A stretch of DNA of 64,000 bases from Haloarcula sp. CBA1129 (GCF_008729015.1 NZ_RKSM01000001.1:1798001-1862000); one strand, 5' to 3'; counted from the first letter of the stretch, positions 1-64,000 are shown. Notes: a model not told the origin generated them from the letters alone. Translations and numbers: made by a program.

Positions 1-1587
1 GCGGACAACTACGTCACGCAAGAAGAGTACCGCCAGCAGTACGGTGAGAATCGCTCCGCTGTCCATCAGGTCGCCAACGGGACGGACGTTACGTTCAAAC
101 GGCCGCCCGCGACCGCGGCGACGTGGACGCGGAACGACTTCGAGGACCTCGACGCCGGCGGCCCAGATACGTCCGTGCATCCGCCACACGCGGACCTCGA
201 GGACGGCGTCTTCATCGAAGATGCTCACACAACGATCTTCGCGGTCCAGCCCTCTACTCGTGGACACCTCGAGTCCGGTGAAACCCCACTCTACATCGCG
301 CCGAATGGGACGATGCGCGGGTTCGTCGATTACCGCGTTCGCGTACCCAAAGGGGACTCCTCCGGCAACACGACTATCTCGTGGTCGCTCACGGAACACG
401 AGATCGAAGAAGTCCGGTTGAAGAAGAACGGTGAGACCATCGCCGAGCGTGACGGGACCCATACGCCTGCCCTCAACTACCAGATCGAGGACGACTGGAG
501 TGCGAATCTCACACTGGAAGTGGAGATTAGCGTCAGGCTGAAGAAGACCGTCAGGACCGACCAGGGTAACCGGACGGACGTCGACGTCACCTACCGGACG
601 GAAACACGGAACGTCTCCGATTCGATCGCCGTCGAGATCTACGACCTCTCGGCGTACCCCTACTACGCCGAGTATCCGAACGGCGACGCCGGCGTGGCCA
701 TCTTCCAGTCGCGGCCGTGGCAGGGGTACACGCTCACGGAGGACGGTGAGGCACGGGTCCGTGGCATCTGGCGGTTCTACACCGCTCGGGACACCAGCTG
801 GGACACGCTCGTTCGGTCGAATCGGACTGCTAGTGCGACCGTACAGTCGGATGCGATGCCGGTGTACGTCCATGCCTATCCCTCGCGGATCGGGCCGCGT
901 GCCGAGCCGGTTCGAGACGGGCCGAAACTCATCGAGACTTGGGGGACTGACCGCCCGTCTCCGGTCGGCACCATCGGTGAGAACATCAATATCGACATCG
1001 TCAACCAGTCGTATACGACGACGTACGGCGTCGCTGTTCGAGCCGAGAACGTCGATCGAGAGGCGCTGCACGTTGCGGGAATCGTCCGGGGCGTGAATGC
1101 GTCAATCGTCGAGCCGGACGCCGGCTCCGAGCGACAGCTCCGCCGCAGCAATCTCACTGTTGAAGTCATCCAACAGAATCAGTCCCAAGCGACGCTCAGG
1201 GTCGAACTGCGGGACAATCAAACTGGTGTGCCGATCACGCTCGACGATAGCCGTCAATATCCAATCCGCGGCACTACCCGAAACGGGTACATCACGGTCG
1301 CGGATCAGAGCGTCGAGACCAACGCCTCAGGGGTGGCGATTGTAACCATCGACGAACCGGGCATCTACACGGTTCGGTACCACCCTGGCTCGTGGCTCGG
1401 TCACGATCCTGCGTACGTGAGCGATACCGCGACGGCCCGCTGGCACCCACTCGGGACGATTGACGGCTGGTTTACGCTGGTATTCGAGGTCGGCTGGCAG
1501 CTCCTGCCGTTCTTCGTGATGTTCTACGCTGGCAAGCGCCTCCTGCGGATGCTCGGCCCAGAAGACATCTTCGGACAGAAACCATGA
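1..1587 (+). CDS. Membrane-anchored surface protein of the conjugation-like module (5' end outside window)
   Basis: The frame is open from base 1, so the N-terminus lies outside the window and 528 codons are visible. The protein is long, hydrophilic and probably beta-rich, with many N-x-S/T sequons (for example NRS, NGT, NTT, NLT), which fits an extracellular domain exposed to archaeal N-glycosylation. One hydrophobic segment lies about 35 residues before the end (WFTLVFEVGWQLLPFFVMFY) and is followed by a short basic tail, as expected for a C-terminal membrane anchor. The next gene overlaps the stop by 4 nt (ATGA), so the two are co-transcribed. The neighbours are type IV secretion-like genes, so a role as a surface or mating-channel component is inferred from context. 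I do not recognise a named family. Confidence 0.7.
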   Translation, partial: ADNYVTQEEYRQQYGENRSAVHQVANGTDVTFKRPPATAATWTRNDFEDLDAGGPDTSVHPPHADLEDGVFIEDAHTTIFAVQPSTRGHLESGETPLYIAPNGTMRGFVDYRVRVPKGDSSGNTTISWSLTEHEIEEVRLKKNGETIAERDGTHTPALNYQIEDDWSANLTLEVEISVRLKKTVRTDQGNRTDVDVTYRTETRNVSDSIAVEIYDLSAYPYYAEYPNGDAGVAIFQSRPWQGYTLTEDGEARVRGIWRFYTARDTSWDTLVRSNRTASATVQSDAMPVYVHAYPSRIGPRAEPVRDGPKLIETWGTDRPSPVGTIGENINIDIVNQSYTTTYGVAVRAENVDREALHVAGIVRGVNASIVEPDAGSERQLRRSNLTVEVIQQNQSQATLRVELRDNQTGVPITLDDSRQYPIRGTTRNGYITVADQSVETNASGVAIVTIDEPGIYTVRYHPGSWLGHDPAYVSDTATARWHPLGTIDGWFTLVFEVGWQLLPFFVMFYAGKRLLRMLGPEDIFGQKP

Positions 1588-2414
1588 CTCAGGACAATCC
1601 CCACCTCAGTAGACGGACCGCCCTCCGAACAGTTGCCGGCGCCGCTCTCGTGAGCGTGGCCGGATGCCTCAACAACGGCGATTCCCCAGGTGGCGGGAAC
1701 TCAACACCGTCTGATGAAGGAGGAGTCATCCAGCAAGTCACTGTAGAGGGGACAGAACTCGTCGTTGAATACTCCTCAGAGGAGGGAGTCGACCAGATCA
1801 ACCTCGTCCAGCCGAATGGGGAGCTGTTCGGTCAACGAGAAACCGCTGCTGGGTCACAACAGGTCTCTTTCGAGATCGGAACTTCCTATGAGCCTGGAGA
1901 GTATACTGTCGTGGCTCTCAGCGGTGAAGAAACGCTAGCTGAGAGTTCCTCACTGATTCAGCCGGAAATTGGAATTCAAGAGGTCGGTCTTTACCGGAAT
2001 AACCCTGAGAAGCCGTGGGACGAAGTCTACGGAGATACCGAGACGGATCGGCTAAAGAACGGGGAAGCGTACGTCACCGTCGAAAACACCGGAAGCGGAC
2101 CAGAAGCGGTTGTTGAGTTAATTTTCTCCGGTGATGTTCCAAACCCGGTTGAAGATCCCCGAGGTAGCGGGATGTATGAAACCGAGCAGGTGGTGATCTC
2201 GCCGGGAGAAACTACCGACCTGTTCAGTGGTTCGTTCCCGTTTGGGTCCGAATCTGAGGAGGGAATGGGGTGCTCCCCGGACGGGAACAGCGGCCAGTTC
2301 ACTGTCACAGTCCGAACCCAGGTTGGCGGCGACCAGGTGTCGGAATCCTTTGATGTACAGTACTCCGGATCCACGGAGATGAGTGACTGCGAGGTTTCAA
2401 TCACGGAGGCCTAA
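1584..2414 (+). CDS. Tat-exported lipoprotein
   Basis: 276 residues. The N-terminus has a twin-arginine motif (S9-R10-R11-TALR), a hydrophobic stretch and a lipobox VAGC with Cys28, followed by a low-complexity Gly/Ser/Asn/Pro linker. This is the usual design of a haloarchaeal lipoprotein exported folded by the Tat pathway and anchored by lipid. The remainder (about residues 50-270) is acidic and looks like two beta-sandwich modules; I see no catalytic motif. It starts inside the stop of the upstream surface-protein gene and ends 2 nt before the VirB6-like gene, so it belongs to the same operon. It may be an outer scaffold of the secretion apparatus; that is inference from position only. Confidence 0.75.
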   Translation: MTQDNPHLSRRTALRTVAGAALVSVAGCLNNGDSPGGGNSTPSDEGGVIQQVTVEGTELVVEYSSEEGVDQINLVQPNGELFGQRETAAGSQQVSFEIGTSYEPGEYTVVALSGEETLAESSSLIQPEIGIQEVGLYRNNPEKPWDEVYGDTETDRLKNGEAYVTVENTGSGPEAVVELIFSGDVPNPVEDPRGSGMYETEQVVISPGETTDLFSGSFPFGSESEEGMGCSPDGNSGQFTVTVRTQVGGDQVSESFDVQYSGSTEMSDCEVSITEA

Positions 2415-2416
2415 CG

Positions 2417-3532
2417 ATGGTGGACCTGATAGACGTCGTTCTCGAGGGCTTCAAAGACGTCGTCGATTGGTTCATCGGTCTGTTCATGGACGGGCTTCAG
2501 TCGGGGTATCAGACGCTGACCGAAGAGATGTTTGGCACTCCGACTCCCCAGACTGACGGGACGTTCATTTTCGGAGAACCAAGTAACGCCCCTTGGCCAG
2601 CAATCCAAGAAGGGCTCATCGGCGGCGAGATCATGTTGATTTCTCTGCTGCTACTTGTGATGAGCGTTCAGGGACGACACACCATCCGCATCTTCAATAT
2701 CGGGAGTGCGTACGAGGCTCGGAAGACCAAGAAGACTGCCTGGGTCGGAGCCTTTCTGATTATTACCTGGTACTGGATTGGGGCGCTCGCGCTCTACCTT
2801 GTTGATGGGTTCACGATTGCCCTGATGCCGGAGCTGTCCTCGCTGGGCTCTGCTATGTTACAGTTCATAACGGGGTCGATTACCAACCCCGGTCTTGGTC
2901 TCCTCTTTGCTCTTATCGGAGGAATTTCGATGTGGGCACTGGAAGCGCTGTTCTACATCCGGCAGATTCTCCTCTACGTCTACCTGTACGGGATGCCCAT
3001 CGCGTTCGCCGTCGCCTATGGCAACATTCCTGTCCTCTCTGGTGTCGCGATGGGGTTCAGCAAACGGTTCGTCCCATTGGCCATCCTACCCCTGCCTGCG
3101 GCGATAGTCCTCAAAGGATACGACCTACTCTACTCTGGAGGGACGTTGACGCCGGGAACAGCGTTCCTCAAGTACCTCGTCGCGTCTTCACTTCCTCTCG
3201 TCGCGCTCTATGTCACGTGGAAGACGTTCAAATACGCGACCCCGCTGACGGCGAAGGTTCTCGGCGGTGCGACGAAGGGAGCGGCCCTCATCGGCGGCGT
3301 GGCCGCTGGGGCTTACATCGGCGGCGCTGGCGTCGCGACGACCGCTGCTCGGTGGGGGCCGAAAGCCGCAGCCGGCCATGCTATCGCACAGAAAGCTGCT
3401 GCTCGGGGTGGTCATGGAGCAGATGGAGATAGTACGCCCTCGTACCGACGCACCGAGAACGACCCTGGTGGTACTACGTCGGAGACAGCGGGTGAGGAAC
3501 GCGGAATGGAATTTGATAGGGGGATCCACTGA
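2417..3532 (+). CDS. Polytopic membrane protein, VirB6/TrbL-like
   Basis: 371 residues with about seven hydrophobic segments (roughly 70-86, 108-127, 159-175, 184-200, 218-234, 256-272 and a Gly/Ala-rich one near 290-308), an amphipathic N-terminus and a hydrophilic C-terminal tail of about 60 residues. Number, spacing and the Gly/Ala-rich last segment resemble VirB6/TrbL channel proteins of type IV secretion systems. Direct sequence motifs are weak, so the call depends on topology and on the VirB4-like ATPase two genes downstream. It follows the lipoprotein gene by 2 nt and precedes the next gene by 2 nt. Confidence 0.6.
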   Translation: MVDLIDVVLEGFKDVVDWFIGLFMDGLQSGYQTLTEEMFGTPTPQTDGTFIFGEPSNAPWPAIQEGLIGGEIMLISLLLLVMSVQGRHTIRIFNIGSAYEARKTKKTAWVGAFLIITWYWIGALALYLVDGFTIALMPELSSLGSAMLQFITGSITNPGLGLLFALIGGISMWALEALFYIRQILLYVYLYGMPIAFAVAYGNIPVLSGVAMGFSKRFVPLAILPLPAAIVLKGYDLLYSGGTLTPGTAFLKYLVASSLPLVALYVTWKTFKYATPLTAKVLGGATKGAALIGGVAAGAYIGGAGVATTAARWGPKAAAGHAIAQKAAARGGHGADGDSTPSYRRTENDPGGTTSETAGEERGMEFDRGIH

Positions 3533-3534
3533 CG

Positions 3535-4656
3535 ATGTCGCTCGACGAAGACGCAGCCGCACGGCGCATCATGGACCAGTTCGGTGAGGAGAGTCGCATA
3601 CCTTACCTCAACATCGAGGAAGGCGACGTCGGCGTCCTGATCGCCTTCCCGATCGTCGGCCTGTTCATCGCTGGCCTCACCGGCATCGAATCACTCGCCC
3701 TGCCGTTCGTCGCAGGTGGCTTCGGGTTCGGCGTTGCGATCGTCTACGTCTCGCCCGACCACCTCAACGCGTGGACGTGGACGAAAGACGTCTATCGCTA
3801 CGTCAAGCGCCCCCAGATCACCTTCAGCGCGCCGGAGGAAGCCGACAGTAGTACCAACGAGACAGAGCGCAACGAGGGCGGGCTCGCGAACTACACACCG
3901 TTCAAGCCCGACGAGCGGACCCAGGACCTCACGAACATCGAGCGGGCGTGGCCGGGTGCTGGCGCGATCCAGCGCGCCGACGGCACGATGGAGGCGTTCA
4001 TCGAGATCGACCCCGGCAACATGGACTTCGCGATGTCCGACGACTGGGCACAGCTCCAGGACGCCGGCGAAGAGTTCGCCAACAAGGAACTGGACTCGAA
4101 ACTTAAACTCCACGCCACGACCCGCTCATTCCCGGTCGAACAGATCACGGAGAACATCGAAGACCGCCTGAACGACGAGGACGTCAAAGAAAATCCGATC
4201 TTCCAGGAACTCCTCGAGGAGTATCGGGAGACGCGGCCAAAGGAGATGCGCGAGCGGGGTATCCAGCAGGTGCGGTACTACATCGGCGTCGAGGTCACCC
4301 CGCTGGAGGTCTACGACCGCTTCCGCGACGAGGGGACGCCGGCCGAGAAGCTGACGCAGTTCCCCGTCATCGGGTTCCTGTTCAACCCGTTCGTGACCCG
4401 CCGCGAGGACCTCACCGACGTCGAGCGCCGTGCACAGATGTTCGAGAAGCTCGACAGTCGGGTCAACGACGTGCGCTCGGAATTCATCCAGCAGGCCTCA
4501 GGGTGGTCCGCACGCCGGCTCAGCACGGTCGAACTCTTCGTGTTGAATATGGACTTCTGGAACGGCCGCGAACACGATTATGAGGACACAGAGAGCGTCG
4601 TTCGCGAACAACCCATCATCGGCCACTCGCGCCGGGAGGATGACTACGATGCGTAA
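3535..4656 (+). CDS. PrgI/VirB3-like membrane protein with a VirB4 N-terminal-like domain
   Basis: 373 residues. Two adjacent membrane segments (about 32-49 and 53-71) form a short hairpin near the N-terminus, as in PrgI/VirB3-type subunits that bind the VirB4 ATPase. From about residue 130 a soluble domain follows (ERAWPGAGAIQRADG onward) that resembles the N-terminal domain of VirB4/TraC proteins but carries no P-loop. The ATPase itself is encoded by the next gene, which overlaps this one by 8 nt. The pair therefore looks like a VirB3-VirB4 unit in which VirB4-type N-terminal sequence has been joined to the membrane partner. Function is inferred from domain order and context. Confidence 0.6.
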   Translation: MSLDEDAAARRIMDQFGEESRIPYLNIEEGDVGVLIAFPIVGLFIAGLTGIESLALPFVAGGFGFGVAIVYVSPDHLNAWTWTKDVYRYVKRPQITFSAPEEADSSTNETERNEGGLANYTPFKPDERTQDLTNIERAWPGAGAIQRADGTMEAFIEIDPGNMDFAMSDDWAQLQDAGEEFANKELDSKLKLHATTRSFPVEQITENIEDRLNDEDVKENPIFQELLEEYRETRPKEMRERGIQQVRYYIGVEVTPLEVYDRFRDEGTPAEKLTQFPVIGFLFNPFVTRREDLTDVERRAQMFEKLDSRVNDVRSEFIQQASGWSARRLSTVELFVLNMDFWNGREHDYEDTESVVREQPIIGHSRREDDYDA

Positions 4657-6874
4657 CCTCGTCCTCCAGACGGGCAGCGGAGCCGTCGGCCAGCTCACAG
4701 AGTGGCTCACGAATCCGACCTCAGCTGAAGGTGCGGCCCTCTACATCCTGCTCGTGGTACTGGTCGGCATCGGCGGGAAACTCTTCTGGGACTGGTACAC
4801 CGAAGACGACGAGGAAGAGGTCGAGTTCTCGGATCTGCTCGACGAGGAGACCATCGAACAGGGCGCGGCCGAACGCCAGCTCCTCGACGACATCGCCGAG
4901 TCACACAAGACGGTGACGGCGCCGGCGGCGATCGAGTGGGAGACGCGCGCAGCACGGGTCGGCGAGCAGTGGACGACGACGCTATACATCGCTGACTATC
5001 CGGACTACCCCAACGACGGCTACCTCTCCGAGCTCTTCGAGATGACGGACGTGCAGTTCGACCTGACGGCCCACATCACGCCGAAGAACCAAGAGCGGGC
5101 GCGGAACGAACTGCAGGATATCGCTGACGACCTTCAGGTGGACGCTGACCTCGAACAGAGCGTGCGGAGTGCCTACCTACAGGAACGGGCCAACGAGGCT
5201 GCAGCGACGTACAGGGCTGTCGAGAACGGTGCGAGCGTCTTCGATCAAGGGATGTTCATCACCGTTCGGGCCGACGAGAAGGAGGAACTCCGCGACGCCG
5301 TCCAGAAAGTCAAAAGTGCGCTCCGTGACGACCCGGCGAACCTCACGCCGAAGACGGCGATCTGTCGGCAGGATCTCGCCCTCCAGTCCGCCGCGCCCAT
5401 CGGCGACAACGAATTCGGCCGGACATCGATTGCGCTCGGCGGCGCCGTCGGCGCCTTGCTGTCCTCGCCGCACAACGCGACGATCCTCGAGAAAGGCGGG
5501 GTCGAGTTCGGGATTCACAAGGACAACCAGAGCCCGGTCGTCATCGACCCGTTCGCACGGGATAACGGCTACGCGATGTTCACCGTCGGCGACACGGGGT
5601 CGGGGAAGTCGTTCAGTTCCAAGCAGAACTTCATCCGGTCCATCGAGCAGAGCAAGGACCGAATCGGCATCATCCTCGAACCGCTGAACAACTGGGCCGG
5701 CGTCTCGGAAGCGCTCGACGCCAAACGGATCACCGTCGGTGGGACGCTCGGCCTCAACCCCTTGGAAATCCGCGAGACGCCGGAGCACGTCCAGCGAGCG
5801 ATGGGTGAGGACGCCAGTCCGTTCAACGAGAAGCTCGATGACGCGATGAGCTTCCTCACGAACTTCTTCGCGCTCCGCGGCATCTCGCTGGGCGACCGCC
5901 GGACGACGCTGGAACTCGGGCTCAAGCGGGCGTACAAGCGAAACGGCATCACCGACGACATCTCCACGCATGGCAACCCGAGCCCGACGATTCAGGATAT
6001 GATGGACGTCTTCGAGGAGATGGTCAACGACCCTGAGGAATTCGTCGTCCGGTCCGACGAGGAGGCGGGGAAAATCAAGGAGGACGCGACGTGGCTCCTC
6101 GACCAGCTTCGCCCCTTCGAGGACGACGGTCGCCACGCCAACCTGGGCCAAGAATCGGACTTCGACATCCGTGACGAGAAGGTCATCTACCTCGACCTCG
6201 CCCAGCAGGAGGGCAGCGTCGACAGCAGCACGGCGCTGACGATGCAGTTGCTTATCTCACTGGTGTACGAGCGGGCGAAAGTCTCGGAGAAGGAGGTCGT
6301 GTTCTACATCGACGAGGCGCGGTACATCATGCAGGACGCCGCAAGCCTGGCGTTTCTTGAGACGGTGTTCCGCCACCACCGGCACCACGACCTCTCGATC
6401 CGGCTGGTCACGCAGACCGTTGACGAGTTCTTCGAGCACGCCGAAAGCGAGGCGATTCTGGATCAGTGTGCGGTCAAGCAGTTCCACCGCCTCGACGGGA
6501 TGGACGAGGAGTGGGCCGACGAGTTCGGGTTGAACTACGCGCAGATGCGGTTCGTCCAGGACGCCGTGCCGGGCAACGAGGACGCCGGCTTCTCCGAGGC
6601 GCTGGTGGGCGTCGACGGCGAGTGGCGCGGCATTCAGGTCAAAGCGATGCCCAAGGAGAAGCAGGTCATCGACTTCGATCCGACCTCCCAAGTTCGGTCC
6701 TCGCTGCCCGGCGCCGGCGACGACGCCGTCGATACCGAGATGCAGGAGTTCCAGGAAGAGCTCGAACACCAAGCAACGAACGGAACGAACGAAACGAGCG
6801 AACTGAACGAGGAATCAGACGCCGTCGAAGCTGAGCCAGACGGCGGGTCAACGGAGGAGACCAACGATGGCTGA
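4649..6874 (+). CDS. VirB4/TraC-family conjugation ATPase
   Basis: 741 residues from the chosen ATG. A GGAGG at 4635-4639 lies 9 nt before this ATG and abuts the alternative ATG at 4640, which favours 4649. One membrane segment lies near residues 27-43, then comes a VirB4-type N-domain. The RecA-like ATPase domain has a clear Walker A, GDTGSGKS at residues 314-321, and Walker B, VVFYIDEAR with Asp555-Glu556. The sequence RHHRHHDLSIRLVTQTVDEF that follows is typical of VirB4/HerA-type ATPases. The protein should power assembly of, or transport through, a membrane secretion channel. The start overlaps the upstream gene by 8 nt and the 3' end overlaps the next by 8 nt. The C-terminus is an acidic, low-complexity tail. 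Confidence 0.9.
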   Translation: MRNLVLQTGSGAVGQLTEWLTNPTSAEGAALYILLVVLVGIGGKLFWDWYTEDDEEEVEFSDLLDEETIEQGAAERQLLDDIAESHKTVTAPAAIEWETRAARVGEQWTTTLYIADYPDYPNDGYLSELFEMTDVQFDLTAHITPKNQERARNELQDIADDLQVDADLEQSVRSAYLQERANEAAATYRAVENGASVFDQGMFITVRADEKEELRDAVQKVKSALRDDPANLTPKTAICRQDLALQSAAPIGDNEFGRTSIALGGAVGALLSSPHNATILEKGGVEFGIHKDNQSPVVIDPFARDNGYAMFTVGDTGSGKSFSSKQNFIRSIEQSKDRIGIILEPLNNWAGVSEALDAKRITVGGTLGLNPLEIRETPEHVQRAMGEDASPFNEKLDDAMSFLTNFFALRGISLGDRRTTLELGLKRAYKRNGITDDISTHGNPSPTIQDMMDVFEEMVNDPEEFVVRSDEEAGKIKEDATWLLDQLRPFEDDGRHANLGQESDFDIRDEKVIYLDLAQQEGSVDSSTALTMQLLISLVYERAKVSEKEVVFYIDEARYIMQDAASLAFLETVFRHHRHHDLSIRLVTQTVDEFFEHAESEAILDQCAVKQFHRLDGMDEEWADEFGLNYAQMRFVQDAVPGNEDAGFSEALVGVDGEWRGIQVKAMPKEKQVIDFDPTSQVRSSLPGAGDDAVDTEMQEFQEELEHQATNGTNETSELNEESDAVEAEPDGGSTEETNDG

Positions 6875-9800
6875 GTACCTGCGCGTCACGCCGACATCAG
6901 AGCGACTTGACCCGGAGAGCATTCCCCGAGTCCTCGACAGCCTCCACAAACTGACCACGCCCGGCTCGTCGGGCCTCGGGGCGAAGCTGAACCCACTCCA
7001 CAGTGAGACACCACTCCGATTCGAGTTCCTCGCGATCAGTGATGGCCCCGACGACCCGGTGGAGTTCTTCTACGGGGCCGACGCCCACCTCGATACGGTT
7101 GAGAAACGCCTCCGCTCCATCTATCCAGCCACGTTCGACATCGAGCGCGTCGACGTCGACGTCGCTGCCCGGCTCATTCAGCCAGTCGAGTTCACACCGC
7201 AGGAATTCGTCGACCACTACCAGGCCGGGCGGCTGCAGTACGAGTTTGACCCGACAGAACAGTACGATATCGTCAACGAGGAATCAATGGACTCCGAGGC
7301 AGCCGAAGCAGACCCCGTTGTCGACGGCGGTACGGCAGCCACGAGCGTCCCCGATCATCACGTGACTGTCGGGGACTCGGCCCTGGAACTAGCGCCGCCC
7401 GATGCACTTCCAGACGACAACGAAGAGCGACGGGCCATCGAGAAGCCGACGATGACACCGGGGGGAACGATTCTGGCTCGCCCGGCACAAAACGCTGTCT
7501 CGCCGCTCGGTGTCCGGTGGTGTGGCGCCGCGTCGCGGAAGCAGGACTGGATGACCTTGCTGACGCCGTTCACGACAGAGGAAACGAGCGGCGATCTCTC
7601 GTCCGTCGACGAATCCGGCGCGGCGCTGGCGTCGCTGATCGACCATCTGATGGAGGCGAGGGCGCCGACCGCCTTCCAGGTGGTTTTCCAACGGCGTGCC
7701 AGCTGGCAGTCCGACGCGGAGGTACGGAAAGAGGACCTCGTCGACGGCCGCGACACGTTCTTCCAGGAGGTCGTCGGGTCGTTGCTCGAGGTCGAGGAGC
7801 AACGGAGCGACCAGGACGACCGGCAGCTCAGCGAGGCCGTCGAGAAGCGGATCGAGTACATCGATGCGAAGAACGCCAAACGGTCGTTCACGGTCAACAT
7901 CCGGGCCGTCGGCGTCCCCACCGACGATACCCGCGACGACCTCGATGGCCGGATGGACTCGCTCCTCCCCGTGTTCGACCCGCTTGATGGACCGTTCTAC
8001 GAGGTCGAGGGGCAACGCCTCCGGGACAGCGGCTTCCGTGAGAAAACGAAGGGGAAGAAGGCACGGGCCGCTCTCCAGCGCCTCCTCAATCGCGAGTTGA
8101 CGACGGGCCGGGGGAAGACCCGCCCCGAGCTGGTCCTCTGTGGGACGGAGCTCGCGAACTTCGTCCTCGTCCCCTCCTCCGAACAGTTGACCGTCGAAGG
8201 AACGCGGGGTACGAGGGCCGAACAGCAGAGTCGGAACCCGCTCCCGTGGCCCAATCCGGATCTGATCCAGCAGTTCCAGGACGGGATGGCCATCGGCTAC
8301 GCGCTCGACGAGAATGGTGAGCCACGGCCGGACCCCATTCGGATCCCGCCGGACCTGTTGCCGACGCATTACGGGCGGTTCGCGTCGACTGGTGGCGGGA
8401 AGTCGAAGGCCATCATCAACGACGCGCTCTCGCTCCGCGAGACGACGGGTGGCCCCGTCGTCCTCGTCGACCCGAAGGGGGACGGAATGTGTGAGAACTA
8501 CCTGCGCTGCCACTACGAGCGGTTCAGTGGCCTCGACGACGTCTACCACTTCCGCGTCCCAGAGTCAATCCCCGCGTTCTCCTTCTTCGACATCCGGCCT
8601 GCGCTCGAGGCGGGTCGGAACCGCGAGGACGCGATTCAGGACAAGGTCGACCACTTCCACGACATCCTCCGGATGATTATGGGCCGCGAGCAGTACGGGC
8701 AGGCGTTCGTCGCGAACGAGATCCTCAGCTACCTGATTAAGGCGCTGTTCGACGAGGAGTACGGGAGCGACGTGTTCGGCCTGGACGACCTCTTCGCCGC
8801 CGCGCTCCGGATGCAGCGCGACCAGACGATTCCCCTGGTCTCGGCGGACAACCAGAACATCGAGGAATCACTGACGCGCCACTTCGCGAAGGACAACCAC
8901 CAGTTCCAGGTGTCGATGGACGCCGTCGGGAACCGCCTCGACAAGCTCAAAGAGGACGCGCATCTCCGCCGGATCTTCAGCCACGTCCCCGAGCAGAACG
9001 ACGCCGACGAGTACGTCGACAACCGCTTCGACTTCCGCGAGTTCCTCGATGAAGACGCGACCATCATCTTCGACCTCGGCGACCTTCGGCCGGAGGCACA
9101 GCGAGCGATCACACTCCTGCTGTTGAGCAACCTCTGGGACGCCGTTCAGGTGCGCCGTCGCGACGGTCAGACCGACTACGAGAAGCTCACAAACCTCATC
9201 ATCGAGGAGGCGGCGCCGGTCGCGTCGACAAAGCTCGTCTCCGAGCAGCTACTGCCGCAGGGCCGATCGTTCGGGCTGAGTATGGGACTCGTGATGCAGT
9301 TCCCCGAACAGGTGCGGAACCGGAACGAGCGGGCCTACGACGAGGTGCTGAACAACATCAAGACGAAGCTCATCGGCAACATCTCGATCGAGCGCGACCT
9401 CGCGGAGTCGCTTGCCCACGAGGACCTCAGCCCGACCGAACTCCGCAACCGGATCAACACGCTTCCGAGCGGCGAGTGGATTGCGCAGCTCCCGAGCCCG
9501 TCCTTCGGGGAGACTGGTCCGCCGCCGTTTTCGTTGAAGCCGCTTCCGATTGCAGCGGGGCATCCAGAAAGCGACCAGCCGCTCACAGAACCCCAGGAAG
9601 ACCATTTCGAGTCCGTGTCCCGGCCACGGATGGTCGAGCGGACACAGGCCCAGTACGGGCTAACAGAGCCGACTGAGTCGAGCACTGCTCCGGAAGAGAC
9701 TGGCTGGGGGAGTTCGGGGGCCGAGACGACGGGCTCGGCTACCGACGGCGACTCAGGAACGGACCCGACGCAATCCGCGTTCATCAGCAAATCGACGACC

Positions 9801-10691
9801 GAAGATGCGTCGACGTCGACCACGCCGACCGAGACGGACAGCGACCCAGATGCAGACGAGGCAGCGATGAGCCCCCTGTTCGGGCAGGCCACCGAGGCGG
9901 ACGAGGAATCAGCTGGTGACCAAACAGCGGAGCCGAAGAACGGGGCAACGCCCGTCCAGGAAAGCAGCGTACCCGTTCCCGATGACGAACTCCGCCAACG
10001 CGGGCTCAGCCGTGACGACGTCCGGTTCCTGAATCGGGTTCTCGACGTGATGAACAGAGAGGACGACGAGTACACGCTACTGGACAGGATGAGCCAGCTT
10101 CGGGACGAATACGACGACCTCCATATGGAGCGGCTCACAGAGCAGGATCTCCTGGAAGCGGACTCCGCTGCCGGGCGCAAGTACTACACCGTCCTCCCGG
10201 ACGGTCGAGACCTCCTGGGGAGAGAATTGAAGGCGGGACCAGGAGCGGGCGATCTCGGCGAGAAAACGCCACACAAGGTTGGCGTCCGACTCCTCGAACT
10301 GTGGGTCCACCAGCAGGACGACGTCGTTCGTGTGGAGCCGTACTACGAAAGCGACGACGGCACGGTACTGGACGTGGCCGGCTTCGACGAGGACGGCGAG
10401 CTTGTCTGGGCCGGAGAAGCAGAGCTCGCGAGTAACAACCGGCACGCCCCGGTCGAGGATTACGACAAACTCAGCGCGGTGGACGCCGACGCAATCTGGG
10501 CCTTCAACAATCGCGAGACGGCGCTCGACGTCCTGGATAGCCTTGCCGACGCCGATCGGATAGGCGAGCGGGTCAGCGGGCGGGCGGCACGGTCGTTCGC
10601 GACCATCAGAGACGCCGTCGACGACTTCGATGCTGCGGGCCTGACCACCGTTCGGGGCTTCAAAAATCTCGACCAAGAACTCAACCAATGA
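6867..10691 (+). CDS. Very large VirD4/TraD/HerA-like coupling ATPase with an extra C-terminal domain
   Basis: 1274 residues. The N-terminal 450 residues resemble haloarchaeal conjugation proteins without a known fold. The ATPase domain has a Walker A variant, ASTGGGKS at 506-513, in which Ala replaces the usual first Gly, then VVLVDPKGDG, and a Walker B-like NLIIEEA with Glu780-Glu781 where Asp-Glu is normal. This agrees with a TraD/VirD4-type DNA-pumping or coupling ATPase. An acidic Ser/Thr linker (about 930-1060) leads to a helical, wHTH-like segment. The last part has LDVAGF (Asp1169) and GEAEL (Glu1184-x-Glu1186) after beta-strand-like stretches, a layout like PD-(D/E)xK nucleases but with Glu in place of Lys. 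The gene overlaps both neighbours (8 nt and 4 nt). ATPase role is well supported; the nuclease idea is tentative. Confidence 0.85.
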   Translation: MAEYLRVTPTSERLDPESIPRVLDSLHKLTTPGSSGLGAKLNPLHSETPLRFEFLAISDGPDDPVEFFYGADAHLDTVEKRLRSIYPATFDIERVDVDVAARLIQPVEFTPQEFVDHYQAGRLQYEFDPTEQYDIVNEESMDSEAAEADPVVDGGTAATSVPDHHVTVGDSALELAPPDALPDDNEERRAIEKPTMTPGGTILARPAQNAVSPLGVRWCGAASRKQDWMTLLTPFTTEETSGDLSSVDESGAALASLIDHLMEARAPTAFQVVFQRRASWQSDAEVRKEDLVDGRDTFFQEVVGSLLEVEEQRSDQDDRQLSEAVEKRIEYIDAKNAKRSFTVNIRAVGVPTDDTRDDLDGRMDSLLPVFDPLDGPFYEVEGQRLRDSGFREKTKGKKARAALQRLLNRELTTGRGKTRPELVLCGTELANFVLVPSSEQLTVEGTRGTRAEQQSRNPLPWPNPDLIQQFQDGMAIGYALDENGEPRPDPIRIPPDLLPTHYGRFASTGGGKSKAIINDALSLRETTGGPVVLVDPKGDGMCENYLRCHYERFSGLDDVYHFRVPESIPAFSFFDIRPALEAGRNREDAIQDKVDHFHDILRMIMGREQYGQAFVANEILSYLIKALFDEEYGSDVFGLDDLFAAALRMQRDQTIPLVSADNQNIEESLTRHFAKDNHQFQVSMDAVGNRLDKLKEDAHLRRIFSHVPEQNDADEYVDNRFDFREFLDEDATIIFDLGDLRPEAQRAITLLLLSNLWDAVQVRRRDGQTDYEKLTNLIIEEAAPVASTKLVSEQLLPQGRSFGLSMGLVMQFPEQVRNRNERAYDEVLNNIKTKLIGNISIERDLAESLAHEDLSPTELRNRINTLPSGEWIAQLPSPSFGETGPPPFSLKPLPIAAGHPESDQPLTEPQEDHFESVSRPRMVERTQAQYGLTEPTESSTAPEETGWGSSGAETTGSATDGDSGTDPTQSAFISKSTTEDASTSTTPTETDSDPDADEAAMSPLFGQATEADEESAGDQTAEPKNGATPVQESSVPVPDDELRQRGLSRDDVRFLNRVLDVMNREDDEYTLLDRMSQLRDEYDDLHMERLTEQDLLEADSAAGRKYYTVLPDGRDLLGRELKAGPGAGDLGEKTPHKVGVRLLELWVHQQDDVVRVEPYYESDDGTVLDVAGFDEDGELVWAGEAELASNNRHAPVEDYDKLSAVDADAIWAFNNRETALDVLDSLADADRIGERVSGRAARSFATIRDAVDDFDAAGLTTVRGFKNLDQELNQ

Positions 10692-11572
10692 CCTGGCGAC
10701 AGGCGACCCGCGAGGAGATTTACGCCTACTACGCCGAGGAGTTCCCCCGCTATCTGGACGACCTGCCGGAATTCATCACGGCGACCGGTCCGAAACAGTA
10801 CGCCATCGCCTTCCGAGAGTCCCACCCGGTTCGCAAAGACGAGGTGCCGGCCAAGGACTTCATCCGGCGGGATACGTGGCAGACAGATCCGTCGGGGGAC
10901 CGAACGACATCCGATTTCAACGACTTCGAGGACGTCGTCGACTTCATTCAACACCCCGCTCGCAACGACCCGCTGGGGCGGAGCAAGTTCGCGCTTGCTG
11001 ATCCGGAGGTGCTGGAACAACCGGACCCACGTCCCGACGCCGTCTACTACGCGCTGGATCACTGGGAACGACCCTGGGTCCTCCTCGTCGACATCGACGC
11101 GAAAGAGATTGCTCGAGGCCGAGCTGACGAGATGGTGTCGGCGGCCGTCGATGATCAGGACGACGATGCGCTCCTCGACACTGCGGGTATCCTCGACGCC
11201 GCTCCCGAGGGGTATCCGTACGCCTTCGAAGACATCGACCGCGCCATCGAGTACGGGTTCGAGCTGAGGGATATCTTCGAGGACGATTTCGACGCCGAGG
11301 AGACGATGGTCGTGTACAGCGGGCAGGGGGTCCACGTCTACCTGCTGGATACCGACCCGGCGCACCGATACGACGAGCAGAGTCGCGAAGTGTTGAACGA
11401 CCTCCTCCTCGAGACGTACGACATCCCCATCGACCCCGTCGTGACGGCCGACCGCCGGCGGGTCGCCCGCCTGCCCTACTCACTCCACGCCGACGTCTGT
11501 AGCATCGTTCAACCCATCGAGAGCCCGGCATTCGACGTTCGGTCGGCGACACCCGAGGTGATCGACGAATGA
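10688..11572 (+). CDS. PriS-like archaeo-eukaryotic primase catalytic subunit
   Basis: 294 residues. It carries the three signatures of archaeo-eukaryotic primases: a DxD metal site in WVLLVDIDAK (Asp135, Asp137), a SGQGVH motif (211-216) equivalent to the SGxGxH loop, and VVTADRRRVARLPYSLH (251-267), matching the D-x-R-x(4)-LPxSLH signature of PriS. It should make primers during replication or transfer of the element's DNA. It starts inside the stop of the coupling ATPase (ATGA) and its own stop overlaps the start of the PriL-like gene by 4 nt, so both subunits are translationally coupled. It is shorter than chromosomal haloarchaeal PriS (about 385 residues) and lacks the extra zinc-binding region, so it is an element-encoded relative, not the housekeeping gene. 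Confidence 0.85.
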   Translation: MTWRQATREEIYAYYAEEFPRYLDDLPEFITATGPKQYAIAFRESHPVRKDEVPAKDFIRRDTWQTDPSGDRTTSDFNDFEDVVDFIQHPARNDPLGRSKFALADPEVLEQPDPRPDAVYYALDHWERPWVLLVDIDAKEIARGRADEMVSAAVDDQDDDALLDTAGILDAAPEGYPYAFEDIDRAIEYGFELRDIFEDDFDAEETMVVYSGQGVHVYLLDTDPAHRYDEQSREVLNDLLLETYDIPIDPVVTADRRRVARLPYSLHADVCSIVQPIESPAFDVRSATPEVIDE

Positions 11573-13095
11573 GCCCGAGTACGCCTACCGACGACGAGGA
11601 CATGGCGTATCGAGTTGCGGCACTCCCGCTGGAGTACGGCGAGACCCGCATCAACCAGCTGTTTACACGTGGCTACAACCGATACGTCGTCGACGGCGAG
11701 GACCAACCCGAGGACCTCGTGAACGACGTCGAACGGTTCGGGACGGCGGCGTTCAAAGAGCAGGTTCGTGCCGACGCCGCTGATGAGCCGTTCGTCGACG
11801 AGCCGGGGACGCTCGCTGTGCTCGCGACGCTGAGTGCGATCTGTGTGAAAGAGCACCCGAAGTTCGAGCACGCGTCGCCCCGGAACATCCAGGTACTCTA
11901 CGACATCCGAGAGCTGTACGTCAACAATCTCGCCTCCCTCATTCAGGCCCACGGCGATGGGTCGCTCCAACAGGACATCGCCGACGTGCTGTACAGCAAG
12001 GAGCCCGGTGAGGATGGCCCGCATCCGGGTCGAGTCTGTACGGGTATCACGGAGATGCCGGAGTTCGGGGAGGGCCTGTACCTCGAAATCCCGATGGCGG
12101 CGGCGTCACGCAAATGTCTCGTTCGAGCGGAGGACGAGGCGTCGACGGGGAGTGAGGATAGTGGGGAGATACTGACGCGAGTGAAAGACAACAAGCTGTA
12201 CGTCCCGGTCGGTGATTTCGACAGCAAGTATCGGAACTACGCTGAGCGGGCGTTCAAGAAGCTCCTGCGGGTGCAAGAAGACGGGCTCTCCGACGACCAG
12301 CTGACGTGGCTGACCACGAACGAGTCGGCGATCACGGAGCGGATCGACCGCTTCCTCGAGACCGGCCACCACGAGCGCATCTGGCGGAACTGGGACCGTG
12401 GGGAACGGACGATCCGCGTCCTCCGACGAGCCCTGAGTGACGCGCCCGATGACGTGGCGCAAAAGGGTGAGTTCCACACGGCGAAGGAGCTCTATCGAGC
12501 GGTTACGGCGTACGACTCCGAGGACGAGTGGGAATCCTCTGTAACGGACTGGATCTCGAGTCCGAGCAGTCTCGCGAAGACGCTGGCCGACCACGAGTCA
12601 CACTCGGCCGTCACGATCGATCGCGACGGGCGCGTCAATACGTACCGAATCGGGCGAGCCGGAACCGGCGCCGAACAGATCGAGGTCCGGGAGATCGAGG
12701 ACCTCTTCGAACTTCCCTGTATGGCGAATATGGAGGAGCGGCTACACGAGAAGAAGCCCGTCCGGAAGGACCTCTACAACTTCGCGCGGATGGTGATGTG
12801 GCTGCCGCAGTATCAGGACAGCAGCCTCGACGAAATCGTCACGGATCTCAAGGACGTCTTCTCTCGGTGGCCGTGGTACGACGAGCAGGAAACCGAGTAC
12901 CAGGTCCGTTACGAGTTCTCGAACACGATCGACGGCGACACCCCGTTGCCGATGAACTGCGATAACGACGATCTACAGCGCTACTGTATCGGCCAGGACC
13001 AATGTCCCTACTCGATCTGGGGCAGCCTCCCGTTCCCGGACGAGATGTACGAGCAGGTCGAGGAGGAATCAGCTGGCCCCACTAAGCAATTCTGA
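11569..13095 (+). CDS. PriL-like primase-associated protein with a four-cysteine C-terminal domain
   Basis: 508 residues. The N-terminal 360 residues are helical and not recognised. The C-terminal part looks like the iron-sulfur domain of primase large subunits: LPC (Cys384) starts a helical bundle with arginine-rich helices, TEYQVRYEF resembles the conserved T-x-YQV-x-H strand, and MNC (Cys464), RYC (Cys473) and DQC (Cys479) complete four cysteines, the ligand number for the PriL [4Fe-4S] cluster. It is coupled by a 4-nt overlap to the PriS-like gene, as expected for partner subunits. The cluster is inferred from the pattern, not shown. This is the last gene of the conjugation-like operon, and about 200 nt without genes follow. 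Confidence 0.75.
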   Translation: MSPSTPTDDEDMAYRVAALPLEYGETRINQLFTRGYNRYVVDGEDQPEDLVNDVERFGTAAFKEQVRADAADEPFVDEPGTLAVLATLSAICVKEHPKFEHASPRNIQVLYDIRELYVNNLASLIQAHGDGSLQQDIADVLYSKEPGEDGPHPGRVCTGITEMPEFGEGLYLEIPMAAASRKCLVRAEDEASTGSEDSGEILTRVKDNKLYVPVGDFDSKYRNYAERAFKKLLRVQEDGLSDDQLTWLTTNESAITERIDRFLETGHHERIWRNWDRGERTIRVLRRALSDAPDDVAQKGEFHTAKELYRAVTAYDSEDEWESSVTDWISSPSSLAKTLADHESHSAVTIDRDGRVNTYRIGRAGTGAEQIEVREIEDLFELPCMANMEERLHEKKPVRKDLYNFARMVMWLPQYQDSSLDEIVTDLKDVFSRWPWYDEQETEYQVRYEFSNTIDGDTPLPMNCDNDDLQRYCIGQDQCPYSIWGSLPFPDEMYEQVEEESAGPTKQF

Positions 13096-13274
13096 ATCAT
13101 AGACACCCGCGAATCTGTGGAACTCTTAGATAGTGATTGGTTTGGCGACTACTCCCGGTTCAGAGCGTCACGACGATGAAGTACCTCCACTCGGATTCGG
13201 ATACTCGAAGGTGTGTAGTCGAACAAATCTGGTAACCTTCTCAGCTTTCTATTTCACTTTGACACCCGCAATAC

Positions 13275-13284
13275 TGATATATCG
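13275..13284 (+). promoter_or_regulatory. TATA-like box before the zinc-ribbon microproteins
   Basis: TGATATATCG lies 20-29 nt upstream of the ATG at 13304, the spacing expected for a haloarchaeal TATA box with a leaderless or nearly leaderless transcript. It would drive the two microproteins and the membrane protein that follows. Confidence 0.5.
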
Positions 13285-13303
13285 AGATTTACAGCTTTGA
13301 TGT

Positions 13304-13414
13304 ATGAGTGGAGACGATAGAGAGCCAATTAAGCGATATGTGACTTGTTCAAAACCCGGTTGCGACAATCAAATTGGCCGGGAACACGATTTCTGCCCCC
13401 TACATCGAGAATAA
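13304..13414 (+). CDS. Zinc-ribbon microprotein 1 (36 aa)
   Basis: 36 residues. The C-terminal half has C-x4-C-x10-C-x2-H (Cys15, Cys20, Cys31, His34), a likely one-zinc ribbon. The core CDNQIGREHDFC is nearly repeated in the next gene. Start is the first ATG 20 nt after a TATA-like box. The stop overlaps the next start by one base (TAATG), so the two are translated together. The gene is much more AT-rich than the conjugation genes before it. Such microproteins in haloarchaea are often DNA- or protein-binding regulators; no specific function can be given. Confidence 0.7.
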   Translation: MSGDDREPIKRYVTCSKPGCDNQIGREHDFCPLHRE

Positions 13415-13518
13415 TGTCAGATGATGAGAAACGGATGCTCCAAGGGGTTTGCAGGGCAAGTGGCTGTGACAATCGTATTGGTCGGGAACACGACTACTGC
13501 TTTGAACACCGTGAATAA
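13414..13518 (+). CDS. Zinc-ribbon microprotein 2 (34 aa), paralogue of the preceding gene
   Basis: 34 residues with the same C-x4-C-x10-C-x2-H pattern (Cys13, Cys18, Cys29, His32) and the same GCDN-x-IGREHD core as microprotein 1, so the pair arose by tandem duplication. N-termini differ (MSDDEKRMLQ versus MSGDDREPIK) while the metal-binding part is conserved, which indicates selection on the ribbon. It overlaps the upstream stop by one base, and the membrane-protein gene starts 4 nt downstream, forming a three-gene operon. Function unknown. Confidence 0.7.
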   Translation: MSDDEKRMLQGVCRASGCDNRIGREHDYCFEHRE

Positions 13519-13522
13519 TTAG

Positions 13523-14080
13523 ATGATTTCCATAGGATCGGTATATCTCATTTTACTTGGTGCTTTTATATTCGTGCCCGCTGTTCAGATTCTGATCAAT
13601 CCAGCATCAACTACCGAAGCTCCTTCCTCTGAGGATTCAATGTCGGTGGTTGATAGAACAGCATCAGAATCTGTCGCCCTGTTTGCCATCGTGTTAGTGG
13701 TGATTCAATTTATACTGGAAGATAACCAGATGAGCTACTATCAGGAACTTACAATTGGAGTCCTGACGGTCTGTGCTGGTTTCTTGATGCTAACGTTCAT
13801 TCTGGAACTCTTTAGCGACATCAAAGTGGTTCTATTTCATCTACAAATCACCGCTCTGAGATACTCCGGCCTGCTTCTGTTTTCTGGACTGTTTTTCCTC
13901 CTCCAATCATACCAATTGAATCCGAAAATACAGCTACTATTCGGTGTGTTCGTTCTCCTTTCTTGGGTCACTTGGATAGTCCACGAGCTGAATTACCTAT
14001 TCAGAATCCAGCGTAGGGAATGGGATAATAGAAATATAGATCGGGGAGAGTGGTTCCTCAAAGCAATTCGTAACAAGTGA
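13523..14080 (+). CDS. Small polytopic membrane protein, unknown function
   Basis: 185 residues with five or so hydrophobic segments: one at the N-terminus (MISIGSVYLILLGAFIFVPA), one near 50-65 (SVALFAIVLVVIQFIL), one near 76-95, one near 112-130 and one near 137-152, followed by a basic cytosolic tail (RIQRREWDNRN). I do not recognise a family. It begins 4 nt after the second zinc-ribbon microprotein and probably shares its promoter; a membrane protein regulated with two microproteins is all that can be said. Base composition is AT-rich, like the microproteins and unlike the conjugation genes. Confidence 0.6.
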   Translation: MISIGSVYLILLGAFIFVPAVQILINPASTTEAPSSEDSMSVVDRTASESVALFAIVLVVIQFILEDNQMSYYQELTIGVLTVCAGFLMLTFILELFSDIKVVLFHLQITALRYSGLLLFSGLFFLLQSYQLNPKIQLLFGVFVLLSWVTWIVHELNYLFRIQRREWDNRNIDRGEWFLKAIRNK

Positions 14081-14265
14081 GATTTGTCTCTGTCGAAGCC
14101 TTAGCGAGTGATTTATTCTGACCCAGTTACGGTCAATACAGAGGGCGTGCTTACCGTCCAGTAGATTATGGTTCAGTAAAGTGGTCAAAGGAAAGTCAGA
14201 AACATTCTGCCAACCTCTCTCAACCCCCGGTAGATAAGACAAGTCGTGTCATCGTCTCAAATGAG

Positions 14266-14808
14266 ATGGGTAAACCACTGCGTTGGCCGGTTCCAGCGAT
14301 CTTCGCTGTCCTAGCAGGAGTCTCTATCGTAGCAGCGGAACTGTCTCACTACGACCTTTCATCGAACGGGCAACAAGTCTTTGCCACGTTAGCGTCAATC
14401 CAAGCAGCCATATTTGCCATCGTTTTCTCAGTTGTCGTCCTGGGTATCCAGCTCTCCACCTCTAGGTACTCCACTCGATTAGCTAACCTGTTCAGATCTG
14501 ACGGAGGATACAAGAAGACTGTCGGTATCTTCGTTGCCTCAATCGGTATCGACGTAATCGGTCTTCTCGCATTCACTCACGTCTCTCCATTCACTCTGAG
14601 ACTTCTAACCAGCCTGGCGCTCGGTCTCGCAATTGTATCCTTCACTGTCCTGTACTTCTTCGTCGACCGGACCTTAGAACAGACCACGCCCGAGGGCATC
14701 ATCAAGCGGGTAAAGCAAGAGCTCACACCACAGCAGATTATCTCAGATGCAGAAGCAGCTGATGATGATCCATCCGAAACAGACCCAGTACCTCACAAAG
14801 CCTGTTAG
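14266..14808 (+). pseudogene. DUF2254-like membrane protein, 3'-truncated by an ISH3-type element
   Basis: 180 residues. Four membrane segments are visible (about 9-25, 38-66, 86-105, 112-132). The stretch FATLASIQAAIFAIVFSVVV followed by QLSTSRYSTRLANLF is characteristic of DUF2254 membrane proteins, which are usually about 400 residues long. Here the reading frame runs into the left edge of the ISH3-type element and stops within a few codons, so the large C-terminal soluble domain is lost. The N-terminal part could still insert in the membrane. About 185 nt without a gene lie upstream. Confidence 0.6.
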
Positions 14809-14831
14809 TTGAGAGGTCTGCTTGCTGAAGT

Positions 14832-16001
14832 GTGACCAAACAACAGCAGCAAGCAGACGGTGAAATCCACGAGGACCAGCTCCTTAACTTTCTCGTCAAC
14901 GCGCTCACTGGCGCATTTGGTGTGAGTCTCGCTGAGAACGCCGATATCGATCCCGAAGATATCTACGAGGTCCTCGTCGGCGCGACCGCCGACGGGACCT
15001 CGATCTCCACGCTCTGTGACCGGAGTAAAGACAGCCCATCCAGTACAGACATCCTCTATCACCTCCGAACGAAATTCGACCTTGAGACGGTCAAAACCGT
15101 TGGCAACACGCTTCTCCAAGAGTACACCCTCGATGTACTCCCCGAGCAGGTGGAGATCGTCGTTGATCTCCACCTGCGGCCCTACTACGGTGACGAAGAC
15201 GAAACAGACGGTCTCTACTACAGCGAAGCGAAGGACGGAACAACCGCGTTTCACGCGTACGCAACACTCTACGCCCGGGTCCGAAACAAACGCTACACGC
15301 TGGCGGTGCGCCGTCTCACCGACGGCGACACCGCCAGCAGTGTCCTCGCGGAGTTTCTTGGGCTCGTCGATAACTTCGACTTCGAAGTCAAAGCGCTGTA
15401 CGTCGATAGTGAATTCTACGATGGGAAGTGCCTCACGCTGATGCAGGCGCACAACTGCGCCTACGTGGTTCCGGTCATCGCATGGGGAACCGAGATCCAG
15501 CAGGAACTCTCGGAGGGATGGAGTCGTGAGAGCGAACACGACCTCACGACGGAATTCGACGGTCACGAGTGGACCGTCGAATTCCCTGTCATGATCGACT
15601 GTACCTACAGAATGGGGCGCTACGACGACCATGGGGTGGCGCGTCACGGCTACGCCGTCGACGCGCCGTTCATCGACACACCGCGACAAGCTCGTCGCCA
15701 TTACAGCAAGCGGTTCGGGATCGAAGCGACGTACCGCCTGTCAGAGTCATCGCTGATTTCCACGACAGTGACCGATCAGGCTCGGCGGTTGCTGTTCGTA
15801 GTGATTAGCCTGCTCGTCCAGAACGTCTGGCGGTACCTCCACTGGGAATACGTGGCGACGCCCCGCCGGGGCGGGCGTCGCCTCTGGTGGTGGCCCTTCG
15901 AAGAATTCATTCGCATGGTCACCCGCGCAGCGTGGAACGCGCTCTCAGTTCGGCGGTCGATTCCAGCGAACCGCCCTCCTGACGATCGGTTCGAGCGGTA
16001 A
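14832..16001 (+). CDS. ISH3-family transposase
   Basis: 389 residues from a GTG start. The N-terminus (ADGEIHEDQLLNFLVNALTG) and the following EDIYEVLVGATADGTSISTLC are typical of ISH3-family transposases of haloarchaea, a DDE group related to IS4. The usual length is about 385-390 residues, so the gene looks complete. Likely catalytic acidic residues are in VVDLHLRPYYGD, YVDSEFYD and the final Glu in KRFGIEATYRLS, which matches the Y-x(2)-R-F-x-IE-x(2)-YR pattern of these enzymes. It probably remains functional. Confidence 0.88.
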   Translation: MTKQQQQADGEIHEDQLLNFLVNALTGAFGVSLAENADIDPEDIYEVLVGATADGTSISTLCDRSKDSPSSTDILYHLRTKFDLETVKTVGNTLLQEYTLDVLPEQVEIVVDLHLRPYYGDEDETDGLYYSEAKDGTTAFHAYATLYARVRNKRYTLAVRRLTDGDTASSVLAEFLGLVDNFDFEVKALYVDSEFYDGKCLTLMQAHNCAYVVPVIAWGTEIQQELSEGWSRESEHDLTTEFDGHEWTVEFPVMIDCTYRMGRYDDHGVARHGYAVDAPFIDTPRQARRHYSKRFGIEATYRLSESSLISTTVTDQARRLLFVVISLLVQNVWRYLHWEYVATPRRGGRRLWWWPFEEFIRMVTRAAWNALSVRRSIPANRPPDDRFER

Positions 16002-16044
16002 TCACAGGCCTAGACGGGTCTTTGAGCAGTGGCAACGCTGTCGT

Positions 16045-16067
16045 GTCGGCGGCTTTCCGCCGCCGAC
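16045..16067 (+). terminator. Stem-loop after the ISH3 transposase
   Basis: GTCGGCGG and CCGCCGAC form an 8-bp perfect stem around a 7-nt loop, 44 nt after the transposase stop. It may end the transposase transcript or belong to the recombination end of the element. It lacks a long T-run. Confidence 0.4.
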
Positions 16068-16141
16068 TCGGACAGTTTCGTGGTATCACTGGCTATGAGT
16101 GAGCGTCAACGCCAGGTCCGACTACCGTTTCAGCAGTGACC

Positions 16142-16585
16142 TCACTCGTCAGAGGCAGTTGGCCGAAGACGCTTTGTGAGGTACTGAAGCTCGCGGAGAA
16201 TCCGCGAGCAATGGCGTGGCGTGTAATTGATGTCAAACTCCTGCTCAATCAGCGTTGCAACACGCTTGGAGGTCCAGAGATCGGTTTCCCAGCCGTGAGC
16301 TTGTGCCCCCTCTTCGAGCAACTCGACGAGTTGCTCTCGATCTTGGTCATCGAGTTGAGAATCTGGTCCCTGGTTCCCTTCATCGGTCGTGCTTTTGAGC
16401 CCCTCTATTCCTTCTTTTTCCAGCGTAGTTTTCCACTTGGAAACGGCCGACGGCGTCACGCCGTGATCCTCAGCGATCTGGCTCTGGCTCTTATCGGTCA
16501 CCAGAAGCTCCTGAGCAGCGGCCAACCGCCGCTGCTCTTTCTGTTCGCGCGTGAGCGAGACTGCTGGCGAGAGCTTCTTGCTCAT
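16142..16585 (-). pseudogene. IS630-type transposase, N-terminal DNA-binding part only
   Basis: 147 residues. The sequence contains two helix-turn-helix units: SQSQIAEDHGVTPSAVSKW (about 34-52) and, further on, the winged-helix pattern WTSKRVATLIEQEFDINYTP (about 104-123) plus RHCSRILRE, which is the standard N-terminal half of IS630/Tc1-type transposases. The DDE catalytic domain is missing. The reading frame ends at the border of the ISH3-type element, so it was probably cut by that insertion. It might still bind its own element ends. Confidence 0.7.
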
Positions 16586-16644
16586 ATCTTAGCATGATCA
16601 TCTACCGTGAAAAAGTTTTGAGTGAATCGGGTCTCAGTGGATAA

Positions 16645-16953
16645 ACGTGGGACTTCACATATATCGTTGATGTGGTTGAAGCGAACGTCACATTGTTGGA
16701 GGAGGACGCCGCCGACGGTGAAGCAGTCAACATCGGGGGCACAGACAATATAGAGATTCTGACTCTAGCCGAGGAGATAGAGTTCGCTGAGCGCCACGAC
16801 GCCGACGCGGAGCACACCCGCGCCGATACGTTGGAGACAAGTGAATTGGTTGAGTACGAAGACGAGCACACGATTCGGGAGGGCGTCGGGAAGTTTATCG
16901 AGTGGTACCGCGAGAACCGCGAGTGGTACGAACCGCTCGTCCGGAACTCCTGA
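16645..16953 (+). pseudogene. C-terminal half of an NAD-dependent sugar epimerase/dehydratase
   Basis: About 102 codons without a start codon. The frame begins TWDFTYIVDVVEANVTLLEE, which matches the TRDFTYIDDVVEAN region of UDP-glucose 4-epimerase-like short-chain dehydrogenases, then NIGGTDNIEILTLAEEI and the usual end HTIREGVGKFIEWYRENREW. The N-terminal Rossmann half is absent here. A matching N-terminal half that stops at GDGT, one codon before this one begins, lies at 55734-56362 on the other strand. The two pieces may be one gene split by an inversion. Confidence 0.75.
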
Positions 16954-17096
16954 AACAGTCCGAAGATTGACATCGGTCTGTCCAGCCCAAAGGACGATGC
17001 TTCAATGCGTGACGCGTGCATATATCGATTCCTTTGACGTGAGAGACGGCAAACGTATCGTCAGCCGCTTCAGTATCAGAAAGGCGAGAAACAGCA

Positions 17097-17106
17097 AAAT
17101 TATACG
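17097..17106 (+). promoter_or_regulatory. TATA-like box before the flippase gene
   Basis: AAATTATACG lies 23-32 nt upstream of ATG 17129. The spacing fits a leaderless haloarchaeal transcript and supports that ATG as start over the upstream extension of the frame. Confidence 0.5.
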
Positions 17107-17128
17107 TCGGCAAAGGGTCGTTTCATGC

Positions 17129-18595
17129 ATGTCCTTAGGTTCTAAGATACTATCTGATTCCCTCTACTCCACGTTTAGAACGATAATCACCATGCTCAGA
17201 AGCGTGATTGTCGTTCCGCTAATCACGAAGTTACTCGGTGCAGACAGTTTCGGAATCTGGTCAACCACCTTCGCGTTCGTCGTGATGATGGGCAACATCG
17301 GCGGATTACACCTCCACGGTGCGATGACACGGTACGGTGTGTCGGACACAGTGAAAGAACAAACGTACGTCGATATATTATCCCTATCAATTATAACTGG
17401 AGCGATAATCAGTGTCGCTATCGGAGTAATCGGAGTCCACTTAGATATTGATTCTCTCGTAGGGAACGGCTACGTGGACGTGGACTCCCTAGTCGCTGTC
17501 TCGGCGGTACTGGTGTTTCTGACGATCCTGAGGCGAATAAATCTGAATTTCTATCGGTCGAAGTCAAACGTCAAACTGTACGAGATTATAAATACGATCA
17601 AAACACTGTCAGAAATTGCAGTTCTGACTACAGTATTTCTTTTCGACGGTGGGATTATCCACGGAATGGGTGCACTGGTCGCCGTATCTCTGATTTTGAA
17701 TGTATCACTTATGAGCCATATATTCAAGAACTACTCCGTGCCGTGGCCGAACGCGCGTAACTTTCCGAAATATGTCCGATACGGACTGCCGATGGTCCCC
17801 GCCTCCCTTTCGCAGTCACTTCATCAAAACGCCGACAAGTTTCTTATCTTGTTCTTTTTGTCCCCTTCAGCTGTGGGTATCTATGCTGTAGCGTACGGCG
17901 TTTGTGGGTTGTTTCGAAACTTCACAAACGTGCTGACACCGAGTTTATACCCGCGTATCGCGAAGAGTTGGGACGAAAACAACTTCGGTGAGATTACCGA
18001 GGTATACAAGGATATATTCAGATATTACACGATTGTCGCAGTTCCAGCACTCGTCGGCATCGTATTCGTCTCAGTTCCCCTTCTAGAGGCTTTGTCGACG
18101 GCGACGGTGGCAGAGCAGGGGTGGATCCTGATTCCCATAATGTCTGTCGGGATGTTGCTCCGCGGCTACGAGAATTCCCTAACGTATATCCTAACCTCGG
18201 CCGAGAAAACGGCGAATATCTCCAAAGGCGTTGTGTTATCCACGATCGTCAACATAGTGTTGAACCTCGTGCTAATCCCGACCTATGGGATAGAGGGGGC
18301 AGCAATCGGGACGCTGATTTCACAGAGCCTCCTCACCGCCATCATCTACGGGTACTCCGTGAAGAACATCTCAATACCACTGCCGACGGAGATATTTGTA
18401 AAATCTATTGTCGCTGCTGGCTTCATGGCGCTGGCACTCACCGTCGTTCCGGAGTTTGCCAATCCCTATGTTGTTCTCGTCGTTTACCCCGCTATCGGCG
18501 TCTGCACGTATTTCGTAACAATATATAAGCTGGAGGGTATCTCTCGACGGGAACTGTCGTCTATCAAAACAGTGGTGCTCGACCGGCCAAAGTGA
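17129..18595 (+). CDS. Polysaccharide flippase (Wzx/MVF family)
   Basis: 488 residues with about 12-14 hydrophobic segments spread over the whole length and no large soluble domain. The N-terminus (SLYSTFRTIITMLRSVIVVPLITKLLGADSFGIWS) and the internal YGLPMVPASLSQSLHQNADKFLI are typical of Wzx-like oligosaccharide flippases (also called AglR-like in haloarchaea). It should flip a lipid-linked sugar repeat across the membrane. The frame is open further upstream, but a TATA-like box at 17097-17106 points to ATG 17129. It is the first gene of the glycan region and is followed by the IS701 element. A polymerase candidate is at 44.8-46.1 kb. Confidence 0.88.
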   Translation: MSLGSKILSDSLYSTFRTIITMLRSVIVVPLITKLLGADSFGIWSTTFAFVVMMGNIGGLHLHGAMTRYGVSDTVKEQTYVDILSLSIITGAIISVAIGVIGVHLDIDSLVGNGYVDVDSLVAVSAVLVFLTILRRINLNFYRSKSNVKLYEIINTIKTLSEIAVLTTVFLFDGGIIHGMGALVAVSLILNVSLMSHIFKNYSVPWPNARNFPKYVRYGLPMVPASLSQSLHQNADKFLILFFLSPSAVGIYAVAYGVCGLFRNFTNVLTPSLYPRIAKSWDENNFGEITEVYKDIFRYYTIVAVPALVGIVFVSVPLLEALSTATVAEQGWILIPIMSVGMLLRGYENSLTYILTSAEKTANISKGVVLSTIVNIVLNLVLIPTYGIEGAAIGTLISQSLLTAIIYGYSVKNISIPLPTEIFVKSIVAAGFMALALTVVPEFANPYVVLVVYPAIGVCTYFVTIYKLEGISRRELSSIKTVVLDRPK

Positions 18596-18701
18596 CGTCC
18601 GCGGCACGGTCAGCGGGATGAGGCAGATGCGGGATTGGCGAGGATTGGCAGCTCCGAGAGCGATTTATAATCATCACGATACCGTGTTAGTCACACACGA
18701 G

Positions 18702-18727
18702 GGTGTCATAGCAGTACTTCCGAGGTT
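18702..18727 (+). repeat. Left terminal inverted repeat of the IS701 element
   Basis: 26 bp, perfect reverse complement of 21596-21621. Confidence 0.9.
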
Positions 18728-20011
18728 TAATTCCGGCAGTTGATTTTCAGTCACAGGACGAGTCAGCTGAGCCAAGATGAGCGAAGTGAGACCGAAGCAG
18801 GCGGAAGGGCTACAGTTTCTCAGCGACTACCAAACAGCATTCACAACTCGGGCAGATGGATCATCATGGCCAAAGCATGAACGAACGTGGCTGAATGTGG
18901 GCCGGTACTTCCGGGGCCTGCTGCGCCCCGGAAGTTCCAATACCGTCACTGACATCGCTGAGAAAATGCACATTGATCAAGAACGGCTCGAACGGTTTGT
19001 TCGTGAGAGTCCGTGGGAACACGAGAACGTCCAAACCGAGCTTCGGGAACGCGTTCCCGAAGCGATTCAGGGCCGAGAGGCTGCACTGATTGTCGATGGC
19101 ATGGGTATCCCGAAATCAGGAGACGAAAGCGTTGGCGTCGCCAGTCAGTGGTGTGGTGCAACTGGAAAACTCGACAACTGTCAAGTCACGGTTAACTGCA
19201 CGCTCGCCAGACCTGGCGAGCGGCAGAATTCCGATCAACTCACCTGGCCACTCGGGATGCGCTTATTCCTGTCCGAACAGTGGACTGGTGACGACGACGC
19301 GGACTACGAAAGTCCACAACAACGTGACCGTTACGCTCAGCGACGGAAAGACACAGGCATCCCTGCTGATATTGAACACCGGTCTAAGCCCGACATAGCT
19401 CTGGATCTCATCGAACAGGCAGTTGCAGCTGGTGTTGACCACGGCTGGGTCGTTGCTGATAGACACTTCGGGGAAGCCCGGAGTTTCAGGCGGAAACTCC
19501 GGGCGATTCCCGAACCATATGTTCTCGAAGTCTCGCCCACGGAGTTTCGGTTCGTTCCTGAAGAGACCGATCTCGTCCATCCAGACGATCATCCTAACCG
19601 GAAACATTCTGCTCATCCTGAGGACGTGAGTTCAGAGACACCAGAGGAAGTCGCCGAGGCACTCGGCGACGACCTCTGGACTGAGATCACGTGGAACGAA
19701 GGGACCAAGGAATCGCTCTCTGGTGAGTTCTACCGAACACGAATTCGAGAGGTGAAACGACGGGATACAGGATGGGTAAGCGACGAGACAGGGTGGTTGC
19801 TGCTGAAAAAAGGCGACGAAGACAAAGATGGAGAAGAGGGTAAACTCAAAGCATGGATGTGTTGGGGGGTTGATGGGGCATCTCTGGAGGAGTTAGTGTC
19901 CTGGGCACAAGTCCGTTGGTGCGTAGAACAGTTCCACAGAGATATCAAGCAGAATCTTGGTGCTGACGAGTACTAGGGGCGAACGTGGAAGGGCGTCCAT
20001 CACCACCTCTA

Positions 20012-21161
20012 GTACCTAGCGTAACTTTTGAAGATAACTGCCGAGATGATTGTCGATCCAAGAGGCCGCGAAACTCAGCTGAGCTGTGAGCTTCTCAAAG
20101 AGTTCGGTGAGGAGAGCGCGGTATTCTGCCGCGTTCTCCACAATCAACGGTGACGCTTCCCATTTCAGACTCTTCCAGACCTGCTCGATTGGGTTGAGAT
20201 CCGGTGAGCCAACGGGGAGAAACACGAGGTCAATCCCGAGTTGATGGGCTCGCTTGCGTGTATACTCGCACACGTGTGAAGAGAAGTTATCCAAAACGAG
20301 CAGAATCCGAGCCAGCGGATTCTGCTCGCGGATCCCCTCGAGACACTCGCAAATTCGCTCTTTCTCCTGAGTGGTTGGAAACTGAAGTACACTCTCACCA
20401 GAGAGTGCATAGAACCCGACCGCTGGTTCGTCTAACTTCACCAGCGGTCGGGTGATGTGAGGGTCGTCGACGGTGTAGAGTCGCTGTGAGTTGTCCCACG
20501 GTTGCGGATGCGATGTGTCGAGGAATCCAAGTACAGTTCCACCGTCCGTACGGATCTCTTCGTCAACGACCCAGCCTTCCTCGTCGTCTCCATCGCGTTT
20601 GTTGTGGGGCTCATCAGACCCCTCGTCGAACACGTCGCTGACGCGTTCGTCGAGGATCTCTTCGGCATTCTCTGGCCGTGATGGACGCTTAGTCCGTGGA
20701 ATTGCGTAGGAGAGGCCGAGCTTTTCGAGGAATGTAGTGAGGTGGGCTGGGTGAAATTCAACGTCGAACTCCTCGTTGATGAGGTGCTGTATCTCCTGTT
20801 TCTTCCAGGGTTGGCCCTCACGGAGCAGGTCCAGGAGGCGTTCTCGTTGGGCTGGGCCGAGCTTCGGGGGCCTGCCGCCCCCGAAGTTCGGCATCAAAAG
20901 TCCGAGACCACCCTTGTTCCACCGACGAGCCCAGCGTGTTCCTGTTGCGGAGGACCTGCCGACGTCGTCGGCAGCGTCCTCCAGGGTCGCCCCCTTGTAC
21001 AGCCGCTTAATGAAGATCAGCCGCTCAGTGAGTTTCTCATCCGTAGACTCTGTGAGGAGTCGATCGAGATCGTCCTCACTGAGGTGACGAACGATCTCTT
21101 TGCGGCGATCTCCAGACATACTCATACATCATATTCCACCTTCATAACTTCCACTAGCCAC
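20012..21161 (-). mobile_element. IS630-family insertion sequence, copy 1
   Basis: 1150 bp flanked by TA on both sides (20010-20011 and 21162-21163). Removing the element and one TA restores CTAG, the target preferred by IS630. Ends GTACCTAGCGTAACTTTT and, as reverse complement, GTGGCTAGTGGAAGTTAT form an imperfect inverted repeat. A second copy at 46812-47961 appears identical over its full length. Confidence 0.92.
20016..21125 (-). CDS. IS630-family transposase (copy 1)
   Basis: 369 residues, full length for the family. Two helix-turn-helix parts lie in the N-terminal third (GATLEDAADDVGRSSATGTRW and KQEIQHLINEEFDVEFHP). The DDE domain follows, with VDEEIRTDGGTVLGFLD, LLVLDNFSSHVCEY (second Asp) and LPVGSPDLNPIEQVWKSLK (DLNPIE box with the final Glu). 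All known catalytic signatures are intact and the copy at 46816 is identical, so recent activity is likely. Confidence 0.92.
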   Translation of the reverse strand: MSMSGDRRKEIVRHLSEDDLDRLLTESTDEKLTERLIFIKRLYKGATLEDAADDVGRSSATGTRWARRWNKGGLGLLMPNFGGGRPPKLGPAQRERLLDLLREGQPWKKQEIQHLINEEFDVEFHPAHLTTFLEKLGLSYAIPRTKRPSRPENAEEILDERVSDVFDEGSDEPHNKRDGDDEEGWVVDEEIRTDGGTVLGFLDTSHPQPWDNSQRLYTVDDPHITRPLVKLDEPAVGFYALSGESVLQFPTTQEKERICECLEGIREQNPLARILLVLDNFSSHVCEYTRKRAHQLGIDLVFLPVGSPDLNPIEQVWKSLKWEASPLIVENAAEYRALLTELFEKLTAQLSFAASWIDNHLGSYLQKLR

Positions 21162-21595
21162 TAGCGGTGGTGATGTTAGCTCATGCATTCGTGGTACGGC
21201 GACGGCTTGGAACAGGTGAGAACCACTCAGACTTCTCGTCGTTCGAGGAGGTAATTAACCAGATTGTGCGCGAGTCAGCAATCCAAGGGCTGATCGAGGA
21301 CAAAGGATGTGATAGAGATCGAGCGGAGGAGTTAGCGGAGTACATGCTCCAAAGCTACTCTCCGTGGTAAGCGCCAGACGCGACGAGAGCGCCTGCCGCT
21401 GAGCGGCAGCGCTCTCTAACCGACCTCATATCGAGAGTAAACATCCGATTTGAGCGGACAGTATTACACCAGTCGTCGGAGTCACGCCTCAATTGACCAG
21501 GCCATTGGTTTCGGCTGCCGCTGATTCCGACTGCTTCTACTTCGAGCCAGTATACTCACAGAGAATCTGGTCGATGATCACGACCTGTACCGTTG

Positions 21596-21621
21596 AACCT
21601 CGGAAGTACTGCTATGACACC
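21596..21621 (-). repeat. Right terminal inverted repeat of the IS701 element
   Basis: 26 bp, perfect reverse complement of 18702-18727. Confidence 0.9.
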
Positions 21622-21633
21622 TTCCACACACGT

Positions 21634-23205
21634 TTAGACGAGTATACTGTCATAGTCGCTGGTGATTATTTCAATCTTCTTGAGATACCTATCTACGTCG
21701 ACAGTTCGGGTGAACCCACCAATGTCGTCGTTGACTCTAATAAGATTCACATACGGGGATATCGCGTACCGCTTGAACGCTCGGGTATCGATGCCGATTT
21801 CCTCACAATAGCGTTTAATCTGGTCGCGAACCAGGTTCGAGAACGGCGTGTCCCGTAGCAGTGCCGCTTCGAATCCCCGACGGAACGACCCGTACCGGGC
21901 CGATGCGAACTCGAAGACGAACATGGCGAGGTCGATGATGCAGTTTCCAGAGATAGCACCGTACTCCCAGTCGACGACCGATGTGACACTTTCATCCTGT
22001 ACAAAGATGTTTTTCGGTGCGTAATCCCCATGAACCGCCGTCTTAGCCGTCGCTATTGGTTCTGCATCCGGGAGGTCGATGTCGAACGCAACTGTGTCGC
22101 GGTCCAGTTGCAGGCTCTCGTCTACGAATTTCGCTGACTGCGTCGCCGTGTGTAATTTAATCAACCACTCGATACCTGCAGTGAACAGTGGTGCGTCGTC
22201 GTCGTCAGAAATCTGGTGTGACATCGCCCCGCCGGTGGCCGGTTCCTGAACGACTGCGGTCCCCAACGCGGTGTCTTCGCTGGAAGTGAGCGGTACCGCT
22301 GAAAAGTCCGTTCTCAAATTGCGGATGTGCGAGACGATAGAGTGTTCCCGTATGTTGGACTGTGAGTAGCGCTCTCCGAAAGGATATTTACTCACAGACT
22401 GTACTACGCCGTCGTCGAGCGAGAGGGCGACTGCTCGGTGGTGTCCTTTTATTATCAAATCGTCCGTTATCCCCGTCGCTTTTGCCCCGTCTTTGTAACA
22501 CGCAAAGAGAACGGTGGGGAGAGTCTTTTCCAGGATTCTCTCACCGAGCGGAAGCCGGCGTATCTTTCTGTAGTTCGTGGTGAACTCCTGCTGGGTGAAA
22601 AACTCGAATACCGATCGCGTTTCCGATACAGGAAAGAGGTAGTTTGGTGAGTCCGAATCAGGAAACAGACAGTAGCAGACGACCGTCTCGAAATCACAGT
22701 CGGCCAGTTGTGCACGGATGTGAGAGACGGAATGTCGGACCGCGTTCTGAAACAACGATTCGAAATTAGTGAAGCGTTTTATTGGTTGTTTTGCTACGGA
22801 CCGAAGAACGCCGGCTGGTGTATCCGTGACAACGAGTAGGACACCACTCTCGGTGAGAGTCGCCGCCAAGTCGCTGGGACGGGTTGAAATTGTATGCCCC
22901 TCGGCAGCGTACGAGTAATCACAGATGATCGAATCAAACTCGCCTCGGAACGGCAGTGAGTCCGTGTTTCCAAGCAGCGTCTGAACCGAGGCTCCTTCGT
23001 GTTGAGCGGCAGTTCGAACACACTGTAGCCGGTCGCATGAGTTGTCTACCACATATACCTCGTCAGCAAGGTGACCTACGATAATGGGGTCGGAAACGCG
23101 TTGAGAGCCGACGCAGAGGGCTGTTCCGCGTATCTGGTTTCTAAAGAGGGTAAGCCAAGCGCTATCACGTACGCTAACAGAGCAACCCTTGATTGTATCG
23201 TTCAT
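21634..23205 (-). CDS. Methyltransferase-like and APH-type kinase fusion protein
   Basis: 523 residues. The first 200 residues look like a class I SAM-dependent methyltransferase fold: ALCVGSQRVSDPIIVGHLAD (a weak glycine-loop region), VYVVDNS (acidic strand end), LGNTDSLPF and FDSIICDYS. The C-terminal 280 residues are an aminoglycoside-phosphotransferase/choline-kinase-like domain with the catalytic loop HGDYAPKN (392-399) and the metal motif DWE (412-414, in place of DFG). Phosphotransferases of this fold also act on sugars and choline, so phosphorylation and methylation of a glycan component is plausible. It is divergent from the gene at 23390. The IS701 right repeat starts just 12 bp beyond its stop but does not cut it. 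Substrate unknown. Confidence 0.72.
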   Translation of the reverse strand: MNDTIKGCSVSVRDSAWLTLFRNQIRGTALCVGSQRVSDPIIVGHLADEVYVVDNSCDRLQCVRTAAQHEGASVQTLLGNTDSLPFRGEFDSIICDYSYAAEGHTISTRPSDLAATLTESGVLLVVTDTPAGVLRSVAKQPIKRFTNFESLFQNAVRHSVSHIRAQLADCDFETVVCYCLFPDSDSPNYLFPVSETRSVFEFFTQQEFTTNYRKIRRLPLGERILEKTLPTVLFACYKDGAKATGITDDLIIKGHHRAVALSLDDGVVQSVSKYPFGERYSQSNIREHSIVSHIRNLRTDFSAVPLTSSEDTALGTAVVQEPATGGAMSHQISDDDDAPLFTAGIEWLIKLHTATQSAKFVDESLQLDRDTVAFDIDLPDAEPIATAKTAVHGDYAPKNIFVQDESVTSVVDWEYGAISGNCIIDLAMFVFEFASARYGSFRRGFEAALLRDTPFSNLVRDQIKRYCEEIGIDTRAFKRYAISPYVNLIRVNDDIGGFTRTVDVDRYLKKIEIITSDYDSILV

Positions 23206-23360
23206 ATAGCGTCACCGGCAGTAGACTGTAGTATCCGTATTAAATCTCGCCCGCTGTAGTATTGGTGTATCGACATAGGGAGAGCGACTCGGCTGATGGT
23301 CAACATCATATATACCGTTCTAACTCATCAAAAGAGTTCTGCAAGCGGATGACGAAGGCT

Positions 23361-23370
23361 TATTAATATA
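23361..23370 (+). promoter_or_regulatory. TATA-like box before the CDP-glycerol-type transferase
   Basis: TATTAATATA ends 19 nt before ATG 23390 and starts 29 nt before it, consistent with a leaderless transcript. Confidence 0.5.
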
Positions 23371-23389
23371 TGCGTATGAGTGCTGATGG

Positions 23390-24562
23390 ATGAGAAATAT
23401 ACGGTCTTCTGTCGTCTTTGTTCTACAGTCCGTTCTCTTCCTTATCGCTAAGCTTGTACCCAGTGATCAAGACGTGTGGGTCTTCGGAGCGTGGCAGGGG
23501 GATAAGTTTCTGGATAACCCCAAATATCTGTTTTTGTTCGCCAACGAACAAGACGACGGGGTACGTCCGATTTGGGTGAGCAGAGACGAGGAAATCGTGC
23601 AGACACTACGCTCCGAAGGATACGAGTCATATCACGCCCACACACTCTCGGGAGCATACTACCAACTGATAGCCGGTAATTGCATTATTTGCTCGGACAT
23701 TGATGGTGATATTTCATGGTGGTGTACCGGCAACGCTACTGTGCATCAACTGTGGCATGGTAATCCGCTGAAAAAAATCGGCCGCGACCAGAGAGAGGAC
23801 AAGAGGAAGACGCATCTCGCTAAATTTCTGTCGGAGACGGTATTCGAGAAGGATATTCGACTGTACGTAACGGGCGAGACGTGGTTAGAGATATTCGATT
23901 CGGCATTCGATATCGACAGGGGCGATATGATCTGTACGGGATATCCGAGAAACGACGAGCTCTACGGCTCCATGGACGGTGCGGAAATCGGGTTAGATGC
24001 GGAGTTACTCGAAACGATCTCCACGACAGAGAAGATTATCGGATACGTTCCCACGTTTCGTAGTGATATACCGTCACCGATAAACAGCGAGTACTTGGAT
24101 TTGGAGGTACTAGACGAATTCTTGATAGAGAACGGCCTCACTCTCGTGCTCAAACCGCATCCGATTGTTGCCGAAGAAATACCGGAAACCTACGAAAACA
24201 TACTCGTGCTTCCGAGTGAGTTCGACGTGTATCCGATATTGAACGAACTGGACGCGCTGATAACGGACTACTCAAGTATCCTATTCGATTTCCTGCACAC
24301 GGATAACCCAGTTGTGTACTACAGTTTTGACAAGGACTGGTACATAGCGGACGAGAGGGGGTTCTACTTCGACTATGCCGGCTGTACCGCAGGCCCGCGC
24401 CCAAAAACGTTTGCCACCCTTCTCGACGGTATCAAATCGATATACAACGGAGAAGACAGCTATACCCGCGACAGAGAGGAACTCAGAAAGCGGTTCTTTG
24501 CGTTCGAAGACGGCAATTCATCGAAACGCGTGTACGATTGTATCAGACGTGGCCGAACGTAA
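23390..24562 (+). CDS. CDP-glycerol glycerophosphotransferase family protein (TagB/TagF-like)
   Basis: 390 residues. The family signatures are present: LWHGNPLKKIG (121-131, with the catalytic His), TGYPRND (183-189), KPHP (255-258) and ITDYSSILFD (291-300). In bacteria such enzymes transfer glycerol-phosphate or ribitol-phosphate from the CDP-alcohol onto a lipid-linked glycan. A hydrophobic N-terminus (SSVVFVLQSVLFLIAKLV) may associate it with the membrane. Together with the cytidylyltransferase-HAD fusion at 51955 it suggests a polyol-phosphate modification of the surface glycan. It is transcribed divergently from the methyltransferase-kinase gene. Exact alcohol donor unknown. Confidence 0.85.
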   Translation: MRNIRSSVVFVLQSVLFLIAKLVPSDQDVWVFGAWQGDKFLDNPKYLFLFANEQDDGVRPIWVSRDEEIVQTLRSEGYESYHAHTLSGAYYQLIAGNCIICSDIDGDISWWCTGNATVHQLWHGNPLKKIGRDQREDKRKTHLAKFLSETVFEKDIRLYVTGETWLEIFDSAFDIDRGDMICTGYPRNDELYGSMDGAEIGLDAELLETISTTEKIIGYVPTFRSDIPSPINSEYLDLEVLDEFLIENGLTLVLKPHPIVAEEIPETYENILVLPSEFDVYPILNELDALITDYSSILFDFLHTDNPVVYYSFDKDWYIADERGFYFDYAGCTAGPRPKTFATLLDGIKSIYNGEDSYTRDREELRKRFFAFEDGNSSKRVYDCIRRGRT

Positions 24563-24691
24563 TACCTAGGATCCACACCACTACTTCGACACCAGCAGTG
24601 GGGCTCATGTGTGGGCTTCACTGCCGATGCCACTGCAGTCTGCAGAGGGAGGCGGGCCTACACAACCATTAGTTATTTTGCGGCTAGCGAT

Positions 24692-25933
24692 ATGAACATA
24701 CACCAGGTCATGGACGATTCTACTGGGTCGGTTCTCATACTAACACAATATTTTCCACCGGAGACAGGGGCAGCATCAGCGAGATGGGCTGAGCTGTCAG
24801 ACCGCTGGTCGGAGGAGGTGCCGGTAACGGTTATCACATCTGCTCCGGATTATCCGAATGGCGAACTTGATCGTGAGTACGACAACGACTGGCTCCACCG
24901 CGAACAACACGGGAACATTGAGGTGCTCTACACAAAGACCGTTACCTCGTCGAGTGGCAACCTCCTTCGGCGGGGACTGAAGTTCGTCTGGTTCATGGTG
25001 ATGTCCGCCATCGTCGGACTCCGATATGTCTCGCCTTCGGTCGTTATCGCGACATCACCCCAACCGCTCACCGGGCTGTCCGCTTGGCTCATCGCGCGGA
25101 CAAAGGGCGCACGGTTCGTTTTCGAGGTGCGCGATTTGTGGCCCGAGTCTATCCTCGCTGTCAGCGATTTTGATTCCAGATTGGTTATTCGCTCTTTAGA
25201 GCGAACCGTCACGTTCCTGTATCAGCGCTCTGACGTGCTCGTTGTGGTTTCAGAAGGCTTCGTCGAACCGATACTGGAACGCGGTGTCGACCGATCGAAG
25301 ATAACATTTCACCCGAACGGCATCGAGATCGACCGGTACAGAACCGACGGCGAAACCCTCCCGGGTACCGAACCAGACGGCGACGTGTTCACCATTTCGT
25401 ACGTCGGAACCATCGGTCGGTCCCACGGATTGTCAGTCGTGCTGGATGCCGCCGCAGAACTGGAAGACGTACGGTTCGTGCTGGTCGGTGATGGAGCGGA
25501 GCGGGAACGCCTCAAAGCGCGGGCCGAAGACCTCGACAACGTCGTGTTCACTGGCCAGCGGCCGAAAGAGGAAGTCCCGAGTATACTAGCGGCGTCGGAC
25601 GCCGCTCTCGTCCACTTGAAACCGAGAGCGGTGTTCGAGACGGTCATCCCGTCGAAACTGCTGGAAGCGATGGCTGCCGAACTGCCGGTGATTCTCGGGG
25701 TGCGCGGCGAAGCGGAACGAATTCTCCGGGACGCCGGCGCGGGCGTCGTTATGGAGCCCGGCAACCGGACACAGCTGGTCGAAGCGGCCGAGCGGTTGCG
25801 GGACAACCCCCAAGAGCGGGCGACGTTCGGCCAAGCAGGCCGCGAATTCGTCGTCGAGCAGTTCAGCTGGGAGAACATCAGTGCCGCGTATATGGAGACG
25901 ATTCTGCCAAGTTCGGGGCCCGCTCAAAGCTAA
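24692..25933 (+). CDS. GT4-family glycosyltransferase (WbuB-like)
   Basis: 413 residues from ATG 24692; ATG 24710 is an alternative. The N-terminal ILTQYFPPETGAASARW and WSEEVPVTVITSAPDYPNG and the internal FEVRDLWPESI are typical of WbuB-type transferases. The C-terminal nucleotide-sugar half has ISYVGTIGRSHGL, FVLVGDGAERERLK and the ExxxxxE region (FETVIPSKLLEAMAAELPV). WbuB-like enzymes often transfer N-acetylated amino sugars such as FucNAc. The gene begins a co-directional run up to 35.1 kb and is followed by wecB and wecC, so the transfer of ManNAcA or a related sugar is plausible. Confidence 0.88.
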   Translation: MNIHQVMDDSTGSVLILTQYFPPETGAASARWAELSDRWSEEVPVTVITSAPDYPNGELDREYDNDWLHREQHGNIEVLYTKTVTSSSGNLLRRGLKFVWFMVMSAIVGLRYVSPSVVIATSPQPLTGLSAWLIARTKGARFVFEVRDLWPESILAVSDFDSRLVIRSLERTVTFLYQRSDVLVVVSEGFVEPILERGVDRSKITFHPNGIEIDRYRTDGETLPGTEPDGDVFTISYVGTIGRSHGLSVVLDAAAELEDVRFVLVGDGAERERLKARAEDLDNVVFTGQRPKEEVPSILAASDAALVHLKPRAVFETVIPSKLLEAMAAELPVILGVRGEAERILRDAGAGVVMEPGNRTQLVEAAERLRDNPQERATFGQAGREFVVEQFSWENISAAYMETILPSSGPAQS

Positions 25934-26002
25934 CGAGTGGCGTGTGACGAACAGGAGAATTTAAGTTTGGCCGCAGGATTCTGGGATATAACACCCCAAT
26001 TG

Positions 26003-27094
26003 ATGCCTCCTATACTGTCCTTTGTTCTCGGCACCAGACCGGAGATAATCAAGATGTCGCCGGTCATACGAGCCTGTCAAGACCAGAACGTACCGTTCTC
26101 AATAATCCACACCGGACAGCACTACTCAGAGGAGCTTGATGCGGTGTTTTTCAAACAGTTGGACCTCCCGACTCCGGAACACAACCTGTCGGTCGGATCG
26201 GACTCCCACGGGAGACAGACCGGCGAGATGCTCGGTGCTATCGAGTCCGTCCTCGAGGCCGAGTCACCCGAGACGGTCCTAGTACAGGGCGACACGAACT
26301 CCGTCTTGGCCGGAGCGGTCGCGGCCTCGAAGATGGACGATATCGACGTTGGACACATCGAAGCAGGGCTCCGGAGCTTCGACCGCGATATGCCTGAGGA
26401 GATCAACCGTCGCGTTGCCGACCACACGTCCGACTACCTGTTTGCCCCGACGGAGACGGCACGGGAGCACCTCCGTTCGGAAGGGGTACCCGACGACCAA
26501 ATCACGATGACAGGGAACACCGTCGTCGATGCGGTCCAGCAGCACGTCGATATCGCTCACAAACGGAACGAGATTGACGACGACATCCGTACTGACGGTC
26601 AGTTCGCGCTACTGACGGCCCATCGAGCCGAAAACGTTGACGACCGGGCACGGTTCCAGTCACTGCTCAACGGCGTCGCGTCGGCCGCTCGCGAGCATTC
26701 GTTGTCCGTCGTCTACCCGATTCACCCGCGAGCGAGCAAGCGACTCAAAGAGTACGATATCTCTCTCCCGGCCGAAATCCGGCTGGTCGAGCCACAGGAC
26801 TTCCTCGACTTCCTGCTTCTCGAAGATGACGCGACGATAGTGTTCACTGACTCCGGTGGGGTGCAAGAGGAGAGCTGTATCCTAGAGACACCCTGTGTCA
26901 CACTCAGAGACAGCACCGAACGACCCGAAACCGTCGACGTCGGAGCCAACCGGGTTGTCGGTGTCTCGCCCAGCGACATCGTCTCCGGGGCGACGGAGAT
27001 GCTTGGTGTGAAACCGACGTGGGCGAACCCCTTCGGTGACGGCACGGCTGCCGACCAGATACTGGACACACTCGGATACGGGGAGGTATCGTAG
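26003..27094 (+). CDS. wecB: UDP-N-acetylglucosamine 2-epimerase (non-hydrolysing)
   Basis: 363 residues from ATG 26003, which places the diagnostic SFVLGTRPEIIKMSP at the usual distance from the N-terminus; the frame is open upstream to 25937 but the extra residues are unlike the family. Further signatures are HTGQHYSEELD, VLVQGDTNSV, GHIEAGLRSFDRDMPEEINR, TGNTVVDA, LLTAHRAENVD and TDSGGVQEE. It interconverts UDP-GlcNAc and UDP-ManNAc in the cytoplasm. The next gene (6 nt away) oxidises UDP-ManNAc, so the two make UDP-ManNAcA. Confidence 0.93.
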   Translation: MPPILSFVLGTRPEIIKMSPVIRACQDQNVPFSIIHTGQHYSEELDAVFFKQLDLPTPEHNLSVGSDSHGRQTGEMLGAIESVLEAESPETVLVQGDTNSVLAGAVAASKMDDIDVGHIEAGLRSFDRDMPEEINRRVADHTSDYLFAPTETAREHLRSEGVPDDQITMTGNTVVDAVQQHVDIAHKRNEIDDDIRTDGQFALLTAHRAENVDDRARFQSLLNGVASAAREHSLSVVYPIHPRASKRLKEYDISLPAEIRLVEPQDFLDFLLLEDDATIVFTDSGGVQEESCILETPCVTLRDSTERPETVDVGANRVVGVSPSDIVSGATEMLGVKPTWANPFGDGTAADQILDTLGYGEVS

Positions 27095-27100
27095 GCGACT

Positions 27101-28363
27101 ATGAGCGATGCCGAACCGAACATCTGCATACACGGGCTGGGATACATTGGCCTGCCGACCGCGTCGGTACTCGTGAACTCCGGGTACAATGTCGCGGGAT
27201 ACGACGCGAATCCGACGTATCGCGACGAACTGGAATCCGGCGAGGTCGATATCGAAGAGTCGGACCTCGCTCGGTTCGTCGGGCGGGCCCTCAACGACGG
27301 GCTAACAATAGTCTCCGAGCCGACCGAGGCCGACTTCCACGTCATCTGTGTCCCGACGCCATACGATACGGCGGCCGACAGAATCGACCTTTCGTACGTC
27401 GAAGCCGCCGGAGCGGCTATAAGTGAGGTACTCCGACCGGACGACACAGTCGTCCTCTCGTCGACGGTCCCGCCGGGCACGACTGCCAGTTCGCTTCGAA
27501 AGACCCTAGAACAGAGCGGCTACACGGCGTGTGAGGACTTCATCCTCGGGTACAGTCCAGAAACTATCCTCCCCGGCAACACGCTGACCGAACTCCGGGA
27601 GAACGACCGGATAGTCGGGACCGTCGACGGCCAACCCGCGGACCGAATTGTCGCGCTGTACGATTCGTTCATCTCCGGCAACATCACGACGACTGATGCC
27701 ACGACCGCGGAGTTCGTGAAGCTGATACAGAATGCATATCGCGACACGAACATCGCGTTCGCCAACGAAGTCGCGAAACTCGCCCACAAGTACGGTATCG
27801 ACTCTAGGGACGCGATTTCGATGGCTAACGAACATCCGCGAGTCGACATTCTCCGGCCCGGCCCCGGCGTCGGCGGCCACTGTATACCCATCGACCCCCT
27901 GTTTCTGAACCACGGGAACGACGTACCGATACTCATCGAGACGGTCCGAACAGTCAACGACGCGATGCCGGATTTCGTGTTAGAACTCCTCTCGGCCGCG
28001 CTCGGAGCGCTCGCCGGAATGGAGGTGGCACTACTGGGTGTCGCATACAAGGGCGGTGTGGCCGATACGAGGGAGAGCCCGACGCTCACGCTGGTCGACC
28101 GTCTCGAAGAGACAGGAGTCGACGACATCCGGCTCAGCGACCCGTACGTGACTGACAGTGTGCGGGGACGTGACCTGCTGTCGCTGGAGCGGAGCCTCGC
28201 CGGCAGTAACGCCGCGGTTATCGTGACGGACCATCCGGAATACGGCGCACTCAACCCGCAGGAGTTCGCGCAGTTGATGGACGATCATGTACTCATCGAC
28301 ACGCGGGCGATGCTGGACCGAGACCGCTGGGAATCAGCCGGATTCGACGTGTACACTGTATGA
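27101..28363 (+). CDS. wecC: UDP-N-acetyl-D-mannosaminuronate dehydrogenase
   Basis: 420 residues, normal for UDP-sugar 6-dehydrogenases. It has an NAD-binding GLGYIGLP (12-19), STVPPGT, SPETILPGN, the central helix with KLIQNAYRDTNIAFANE and the active-site GPGVGGHCIPIDP (254-266, Cys261), plus C-terminal GVAYKGGVADTRESP. The pairing with wecB favours UDP-ManNAc over UDP-glucose as substrate. The product is a uronic acid donor, which fits the heparinase-like lyase and the two AsnB-type amidotransferases in the locus. Its stop overlaps the start of the next gene by 4 nt. Confidence 0.93.
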   Translation: MSDAEPNICIHGLGYIGLPTASVLVNSGYNVAGYDANPTYRDELESGEVDIEESDLARFVGRALNDGLTIVSEPTEADFHVICVPTPYDTAADRIDLSYVEAAGAAISEVLRPDDTVVLSSTVPPGTTASSLRKTLEQSGYTACEDFILGYSPETILPGNTLTELRENDRIVGTVDGQPADRIVALYDSFISGNITTTDATTAEFVKLIQNAYRDTNIAFANEVAKLAHKYGIDSRDAISMANEHPRVDILRPGPGVGGHCIPIDPLFLNHGNDVPILIETVRTVNDAMPDFVLELLSAALGALAGMEVALLGVAYKGGVADTRESPTLTLVDRLEETGVDDIRLSDPYVTDSVRGRDLLSLERSLAGSNAAVIVTDHPEYGALNPQEFAQLMDDHVLIDTRAMLDRDRWESAGFDVYTV

Positions 28364-29784
28364 GCCCCTCACCACCGAACGTGCTATACGTCACGGTCGA
28401 TTCGTTAAGGGCGGACAGCGTTGGGGTCGGCGGCGGCGGGCGTGATACGACGCCAACACTCGACGGACTCGCAGACGACGGCGTCTCGTTTCAGTACGCC
28501 ATTGCGAACGGCATTCCGACGTACTACTCGTTCAAATCGCTGCTGGGCGGTGTGCACTCGCTCAGCCACGGCCGGCGTATCGGGCTTCCCGACACTGCGA
28601 CGGCGCTGGCGGAGGCCTTCCGCGACGCGGGTTACTCTACGGCGGGATTCAACGCGAAAAACCCGTGGCTGACCCGGTCGTACGGGTACGACCGTGGGTT
28701 CGAGGTCTATCGTGACTTCGTCTCAGATAGTGAGCGTTCGGGAACCGGTGGACTGTCACGTCGGTTGAAACGCTTTGCGAAGCGCTCGGTCGCATTCAGC
28801 GAGACGCTCACGGACACTCTCGGTCAAGTCGGTCGGATGGCGAACGCAATGGTCGGCTCGCAGCCGCTCTTACCGGCCGAGCAGCTCACCGATACGGTTC
28901 TCAACTGGTTGGCGGCGCACGACGGCGACCGCCCGTTCTTTGTCTGGGTCCACTACATGGACCCACACTACCCGTGGATACCGCCTGAGGAACACCTCTC
29001 GGACGAGATGGACAGTACGCCGTCACGGCTGGACATTGGTCGAATCTGGCATACCGTCGCCCACGAGTACAAGAAGGCGGACGCAGAAATCGACGACCAC
29101 ACGGTAGCACGAATCAGACAGCTCTACGACGCCGAGGTGCGCCGGACCGACGCCGCTATCGGCCGTCTCGTTTCGGAGCTGAAAAACCGGGACGAGTTCG
29201 AGGAGACGGTGATGTCCGTCGTTGGTGACCACGGAACCGAACTACACGACCACGGGGGGTTCAGTCACGGTCCCGACACGCTGTATCAGGAGGTTATCCA
29301 CGTTCCGTTGTTATTAAGCGGGTACGGCATCGAAAACGCGTCCGGTAATCTGGCAGCGCTCGTCGATGTCCCCCGGACGCTCATCGCGGCGACGGACGGT
29401 GCGGTGTCCACCCCAGAGACGTTCGAAGGTATCAATCTGCTGGAAGAGACGCGGACAGGCGTTTCGACCGAAGTAGTGTACGACTTCGACCCGGCTCGAA
29501 GACAGAACAGCGAAAACGACCTCCTGCAAGCCCGGACCGAACCCCCGTGGAAACTGATTCGGAACCGACACACGGGATCGACTGAACTGTACAACATCGA
29601 GGACGATCCCAGCGAATCGACGCCGCTTCGTGACGGTGGCGAACGGTGGGAGACTCTCGAAAGAGCGCTTGACAGCCATCGCGACTCGGTCGAACGCCGG
29701 AATAGGACAATCACAGAGAAAGAACGGGTCCGCGAACAGATAGCGGAGCTGCGTGAGGCCGGGGAGTTGGTATATGATGGATAG
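28360..29784 (+). CDS. Alkaline phosphatase/sulfatase-superfamily enzyme 1 (Thr nucleophile position)
   Basis: 474 residues. Superfamily metal motifs are visible: VLYVTVDSLRADS (metal-binding Asp13), VHYMDPHYPW, and SVVGDHGTELHDHGGFSHG. Where sulfatases carry Cys or Ser (C-x-P-x-R) this protein has PTYYSFKSLLGG with Thr54 at the nucleophile position, as in phosphotransferase members. It may therefore be a phosphatase or phosphotransferase acting on the glycan rather than a sulfatase. No signal peptide is apparent. It overlaps wecC by 4 nt and the next gene by 11 nt. Confidence 0.82.
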   Translation: MSPSPPNVLYVTVDSLRADSVGVGGGGRDTTPTLDGLADDGVSFQYAIANGIPTYYSFKSLLGGVHSLSHGRRIGLPDTATALAEAFRDAGYSTAGFNAKNPWLTRSYGYDRGFEVYRDFVSDSERSGTGGLSRRLKRFAKRSVAFSETLTDTLGQVGRMANAMVGSQPLLPAEQLTDTVLNWLAAHDGDRPFFVWVHYMDPHYPWIPPEEHLSDEMDSTPSRLDIGRIWHTVAHEYKKADAEIDDHTVARIRQLYDAEVRRTDAAIGRLVSELKNRDEFEETVMSVVGDHGTELHDHGGFSHGPDTLYQEVIHVPLLLSGYGIENASGNLAALVDVPRTLIAATDGAVSTPETFEGINLLEETRTGVSTEVVYDFDPARRQNSENDLLQARTEPPWKLIRNRHTGSTELYNIEDDPSESTPLRDGGERWETLERALDSHRDSVERRNRTITEKERVREQIAELREAGELVYDG

Positions 29785-31594
29785 AGTCAGTCGGTACAGC
29801 CTCCTCGCGAAGGCTGCCGCACGGAAGCGGCCGTCACAGCTGTTCGGGGTTCTCTCCCGAAAGGTACGGAACCGAGTCGTTCCAGCGTTACCCGTCGACG
29901 TAGACGAGCGATATCGACAGCGGGTGCCGGCGGCGTTGGACCCGACATTCGGTCCGCAGGCGACCGACAACGACCGTCTCCGGTCGTCCCTCTCGGCGGC
30001 GGAGCGAACCCGGTACCAGCGGCTGGCTACCGACTTCGAAGACGGTGTCGTGACGTTCATGAATCGAACACGGAAGTTGTCCGACCCCGCGGCGGTCGCA
30101 CCCGGCGACAGCGCGCTTTCGGACCTTCCCCGTCTGTGGTTCCTGAAACTGGCCGGGTTCGAACCACTCCTCTGGGGCGTGCTGGGTAACGAGACGCCGG
30201 CTTCGAGAAGGATATTTTGCGACCGCGTTGATGCGTGGCTGGAATCGTGTCTCGAACGAGAACGTATCGGTGCTCGCCGCGGCTATCTCCGTGGGTTCTG
30301 GACGCCATACGCCGTCTCGCTTCGGAGTGTCGCTATCGCGCGATACGGCGCGTGGACGGGTGGAGTCAAAGATTCAGTCGCGCGGTTTCTCTACCGCAAC
30401 CTCCTCTTTCTCGAAAACAACATCGAACACGATGTTGGGGGCAACCATCTGATAGAGAACGGAGCGGCCTTGGTTATCGCTGGCACCGTCTTCGGCGAGC
30501 CCGGAGAGCGGTTCGTCGATCGGGGTGTAAACGTCCTTCGGTCGGCGGCAGCGACGCAGTTCCTCGATGACGGGTACCACTTCGAGCGGAGCCCGATGTA
30601 CCACCTCGCGGTAACCGAGCGGCTACTCTCAGCGGTATCAGTGCTCCGTGCTACTGGGATAGAGCCACCGGAAGGGATACGTCGTACCGCCGCTGACGCC
30701 TGTGGGTTCATAGAGCACATCCGGCCGCCTGACGGCCGTATCCCGCTTTTGAACGACGCCGTCTTCGACCAAGCTCACCGGCTCGACACAGTGGCGCGCT
30801 ATGGGTCGGCCGTGGGACACAGCGGCTCTGCACCGGACGTACCCGGCGACTCTGCTCTCCGGTGGTTCGGGACGAACGGACTGTCTCTCCTAATCGACGC
30901 AGGTGACTCCGGCCCCGAACAGCAACTGGGACACACCCACAACGACCCGTGTACGATTCTCCTCTGGAGCGACGGCCGTCGGCTGGTTACCGATACCGGG
31001 GTCTTCGACTACCGTCCCGGAGCGAAACGATCTAGCGCCCGGAGTATCGAGGCCCACAATACGGTTCAGGTCGACGACTTTGAACCGGTCGGCTACGGTG
31101 CCCGGTTCCGGATGAGCGGGGCCGTCGAGACGACGACCGCAACGTCGACACGGGGAGAAGTAACGGCACTCACTGTCGAGTACGGGGCGGCGAACCGGTA
31201 CCGGCATCGGCGGTCGGTGTACGAGGGCGGCGACTGGTTGGTGCTTTGGGACGACGTTGAGACGCCGGTCGCGCCGTCAGTCAGCCGTCTACACGCCCAT
31301 CCGGCCGTCTCGGTGAACGGGGAATCAACGGTGACGCTCACGCACGATGACGGACCAGAACTGTCCGTGACACCCGTTGGGGTCGACACGGTGAATCTGA
31401 CGACCAGCACGTATTTTCCGAAGTTTGGCGTCCAGCAGGAGCGTGTTGTCGTCGAACTGTGCTCTCTCAGCGGTTCGTTCGGATACGTTGTAACGAACCA
31501 GCGGACAGATATCGACATCGAGCGGCAGGGTTCGACGCCCGTCGCGATCCGAACTGCCGACCGAACAATCGAACTCCCGCGAGTAAAGATATGA
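29774..31594 (+). CDS. Heparinase II/III-family protein (polysaccharide lyase-like)
   Basis: 606 residues; ATG 29777 is an equal start option. The N-terminal half is an alpha-toroid domain with FERSPMYHLAVTERLL, and the C-terminal beta-sandwich has the family hallmark HTHNDPCTILLWSDGRRLVTDTGVFDY and AHNTVQVD. Enzymes of this family cleave uronic-acid-containing polysaccharides by beta-elimination. No clear signal peptide is seen, so it may act on intracellular or lipid-linked chains, or be exported by an unrecognised route. Heparinase, bi-domain dehydrogenase and glycosyltransferases often occur together in polysaccharide loci. It overlaps both neighbours. Confidence 0.85.
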   Translation: MMDRVSRYSLLAKAAARKRPSQLFGVLSRKVRNRVVPALPVDVDERYRQRVPAALDPTFGPQATDNDRLRSSLSAAERTRYQRLATDFEDGVVTFMNRTRKLSDPAAVAPGDSALSDLPRLWFLKLAGFEPLLWGVLGNETPASRRIFCDRVDAWLESCLERERIGARRGYLRGFWTPYAVSLRSVAIARYGAWTGGVKDSVARFLYRNLLFLENNIEHDVGGNHLIENGAALVIAGTVFGEPGERFVDRGVNVLRSAAATQFLDDGYHFERSPMYHLAVTERLLSAVSVLRATGIEPPEGIRRTAADACGFIEHIRPPDGRIPLLNDAVFDQAHRLDTVARYGSAVGHSGSAPDVPGDSALRWFGTNGLSLLIDAGDSGPEQQLGHTHNDPCTILLWSDGRRLVTDTGVFDYRPGAKRSSARSIEAHNTVQVDDFEPVGYGARFRMSGAVETTTATSTRGEVTALTVEYGAANRYRHRRSVYEGGDWLVLWDDVETPVAPSVSRLHAHPAVSVNGESTVTLTHDDGPELSVTPVGVDTVNLTTSTYFPKFGVQQERVVVELCSLSGSFGYVVTNQRTDIDIERQGSTPVAIRTADRTIELPRVKI

Positions 31595-32703
31595 GACCTG
31601 CCACGTTGACACGCGAGATATATCGGGATATCCGAGGCCGACAGACGACACCGCGTTCGAACGACGAACACCTCTCGGCCGCGATGTCGTGGTTGTACCG
31701 TAGTCAAGACGTGACCGGCGTCGGCGGTTCGGCGGCGTACTACAGCCTCCTCACCGGCTGGGCCGGTCCCTATCTGGAGACGAGCGGGTACATCATTCCG
31801 ACACTGTACGACTACGCAGCGTACACCAACGCCGACGAGCCACGGGAGCGAGCCGAGCAAATGGCCATGTGGCTGCTTGACGGACAGTTCGACCACGGTG
31901 CGTTCCCCGGCGGGGTCGGGTTACAGACAGATTCCGACCCAAGCGTGTTCAACACCGGACAGATACTGTTCGGGCTGGTCGAGGCCTACCGTCAGACCAG
32001 CGACGAGCGGTTCTTGTCCGCGGTCGAGCGGGCCGGTGACTGGCTCATAGACGTCCAACATCCCGACGGCTACTGGGATAATTTTGACTACCGAGGAGAG
32101 AGACACAGCTACTGTTCCCGAGTTGCTTGGGCACTGCTCGAAGCGGCCGAACTGACCGGCAACGGGACCTTCCGCGAGGGGGCCGTCGCCCATCTCGACT
32201 GGGTCGTCTCGGTACAGACCGAGCGAGACTGGTTCGAGTACGCCGGCTTTTCCCCGGACGAGCGTCCGTATCTCCATACGCTGGCGTACACCGTCAGAGG
32301 ACTGCTTGAGTGTGGTCTGTGGTTGGACGACGACACGCTTATTTCTGCCGCACGGAAGACCGCGGACCGGCTACTCGACTGTCAACAGAGGACGGACGTT
32401 CTACTTGGGGAGTACGACCGTCGTTGGAACGGGAGTGAGTTCTACTGTCTCACTGGCAACGCGCAGACCGCGCTCGTCTGGCTCCGGTTGTACGAGCAGT
32501 ACAGGGAGAAGCGGTATCTAACCGCCGCGGACACGGAACTCGCGTTCCTGAAACAGCACCACAACCTCACCGGCCCGGCCGCAGTCCGGGGAGCAGTCCG
32601 TGGCTCCGTACCGGTCTGGGAGCGATACATGCGGCTACGATACCCCAATTGGGCCGTCAAATTCCTCTGTGACGCGTTACTGCTGCGCGCGCGCCTCCAA
32701 TGA
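31591..32703 (+). CDS. Alpha/alpha-toroid protein, possible polysaccharide-modifying enzyme
   Basis: 370 residues starting inside the stop of the heparinase-like gene (ATGA). It consists of repeated helix pairs: AMSWLYRSQD, AEQMAMWLLDGQFDHGAFPGG, FNTGQILFGLVEAYRQTSDE, AGDWLIDVQHPDGYWDN, VAWALLEAAELTGN, LAYTVRGLLECGLWL and NAQTALVWLRLYEQYREKRYL. This is the layout of six-hairpin (alpha/alpha)6 glycosidases, lyases and prenyltransferase-like toroids. No unequivocal catalytic motif is visible. Coupling to the heparinase-like gene suggests a joint role in trimming or epimerising the glycan. Specific function unknown. Confidence 0.72.
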   Translation: MRPATLTREIYRDIRGRQTTPRSNDEHLSAAMSWLYRSQDVTGVGGSAAYYSLLTGWAGPYLETSGYIIPTLYDYAAYTNADEPRERAEQMAMWLLDGQFDHGAFPGGVGLQTDSDPSVFNTGQILFGLVEAYRQTSDERFLSAVERAGDWLIDVQHPDGYWDNFDYRGERHSYCSRVAWALLEAAELTGNGTFREGAVAHLDWVVSVQTERDWFEYAGFSPDERPYLHTLAYTVRGLLECGLWLDDDTLISAARKTADRLLDCQQRTDVLLGEYDRRWNGSEFYCLTGNAQTALVWLRLYEQYREKRYLTAADTELAFLKQHHNLTGPAAVRGAVRGSVPVWERYMRLRYPNWAVKFLCDALLLRARLQ

Positions 32704-32734
32704 TATATTACCGTCCGACGACAAACTGCCGGTG

Positions 32735-32941
32735 ATGACCGAGACAGTGTCAGTCCCCGACGACCTGTACGAACAGTGCCGCCGGAACATCTCAGGAACG
32801 GAGTTCGAATCGGTTGACGAGTATGTCCAGTTCGTCCTCTCGGTAGTGGGCGAACCGGCCTCGGAAAACGCTGCCGACTCCTCGGCCGACCGCGAGGTCG
32901 ACAAAGACCAACTAGAAGCGCTCGGCTATCTCGACCGATAA
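32735..32941 (+). CDS. Small protein with a helix-rich body and an LEALGYL tail
   Basis: 68 residues from ATG 32735 (GTG at 32732 is possible). The N-terminus TETVSVPDDLYEQCRRNISGTEFESVDEYVQFVL resembles ribbon-helix-helix or antitoxin-like small proteins. The end, DQLEALGYLDR, is like the extreme C-termini of the alkaline-phosphatase-superfamily proteins encoded in this locus (RRLEALGYK at 38443, ARLRELGYLR at 41003). It lies between the toroid gene (31 nt) and the bi-domain dehydrogenase (51 nt). A shared tail suggests interaction with the same partner, or an origin from such a gene. Function unknown. Confidence 0.7.
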   Translation: MTETVSVPDDLYEQCRRNISGTEFESVDEYVQFVLSVVGEPASENAADSSADREVDKDQLEALGYLDR

Positions 32942-32992
32942 GTTCAGGGGGCGACTTGCGCAACCGTTCTCCATGAGGTCGGACACGAGTCA

Positions 32993-35143
32993 ATGAAGCA
33001 AGTTATACAGGACTACGGGAGCGGTGAGTTACAAGTCGTCGAGGCGCCACGACCGAGCGCCAGCCCGACTGGTATCGTCGTCCAGACGCATCACTCCGTG
33101 GTCAGTGCTGGCACCGAGCGTTCGATGATAGAGTTCGCCAACAAGAACCTACTGCAGAAGGCACGGGAACGTCCGGATCTGGTCAAGCAGGTCGTAGACA
33201 AGGCGAAGACGGACGGTATCTTGGACGCGTACCAGTCTGCTACACACCGACTCAACCAACCGGTCCCACTGGGGTACAGCTGTTCGGGTGAAGTCGTCGC
33301 CGTCGGGGACGAGGTCACCGAGTTCTCCGTCGGTGACCGGGTTGCCTGTGGCGGGGCCGGCCACGCCTCACACGCCGAAGTCGTGGCTATTCCGCGGAAT
33401 CTGGCGGCACACATCCCGGACGGCGTCTCGACGAGAGACGCCTCCTTTATGACGCTCGGCGCTATCGCACTGCAGGGCGTGCGTCGTGCCGACCTCACAC
33501 CGGGGGAGAGGGTCGGGGTCATCGGCCTCGGCCTCGTCGGCAAGCTCGTCGTGCAGATACTGGACGCCTACGGCTTCCCGACGATCGGGATGGATATCGC
33601 ACACCGACAAGTCGAGGCTGCGGCCCCGCTCGGCCTCGACGCGGGCCTGACAATTGGTGCTGACGATGTCGCGGAGTCCGTCAACAACTTCACCGACGGT
33701 CACGGACTGGACGCGGTTGTTATCGCCGCCGGGACCGATAGCAACCAGCCGGTCGAACTTGCGGGGTCTCTCTGTCGAGATCAAGGGACCGTCTCGGTAA
33801 TCGGTAACGTCAGTATGGATCTCCCCCGTGACCCGTTCTTCGAGAAGGAACTCGACTTCGGCGTGTCCCGGTCGTACGGTCCCGGTCGGTACGATAGGAT
33901 GTACGAGGAACAGGGACTTGACTACCCGTTCGGTCACGTGAGGTGGACAGAGAACCGAAACATGTCAGAGTTCCTCCGGCTCTTAGCGGAGGAATCCGTT
34001 GATGTCGCGCCGTTAGTAACGCACGAGTTCCCGTTCGAGGACGCCTTGGCGGCCTATGACCTCATCTTCGACGACGAGAGTGACGAGGACGTGACGGGAG
34101 TGGTCCTCCAGTACGACTCCAAGCAGGAGCACAGCGACCGATTACAGTTCCGTCACTCCACACCACAGCCGCAGGACAGCGTCGGTGTCGGCCTCGTGGG
34201 CGGTGGGACGTTCGCTGAGGGAACGATTCTGCCAGCGCTCGAGGGGTTGGACGTATCACTGGTCGGCGTCGCGACATCGTCGGGGACGAGTTCGCGTCAC
34301 GTCGCCAAGAAGTTTGGTTTCGAGTACGCGACGACCGACTACACACAGGTTGTCTCGGACGACGACGTGGACCTCGTTGTCGTCGCGACCAGAAACAATC
34401 TCCACGCCGATATCGCCGTTGAGGCACTCGATCAGAACAAGGACGTCCACGTCGAGAAACCACTGGCGCTCAACAGAACAGAATTGCGAGCCGTCGCAGA
34501 CGCCGCTCGAGATTCGGCGGGCCGACTGATGGTCGGGTTTAATCGCCGGTTCTCACCGATGTCGACCAGAATCAGAGAAGAGCTCTCGAACCGGTCAACA
34601 CCGCTGATGGTGAATTACCGCGTGAGCGTCGACCGGCTGCCGTCCGACCACTGGGTCCAAGACCCCGAGGAAGGTGGTGGGCGAATCGTCGCGGAACTGT
34701 GTCACTTTGTTGATTACCTCCAGTTCATAACGGAGTCAGTCCCTGAACGACTTACCGCCACGCCGATTACTTCCGGGGGGGCACACAGCGGCGAAGACAA
34801 CATAGACGTGACGGTGTCGTTCGCCGACGGCTCGGTCGGAAACATCCTGTACACGACACTTGGCGACCCCTCATCGCCAAAAGAGTACGTAGAGATATTC
34901 GGTGAGCAGGAGACGCACACGATAACGAACTACAAGACCGGCAAGATTATTCCCCTGTCACAGGAAAAAGGCCACGAACAGCAGTTTGAGGCGTTTATAT
35001 CCTCAATTCGGGAGGGGGAACCGTCACCGATTCCGACCACCGAACTCGTCCGAAGCACGCTGATGACCTTTGCAATCCAGCGGTCTGTTCGCGAGAACCG
35101 GACGGTCACACTCTCAGAGATGGAGCTGTTCGAGACGGGGTAA
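32993..35143 (+). CDS. Bi-domain oxidoreductase: zinc-type dehydrogenase plus Gfo/Idh/MocA
   Basis: 716 residues. Residues 1-370 are a medium-chain alcohol-dehydrogenase-like domain (PLGYSCSGEVVAVGDEV, RVGVIGLGLVGKLVVQIL). From about 389 a Gfo/Idh/MocA domain begins (VGVGLVGGGTFAEGTILPAL), with DVHVEKPLALN (the EKP motif) and MVGFNRRFSPM. Such fusions occur with heparinase-like genes and glycosyltransferases in bacterial and archaeal polysaccharide loci and are thought to oxidise or reduce sugar intermediates. It ends the plus-strand operon, 29 nt before the convergent asnB-like gene. Substrate unknown. Confidence 0.88.
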   Translation: MKQVIQDYGSGELQVVEAPRPSASPTGIVVQTHHSVVSAGTERSMIEFANKNLLQKARERPDLVKQVVDKAKTDGILDAYQSATHRLNQPVPLGYSCSGEVVAVGDEVTEFSVGDRVACGGAGHASHAEVVAIPRNLAAHIPDGVSTRDASFMTLGAIALQGVRRADLTPGERVGVIGLGLVGKLVVQILDAYGFPTIGMDIAHRQVEAAAPLGLDAGLTIGADDVAESVNNFTDGHGLDAVVIAAGTDSNQPVELAGSLCRDQGTVSVIGNVSMDLPRDPFFEKELDFGVSRSYGPGRYDRMYEEQGLDYPFGHVRWTENRNMSEFLRLLAEESVDVAPLVTHEFPFEDALAAYDLIFDDESDEDVTGVVLQYDSKQEHSDRLQFRHSTPQPQDSVGVGLVGGGTFAEGTILPALEGLDVSLVGVATSSGTSSRHVAKKFGFEYATTDYTQVVSDDDVDLVVVATRNNLHADIAVEALDQNKDVHVEKPLALNRTELRAVADAARDSAGRLMVGFNRRFSPMSTRIREELSNRSTPLMVNYRVSVDRLPSDHWVQDPEEGGGRIVAELCHFVDYLQFITESVPERLTATPITSGGAHSGEDNIDVTVSFADGSVGNILYTTLGDPSSPKEYVEIFGEQETHTITNYKTGKIIPLSQEKGHEQQFEAFISSIREGEPSPIPTTELVRSTLMTFAIQRSVRENRTVTLSEMELFETG

Positions 35144-35172
35144 GAAATCATCCCGACACCGTGACCCTGTGT

Positions 35173-37023
35173 TCACGAGGATTCCGGGACGGTCACGTCG
35201 AACTCCATCAGCCAGAGCCAGAGTGTGTACACGTTCCATATTTTCATCGCGTTCTGTGCCGCCTCGCGGTAGTGGTCATCGATGATCTTCTCGACGTAGT
35301 CGGTGTTGAACAACCGCTGCATACGGTCGTCGTTGACGAGTTCGGACAGTTCGTCACGCATCTCCTCGGTGTCGAGTATCTTTTCAATGGGGAATCCAAA
35401 CCCTTCTTTCTTGTACTCGACGAACTCGTCGTCAAAGAGACCACGCGCGACCTCACGTAGCGGCGTTTTCAAGCCGTCTGCCATCTTTTCGGCCAGCGGT
35501 TGTCGGAAGTACTCTGCTGCGATGTGATGTGAGGCGAGGGGAACACGGACCTCGACCCCGGCCACCATGCTCGCCTTGTCGGCGTACATGAAGTTGTGGC
35601 TGGCCAGAAAGCCCCGGAGGTCGAGAAACTGAAGCTGTTCGGCCCGCGAGTCGAAATTCCGGTCGCCAAGCAACTCGTCGATTCGGTCCGCGTAGTCCTC
35701 GTGCCAGTCAGGGCGATCGAGTAGGGCCCCGATTTCTTCGCGGCTGAAGTAGTACGAGAGGCTGTGATAGTTGTCCGGTGTCGGAGAGCGAAGGTACCGC
35801 GCCGTCCGTCCGAGGTTCCTACGGATGTCGCTGTCCCGGTCCGGGTAGAGGGTCGCTGCCGCGCTCGCACCCGGCCAGAGCCAGCGAAGGTACCGCTGCC
35901 ACCGGATCACCTTCATCCGGCGATAGCCGGCGAATATCTCGTCACCACCCATGCCCGAGAGCATCACGCGGATATCCCTGTCACTGGCCTCGCGTGCGAG
36001 TAGGTATGCCGGGATGATGGCGGGGTCGGCGATGGGCTCGTCCAGATAGTATATCATCTCCTTGTAGAGGTCGACCATCGACTGGTCTGGCGTGAAACTG
36101 TGTAAGTCGAACGGGTACGAGTCGTCGAGTCGCTGGAGGTTCCGGTACTCCGCACCCTCGTTCCGTTCGTCATCACGGAGATGTAACGCAGTTAAATCCG
36201 GGTCAATGTCGGTCGCGTAGTGAGCGATGAGCGACGAGTCGATTCCCCCGCTCAGGTACATTCCGACGGAGACATCGCTACGCATTTGTTCGTCGATAGT
36301 CGTCTCCAACAACGTTGAGAGGTCGTCCCGCGACGCAGTCGGCGGTTTCGTGTCCGAGATAGGGTCCCAGTACCGATGGTGCTCTGTACTACCTTGGGAA
36401 CAGTCGATACTCACGTACGTACCGGCCGGCAGTTTATAGATATCCTCGAACAGCGTATCCGGTTCGTACACCCAGTGATTGGCAAGGTACTCCCCGACCC
36501 TGTCGCGGCGGATGACGGCGTCGACATCCGTCCCGGAGAGGATTGCCTTGATTTCAGAGGCAAAGATGAACCGCTCCCCGTCGTCGACAAAGTACAGCGG
36601 TTTGACTCCGAGTTGGTCACGACAGACGTACAGTGACCCCGTGTTCTCGTCAAGCAACGCGAACCCGAACATTCCATGGAGACGTTGTAAGAGCGAGTCC
36701 AGCCCCCACTCCCTGTATCCCTTCAGCAACACCTCCGTGTCAGTGGTGGTGTCGAACGCGTAGCCGGCCGACTGCAGTCGTTCGCGTAGCTCACGATAAT
36801 TATACACCTCGCCGTTGAAAGTGATGCTCACCTTGTCGTCGTGCATCGGCTGTCGGCCCTGTTCACCGAGTCCGATGATACTTAGTCTGGTGTTACCGAG
36901 GTAGATATCGGCACCGTCGACCGTCGTCGTGTAGTGGTCCTGCGAGTCTGGACCGCGGTGTGATAGGCAACGCTCGACTCCGGCCGTAATATCTGTATTA
37001 ATTGCGCCGACGATACCGCACAT
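35173..37023 (-). CDS. AsnB-type glutamine-dependent amidotransferase 1
   Basis: 616 residues. Residues 1-210 are a class II glutamine amidotransferase domain with the N-terminal nucleophile Cys2 (MCGIVGAIN), NTRLSIIGLGEQGRQP and FNGEVYNYRELR. The synthetase half has the pyrophosphatase loop SGGIDSSLIAHY and LSGMGGDEIFAGYRR. In O-antigen loci AsnB-like enzymes (for example WbpS in Pseudomonas aeruginosa) amidate uronic acids, so here amidation of ManNAcA or another uronic acid is more likely than asparagine synthesis. It is read convergently to the dehydrogenase gene, and a second AsnB-type gene lies at 41047. Confidence 0.9.
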   Translation of the reverse strand: MCGIVGAINTDITAGVERCLSHRGPDSQDHYTTTVDGADIYLGNTRLSIIGLGEQGRQPMHDDKVSITFNGEVYNYRELRERLQSAGYAFDTTTDTEVLLKGYREWGLDSLLQRLHGMFGFALLDENTGSLYVCRDQLGVKPLYFVDDGERFIFASEIKAILSGTDVDAVIRRDRVGEYLANHWVYEPDTLFEDIYKLPAGTYVSIDCSQGSTEHHRYWDPISDTKPPTASRDDLSTLLETTIDEQMRSDVSVGMYLSGGIDSSLIAHYATDIDPDLTALHLRDDERNEGAEYRNLQRLDDSYPFDLHSFTPDQSMVDLYKEMIYYLDEPIADPAIIPAYLLAREASDRDIRVMLSGMGGDEIFAGYRRMKVIRWQRYLRWLWPGASAAATLYPDRDSDIRRNLGRTARYLRSPTPDNYHSLSYYFSREEIGALLDRPDWHEDYADRIDELLGDRNFDSRAEQLQFLDLRGFLASHNFMYADKASMVAGVEVRVPLASHHIAAEYFRQPLAEKMADGLKTPLREVARGLFDDEFVEYKKEGFGFPIEKILDTEEMRDELSELVNDDRMQRLFNTDYVEKIIDDHYREAAQNAMKIWNVYTLWLWLMEFDVTVPESS

Positions 37024-37125
37024 GTACTGAGTACTCGCTAGTCGATACTTATAACATATGCGGTGTTCCTTACCGGGTGAGGCAACGGTTGCAGCCGTCC
37101 AGCACGCGTCTGAGTCAACCGTACA

Positions 37126-37134
37126 GTATATATG
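37126..37134 (+). promoter_or_regulatory. TATA-like box before phosphatase-superfamily gene 2
   Basis: GTATATATG lies 23-31 nt upstream of ATG 37157 and supports that start over the longer open frame. Confidence 0.5.
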
Positions 37135-37156
37135 GAGCTACTGTTTGTGTTCAGAC

Positions 37157-38443
37157 ATGGCTGTAGAGCTGCCGAATATCGTTCTCCTTACTATCGACGC
37201 CCTCAGAGCGGACCACCTGTCGGGCCACGGCTACGACCGGGACACGTCACCGGAACTAGACGCGTTGCTGGAAGACGGTCTTTGGTTCGACACCGCATTC
37301 AGCGCGAGTTCGCACACCGCCGAGGCGGTCCCATCGATACTGACCGGGCGTTATCCCGACGAAGCGATAAACACGAACTACCGTCTTGATACGTCTTCTA
37401 TCGCTGAGCGGCTTACCGAAAAAGGATACGCGACCGGCGCTTTCCACTCAAACCCGTACGTCTCACGGGCGTACGGCTACGGAGCCGGGTTCGACGAGTT
37501 CGACGACGATCTCTATCTGAGCCATCACAAGTTCCTCGCGCTCTTCCAACGACTGCTCGATATCATCAGGAACAAGCACTACGCGAGTGCCGAAGCGATA
37601 AACGAGCGGTCGCTGGCGTGGATAGACTCTGTGGACGACGGGCCGTTCTTCTGCTGGAACCACTACATGGACGTCCACGGCCCGTACCAGCCGCCGGCCG
37701 AACATCAACGTCGATTCCACGGGGAAAGCGTCGAGGACCGTGACCTCCACCAACTCTACAAGCGGTCCGTTTCGGACCCGAAGTCCATCACCGACGAGGA
37801 ACACCGTATCCTCTCCGACTTCTACGACGGTGAGATTCGATACACCGATGAGATGCTCGCGGCATTTCTCGATTCGCTCGCGCAGCGGGACCTGCTGGAC
37901 GATTCCGTAGTCATCATCACCGGCGACCACGGCGACGGCTTCGCTGAGAATGGATACTACGCTCACCCGAGGACACTGGACGACGAACTGCTTCGCGTGC
38001 CACTCATCGTACTCGGGTTGGACGAGCAGCCGGCGCGGGTCTCGGTTCCGACGAGCACGCTCGACATCGTGCCGACCATTTTGTCGGTACTCGGAAAACC
38101 GGACTCAACGCTTCCCGGCGACTCCCTCGAAAAAATCGCGCAGGATCCGGAGTCCTACCGCAACCGACACGTCTTTTCGCAGGTGCGGGGTGATGAAGAT
38201 GATAACAAGGGCAACCTCCGTCGCTTCCGAATCCAGGACGGGACCAACGCGCTGGCGCTCGAACGTGATATCCAGACGAACGAGGTAACGGTCGCACCGG
38301 ACAGCAGCCCCGACCTTGCGGAACCGCTGGTCGAACACAGCGAGCGCCGAATCGCGACCCACGGTGATGCCGATAGCAAGCGCGAGGAAGTCGACGTTGA
38401 CGGCGACATTCAGCGCCGTCTCGAAGCGCTTGGTTACAAATGA
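37157..38443 (+). CDS. Alkaline phosphatase/sulfatase-superfamily enzyme 2 (Thr nucleophile position)
   Basis: 428 residues from ATG 37157. Metal motifs: NIVLLTIDALRADH (Asp14), NHYMDVHGPY and VVIITGDHGDGFAENGYYAH. The nucleophile region reads SSHTAEAVPSILTG, putting Thr54 where sulfatases have Cys or Ser, the same as in the enzyme at 28360. The C-terminus ends DIQRRLEALGYK, the tail motif shared with the small protein at 32735. It is transcribed away from the asnB-like gene and ends 10 nt before a convergent glycosyltransferase. Substrate unknown; a phosphate-ester or phosphotransferase role fits better than sulfatase. Confidence 0.85.
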   Translation: MAVELPNIVLLTIDALRADHLSGHGYDRDTSPELDALLEDGLWFDTAFSASSHTAEAVPSILTGRYPDEAINTNYRLDTSSIAERLTEKGYATGAFHSNPYVSRAYGYGAGFDEFDDDLYLSHHKFLALFQRLLDIIRNKHYASAEAINERSLAWIDSVDDGPFFCWNHYMDVHGPYQPPAEHQRRFHGESVEDRDLHQLYKRSVSDPKSITDEEHRILSDFYDGEIRYTDEMLAAFLDSLAQRDLLDDSVVIITGDHGDGFAENGYYAHPRTLDDELLRVPLIVLGLDEQPARVSVPTSTLDIVPTILSVLGKPDSTLPGDSLEKIAQDPESYRNRHVFSQVRGDEDDNKGNLRRFRIQDGTNALALERDIQTNEVTVAPDSSPDLAEPLVEHSERRIATHGDADSKREEVDVDGDIQRRLEALGYK

Positions 38444-38453
38444 CGCGTTCCAT

Positions 38454-39647
38454 TCATCGATCGCGTGAGATGCTGAGTTCGTCGTAGATAGTGGTATACT
38501 TGGCGTAGTTGCCGTACATATCAAACCGCTCGGCAAAGACCTCTCTCGGCATCGCCGGTGGATTGCTCGTCGCCCGCGTGACTGCGTCACCGAACGCCAT
38601 CGCGTCTTCTCGGTCGACAAGATAACACCCCGGGAGGTCGCGAAACGCGTCCGCGATACCGGCGACATCTGCGGCTATTATCGGTGTCCCCATCGCACAC
38701 GACTCTTGCAGTATCCGAGGAACCCCCTCAGTCTTCGACTCAGAGAGGAGAACGGTCGCGTCCGCTTGCGCGAGCACACCGGGGACTGATTCGAACGGAA
38801 CTGCTTCCGAATGGATTACGACTCGGTCGCTGACAGCTTCACCGAGCCCTTTGAACGTTTCCTCAAAGGCGTCGTCACGAAACTCACCGATAAACACGAA
38901 CGTGACATCATCGGGGAGTTCCTTGGCGGCCGCTTCGAGCAATCGAAGTACTTGGTCTGGCCCTTTCTTCGGAATCAGGGTCGAGAGATAGAGCACGATG
39001 TCGTCGCTCTCGTCCAGTTGCTGTCCGACCTCGTCCGGAAACGACGGGCGAACGACCCCAGGATCGAACAGTTCGAAGTCAACGCCCGTTGGGACCGTGG
39101 TGAACGTCGCGTCCACGTCACAGGTGTTCTCAACGAACGATACCTGATATGCAGACTTCGTGACGATATGGTCAGCACTCGAGAAGACAAACTCTGTCAT
39201 CGATTGGAGAATTCGGTGGCTGACCCGGGCGGTCAGTTTGTCCGATCGCTCGAACTTCGAGTCCTTGAGCCCCCGAACGCTTACTACGAGGGAGACTCCA
39301 CATACGCGAGAAACTACCGCCCCCGCCATCCCACCGAGCGCGTAATCGAGCGCGTGGACGACCGGCGGTAGCTCACCGCGGAGGTACAACACGAACATCA
39401 GGAGAATCGCCCCGAGGACGTGGACCGGGAAGACGAGTGGCTTGAGCCAGTTCGGTCTGACGAACCGCCCCCGTGTAGGCCAGATATCGTATGTCCGTAC
39501 GTTGTCGAGAGTACTGAGCCCCCCAGATTGCTGGGGTGGTCTCGGTCGGACAAGTACCACCCCGTCGGTGTTCGCGGCGATCGCTTCGACCCGCTCGTCG
39601 AAGGTCTGTCGCCAGCCGTTGAGTTTCAGTAAGAGTACTCGTGTCAT
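38454..39647 (-). CDS. GT4-family glycosyltransferase
   Basis: 397 residues. The N-terminal half carries VHALDYALGGMAGAVVSRVCG and a hydrophobic patch at about 70-92 (LVFPVHVLGAILLMFVLYL) that may sit on the membrane. The C-terminal half shows the GT-B donor site: VPTGVDFELFDPG, DIVLYLSTLIPKKGPDQVLRLLEA, VTFVFIGEFRDD and the glycine/acid region LLSESKTEGVPRILQESCAMGTPII. It should add a hexose or similar sugar to a lipid-linked glycan. It lies convergent with phosphatase-superfamily gene 2 and divergent from gene 3. Donor unknown. Confidence 0.85.
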   Translation of the reverse strand: MTRVLLLKLNGWRQTFDERVEAIAANTDGVVLVRPRPPQQSGGLSTLDNVRTYDIWPTRGRFVRPNWLKPLVFPVHVLGAILLMFVLYLRGELPPVVHALDYALGGMAGAVVSRVCGVSLVVSVRGLKDSKFERSDKLTARVSHRILQSMTEFVFSSADHIVTKSAYQVSFVENTCDVDATFTTVPTGVDFELFDPGVVRPSFPDEVGQQLDESDDIVLYLSTLIPKKGPDQVLRLLEAAAKELPDDVTFVFIGEFRDDAFEETFKGLGEAVSDRVVIHSEAVPFESVPGVLAQADATVLLSESKTEGVPRILQESCAMGTPIIAADVAGIADAFRDLPGCYLVDREDAMAFGDAVTRATSNPPAMPREVFAERFDMYGNYAKYTTIYDELSISRDR

Positions 39648-39809
39648 CTGTGGCTGACCGTATACTTGTGCATTGATACTGGCATAGAAACAAGTTACGA
39701 GCTAGCTGCCAATGTATTGAGCGGATTTCAACCTGCCACTGTTGGAGTGACCGTCTCGGCGGGGGTGGTAAGTCGTAGACGTTATCCCACATTAGTGATA
39801 TCCGCACTT

Positions 39810-41003
39810 ATGGACGGGCTCACAGAGCAGAATATCTCTAACGTCTTTCTCTACATCGGTGATGCGGTCCGGTGGGATTCGCTCCCGGAATCGATCGCCG
39901 ACCGAGGACAGACGTATAAAACGGTCGCCGCGAGTATCCACACCCCGACGAGTTTCTCCTCTATCGTGACCGGGCTGCATCCGCCCCAACACGGGGTTAG
40001 GCAGTTCGGTGATAGCATCCACGCCGATGTCCTGTCGCTGTTTTCACTTCCAGGCGTGCACTCGGCATTCGCAAACACAATCAACGAAGCATTCAACGAG
40101 AATCCCGACAGTGAGAGTATCCTTGACGAGACGCTGGCGACCACGGAGTCCGATCCTGACTTGATAGCTGACATCGAACCGCCGTTCGTCTTCGTTGAAC
40201 GAGGCCCCGGTGGGCACGCACCGTACGGGTCGTTCCCTGGCAATGGTTGGGAGTACTATCGGGAGCGGCAGGCAGCGCCGACGTCGACTTACTGCGACGA
40301 ATATCGAGTCGGCGTTGAGCGCGACCGTCAGTATTTCGAGTCACGGATAGCCGAGCTAGAACGGCGTGGACTACTCGATGACACACTGATCATCTACACC
40401 AGCGACCATGGCGAACTGCTGGGTGAAGGCGGTTGTCTCGGTCACAATGCGCCGATACATCCAAAGCTCGCCTACGTCCCAACGGTGTTCATCCATCCCT
40501 CGTTCGAGTCCCGCCGCGTCACCGCGGGACTGCTTCGTCATGTGGATCTCTTCCCGACGATTGCCGCCCTGATAGGCGACGCTGTGCCCGAATTACCTGG
40601 TATAGACCTCACCAGTGAGCGCCTTGCTGACCACGGTGCATGCTTTTATCGAAAGGGCTACGTCGCCGGAGCACCCCTGATTTCCGGCGAGTCAGTGTAC
40701 GAATCCGTCTGGGATACTGATGGAGGGTATGTATATTCCCGCACCGGACGGCTGAACCGTTTCGCCATCATGTGCGGGAAGTTGCTGAAAAGCGCGAAAC
40801 GCGAATACATGCGCCGTCACCTCAAAAAGGTGGTTCCGTTCCACCTTGCTGGGGCCCGACGCTATGGAACACCAGGTGTTACGTCAAATCAGTGTCAGTC
40901 AACGCTGGAGACCATCCACGACCTCCCGAAAGCGAAGACAGTCGCGAATACGCTCGACAGTGCTGCGGAAGCACGACTCCGGGAACTCGGGTATTTGCGT
41001 TAG
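39810..41003 (+). CDS. Alkaline phosphatase/sulfatase-superfamily enzyme 3 (Thr nucleophile position)
   Basis: 397 residues from ATG 39810; the frame is open upstream but the superfamily start NVFLYIGDAVRWDS is then near the usual place. SIHTPTSFSSIVTG puts Thr45 at the nucleophile position. IIYTSDHGELLGEGGCLGHN supplies the metal-binding Asp-His. It lacks the longer middle part of the two other members and ends AEARLRELGYLR, the tail shared with them. A long basic segment near 330-350 (KLLKSAKREYMRRHLKKV) may contact a membrane or an acidic glycan. Gene stands between a divergent glycosyltransferase and a convergent AsnB-type gene. Confidence 0.8.
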   Translation: MDGLTEQNISNVFLYIGDAVRWDSLPESIADRGQTYKTVAASIHTPTSFSSIVTGLHPPQHGVRQFGDSIHADVLSLFSLPGVHSAFANTINEAFNENPDSESILDETLATTESDPDLIADIEPPFVFVERGPGGHAPYGSFPGNGWEYYRERQAAPTSTYCDEYRVGVERDRQYFESRIAELERRGLLDDTLIIYTSDHGELLGEGGCLGHNAPIHPKLAYVPTVFIHPSFESRRVTAGLLRHVDLFPTIAALIGDAVPELPGIDLTSERLADHGACFYRKGYVAGAPLISGESVYESVWDTDGGYVYSRTGRLNRFAIMCGKLLKSAKREYMRRHLKKVVPFHLAGARRYGTPGVTSNQCQSTLETIHDLPKAKTVANTLDSAAEARLRELGYLR

Positions 41004-41046
41004 GCGTTCACAGTTGCTAGCTCCTATTTGAATTACTGCGAACCGG

Positions 41047-42888
41047 TCAGGAGACAGTTCTGGCTTGGTCCCGTTTGTGCGGCCGAACGACAAGATCGTA
41101 CCAGCCGACGTAGTTGACGATTTTCCAGAGTGCGAGGCCACGGTCACGATTGTTGTCGCAGTGGTCAGTGTAAATAGACCGGACTGCAGTAGCATCGACG
41201 TGTGGTGTCTGTCGTAGCATATCTGGAGTGAGCCAGCGCGTGAGTCCCTCGTATTCTGCTCTGAACCAGTGGTGAATAGGGAGATTGAACCCCTGACTCG
41301 TGCGCTGTAGGGTTCGCTCGGGCAATAGGTCGCTCACTGCGTTCCGAAGCAGCGGTTTGTACGTCCCGTCAAATCGCTGGTCAGTCGGCACCTGATGGAC
41401 GTACTCAACTAGTTCGTGGTCGAGGAATGGGGTGCGTGCTTCGAGCGAAGCCTGCATGGTAGCGAAGTCGACCTTGTGCAGTAGTTTGCTAGGGAGGAGA
41501 TAGGATAAGTCGAACGTTAGTTGTCGGTGGAGATACTCCGACTCGGCTGATTCAAGCGAGCGCTGTATCAGATCAGGAAGGTTACCCTGCCCCTCCGTAG
41601 CAAGATACTCGTCCGGTGGCCGCGAAAAATTCCCTGCCACCTCCGCGATAAGCTTTTCATCGCTTCCGAGCGATGATAGGTATCGGAAGTGGCGCGGTTT
41701 GATTGGTGAGTGCGTGGCGACTGGCTTGAGAGCCGTAAAGAGGCTCTCGGGTAGTTTCGCGGAGATACGCCGGTGTCGTTCGACCATCTCGTGGTACGGT
41801 GACCCACCGAACAGCTCGTCGGCTCCTTCGCCGCTCAACACGACTTTCACGTCCTCACGTGCTCGCTTGGAGAGCAACAGCGTCGGGAGGATAGCGGGGT
41901 CTGCCAGCGGTTCACTGTAAGCCGAGATTATGCGTGGAAGGATATCTACAGCGGACATGTCTACCGTTAACTCGGTATGGTCCGTTCCAAAATAGTCCGA
42001 AACGTACCTTGCTTCGGCGCTCTCGTCGTATTCTGCTTGTTTGAAGCCGACAGAAAACGTCCGAACGTCGTCCTTATGTTCCGTCATCAGTCCGACGATG
42101 GCCGAGGAGTCGAGACCGCCCGACAGAAACGCGCCTACTGGGACATCAGCCTGTAGTCTCTGTTCGACGGATTTCTCGAGCAGTGACCGCACCGTCCGGG
42201 AAGCGCCTGTCCGAGTAACAGTGGTCGCGGGCGGTGACCAGTACTGACGCTGTACACGACTGCCGTCGGATAAGAGGAGAGAGTTTGCTGGTGGCAGTTT
42301 CTCAATCCCCGAGATCAGCGTCTTCGGCCACGGTGAGAACCCCAAATTGAAGTAATCCGACAGCGCACTCTGATTGACCGTTGGTTCTACCCCTGCGCGG
42401 AGGAGTGGTTGCAGTTCGCTCGCCCACGCGAAACTGTCCTGATTCGTCGTCACGAAGAGCGGTTTGATACCGAGACGGTCACGGGCGAGAAAGAGGCACT
42501 CCTGCTGCTCGTCCCAAATCGCAAACGCAAACATTCCGTTTAAATAGATTGGTAGCTCCTCGCCGTACTCCTCCCAGAGATGGACGAGTACCTCGGTGTC
42601 GCTGTCAGAAGTGAACCTGTGTCCGGATGCTTCTAGTGTCTCACGCAACGACTGGTAGTTGTATATTTCCCCGTTGAACACCGCGACAACTGTCCCGTCC
42701 TCGTTGTACACCGGCTGTGCCCCGTTCGACAAGTCGATGATTGATAACCGTCGCATTCCCATCGCTATGCCGTGCTTCCCGTCGACGTGGTAGCCGTCGT
42801 CATCAGGACCGCGATGCGTGAGACAGTCAACCATCCTATCAATAGTTCCCGCTTCTATGTCTCCGTAGAGACCAGCAATACCACACAT
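41047..42888 (-). CDS. AsnB-type glutamine-dependent amidotransferase 2
   Basis: 613 residues with Cys2 (MCGIAGLYGD), GMRRLSIIDLSNGAQP, FNGEIYNYQSLRE, the loop LSGGLDSSAIVGLM and VVLSGEGADELFGGSPYH. It is complete and closer to classic AsnB than copy 1. As with copy 1, amidation of a uronic acid in the surface polysaccharide is the likely role. A broken duplicate of its first 50 codons and promoter lies 1.8 kb away at 44502-44693. A TATA box at 42916-42925 should drive it with a short leader. Confidence 0.9.
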   Translation of the reverse strand: MCGIAGLYGDIEAGTIDRMVDCLTHRGPDDDGYHVDGKHGIAMGMRRLSIIDLSNGAQPVYNEDGTVVAVFNGEIYNYQSLRETLEASGHRFTSDSDTEVLVHLWEEYGEELPIYLNGMFAFAIWDEQQECLFLARDRLGIKPLFVTTNQDSFAWASELQPLLRAGVEPTVNQSALSDYFNLGFSPWPKTLISGIEKLPPANSLLLSDGSRVQRQYWSPPATTVTRTGASRTVRSLLEKSVEQRLQADVPVGAFLSGGLDSSAIVGLMTEHKDDVRTFSVGFKQAEYDESAEARYVSDYFGTDHTELTVDMSAVDILPRIISAYSEPLADPAILPTLLLSKRAREDVKVVLSGEGADELFGGSPYHEMVERHRRISAKLPESLFTALKPVATHSPIKPRHFRYLSSLGSDEKLIAEVAGNFSRPPDEYLATEGQGNLPDLIQRSLESAESEYLHRQLTFDLSYLLPSKLLHKVDFATMQASLEARTPFLDHELVEYVHQVPTDQRFDGTYKPLLRNAVSDLLPERTLQRTSQGFNLPIHHWFRAEYEGLTRWLTPDMLRQTPHVDATAVRSIYTDHCDNNRDRGLALWKIVNYVGWYDLVVRPHKRDQARTVS

Positions 42889-42915
42889 AGATATTGATAC
42901 AGTATCGTTGGCCGG

Positions 42916-42925
42916 CTATATAATT
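42916..42925 (-). promoter_or_regulatory. TATA box of AsnB-type gene 2
   Basis: On the minus strand the sequence reads AATTATATAG, 28-37 nt before the start codon. The same box with conserved flanks is present before the asnB remnant at 44502-44657, so the promoter was duplicated with the gene. Confidence 0.55.
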
Positions 42926-43023
42926 CGCGATACAATAGTTATTCCGAGAAGTGCATCATGGAAAAATGTCGACATCCACTGATATTCGACTATACAACAC
43001 GGATTTTGAATCTGCGTCTAATA

Positions 43024-43400
43024 TGCTGTGTTGGATTACAATCTAATCGTCTGACACCGCGGGTTAGATTGATGAAGACCAGAGAACCTGTTTTTTGACT
43101 CCATAGACATCAATGTTTTCGACCTCATTGAGTAGTGTCGGCATCTAACTAAGTTGGGAACCTCGCGGACGAGCCCGCTACCGGGTGGTTATACCCTTGA
43201 CGCATGTCGTTCTTCACTGTTTTCAGCTCAAAGACGTCCACAGCTACTGTGAAGCGCCGAATTGACTGAAGCATACGGCCGAGATCTGTGACACGCTCGG
43301 CTCGGATTGGGACAATCTATCAGCGCTCACAACGATATACAAATCATTCGACAGCCTGACCATGAGATATGCGCTATTGATTACACCACACTGGTTGCAA
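43024..43400 (+). pseudogene. IS5-family transposase remnant (N-terminal part)
   Basis: The stretch starts with TGCTGTGTTGGAT, close to the terminal repeat of the MITE at 53662. Translation gives pieces of an IS5-type haloarchaeal transposase: DSIDINVFDLIE-stop-CRHLTK, then HVVLHCFQLKDVHSYCEAPN-stop-LK, then HTAEICDTLGSDWDNLSALTTIYKSFDSLTM. Stops and frame changes show decay. The rest of the transposase is lost next to the glycosyltransferase 3' end at 43437. This remnant fills the gap between asnB-type gene 2 and that gene. Confidence 0.65.
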
Positions 43401-43436
43401 TTTGCTTATTATCCCTCTTAACGGATATATATTCAC

Positions 43437-44477
43437 TCAGTCTGACTCAAGGACCTCTCGTAACAGTTCAACACTCTCTTCAGTCCAAAATTCATCTTCC
43501 GTCACCAACTCTCGACCACGATTCCCGAATGTACCCCTACGTTTCGGGTTTTCAATCAACTCTTTGAGGTATTTGATCCATTCCTCCTCAGTGCTCGCGT
43601 GGAACCCAGACTCCCCATGACGGACGATGTTTTTCAAGTATGAGACAGGTGTTACTACGACCGGAATCCCCAGTGCCATCATTTGTACGACCGATGTAAA
43701 TCCTCCCTTCGAATTCGCCCATTCAGTGTCAGAGAGGGGTCGAACCCCAATATTTATTTTTGATAGGTAATCAAGCTCCGAGTCTAGGCTCCACTCTCGG
43801 TATGTTACGTCGTTTCGATCTACAAGCGGGGTGACCGGTTTTTCACCCGCTGTAATAATGTCTAATGTCGCATCGTCATACTGATTCAGCACCACCTCCA
43901 GAGGGCCAGTTATCGTTGCGAGATACCGGAGATTCTGTGGGTTTCCAATCCATCCGATCCTCGGTGGTTCGCCATTAGCCTCTTTTCCATTCCAGTAATG
44001 ATCATATTTCTGTTTTGGTAGTGGAGTTGGAAGACAGTACACCTCATCCGAGTAATTACCGGCATATGTTTGAAGCTCGGGACTCCCAGCTATGACTGTG
44101 GACGCTGTTCGGATTAAATTATTAAAATCTTCTTTACGTTTCAGTGAAATAGACTCCCATACTGGGCCAGTGTATATTGCGTCATCAAAATCATACACTA
44201 TTCTTTTACTCAACTTCTCCAGAAGTGTTACGTACAAACGCGGCAGCGGAAGCCTGTGTATAAACACAACATCGTAGCGGGGTGCTCTACCGAGTAGATC
44301 TAATGCAAAATATGCTTTTTTGAGCCGATTAGACCTGAAACCAATTTGTCTAGTACCTTCAAGGGATACAACATCACAGCGGATGCCACTCTCTTCTAGA
44401 TGGGGAATCATATTTAGGACACGCAACCGGGTACTTGCTGATTCTCTAGTTCCAGGAACAGCAAATAGTACATTCAT
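43437..44477 (-). CDS. GT4-like glycosyltransferase
   Basis: 346 residues. N-terminal NVLFAVPGTRESASTRLRVL, YDFDDAIYTG near residue 95 and the donor-domain segments PPRIGWIGNPQNLRYLATI, IGVRPLSDTEWANSKGGFTS and MALGIPVVVTPVSYLKNIV are visible. The family transfers a sugar from a nucleotide donor. A paralogue with the same landmarks but broken by transposons lies at 46286-49939 on the other strand. The gene is AT-rich compared with its neighbours, which suggests separate acquisition. TATA-rich DNA precedes the start. Confidence 0.83.
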   Translation of the reverse strand: MNVLFAVPGTRESASTRLRVLNMIPHLEESGIRCDVVSLEGTRQIGFRSNRLKKAYFALDLLGRAPRYDVVFIHRLPLPRLYVTLLEKLSKRIVYDFDDAIYTGPVWESISLKRKEDFNNLIRTASTVIAGSPELQTYAGNYSDEVYCLPTPLPKQKYDHYWNGKEANGEPPRIGWIGNPQNLRYLATITGPLEVVLNQYDDATLDIITAGEKPVTPLVDRNDVTYREWSLDSELDYLSKINIGVRPLSDTEWANSKGGFTSVVQMMALGIPVVVTPVSYLKNIVRHGESGFHASTEEEWIKYLKELIENPKRRGTFGNRGRELVTEDEFWTEESVELLREVLESD

Positions 44478-44501
44478 AAATATATTATATTTTTCATATT
44501 A

Positions 44502-44657
44502 ATGGATTAGTAATAGTCGCCGCATCCCCATTGCTAGATTATACCCCGAATCGACGTGGTAGCTATCACTATCGAGGCCACGATATCTGAAACAATTCAC
44601 CACCCTATTGATAGTTCTTATCTCGATATTTCTGAAGACACCAGCCATACCACACAT
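44502..44657 (-). pseudogene. AsnB-type amidotransferase remnant (first 50 codons)
   Basis: The minus strand reads MCGMAGVFRNIEIRTINRVV, then YHVDSGYNLAMGMRRL, which parallels MCGIAGLYGDIEAGTIDRMV and YHVDGKHGIAMGMRRL of AsnB-type gene 2. The frame is kept but many residues differ, and the rest of the gene is missing. The upstream TATA region is conserved too. Confidence 0.78.
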
Positions 44658-44683
44658 ATCTACCGGAACAGTATCGCCGGTCG

Positions 44684-44693
44684 GTTATATAAT
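44684..44693 (-). promoter_or_regulatory. Orphan TATA box before the asnB remnant
   Basis: ATTATATAAC on the minus strand, at the same distance from the remnant's ATG as in intact AsnB-type gene 2. It may give a short transcript. Confidence 0.4.
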
Positions 44694-44759
44694 CCGCGGT
44701 ACAACTGTCTTCTATAGGGATGTCACCGGTAGACGGGATAGTAGAGCACCGACAGTTGG

Positions 44760-46067
44760 CTATACTACACGGAAATCGGACTCTTCGTTGAGTATTATAT
44801 AATGTGTAAACAAAACTATAAATAGTATCCGCCAGAACGACGGGTGACTAAATCGATTACTGACGAAGGATAACAACAGCGATGCACCGATGGCAGCGTA
44901 CACGAATAGGTAACCGATTTCGCCGCTCTGTCGCAGCCTATTATAGATATATGTGGAGATGAACCCAAGGGTCAAGCAACCGACAAGAATACCCATTATA
45001 CCAAAATCGAGATAAAAATCAGTTATGTACGTCGGGAATACACCAAAAGAGCCGTAGAACTCCTGCTCGAATCCCCGCTGCTCCCCCAGTAGCGATTTCA
45101 TAGGCGGAAAGAAACTGTACAGCCCATATGAAAGCTGAGTACCGTACGTGAAATCAGACACCCTGTTCGTGATAATCTGTATATTTCTAAACCCCGGCGC
45201 GATGTAAACATACAGCGTAGCCAACAATGAGTTATCAAACGGGACTCGAATGTTATTTGCTTCGAGCAATGCACTCCCAACTCCAAATCCGCTCCGAATC
45301 GAGCCAATAATTGAGAATATCAGTACTGTGAATCCGCCGAACGCCACCGCCTGTGACAGCCGAATTCTCTTCATCTGACTGTAGCAGACGACTAAGATGA
45401 GGAGGAAGAATAGTGGAGCCATTCTAGCCAACCGAAGTGAGAGGAACACGAAGCTAAGTACCGTTAGCAATAGATACAGCCGCCGTGGTTTGTCCAAAAA
45501 GAGGACAAACGAGATGATACCGACAGCAGTCACCGGATAGAGGAACAGATTATATATGACGGGTACGAACAGATTGTGTCTGTAGCTGTTCGAGTCCCGG
45601 AGAAAAGCGTTTATGCCACCGACGTTTTGAAACATGTAGGCAAAAACGACCCCCCCAATAGCCATGTAGACTCCGAGGACAACTATCGTGCGTTCTTCAC
45701 TCCACGGGACTCGGATCGAACTAGCTCGGCGAACGACACCAGTTACTCTGTTGGCGAAGTAACAGCCGACGAAGAACAAAAGCGCGCTTGCGTATATTAT
45801 GTAGTACGTCTGTAATGTAAGGTCCGGTTGTATCGAGGGGGCCATCAGATGGAGTTCGTACACCGCTAGCGCACCAAACCACGAGATGCCTAACAGTGAC
45901 ATCGGGGAGAAAATATCGTCATACACCCAGATAGAAACGAGCAGAGAGAGGACAGTCGCAGTGATAGCGACGAACAACGGAAAGCTAAACCAGTATATCA
46001 GAACGACACAGCAGATACCCAAGACAGAGCCGAAATTCAGCGCGTTCTTTTCTACATTTATCGACAT
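44760..46067 (-). CDS. Polytopic membrane protein, probable O-antigen-type polymerase (Wzy-like)
   Basis: 435 residues from ATG 46067. About 12 membrane segments with a larger loop before the last three (GTQLSYGLYSFFPPMKSLLGEQRGFEQEFYG) is the usual design of oligosaccharide repeat-unit polymerases. The frame is open to a GTG at 46187, but a TATA-like CTTATATACA at about 46158-46167 lies inside that extension, so the shorter form is favoured. It would join lipid-linked repeats outside the membrane after the flippase (17129). Wzy proteins have little conserved sequence, so the call depends on topology and context. AT-rich. Confidence 0.7.
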   Translation of the reverse strand: MSINVEKNALNFGSVLGICCVVLIYWFSFPLFVAITATVLSLLVSIWVYDDIFSPMSLLGISWFGALAVYELHLMAPSIQPDLTLQTYYIIYASALLFFVGCYFANRVTGVVRRASSIRVPWSEERTIVVLGVYMAIGGVVFAYMFQNVGGINAFLRDSNSYRHNLFVPVIYNLFLYPVTAVGIISFVLFLDKPRRLYLLLTVLSFVFLSLRLARMAPLFFLLILVVCYSQMKRIRLSQAVAFGGFTVLIFSIIGSIRSGFGVGSALLEANNIRVPFDNSLLATLYVYIAPGFRNIQIITNRVSDFTYGTQLSYGLYSFFPPMKSLLGEQRGFEQEFYGSFGVFPTYITDFYLDFGIMGILVGCLTLGFISTYIYNRLRQSGEIGYLFVYAAIGASLLLSFVSNRFSHPSFWRILFIVLFTHYIILNEESDFRVV

Positions 46068-46285
46068 ATATGCTGGATGTATAGCTTGGGAGATGTATCG
46101 GTCTGATCGCTGCTCTTCCACTTGCGCATTACGACGATACTCTAACTGGGAATCTATGTATATAAGAAATTTTGGTATCGAGAACACGACTGCTGATGGA
46201 TGCTACATCATCCTGTGCTGGTACCAGTGGGCGTTCAACGGTCCGGACGGGGATTCATTATTACAACCAGTGCACAGTGAATTTG

Positions 46286-46399
46286 GTGAACGCTATTTGT
46301 AGTCTCGGGCGACAAAAAAAGCCAGCATTCGCGTTCGGATGTTAAATATCGTCCCACATTTAGCGGAGAATTTGCACACATGTGAAGTCATCTCTATGG
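46286..46399 (+). pseudogene. GT4-like glycosyltransferase, N-terminal fragment
   Basis: After a frame slip at a run of seven A (about 46311-46317) the sequence reads ASIRVRMLNIVPHLAEN and CEVISMG, parallel to ASTRLRVLNMIPHLEES and CDVVSLEG of the glycosyltransferase at 43437. It ends where an IS5-type terminal sequence (CTGTGTTGAATCG) begins. The C-terminal part of the same gene lies at 49331-49939. Confidence 0.7.
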
Positions 46400-46546
46400 G
46401 CTGTGTTGAATCGCCATACTGTAGTAGATTTCACTGTTTCACGGCACGCTTGGTGTTGTATACGACACACATCAGAGCGATTTCTCGGAACTCACGGAAC
46501 CAGGAACGCGCTCGCACGGCGAATAGTGATTCGCAGGAGCTTTGGG
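46400..46546 (-). pseudogene. IS5-family transposase remnant (C-terminal end)
   Basis: The minus strand reads FAVRARSWFREFREIALM and CVVYNTKRAVKQ then stop, the usual C-terminus of haloarchaeal IS5-type transposases. The outer end carries CTGTGTTGAATC, as in the MITE at 53662. The inner end is cut at TA by the second IS630-type element. Confidence 0.7.
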
Positions 46547-46811
46547 TAGACTCAGTGTTATCGAAGTAATGTCGGGAGAGAAAGAGAGATCGTCCGTCAC
46601 CTCAGTGAGGACGATCTTGATCGCTTGCAAAAAGAGACAGACGACGCAAAGATCAGCAAGCGACTGACGTTCATCAAGCGGCTCTACAAAGGCGCGACGA
46701 TTGAGGGAGCCGCTGACGATGTCGGGATGTCTCAATCAACTGGCAGTCGCTGGGTTACCCGGTGGAATAAGGGAGGGATTGGCCTGCTCACTCCGAACTT
46801 CGGGGGCGGTA

Positions 46812-47961
46812 GTACCTAGCGTAACTTTTGAAGATAACTGCCGAGATGATTGTCGATCCAAGAGGCCGCGAAACTCAGCTGAGCTGTGAGCTTCTCAAAG
46901 AGTTCGGTGAGGAGAGCGCGGTATTCTGCCGCGTTCTCCACAATCAACGGTGACGCTTCCCATTTCAGACTCTTCCAGACCTGCTCGATTGGGTTGAGAT
47001 CCGGTGAGCCAACGGGGAGAAACACGAGGTCAATCCCGAGTTGATGGGCTCGCTTGCGTGTATACTCGCACACGTGTGAAGAGAAGTTATCCAAAACGAG
47101 CAGAATCCGAGCCAGCGGATTCTGCTCGCGGATCCCCTCGAGACACTCGCAAATTCGCTCTTTCTCCTGAGTGGTTGGAAACTGAAGTACACTCTCACCA
47201 GAGAGTGCATAGAACCCGACCGCTGGTTCGTCTAACTTCACCAGCGGTCGGGTGATGTGAGGGTCGTCGACGGTGTAGAGTCGCTGTGAGTTGTCCCACG
47301 GTTGCGGATGCGATGTGTCGAGGAATCCAAGTACAGTTCCACCGTCCGTACGGATCTCTTCGTCAACGACCCAGCCTTCCTCGTCGTCTCCATCGCGTTT
47401 GTTGTGGGGCTCATCAGACCCCTCGTCGAACACGTCGCTGACGCGTTCGTCGAGGATCTCTTCGGCATTCTCTGGCCGTGATGGACGCTTAGTCCGTGGA
47501 ATTGCGTAGGAGAGGCCGAGCTTTTCGAGGAATGTAGTGAGGTGGGCTGGGTGAAATTCAACGTCGAACTCCTCGTTGATGAGGTGCTGTATCTCCTGTT
47601 TCTTCCAGGGTTGGCCCTCACGGAGCAGGTCCAGGAGGCGTTCTCGTTGGGCTGGGCCGAGCTTCGGGGGCCTGCCGCCCCCGAAGTTCGGCATCAAAAG
47701 TCCGAGACCACCCTTGTTCCACCGACGAGCCCAGCGTGTTCCTGTTGCGGAGGACCTGCCGACGTCGTCGGCAGCGTCCTCCAGGGTCGCCCCCTTGTAC
47801 AGCCGCTTAATGAAGATCAGCCGCTCAGTGAGTTTCTCATCCGTAGACTCTGTGAGGAGTCGATCGAGATCGTCCTCACTGAGGTGACGAACGATCTCTT
47901 TGCGGCGATCTCCAGACATACTCATACATCATATTCCACCTTCATAACTTCCACTAGCCAC
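46812..47961 (-). mobile_element. IS630-family insertion sequence, copy 2
   Basis: 1150 bp, apparently identical to 20012-21161 and in the same orientation, flanked by TA (46810-46811 and 47962-47963). It sits inside the transposase gene of IS630-type element B. The start-to-start distance from copy 1 is exactly 26,800 bp. Confidence 0.92.
46816..47925 (-). CDS. IS630-family transposase (copy 2)
   Basis: 369 residues, identical to the protein at 20016-21125, with the same intact HTH and DDE landmarks (LLVLDNFSSHVCEY, LPVGSPDLNPIEQVWKSLK). It should be functional and able to act on both copies and possibly on the 199-bp right-end repeat beside it. Confidence 0.92.
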   Translation of the reverse strand: MSMSGDRRKEIVRHLSEDDLDRLLTESTDEKLTERLIFIKRLYKGATLEDAADDVGRSSATGTRWARRWNKGGLGLLMPNFGGGRPPKLGPAQRERLLDLLREGQPWKKQEIQHLINEEFDVEFHPAHLTTFLEKLGLSYAIPRTKRPSRPENAEEILDERVSDVFDEGSDEPHNKRDGDDEEGWVVDEEIRTDGGTVLGFLDTSHPQPWDNSQRLYTVDDPHITRPLVKLDEPAVGFYALSGESVLQFPTTQEKERICECLEGIREQNPLARILLVLDNFSSHVCEYTRKRAHQLGIDLVFLPVGSPDLNPIEQVWKSLKWEASPLIVENAAEYRALLTELFEKLTAQLSFAASWIDNHLGSYLQKLR

Positions 47962-47963
47962 TA

Positions 47964-48162
47964 TCGTCGGCAGCGTCCTCCAGGGTCGCCCCCTTGTACA
48001 GCCGCTTAATGAAGATCAGCCGCTCAGTGAGTTTCTCATCCGTAGACTCTGTGAGGAGTCGATCGAGATCGTCCTCACTGAGGTGACGAACGATCTCTTT
48101 GCGGCGATCTCCAGACATACTCATACATCATATTCCACCTTCATAACTTCCACTAGCCACTA
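47964..48162 (+). repeat. 199-bp tandem duplication of the IS630 right end
   Basis: Bases 47964-48162 repeat 47765-47963: the last 197 bp of copy 2 and its flanking TA. The repeat therefore holds a complete right terminal repeat and the start of the transposase gene, and places two right ends in tandem. Confidence 0.92.
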
Positions 48163-49034
48163 TTCAGCCCCCGAAACTCGACGAAACCGAACAACAACGC
48201 TTCCTGGACCTTCTTGAAGAGGGTGAGCCTTGGACAAAACCGGAGATTCACCATCTTCTCAAGCAAGAATTTGATGTCGAATATCATCCGAATCATCTCC
48301 CGCGAGTACTCGACAAACTTGGTGTTTCCCACGCTGTACCACGGACAAAGAGGCCTGATCGACCCGAGAACGCAGAGGAAATCCTCGACGAACGCGTTGC
48401 CGACGCGTTCGACGAGGGTGATTCTGCTGATCCACACAACAAGCGTTCTGAAGACGACGGTGAACAAGAGTGGACTGTTGATGAAGACGTTCGGACTGAT
48501 GGAGGGACTGTCGTGGGGTTTTTTGATATCTCACACCCGCAACCATGGGATAACTCACAACGACTCTACACGGTGAGCGAGCCGACAATCACCCGGCCGC
48601 TGGTGAAAATCGAGACACCAGCGGCCGGGTTCTACGCACTCACTGGCAATAGTGTGCTCAGTTTTCCCCTTGATCAGACAAAGGAACAGATTTGTGACTG
48701 TCTTGATCGGATTCGCGACCAGAATCCCGGCAATCGGATTCTGGTCGTGTTGGATAATTTCTCATCGCACGTCTGCGCGTACACGCGGAGACGTGCTCAT
48801 AAGCGTGGGATTGATCTCGTATTCTTACCTGTCGGCTCACCAGACCTCAATCCGATCGAATCAGTTTGGAAAAGCCTTAGATGGGAGTCTTCTCCACTCG
48901 TTGTCGAAGACGAAGATGAGTATCGGTCACTCCTTGATCAGATTTTCACAACACTCACCCAGAGGCTGAGCTTTGCGACCTCTTGGATCACTAACCACCT
49001 GAGTGAATACATCCAAAAGTTGCGCTGATCACTA

Positions 49035-49123
49035 TCGACGCGAACCTCTTCAGTAATCTCACCAGCTTCGACCATTACTGCCACCTGTGCGTACCGTTTG
49101 TGGACATCAATTCCGAGGTACAT
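49035..49123 (-). pseudogene. IS110-family transposase remnant (N-terminus)
   Basis: The minus strand starts MYLGIDVHKRYAQVAVMVEA and continues GEITEEVRVD, the typical N-terminus of IS110-type (DEDD) transposases with the first catalytic Asp in GIDVHK. It is cut by the right end of IS630-type element B. About 200 nt upstream (49124-49330) have no gene; they contain a strong stem (CCCGGATGCC at about 49178 with GGCATCCGGG). Confidence 0.75.
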
Positions 49124-49330
49124 AGTCTGTTCTCCCGGGACGTCAGTGCGTGAAGCAGAGATTCACCTATTCGGGCTTTCCCGGATGCCGCGCCCCGAGG
49201 CATCCGGGCTGTAACGCCCATGACTCGGCTTCTTTCGCACACGGACCAGTCAACAGGACGTGCTCTTAGGCACGGAATAGATGTCGGTCTCTTGCGCCCC
49301 ATGTCTTAATTCACGCTCTCATGGCGTAGC

Positions 49331-49939
49331 AGCTTTTCCATCGAATCAACAGAGCAATACGAACCGTACTGGAACGCGGGCCATGCCGATGACTCGAATG
49401 TCACGAGAAGTTGGATCGGGAACCCACAGAATCTCTACTATCTACAGCAGTTCAGCGACCCCATCACAGCCGTCTTGGACGCCTTTCCGTAGGTTTCTCT
49501 CGACGTTATCACCGCCGAAGAACACGAACATTCACCTCTCGTCGACCGTGGCGACGTGTCCTACAAGACATGGCATCTCGCCCGTGAGTTTGGGTACATT
49601 TCGAATACTGATATCGCGATTCGACCGCTTTTTGACGACGGGTGGACGCGTGACAAAGGGGGTTACTTCAGTCGTCTTGGCGATGCACTGGAACTCCCCG
49701 TCCTCGTCACCTCCGTCAGTTACCTCGGGGACATCATCGGGGACGGCACATCCGGATTTCACGCCACGACTGAGGTAGACTGGGAGTCGTATCTCTGCCG
49801 GTTGATTACGAACAGGAACGAACGGATCTAGATGGGACGGAACGCCCGAAACCGGGTGGACAAGCTGAACTTCTGGACGGCCGATAGGGCCGCAGAACTA
49901 GCCGAGATACTGCACAGCGCCTGGCAGCGAAACGATTGA
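49331..49939 (+). pseudogene. GT4-like glycosyltransferase, C-terminal fragment with two in-frame TAG codons
   Basis: The frame reads STEQYEPYWNAGHADDSN, SWIGNPQNLYYLQQFSDPI, VITAEEHEHSPLVDRGDVSY, IAIRPLFDDGWTRDKGG and VLVTSVSYLGDIIGDGTSGF, parallel to the donor domain of the enzyme at 43437. TAG codons interrupt it at 49490-49492 and 49829-49831, after which it goes on as MGRNARNRVDKLNFW to TGA at 49937. The acceptor half is mostly lost; a piece of it lies at 46286-46399. About 240 nt without a gene follow. Confidence 0.8.
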
Positions 49940-50176
49940 CCCCGCGGCCCGACCGAGAACTCGCTATCCAGCGGTACCGGACGGCCGTATCGACAGCTTG
50001 GTGCGATGACCGGCCAGCCAGAAATAGATACATCTTTGTAGGCCGGTTAATTAGCCTAGGTACGATATCGTGAACGTCTCACAGTCGTATCCGAGTGACA
50101 TGCGCGTATGTCCTGTGACCAATCGACGTACACATGAATTATCTCCGTAGACCGATGTACACAGAGGAATAGTATC

Positions 50177-51751
50177 ATGCCATTGGAAAATATCATATCT
50201 AAGAATCCTGCTAGCAAACGGAAGAGTATCCACAACATCGACCACATCACGGACCTCGAAACGGTCATTCGTGAGGCAGGGGTCGAGAAGAGCGATATTT
50301 GCCTCATCGGTAGTACTACCCTCGCGTACCACAACATTCGAAAGAACAAGGATATCGACTTCGTGGCCACGGAGCGAGCAAGGGAGTCGCTTCGTGAGTT
50401 GGCGGACGAATGGGACGGGGCTACGGTCGAGAGTGACGGCCAAATTCTCTTCTCCGACGCGATCGAACTATCTCGTCCGAACCGGTTGGACGTTATCGGT
50501 CACTCCGACGACGATCTGATTCACGACGATAGCAATCACCTCACGTCGAACGGGTACAAGATACTGCGCTTGGAGATTTTGTTGGCTAGAAAATGGGATA
50601 GGCGTCGTGGAAAAGATCTAGACGACGTAGAGCTGATAAAAGAATCCGGCTATCTCCAGGGTGAAGACTGGAACTGGGATCTTGTAACGATTACGCCTCC
50701 GTGGGATAACACACAGCGCTCGACGCCGCTCTCGGCGCTAATCGACACCGGACTCACTACGTTGCGAGAGGAAGGGATACTGACGACGTCGAAAGAGACG
50801 ACAGGGTACGTACTTTCGCGCATGCCAGCGACGTACTCGAACCCCGTCAGATTGCTATGGCAGCAATTGAACCAGCACAGACAACTCTGGACCGCGGACT
50901 TTACAGTCGAGTCGCACTATCCCGTTCCCGACCTGCTTACCGACCAATTTAACGCCTGCGGCACCTTCGAGTGCGAAGATCTCATATGTTCGATACTCGC
51001 GATGGAGGGAGACAGTCGGTTCGAGAGTATGCGTTCCGATTCTTGGGGGTCACAGGATACCGGCGTCGTAGTTTCGGCTGATGGCAAAGTCCTCGACGGT
51101 GTAGATCAGTTAGCGCGACACATCGTTCAAACACCGCCTGTCCGCGAAACCGGCTACAAGAACACGATAGAGATGTCGGTACGTAACGAGCCGAATCCAC
51201 CGGTTCGGTCAACGGACTGGGTCGTCGAGCAGTTCGGCAGCGACGCGGTGGCGGCCGTCGACGCCCGCCGGGAACAACTCCTCGAAGAAACAGGAACGGC
51301 GTTCTACGCCATTCTCTGGCCTGCTATCCAACCACACGCCGACGACATAATGAACGACATTGGAGATGTCACGGAGATACTCGACAGGGAGTCGTACGAC
51401 ATCGAGCGCGGGTTTTCGGAGTTTGTCAAAGATTTATACGGTGTCGATAGTAGGACTGACGAGTGGCGAATAGACAACAAGATACACGAGTTGCGAAAGC
51501 ACGGGACGGAGATAATCGTGCTGACGTTGAACATACCAGACCCCGAATTCAGGACGGCCGAAACGCCGCGGCTATCGAACGTCACTCGGGAGTTAAAATA
51601 CGCCTGTCGCCAAGAGTACCAACACGTAATCGAGGATTACTCGTTCGACGTTATCGTCCATATGTCGGACAACTTCCGGCAGAACTGTCACATATCGAGC
51701 GTTATCGGGAACATCGGAGGCGGCGCCTACAAGCCGCATAAGCTACGGTAG
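50177..51751 (+). CDS. Unknown protein with an N-terminal nucleotidyltransferase-like fold
   Basis: 524 residues; GAGGA 8 nt before the ATG supports the start. Residues 40-65 read ICLIGSTTLAYHNIRKNKDIDFVA, the GS/GG-x(n)-D-x-D pattern of nucleotidyltransferase-fold proteins (Asp near 59 and 61), and a second acidic strand may be NRLDVIG. The middle (about 170-370) is not recognised. The C-terminal part has IDNKIHELRKHGTEIIVLTLNIPDPEF and FDVIVHMSDNFRQNCHI, which look like a separate conserved domain. It stands alone between the dead glycosyltransferase and the LicC-HAD gene, both on the plus strand. A role in activating or transferring a glycan substituent is only a guess. Confidence 0.7.
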   Translation: MPLENIISKNPASKRKSIHNIDHITDLETVIREAGVEKSDICLIGSTTLAYHNIRKNKDIDFVATERARESLRELADEWDGATVESDGQILFSDAIELSRPNRLDVIGHSDDDLIHDDSNHLTSNGYKILRLEILLARKWDRRRGKDLDDVELIKESGYLQGEDWNWDLVTITPPWDNTQRSTPLSALIDTGLTTLREEGILTTSKETTGYVLSRMPATYSNPVRLLWQQLNQHRQLWTADFTVESHYPVPDLLTDQFNACGTFECEDLICSILAMEGDSRFESMRSDSWGSQDTGVVVSADGKVLDGVDQLARHIVQTPPVRETGYKNTIEMSVRNEPNPPVRSTDWVVEQFGSDAVAAVDARREQLLEETGTAFYAILWPAIQPHADDIMNDIGDVTEILDRESYDIERGFSEFVKDLYGVDSRTDEWRIDNKIHELRKHGTEIIVLTLNIPDPEFRTAETPRLSNVTRELKYACRQEYQHVIEDYSFDVIVHMSDNFRQNCHISSVIGNIGGGAYKPHKLR

Positions 51752-51922
51752 ACTGGTCCGGTGGTATAGCTCGTACAGCGAAACGTACGGGCCTCGGAGA
51801 GACACAGCAGCCGGTTGTATGAAATCGGTATTCGAAGTGAGGCGACTGCAAAGATGCAGTACCGGATTCGATTGAAAATCCTGACGTAATCGGGAGATGA
51901 TGCGTTACTTCATAAAGCCAAG

Positions 51923-51931
51923 ATTATATGG
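51923..51931 (+). promoter_or_regulatory. TATA-like box before the LicC-HAD gene
   Basis: ATTATATGG lies 24-32 nt upstream of ATG 51955, which supports that start and makes the in-frame ATG at 51928 unlikely. Confidence 0.5.
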
Positions 51932-51954
51932 ACCCAGCAATAGTGAGAAGTATA

Positions 51955-53466
51955 ATGAAAGCTGTTATACTAGCAGCGGGAGTTGGCAGCCGGCTACGGC
52001 CTATAACACTCGAAAAGCCCAAACCTGCAATCGAAGTCAACGGGGCGTCAATTCTCGAACACCAACTACGTGCGTACGGTGACGCCGGTATCGACGAAGT
52101 CTACGTTGTCACTGGCTATATGTCTGGAGATGTCCGTTCGGTATGCAAGCGAGTAGAGAAAGACCTTGACGGGGTGACGATCGAGACAATAAAAAACGAT
52201 ATCTACGCGAACACCGAGAATATGTACTCCTTATATATCACCGAAAGTGAACTCCGTGGCGAGGAGTTCTTACTGAGTAACGGGGACGTCGTCTTCGATA
52301 GGTCGATTCCGGACGGGATGGTTTCAGAGAGTAACGAGGCAAGTTATATTGCCTGTGACCCCGCAAATTACTCGCAGGAGTCTATGAAAATCGCCGTCGA
52401 GGACGACAGAGTGGATCGGATATCGAAGAATATCGAAGAGGGTGACGCGTTCGCCTCATCGATAGATCTCTACTATTTCAACGCCGCGTTCTCGAAGCGA
52501 CTCTTCCAAGAAATCGAACAAAATTCCAAAAACGAGAGCTCTTACTCGGGGTGGACTGAGAAAGTGATAGATGACTTGCTTGGCGACAGTAACCTATCAG
52601 TTCGACCGTATTCTATAGGGGAAAAAAACTGGGTCGAGATAGACGACCGTTCCGATCTTCTCTACGCGGACCGAACCTTCGCCCCCGACGTGAAGTTAGG
52701 TGACAAAGAGGCAGTTTTCTTCGATTTGGACGGCACGCTTTACTTAGGCGATAGCCCGGTAGACGGGGCTATGGAAGTAGTCAAATCCTTGAAAAGTTCT
52801 GGAGTCGAATTATACTATATTTCGAATAATTCGTCGGGATGGAAGGACCAGTACGCAGCGAAACTCGAATCGATGGGTATTGAGGCCAACCCGGACGACA
52901 TCATTCTATCGACTGACGGGGTTATCAACTACCTCAAAAACGCCGATGCGACCGAGACGTACGTCGTGGGGACGGAAGCGATGCGGGATGCTATCGAGTC
53001 TGAAGCCATAAACCCGGTGTCTGATTCCCCGTCACACGTGGTCGTCGGGTTCGATAAAGAACTGACATACGAGAAGATAAGGAAAGCGGCTCTAATGATA
53101 CAGAACGGGGCAGAGTTCCTCGTCGCACATCAGGACGAGGTCTGTCCCACGTCTGCGGGGAACATACCTGACTGCGGGTCGATGGCTGCGTTGTTCGAAA
53201 CGGCTACTGACCAGAACCCGGACCGGATATTTGGGAAACCGAATGAGGAGATGCTGACACATATTATTCAGGAGAAAGGGTACACGAGCGACGATATCGC
53301 TATCGTCGGTGATAGGCTTCAGACAGAGATAGCACTGGCTGAGCGGCTTGGCTGTGATTCCATCTGCACACTGTCGGGGGATGCGACGAGAGAAGGCATT
53401 GAGGCCTCTTCTATCGCGCCGACAGTCATCTTAGAGAGTGTCGGCGGTTTGAGCGAGTTTATATGA
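51955..53466 (+). CDS. Bifunctional sugar/alcohol-phosphate nucleotidyltransferase (LicC-like) and HAD phosphatase
   Basis: 503 residues. Residues 1-240 are a nucleotidyltransferase with MKAVILAAGVGSRLRPIT, the KPK signature, and NDIYANTENMYSLY, which matches phosphocholine cytidylyltransferases of the LicC type. Residues 252-503 are a HAD-superfamily IIA phosphatase: FFDLDGTLYLG (nucleophile Asp257), YYISNNSSGW, FGKPNEEM and AIVGDRLQTEIALAERLG. Such a fusion could make a CDP-activated alcohol and also dephosphorylate or supply its precursor, which fits the CDP-glycerol-type transferase at 23390. Substrates are inferred only. Confidence 0.83.
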   Translation: MKAVILAAGVGSRLRPITLEKPKPAIEVNGASILEHQLRAYGDAGIDEVYVVTGYMSGDVRSVCKRVEKDLDGVTIETIKNDIYANTENMYSLYITESELRGEEFLLSNGDVVFDRSIPDGMVSESNEASYIACDPANYSQESMKIAVEDDRVDRISKNIEEGDAFASSIDLYYFNAAFSKRLFQEIEQNSKNESSYSGWTEKVIDDLLGDSNLSVRPYSIGEKNWVEIDDRSDLLYADRTFAPDVKLGDKEAVFFDLDGTLYLGDSPVDGAMEVVKSLKSSGVELYYISNNSSGWKDQYAAKLESMGIEANPDDIILSTDGVINYLKNADATETYVVGTEAMRDAIESEAINPVSDSPSHVVVGFDKELTYEKIRKAALMIQNGAEFLVAHQDEVCPTSAGNIPDCGSMAALFETATDQNPDRIFGKPNEEMLTHIIQEKGYTSDDIAIVGDRLQTEIALAERLGCDSICTLSGDATREGIEASSIAPTVILESVGGLSEFI

Positions 53467-53661
53467 ACGTGGTAGTGACGTGCCAGGACCTGATTTTATC
53501 AACATTTTATCAATAGGGAGACAACGGTACCGTCTCTCAAACATCTTGCTCGTCTAGTGGGACTTCAGTCATGATCTGCTAGATTCCAGCCACAGACCGT
53601 CTCTTGGTTATATTTAGCAGTTCAGCATTGGAGAGGCACTAGATCCAAGTTCTATTTGAGC

Positions 53662-53913
53662 TGCCGTGTTGAATAGATGCTGAGTCACAGTTAGAGGGGC
53701 TCACAGAGCGATTCTATGTTAGAGGTGGCAAACATAAGGACGATCTCACGGAACTCTCGATACCATGCCTGCGCTCGCACGGCGTCGCCGAGCGAGCGCT
53801 TGAATGTCTCAACGAAGTCGAGGAGACCGACTTCCACCATATCCGACCTCCTCGGCTTCGTTCTTACTGATTTGACGGTCTATCCCGACGCCATCTGTCT
53901 ATTCAACACAGCA
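53662..53913. mobile_element. IS5-derived MITE with 8-bp target duplication
   Basis: 252 bp with terminal repeats TGCCGTGTTGAATAGA (left) and, as reverse complement, TGCTGTGTTGAATAGA (right), 15 of 16 matching. ATTTGAGC is duplicated at 53654-53661 and 53914-53921. The minus strand encodes a fusion of transposase ends, VGLLDFVETFKRSLGDAV and RAQAWYREFREIVLMF, so it is an internally deleted IS5-type element. It cannot move by itself but could be mobilised by a full relative. Confidence 0.88.
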
Positions 53914-54060
53914 ATTTGAGCAGGTCTGTGAGTTGCATGGACACCAACCGCTATGGACTGCTCACTTCTCAAACTCCCTCAATTAGATAGTACCTGATAG
54001 ATTATCAGGATATTCAATAGAGATTAACCAACAAGTTTATGTGTATCCATCGGGGATGGA

Positions 54061-54082
54061 AATTATCTGAGGTTAGATAATT
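54061..54082. repeat. Perfect small inverted repeat
   Basis: AATTATCT and AGATAATT, an 8-bp stem around a 6-nt loop in an AT-rich stretch of about 220 nt with no gene. It may be a binding site or a transcription end; nothing further can be said. Confidence 0.35.
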
Positions 54083-54139
54083 GTCGCGACGACAAAGAAC
54101 GGGCACAGCACAGTTTCTATGTGCGGCCGCCGGTGATTA

Positions 54140-54517
54140 ATGACATACTCTGAGAACTCAAAGATAGGTTGGCTGGTTATGACGGCTGTCAAGAAGTCTC
54201 GAAAACTAAGCCGCTCCTCTTTGGTAGTCAACCTGTCTCACATAGTTGCCATCCGTATCGTCAAGGCTGTCCGAGGTTCGTACTGTTATCGATGGCTAAT
54301 GAAAGAAATAGAACTGAGAGATACAATAGATAAATTTCATAAAACCCAGACAATCAGGTTGACGATGGCATTTGGAGAGGGAGTAGCCGAACCAGTAAAG
54401 CGGGCCTGTGGAACCTCCCGAACTATCGGGATGATACTAAAGATTACCGACCGTGTGAAATCAGCGTTACGAGATACTTTCTTAGACAAACAGGTTGACC
54501 CCCCCGAGCGTGGCTGA
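54140..54517 (+). pseudogene. Degenerate paralogue of the small unknown protein at 62801
   Basis: 125 codons. The segment RGSYCYRWLMKE matches [12 protein letters not shown] of the 146-residue protein at 62801, and YSENSKIG matches HAENSTKNG before it. After that the reading diverges. As with the intact gene, a glmS 3' remnant follows on the opposite strand, so both belong to a duplicated block. It keeps an open frame but is probably decayed. Confidence 0.6.
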
Positions 54518-54540
54518 GCGTGCAAGTGCGATCCAGAGAA

Positions 54541-54880
54541 TTATTCTGCAGACACACTCTTTGACAGATTCTGCAGCTTGTCGGTGTTCCGCCCCAGTTC
54601 GACAGCGGTGTAGTGCGACACCAACCGTAGATGCGTGTTCACTAACACCGCGGCAGCCTGTTCGTGGTTTCAGGGATCTCAAAAATGTGGTCAGCACAAT
54701 AGGCCACGTCTGTCTATTGGTATCGCGACTATTAGTGTGTCCTGCGCTTCCACCTCTGTGAGGTTGCCCACAGTCTTGTGGGCCTTTCCACCGTTACAGA
54801 TGACTACGGCAAACAACGGCGGATTCTCCGTGACCAACGCGATCAAACTGTGTTTCAGCTATCCCACAGAGAATAAAAAT
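54541..54880 (-). pseudogene. glmS 3' remnant, copy 1
   Basis: The minus strand reads LKHSLIALVTENPPLFAVVI, GNLTEVEAQDTLIVAI and then, after stops and slips, AAAVLVNTHLRLVSHYTAVE and KLQNLSKSVSAE-stop. These are the isomerase-domain motif ELKHGPLALV and the conserved C-terminal end of glucosamine-6-phosphate synthase. The rest is missing. A sister fragment is at 63238-63690. Confidence 0.78.
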
Positions 54881-55119
54881 CGATTTCTCGTGCGAAGTGC
54901 TCTGATGGGATAAAAGCCCGCTAAGTCCCTAGAGTGCGTAAAGAGGAATTGGGTGGACGAAGGCCGATGTTTCAACAGCGTCTCAGAACGTGTGGCTCTG
55001 ATTAGCCTGTGTGCCCAAGAAGCAACATCATGGGAGACCGCCCGACTGCCAGCGAGGATATCTCTCTGGATCTCGTCAAAGAAACACTTCTGGAGTCGTT
55101 TCTTTCGATCAGCAACTTC

Positions 55120-55728
55120 GATTCTGTGTTGATGGCGGCGTAGAGCCACTTCTTTTCGCCGTTAACCTCAATTTGTTTCTCGTCAACCCCGATCCATGAC
55201 GGCTGCGCCGTCTTCAGAAATCGAAGCGTTCTGATGGGCTGCGGTAGCGCTGCACTCTTCCGAACATCGGTGGGTTGATCTGAACCTCAGACAGCGTATG
55301 GGCCCAGCATGCGTCTTTAGTTAATACTTTCAGTAATACATCTCAACCACGTTTTTCGGCAATATACAGCCTGTTCAGCCCTGCTATGGCGGAGAATTCT
55401 CAGTTGGGGACGAACCGTATTGCTCGATCTTGGGAGAGTGAGGACATCAGCCATTGATTTTCTCGCCCCAGTACTGATGTGCATAATTTGGGATATAGAT
55501 ATTACTGCTGAGCTTAGCTAAAGACGCATAATGGGCCCAGTTCCAGACCGTGCCGTGAGAGCGGTCGACATCCAGCAGGTCTAAGATCGCAACCGTCTCG
55601 CTGATCGATAGCCCCGCCGCTTGGAGACGCACCCCAAACTGACAAACTGGTGTCGGCGTGTGCTCGTTCTTTCAACCGTCTTGACTGTCCCCGTCCAACG
55701 GTTCGCTGAGGAGGTGTACGAGCTTCAT
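55120..55728 (-). pseudogene. IS6-family transposase remnant, interrupted by a MITE-like insert
   Basis: From 55728 leftward the minus strand reads MKLVHLLSEPLDGDSQDG-stop, HTPTPVCQFGVRLQAAGLSI and ETVAILDLLDVDRSHGTVWN, typical of IS6-type transposases of haloarchaea. After a 224-bp insert it goes on as WAHTLSEVQINPP and PSWIGVDEKQIEVNGEKKWL with the DDE motif region VDEKQIEVNGEKKWLYAAI. Stops and slips show decay. About 240 nt further left (54880-55120) nothing is recognised. Confidence 0.72.
55308..55531. mobile_element. MITE-like insert in the IS6 remnant, with target duplication
   Basis: 224 bp flanked by TGGGCCCAG at 55299-55307 and 55532-55540. The inner ends read CATGCGTCTTTAGTTAA on the left and, as reverse complement, TTATGCGTCTTTAGCTAA on the right. 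Removing it and one flank restores the IS6 coding sequence around WNWAHTLSEV. It has no gene. Confidence 0.75.
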
Positions 55729-55733
55729 TGATA

Positions 55734-56362
55734 TGTGCCGTCGCCGTACACGACCGACTGGTCACCGTTCAGACAACGCGAGACGAAATTCGAGATGGCC
55801 ATACGCATCCGCGGGCCGTACATCATAAAATAGCGCAACCCGACCGCTGACAGGTCATACACTTCGCTGTAGGCACAGGCGTACCGTTACGGCCGCCAAC
55901 TTCGACATCCCGAGGGACTTACGGGCATTGCCGGGTGCTCCTCGTCGTAGGGGAGATACTTCGGGTTGCCGTAGACCGACGACGAGGCGATGACGACCCG
56001 TTCGATGCCAGTATCTTGGGCGGCGTCCAAGACGTTCAGCGTGCCATCGACATTGAGCTCGTCGTACTTGCGGGGATTCTCAATGCTCAGGCGACCGCCC
56101 ACCTGCACGGCCTAGTGATAGACTTAGTCGGCCTCTTCAACTAAATCACTAACGAGGTCAGCGGCCCGAACGTCGCCTTCGACGAGTCGATACGAATCGC
56201 CGCCCTCGTTTGCACACTCGCGTTTGACTTCGACAGTGTGGTCCTTGATCCGTGTATCGTAGAATGGGTCGAAATTGCCCGGCTTGACGATATCGTGGCC
56301 GTTAGTGATGATCGCTACGCGAGATGGCCGCCGATGAATCCAGCGTCGCCAGTGACGAGCAT
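55734..56362 (-). pseudogene. N-terminal half of an NAD-dependent sugar epimerase/dehydratase
   Basis: The minus strand starts MLVTGDAGFIGGHLA (the NAD-binding GxxGxxG), slips frame, and continues HDIVKPGNFDPFYDTRIKDH, LVEGDVRAADLVSDLVEEAD, GGRLSIENPRKYDELNVDGT, VVIASSSVYGNPKYLP, AYSEVYDLSAVGLRYFMMYG (active-site region decayed) and VYGDGT, where it ends at 55734. Homologues continue with QTRDFTYIDDVVEAN, which is just what the fragment at 16645 begins with. A degraded IS6 transposase starts 6 nt further. Confidence 0.8.
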
Positions 56363-56636
56363 TCACATTATCGGCTCCGAACCGTGCTACAGTAAAAGAT
56401 CTACTGTATTCTCATCAATCGGAAGAAGAACCTCGTTTAGTTGCTGATTTGGGATAGTTTCATTACTTCCAACTCTTCGGAAGAGTCTCTCAGCGCACTC
56501 CTGACTCTTGAGATAGCAGCGGCTGGGTGAATAATGAATGTCGCTGAGAATCGATCCGCTCCTATGACGAAGGGGAAAGGATCGACCAGGAAGGACCGTC
56601 TCCGAGTCTCCCTCTGTTCTGTACTTGTTCTACAAC

Positions 56637-57722
56637 TCAGCCAAACATCTGGCGCATCATCGGATGCATCTCCATGAGCTGCTCTTCGGCGATCTCCTCG
56701 TACAGCTTGTACGTGATAGAGACCGTCAGCAGCAGCCCAGTACCGGAGACGCCACCGATAGTACCCAGCATGTTGGCCATCACGGCCAGCAGCCCGACGA
56801 GCGCACCGCCGATGACAGTCACCTGCGGGATGTACCGCTCAAGCACTTTCTCGATGACGCCGACGTTCTGTCGGAAGCCGGGGATCTGCATCCCGGAGTT
56901 GTGGATCTGCTTGGCGGTCGCTTCCGGACCCATGTCGGTGGTCTTGACCCAGAACACGGCGAAGATGCCGCCGCCGACCAGCATGACGAACAGGTCGATC
57001 CCGACGCGGGTCAGGATCTGCCAGATCGGTTGGGTGGTCCCTTCGAGCCACCACATCCAGTCGCCACGGCTCTGGATGGGTGCGAGGAAGTAGAACAGGC
57101 CGCCCGTTGGCTGGCCGTTCGAATACGTCCCGAGGAACGCGGGCATCGAACCAAGCTGGGCGTTCAGGATCCGGCCCAGGAACTGGATGTTCGCCTGCAG
57201 CGCCCGGACGAGGATCATCGGCAGGACGCTCGCGTAGATGAGCTTGACCGGGAACCGGCCACGGGCTCCTTTCACGCGGGCGTTCGACAGCGGGATCTCG
57301 ACGCGGACAGACTCGGCGTAGACGACCACCGAGAAGATCAGCAGCGTCGTGAACAGCCCCAGCAGTTCGCCCTGGAGCAACACGGTCTGGAGGCCATCAG
57401 CCGCCAGCACTGGCCCAGTGCCGCGCTGCCCGGTGATGAACAGATACCAGGTGTAGATGATGCCTTCGCTGTTGCCGATAAACGGCGTCGTCAGGACGCC
57501 CCCGACGAGTCGCTGGCTCACACCGGCGACAATGAACAGCCCGATACCGGAGCCGACGCCCCACTTGGAGATGACCTCGTCCATGAACAGGATGAGGACA
57601 CCGCCGACGAATATCTGGCCGAAGATGAGCCACTGGACACCGAACGTTCCGATACCCAGCGAACTCGCGACGGCCGTATCAGCCGGGAGGAAGCCGCCGG
57701 CGAACACCATCGGCAGCCCGGC
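56637..57722 (-). pseudogene. secY, N-terminally truncated duplicate
   Basis: About 360 codons of haloarchaeal SecY without a start: homology begins at GLPMVFAGGFLPADTAVASS and is complete to the C-terminus [10 protein letters not shown]. Landmarks are GTFGVQWLIFGQIFVGGVLI, GLFIVAGVSQRLVGG and [19 protein letters not shown]. The first 120-130 residues (first membrane helices and plug) are missing, so it cannot form a translocon. The last 61 codons give exactly the same protein as the copy at the right edge but differ in patches of silent bases. The gap 56370-56636 holds nothing recognised. Confidence 0.85.
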
Positions 57723-57850
57723 TGTAGTCTGCTCTAAAAACAAGTTTGTCGGGATTCAGGAAGTCCGCAACTGCAGTGCCCTCACGCTAGAACGTGGCTG
57801 ACGTTCATTGGGAGTCGGTGGCTAAAGAGGGAAGAAGATAAATCGACAAT

Positions 57851-57860
57851 AACTTTATCG
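57851..57860 (+). promoter_or_regulatory. TATA-like box before aglF
   Basis: AACTTTATCG lies 23-32 nt upstream of ATG 57883, as expected for a leaderless mRNA. Confidence 0.5.
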
Positions 57861-57882
57861 GACGACCAACGAATGAAGATAC

Positions 57883-58638
57883 ATGAAAGCTGTCGTACTC
57901 GCCGCTGGTGAGGGGACACGTCTCCGCCCGCTAACCGAAGACAAGCCAAAAGGAATGGTAGAGGTCGCTGGGAAACCCATTCTGACACACTGCTTCGAGC
58001 AGTTGATCGAACTAGGCGCCGACGAACTTTTGGTAGTTGTCGGCTACAAAAAACAGGTTATCATCAATCACTACGAAGACGAATTCGAGGGCGTCCCAAT
58101 CACGTACACCCACCAGCGTGAGCAGAACGGCCTTGCCCATGCACTTCTCACCGTCGAAGAGCACGTCAATGACGACTTCATGTTGATGCTCGGCGACAAC
58201 ATCTTCGAGGCGAACCTCCAAGACGTCGTCAATCGCCAGCAGGAGGAGCGCGCCGACGCCGCCTTCCTCGTCGAAGAGGTTCCGTGGGACGAAGCCAGTC
58301 GGTACGGTGTCTGTGATACCAACAAGTACGGGGAAATAACCGAAGTCGTCGAAAAGCCCGATGATCCACCATCCAATCTAGTGATGACCGGGTTCTATAC
58401 GTTCACGCCGGCCATCTTCCACGCCTGCCATCTGGTCCAACCCTCGAACCGCAACGAGTACGAAATCAGCGACGCGATCGACCTCTTGTTGCACTCCGGG
58501 CGGACCATCGATGCGATCCGCATGGACGGCTGGCGGAACGACATCGGCTACCCCGAGGACCGCGACCAAGCAGAGGAACGCCTCCAGGGCGAAATCGATC
58601 CGGAGATGGCTGCCGAGAACATCGCCGCGAGCGAGTGA
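57883..58638 (+). CDS. aglF: AglF-type sugar-1-phosphate nucleotidyltransferase
   Basis: 251 residues. The N-terminus MKAVVLAAGEGTRLRPLTED-KPKG is the nucleotidyltransferase signature, and TYTHQREQNGLAHALLTVEE, LMLGDNIFEANL, VEKPDDPPSNLVMTGFYTF and MDGWRNDIGYPEDRD closely follow AglF of Haloferax volcanii, a UTP-glucose-1-phosphate uridylyltransferase of the N-glycosylation pathway. It supplies a UDP-sugar for glycan assembly in the cytoplasm. It has its own TATA-like box and stands downstream of the broken secY copy, with which it is divergent. Confidence 0.9.
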   Translation: MKAVVLAAGEGTRLRPLTEDKPKGMVEVAGKPILTHCFEQLIELGADELLVVVGYKKQVIINHYEDEFEGVPITYTHQREQNGLAHALLTVEEHVNDDFMLMLGDNIFEANLQDVVNRQQEERADAAFLVEEVPWDEASRYGVCDTNKYGEITEVVEKPDDPPSNLVMTGFYTFTPAIFHACHLVQPSNRNEYEISDAIDLLLHSGRTIDAIRMDGWRNDIGYPEDRDQAEERLQGEIDPEMAAENIAASE

Positions 58639-58867
58639 GTTGTTAGCCTCCGACGACCACTACTAACGCACGTTCCGGCAAGCGCTGGACAGCTATGTGG
58701 GGTGTGTACAAGGATCGAGATATCAGACGAAGCGCCTCACCACGCCGTCTCGACCCTCGCAGATTGGGCCGGTGACGCTACCGGCTCATGCGTCGAGCAG
58801 TATCGGGATAGACTTGAAACACTCAAGGAAGGCAGGCAGACGACTCCGCAATGGTGCCTTGGTATAG

Positions 58868-59707
58868 ATGAAACAGTTCCCGTCGATTCCACGCGTCGAA
58901 GATGCCCCTGAAGATTTCTTCAACGAGGGACACCTGTGGATTCTGGAGAAGGTTGACGGAGCAAACATGCGTTTTCAGCTCCAGCAGTCAGGGCTCCTTC
59001 GCTTCGGCGACCGAAGTCGTGTCTACGACGACCCCGATACAATACCAGATCCGTATCGCCACGCCGTCCGATACGTCCGCGAAAACTTTGACCGAGATGC
59101 GCTCCGGCGTGCCGTTGACGATGTCGAAGCGTACGTCTTCTTCGGCGAAGCGATGCATCACCACACCATCGACTACGAGTGGGAGCGAACGCCATCGTTT
59201 CTCGGCTTCGATATCTGGTCGACTGCCGACAAGCGGTTCTTTTCTCCGGACGCCGTCGAAGGAATCTTCAATCGCCTCGGACTTCAGGCTGTCAACGCAT
59301 TCGAACGCGAGCGACGGGCACAGGAGTTCGATCCCACCAGCTACGAGATCCCGCAGTCAGCGTGGTACGACGGGCCGGCCGAGGGCGTCGTGGTCCGGAA
59401 CAAGCGTGGTGGCCGTACAAAACTCCTCCATCCCGACTTTCAAGAGGTCGATGAGACGGTTCCGGTCGACGCCGACGCGTCAGTATTGGCCCACAGATAC
59501 GCGACACAACAGCGCTTCCGAAAACTCGCTGCCAAACTAGAAGACCATGAGCAGGCAGTGACAGTCGAGACACTCTACGAGCGGACCATTGAAGATATTG
59601 TTCGAGAAGAGCACAAACGACTCTATTACGGCTCGGACCCAGTCGACATGGGAACGTTTCGATCCGAAGTTGCAGCACTGACGCGGACGTTTCTCGACGA
59701 GAGGTAA
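58868..59707 (+). CDS. RNA ligase family protein
   Basis: 279 residues. The covalent nucleotidyltransferase motif I is EKVDGAN with Lys28, motif III may be YVFFGEAMHHH, motif IV is EGVVVRN and motif V is RTKLLHPDF. This set fits small RNA ligases of the Rnl type, which seal RNA ends with ATP. The C-terminal 70 residues are helical. An RNA ligase is unrelated to glycan synthesis; it stands alone between aglF (230 nt) and the sugar transferase (146 nt), with no apparent partner gene. The preceding 230 nt hold no believable gene. Confidence 0.85.
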   Translation: MKQFPSIPRVEDAPEDFFNEGHLWILEKVDGANMRFQLQQSGLLRFGDRSRVYDDPDTIPDPYRHAVRYVRENFDRDALRRAVDDVEAYVFFGEAMHHHTIDYEWERTPSFLGFDIWSTADKRFFSPDAVEGIFNRLGLQAVNAFERERRAQEFDPTSYEIPQSAWYDGPAEGVVVRNKRGGRTKLLHPDFQEVDETVPVDADASVLAHRYATQQRFRKLAAKLEDHEQAVTVETLYERTIEDIVREEHKRLYYGSDPVDMGTFRSEVAALTRTFLDER

Positions 59708-59821
59708 GTGTTATTCCTGCCTACGTATAAACTCGTAAGCGATATTCGACAAGACGCTATTCGGCAACAACTATTGATGCCTTCAAAAAATAGTGCCATT
59801 GCGGGCAGACCAGGACGCAGG

Positions 59822-59830
59822 ACTTATACT
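59822..59830 (+). promoter_or_regulatory. TATA-like box before the sugar transferase
   Basis: ACTTATACT lies 24-32 nt upstream of ATG 59854, consistent with a leaderless transcript. Confidence 0.5.
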
Positions 59831-59853
59831 GGAACTCCGCAATCACAGTATTA

Positions 59854-61278
59854 ATGGATAGTGGCTGGCGGTACCGGGTTGCGAGTGTGACCGGTGTTGT
59901 CCTGCTAACAGCCATAGCCGTTGCACTTGTCAACAACGCAACCTTCCAGACGATAGCGACCACGGTCCCGTTACTTAGCCGGCTTCCAACCGATCCGCCG
60001 ACTGGCTCGGAGTTTACGTTCGAACTCTTAGTCACCGCTGTCGTCGTCACCAGTGTATTTCTCCCGCTGTACAAGCCCCGCCCACGTCGGATTCTCGACG
60101 CTGTAGCACTGGCGCAGAAGCGAGTACTCGTGGCAGTGCTCGTACTAGCGACGATCGGTTACTTCGACTACACCTACCGCCTACCGCGCTTGACTGTCGT
60201 GTTAGTGACACCGCTATTGCTGGTCGCACTGCCCGCATGGTTCGTGTGGATTCGAGAGCGCCCGTCGTCGGATGGCGAGCGGACCATCATTGTTGGTGAT
60301 GATGTCGACATAATCAACGAGATTGCAGGAGAGGTGGAGGGGACACTGCTTGGGTATCTCTGTCCCACAACTGTGGTTACACCACAAGACCATGTTCCGC
60401 CAGCAATTGCTGATGGTGGCGTCCAGCCCAACGGCTTTGACCGGCTGGGTGGGCTCTCGCGGATCGAAGACGTACTCGTTGAGTTCGATATCGACACAGT
60501 CGTATTAGCGTTTGAGCACGCTGACCGTGCGGAATTTTTCGGTGCGCTTGATGCGTGTTATGAACACGGAGTCAATGCGAGGGTCCATCGAGAACACACG
60601 GATTCTGTGTTGACAGCCAATACCAGTGCTGGAACTCTGGTCGATGTGAAAATCGAACCGTGGGACATACAGGACTACATTCTCAAACGCGCATTCGACA
60701 TTGTATTCGCGACAGCGGGGTTGGTTATCTTATCTCCAATCATCATAGGTATCGCGACCGCGATCAAAATAGACGATGGGGGGTCGATACTGTATCGACA
60801 GGACCGGACAGCAGTGTTTGGTGAAACATTCCCGATCTACAAGTTCCGGTCAATGGTTGAGAACGCAGAGGATGAGACCGGGGCAACAATAAGTGATGAG
60901 GATGCTGGCGGTATTGACCCACGTGTAACCTCAGTCGGTCGAATCCTGCGCCAGACACATCTCGATGAAATCCCACAGCTCTGGTCGATATTGCGTGGGG
61001 ATATGAGTGTTGTCGGGCCGCGTCCTGAACGGCCAGAATTGGATTCGGATATCCAGACTGGTGTCGTTGACTGGCAAAAACGGTGGTTTGTGAAACCTGG
61101 CCTGACCGGGCCCGCACAAGTCAATGACGTGACGGGAAAAGAACCGGGTGAAAAGCTGCGATACGACCTCGAATACGTGCGTAAACAGTCGTTCAGCTAC
61201 GATATGAAACTGGTTGCAAGGCAGATTTGGAGCGTCCTAATAGATATTATATTCTCGCTCAAGAATCAGTTAGTGTGA
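59854..61278 (+). CDS. Polyprenyl-phosphate sugar-1-phosphate transferase (bacterial sugar transferase family)
   Basis: 474 residues. Several N-terminal membrane segments (about 11-30, 52-70, 85-104, 110-130), a central nucleotide-binding-like domain, and from about 270 the catalytic domain with [60 protein letters not shown] and [10 protein letters not shown]. WbaP/WcaJ-like enzymes place the first sugar-1-phosphate on the membrane polyprenol and start repeat-unit synthesis. It is the only initiating transferase seen in the window and probably serves the glycan locus to its left, with the flippase and polymerase. Confidence 0.9.
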
Positions 61279-61335
61279 GCGCTTCCGGAGTACGACAACG
61301 AAACACTCAAACCGCCTCCGAAAAAGGCCTACAGC

Positions 61336-62751
61336 ATGGCAGATAGTCGCTCGTCAGCCCTCCTCGACGATGAGGGAAACCTTTTCGGGCTCGTCAATAT
61401 CGTCGACGCGCTGGCCGTCCTACTTGTCCTTGCAGTTGTGGTAGCCGGCGCAGCACTCGTCCTCCAGCCAGACCCGGAGCCACCGGCTCAGACAAGTACC
61501 AATGTCACGCTTGATCTTGGCCCACAGCCGCAGTATCTCGTCTCCGAAATCAACGAAGGCGATACATACAGTCCTAGCAGCAACTCCGAACTCACAGTCA
61601 CGGATGTCTATCTCACCCCACAGGGCGACCGGACGCGTGCTATCGTCCGTGCGACAATCGAAGGCCCCGCCAGCGGTGACAGTCTGTCCTACGCCAACGC
61701 ACCGCCTCGGCTTGGCCGCTCATTAGCGATTGCGACGAGCCGATACGAGGTAAGCGGGCAGATACGGGCTGTCGGTGGCGGCAATAGCCTCAACAAAGAG
61801 ATGACGACTGTCGTCCTCCGGGACACGATGACTGCCGCCGAAACGCGTGACGTGAGCGCCGGTGATGAGATCCGCCTCAGTGGCCGAACTGTCGCGACCG
61901 TCCAAGACGTGGCGACGTACGCTACCGACGACCCCGGCCAACAGACCGTCTTCATCGAAGCGAACCTCGAGACGTACACACAGCAGGGACGCCAGCGATT
62001 TGGTAACACGCAAGTCCGGCCCGGACAATCAATCACGCTCTCGGCGCCGGAGTACACGATCGACGGGCGTCTCGAACAGGTCGGGAGCGGCCTCCAACCG
62101 ACAACGTCGGACGTGCTCCTCGAGACAACTGTCGACGCCGAAACAGCCGACGATATCGTAACCGGCGACGTTGCTACTGTGGCTGGACACGAAACAGCAA
62201 CAATCGAGACTGTCACTACCTACGAGACACAGGACCCCGACCGCAAACGCGTCCTCGCCGGCCTCACGCTGACGACGCTTGAAGATGGTGACCGGCAGCG
62301 GTTCGGAAGCGCTTACGTTCAGCGTGGGAGTACTATCTCAATCTCGACCGAGACCTACGACCTCTCCGGGGACATCGAACGCGTCGGCGCACTCGAACCG
62401 CGTGGCACACCCGGGAGCCGGACGGTAACGCTCAGGATGACAGACATCCGCGAAGATATGGCTAGTGCAATCGAACCCGGGATGACCGAAACCAGTCGCG
62501 GCGAAACGATTGCACGTATCAGCCGCGTCGACACCGACCCATCGGTTATCATCACGACGGGAGACAACGGCTCGGTGAACGTCGTTGACCATCCGTTCCT
62601 ACGTGATGTCACTATCACGGCCGAACTGCAAGTCCGTGAGACGACGAGCGGCGTCCAGTTCAAGGGCGATTCCCTCCAGCAGGGATCGTCGGTCGTGATC
62701 AATCTGGGGACGCTTACAATCGAGGCAGACGTCGTGAGTGTGGGTACCTGA
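61336..62751 (+). CDS. DUF4330-like membrane-anchored repeat protein
   Basis: 471 residues. One membrane segment lies near 24-44 (IVDALAVLLVLAVVVAGAAL) after a short cytosolic LLDDEGNLFGL start, typical of DUF4330 proteins. Outside are four beta-rich repeats, each ending in an FG/LG-x(n)-G-x-S/T-I...Y-x-I/L-x-G-x-I-x-x-VG unit: SLAIATSRYEVSGQIRAVG, SITLSAPEYTIDGRLEQVG, TISISTETYDLSGDIERVG and SVVINLGTLTIEADVVSVG. It follows the sugar transferase by 57 nt and is likely in one operon. A structural role in the cell-surface glycan machinery is possible but not shown. Confidence 0.8.
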   Translation: MADSRSSALLDDEGNLFGLVNIVDALAVLLVLAVVVAGAALVLQPDPEPPAQTSTNVTLDLGPQPQYLVSEINEGDTYSPSSNSELTVTDVYLTPQGDRTRAIVRATIEGPASGDSLSYANAPPRLGRSLAIATSRYEVSGQIRAVGGGNSLNKEMTTVVLRDTMTAAETRDVSAGDEIRLSGRTVATVQDVATYATDDPGQQTVFIEANLETYTQQGRQRFGNTQVRPGQSITLSAPEYTIDGRLEQVGSGLQPTTSDVLLETTVDAETADDIVTGDVATVAGHETATIETVTTYETQDPDRKRVLAGLTLTTLEDGDRQRFGSAYVQRGSTISISTETYDLSGDIERVGALEPRGTPGSRTVTLRMTDIREDMASAIEPGMTETSRGETIARISRVDTDPSVIITTGDNGSVNVVDHPFLRDVTITAELQVRETTSGVQFKGDSLQQGSSVVINLGTLTIEADVVSVGT

Positions 62752-62800
62752 GAGACTCTGAAAACGATATTATCGACCAAGCAAACCAGTACGCAATTGA

Positions 62801-63241
62801 ATGGGCAGCCAATCAGGAACAGTCAATCACGCTGAAAACAGTACTAAAAACGGTATCCTCAGCGGGTCCCAAGTCATCAGGGCCGGTAGATCGATCAGTG
62901 CCCGTGCGGCCGACCTCATCAAGGATTCATACTGCTACCGCTGGCTCACGAAAGAGCCAGAGCCGGAAGTAATCGTTATCGACCTCCGGGAGACGTACGC
63001 TGTCGGGCCGTTCATCGCACTACTGGATCGGCTCATCCCACACATCGAGCAAGCGTGGCAACACTCGCGTGGCGGGGCGGTCGTCCGAAGTGCGTACGAG
63101 CAATTCCAAGAGAGCGTTCTCGACCCGCTCTCCGAGACCCGCGGGTACGAACTCGCAGCCACTATGTTAGCACCACCGGAGCCACCGGAACAGGAGCGGC
63201 AAACGACCGACGATTCAGCGTCCGACGAAGAACAGTCCTAG
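62801..63241 (+). CDS. Small unknown protein of the duplicated block
   Basis: 146 residues, soluble, ending in an acidic Pro/Glu-rich tail ([20 protein letters not shown]). Recognisable units are [20 protein letters not shown] and [21 protein letters not shown] do not know the family. It starts 49 nt after the DUF4330-like gene and its stop overlaps the stop of the convergent glmS remnant. A decayed relative lies at 54140, also followed by a glmS remnant, so this gene travels with that block. Confidence 0.7.
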
Positions 63242-63690
63242 CCCTCCTCCACCGTCACACTTTCCGCCAGATTACGCGGCTTATCGATATTCCTGCCCAG
63301 TAGTGCGGCCGTGTGATACGACACCAGCTGGAGATGTGTATTTGCCAGCACGGCGGCGGCCCGCGGATGCGTCGCAGGTCACAGTAGCGAACACCGACGT
63401 GTTCTCGGTCACCAACGCACGCCAGTGGTCCATGTTTCAGTTCACCCGCAGCGAAGCGCTCAGCGTGCTTGTCGGTGATTTCCTTCATCTCGACCCCGAG
63501 CAGACCGTTCCCACACCGTCTCACGCAGATTTAGCGATTTTGCCGGGGTTGTACAAGTCATGTTACTGCTTACAAGCGCGACGTCGGCGGAGTCGTCCCC
63601 ACAGTACGCCAGTTTCGGGAGCGCATGACGAGCATCTCTAAGGTTCGTTGTCACGGCCGACACAACCGATGATGCCACACACAAGCGGAC
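63238..63690 (-). pseudogene. glmS 3' remnant, copy 2
   Basis: The minus strand reads GLLGVEMKEITDKHAERFAA, GELKHGPLALVTENTSVFATV (with slips), loses about 50 codons, and ends [20 protein letters not shown] and [15 protein letters not shown]-stop. These are the last isomerase domain segments of glucosamine-6-phosphate synthase. The N-terminal glutaminase domain is absent. Less decayed than copy 1 at 54541. Confidence 0.8.
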
Positions 63691-63774
63691 CGCCTCCTGA
63701 CGAAAGAAGATTGAAGCCGAAGCAGTGGCTCAGAGGTCGTAGCGGACTTAAAGAAGTGTAGATATTCGGCCGTT

Positions 63775-64000
63775 CTATCCGAACATCTGGCGCATCATCG
63801 GATGCATCTCCATGAGCTGCTCTTCGGCGATCTCCTCGTACAGCTTGTACGTGATAGAGACCGTCAGCAGCAGCCCAGTACCGGAGACGCCACCGATAGT
63901 ACCCAGCATGTTGGCCATCACTGCGAGCAGGCCCACTAAGGCGCCACCGATGACAGTCACCTGCGGGATGTACCGCTCAAGGACCTTCTCGATGACGCCG
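63775..64000 (-). CDS. secY: secY, C-terminal part (continues past the right edge)
   Basis: 75 codons are visible, ending [10 protein letters not shown] with a TAG stop; the 61 last residues ([20 protein letters not shown] onward) are the same as in the broken copy at 56637. The frame stays open to the end of the window, so this may be the intact chromosomal gene for the Sec translocon pore. Runs of silent differences to the other copy (about 63921-63945 and 63979-63984) sit between identical stretches, a mosaic pattern. The about 80 nt between the glmS remnant and this stop hold no gene. Confidence 0.85.

Follow-up and report, generated by a model that had tools for sequence, protein, structure and literature searches.

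Why two copies of one insertion sequence (IS) should stand on either side of a set of glycan genes, and whether they can move those genes, is the question raised by this locus of Haloarcula sp. CBA1129. In the stretch of 64,000 nucleotides that was analysed (the window), the copies lie at 20012-21161 (copy A) and 46812-47961 (copy B). The first-pass annotation of the window had described them as identical IS630 copies in direct orientation, and this was borne out, as they matched at 1150 of 1150 positions, had the same orientation and were 26,800 bp apart; their identity is far beyond chance. Both copies are bordered by the dinucleotide TA, and the shared identity reached exactly these 2 nt past each end, giving repeats of 1154 bp at 20010-21163 and 46810-47963 (both on the minus strand).

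Each copy encodes a transposase on the minus strand (369 aa, 20016-21125 in copy A; identical, 46816-47925 in copy B). The transposase was assigned to the IS630 family by its match to NF033545 (transpos_IS630; 279.1 bits against a cut-off of 100), and the Pfam domains DDE_3, HTH_32 and HTH_23 were all found above their cut-offs. Apart from IS630, only a weak IS481 match was returned by the NCBIfam scan. The residues D203, D279 and E314, which are invariant in A1 and A2, form a putative DDE triad with a D-E spacing of 34 residues. A profile match to Sleeping Beauty was found in the PDB (E 0.003); the AlphaFold model was poor (pLDDT 57) and was not used for a fold search. The genome (4.05 Mb in five contigs) carries five full copies of the element, three of which are identical with 0 SNPs (A, B and one on the 529-kb contig C3), and the other two, both on contig C1, have 1 and 2 SNPs. 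The three full copies elsewhere in the genome, two on C1 and one on C3, had gone unmentioned in the first-pass annotation.

The flanks of copy A show it to be a simple insertion inside a resident IS701 element, in the parental configuration. An IS701-family (DDE_5) transposase was recognised by profile match at 18777-19976 on the plus strand, with its frame read from the sequence, and the 3′ part of this resident element holds the palindrome in which copy A lies. The left arm, CATCACCACC, is at 19998-20007, with TC between the arm and copy A, and the right arm, GGTGGTGATG, is at 21166-21175 (both on the plus strand). An intact version of this site elsewhere in the genome (C1:947908-948208) matches the joined flanks of copy A at 99.2% over 260 nt and reads CATCACCACC-GCGA-GGTGGTGATG (the reverse strand of the window reading), without a TA.

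Copy B is likewise a simple insertion in the parental configuration, inside an older IS630 relative (about 70% identical) whose left part is at 46524-46809 and right part at 48163-49034 (plus strand). The 9-bp halves of its target palindrome, TTCGGGGGC at 46799-46807 and GCCCCCGAA at 48167-48175 (both on the plus strand), are matched by reading across a fragment of 199 nt (47964-48162, minus strand) that directly follows copy B. This fragment is the right end of another copy of the same IS and starts at IS position 956, which is the dyad centre (T) of a palindrome within the IS itself, CTGCCGACG-T-CGTCGGCAG (47756-47774 in copy B, 20956-20974 in copy A), the presumed site of self-insertion. 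As reconstructed from the sequence, a short-range deletion between two copies of this IS would best account for the right side of copy B. A second copy would have inserted itself at the internal palindrome, and a deletion between the overlapping direct repeats would then have left the 199-nt fragment. Neither the fragment nor the older IS630 relative around it appeared in the first-pass annotation.

Between the copies (21164-46809) are genes for a methyltransferase-kinase, a glycerophosphotransferase, GTs, wecB, wecC, a sulfatase/phosphodiesterase-like protein, a heparinase-like protein, an ADH-GFO/IDH fusion, two AsnB proteins and a repeat-unit polymerase. The fusion gene (32993-35143) joins a zinc alcohol dehydrogenase to a GFO/IDH/MocA oxidoreductase and is conserved next to heparinase-like and wecC genes in two genomes of other genera, G104 and G106. 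The earlier statement that almost all of the glycan genes lie between the copies holds roughly, but a polysaccharide flippase lies upstream of the pair (16841-18595, plus strand), and two nucleotidyltransferases (51928-53466 and 57883-58638) and an initiating sugar transferase (Bac_transf; 59854-61278, plus strand) lie downstream of it.

Some further features were observed in the window. A conjugation-like module of higher GC (0.62) at 175-13095 stands beside the lower-GC glycan island and includes a TrbL/VirB6-like gene (2417-3532), an AAA/TraG-like gene (4580-6874) and an ORF of 1274 aa (6867-10691). An RNA ligase-domain protein is encoded at 58868-59707, with a nucleotidyltransferase on one side and the initiating sugar transferase on the other, and a direct repeat of 222 nt (95% identical) occurs at 56641-56862 and 63779-64000.

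Identical copies in direct orientation invite the reading that the pair is a composite transposon or recombination cassette, by which the 25.6-kb glycan block is moved, deleted or amplified. The distribution of the ADH-GFO fusion gene is in keeping with this, as 3 of 145 relatives had it and the other members of the genus that were searched did not. However, the outer flanks of a composite transposon would be the halves of one target site and the inner flanks would belong to the cargo, whereas each copy here has its own target halves on its two sides, and the uninterrupted target of copy A exists. Because both halves of one target flank each copy, neither copy has exchanged flanks with another copy, and, with the intact A site, the block cannot have entered through exchange at the two IS copies. 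Mismatched palindrome halves beside a copy would betray past recombination between IS copies; at A and B the halves match, so the glycan block was not exchanged.

The gene content also speaks against a cassette, since the functional cluster runs past the pair and its core has kin (heparinase-like, ADH-GFO fusion, wecC and GT) in the two other genera, where the approximately 37 kb examined around the core in G104 and in G106 revealed no IS630 relative. The related core also includes wecB in G104 and AsnB in both genomes, and in G104 the initiating transferase adjoins the wecB-wecC-heparinase-ADH/GFO core. The GC content showed no step at the IS borders of the glycan block. A cassette is therefore very unlikely, and the composite transposon was rejected on the flank halves and the empty-site evidence. 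The IS pair does not mark the boundary of the glycan cluster, and A and B landed separately, rather than as the ends of a composite transposon or as a linked cassette. The first-pass annotation had also suggested that homologous recombination between the copies could delete or release the block. Two identical direct repeats of 1.15 kb can recombine in principle, but no recombination between A and B is recorded, both palindrome halves having been kept at each copy. A route for mobility of the glycan block, as the proposed meaning of the pair, is doubtful.

The landing sites themselves were found to have a common form. Each of the five copies in this genome is set in a palindrome, with arms of 10 bp at A and at the C3 copy, 11 bp at C1:2683684 and C1:1290810, and 9 bp at B. 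For the relatives, the element ends were set by terminal inverted repeats and a required bordering TA, blind to the flanks, which were scored afterwards. Perfect arms of at least 9 bp were found at 64% of 64 copies, compared with 0.12% of 2,536 random TAs (TA-only controls) and 1% when the left and right flanks of different copies were cross-paired, and at 61% when the copies were reduced to 51 distinct target sequences. With five copies more than in the TA-control set, 47 of 69 sites had such arms, against 78 of 21,286 any-position controls (0.37%); the binomial p of about 1e-97 overstates the certainty of this difference since the copies are related. The enrichment is approximately 180-fold over any position and 500-fold over TA sites.

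Exact symmetry about the insertion point was seen at 39 of the 48 palindromic sites, and the palindromic targets had loops of 0-8 nt and arms of 8-15 bp. The arm sequences are unrelated between sites and the bases adjacent to the insertion are nearly uniform; the targets share a palindromic form and not a sequence, which is the pattern of structure-directed insertion. All five copies in another genome, G407, were in palindromes, and the same gene palindrome is occupied in G407 and by the C3 copy here, though the elements differ. Approximately 30% of the sites were without a clear palindrome, where rearranged flanks or wrongly set ends are possible. A divergent haloarchaeal clade with GAGTGGTC ends (41-49% identity) was also found in palindromes. 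As a control, none of 27 methanogen IS630 copies was in a palindrome, nor were the bacterial IS630 copies from Shinella and Deinococcus, and an IS630 of Planococcus gave one case of an AT-rich 8-bp palindrome.

Two sets of flanks among the relatives deserve separate mention. The copies L057 (G096:C1:227267) and L096 (G096:C1:2656146) have a common left flank, with a matching right half-palindrome in only one of them, a pattern that recombination or deletion at an IS copy may have left. At L183 (G034:C1:234259-237665) a longer, nested inverted repeat (CCGTTGTAC...GTACAACGG) encloses the target palindrome, and this repeat may be a miniature repeat element that recurs in several genomes.

It could be argued that the palindromes are made by the insertion or its repair and were not present beforehand, because hairpin repair could in principle duplicate flanking DNA in inverted form. 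However, uninterrupted homologues in many genomes already have the palindrome, which leaves this scarcely credible.

Another reading is that the element behaves as a canonical IS630, inserting at TA with a 2-bp TA duplication, and that the palindromes are coincidental, a TA in a hairpin being merely accessible. Every copy is flanked by TA, and TA targets define the family (PMC2170065, PMC5481204), both of which would be expected. Joined flanks were compared with uninterrupted homologues; a duplicated TA target predicts an empty site 2 nt longer than the TA-less join. The net difference was 0 at copy A (99.2% identical site in the same genome), at the C1:1290810 target (97.7% in the same genome; 32 of 33 alignments), at a G407 site with a 100% identical homologue in the same genome, and at L104 (98.8%), L108 (94%), L116 (92%; 32 of 33), L126 (93.5%), L078, L013 and L127. 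A difference of +1, with loss of the central loop base, was found at the odd-loop sites L004, L087, L088, L090, L093, L103 and L179. The exceptions were L011, L041 and L069, where the empty sites differed by -2, -6 and -1 nt. The same steps applied to the methanogen IS630 control gave +2 in 19 of 20 alignments.

The branch with GAGTGGTC ends behaved similarly in G034, with zero difference at L181 (8 of 8) and L184 (17 of 17) and -1 at L182. Elements with these ends on Natronorubrum bangense plasmids (L327 and L328) and in the halophilic archaeon DL31 (L329) have GG...GA beside their ends, which may correspond to the TA of the main clade. The boundaries of shared identity in G407 include the TA, independently of the setting of ends by a required TA. 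A reading-frame test of the joined sites gave +0 at 7, +1 at 9 and +2 at 4, and is noisy in stop-poor, GC-rich DNA.

As the empty sites are without TA, the TA is part of the element (TA-IS-TA, 1154 bp) and no target is duplicated on insertion. Duplication of a TA target was rejected at the informative sites. Insertion at TA with TA duplication is not what the haloarchaeal clade displays, since the empty site was TA-less for every haloarchaeal copy whose homologue was near-identical or had multiple support, in contrast to the +2 of the methanogens. Together with the enrichment of palindromes over both any-position and TA sites, this renders the canonical reading highly improbable.

We consider it very probable that A and B arose by separate insertions of one IS630-family element, which belongs to a clade that targets the dyad centre of DNA palindromes without a TA target or duplication. 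When a hairpin or cruciform is extruded, the transposase would capture its unpaired tip, and both strands would undergo strand transfer at the loop centre, with a stagger of 0 or -1. Central strand transfer of this kind would account for the absence of duplication and for the fact that an odd loop usually loses its central base. Mos1 bends its target and flips the TA adenines out (PMC5481204), and the hairpin or cruciform tip could supply bases that are already bent and unpaired, replacing this bend-and-flip of the TA step in Tc1/mariner enzymes. Judging from the target sequences, the transposase most likely recognises the tip, that is, a structure rather than a linear dyad.

Alternatively, a symmetric dimer could bind a short symmetric sequence pattern without reading any structure, so that palindromes would be selected via their sequence. 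Many DDE enzymes favour short symmetric consensus targets (PMC5481204), and such binding would be of the same kind. However, the unrelated arms, the nearly uniform adjacent bases and the reach of the arms to 9-15 bp do not fit a short pattern, and we regard this explanation as unlikely, though it keeps an appreciable share of the probability.

If insertion at palindrome centres is the preferred explanation, the position of A and B can be related to where palindromes occur. The window has 24 unoccupied strong palindromes, most of them in transposase regions and 3 between the copies; in Markov-random sequence of equal length the number is 2-6. As resident transposase genes hold most of the strong palindromes of the region, it is in older IS elements that the element comes to sit, and A and B bracket the glycan genes because two of these older elements flank those genes.

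A wider proposal, for which we see the chances as evenly balanced, is that a whole haloarchaeal branch of the Tc1/mariner/IS630 superfamily has swapped recognition of TA for that of DNA shape, inserting bluntly (0/-1 nt) at hairpin or cruciform tips, with the former TA duplication now part of the element. Its members may also mobilise small palindrome-seeking elements that make no duplication, like the SMR-A repeats of Haloquadratum, and their insertions would map natural cruciform sites in archaeal chromosomes. A large clade that obeys neither the TA rule nor the duplication rule of the superfamily and takes palindromes of any sequence would show how target choice can change naturally in these enzymes, could serve as a tool to detect cruciforms in vivo, and would explain the nested IS clusters of haloarchaea.

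The new part of these observations is the targeting, namely insertion at the dyad centre of palindromes without a TA target or duplication. No paper on a palindromic-target rule for IS630 was found in the open-access literature, a scope that leaves out the original IS630 target-site studies. Hairpins also matter for target or end recognition in IS605/IS200 and in REP-targeting IS, whose enzymes are unrelated; IS605 carries its hairpins at its own termini, and the REP type is directed to particular repeat sequences.

The element resembles IS630/Tc1/mariner (ISY100, IS630, Mos1) in transposase homology, a DDE triad with 34-residue spacing, terminal inverted repeats, a length of approximately 1.15 kb and TA borders. 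Described members of this group integrate "strictly at TA" with a 2-bp stagger (PMC5481204; ISY100, PMC2170065), whereas the haloarchaeal elements have targets without TA, no 2-bp duplication and insertion at palindrome centres. Cut-and-paste movement with 5′ ends recessed by 2-3 nt is a further trait of the IS630 family. By sequence the element belongs to this family, yet it lacks the TA target and the duplication by which reviews define it.

SMR-A of Haloquadratum walsbyi (PMC3119063) is similar in being inserted without target duplication inside palindromes of other mobile elements, but it is approximately 110 bp long, has no transposase and has ITRs reported to be unlike known transposons (PMC3119063). 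As a hypothesis, the haloarchaeal IS630 clade is a candidate mobiliser of SMR-A; no element with matching ends was found in the Haloquadratum plasmids PL47 and PL100.

A further likeness is with IS1272/IS1182 (PMC5678879), which also use inverted repeats of varied sequence as the target, with no ordinary duplication; according to that 2017 paper, inverted repeats had not been recognised as targets until then (PMC5678879). The transposase of the haloarchaeal clade is of a different family according to the NCBIfam scan, and neither an IS1182-type transposase nor stem-loop replacement was found. IS1272 replaces the stem-loop, whereas the haloarchaeal IS630 clade keeps both arms and inserts in the loop.
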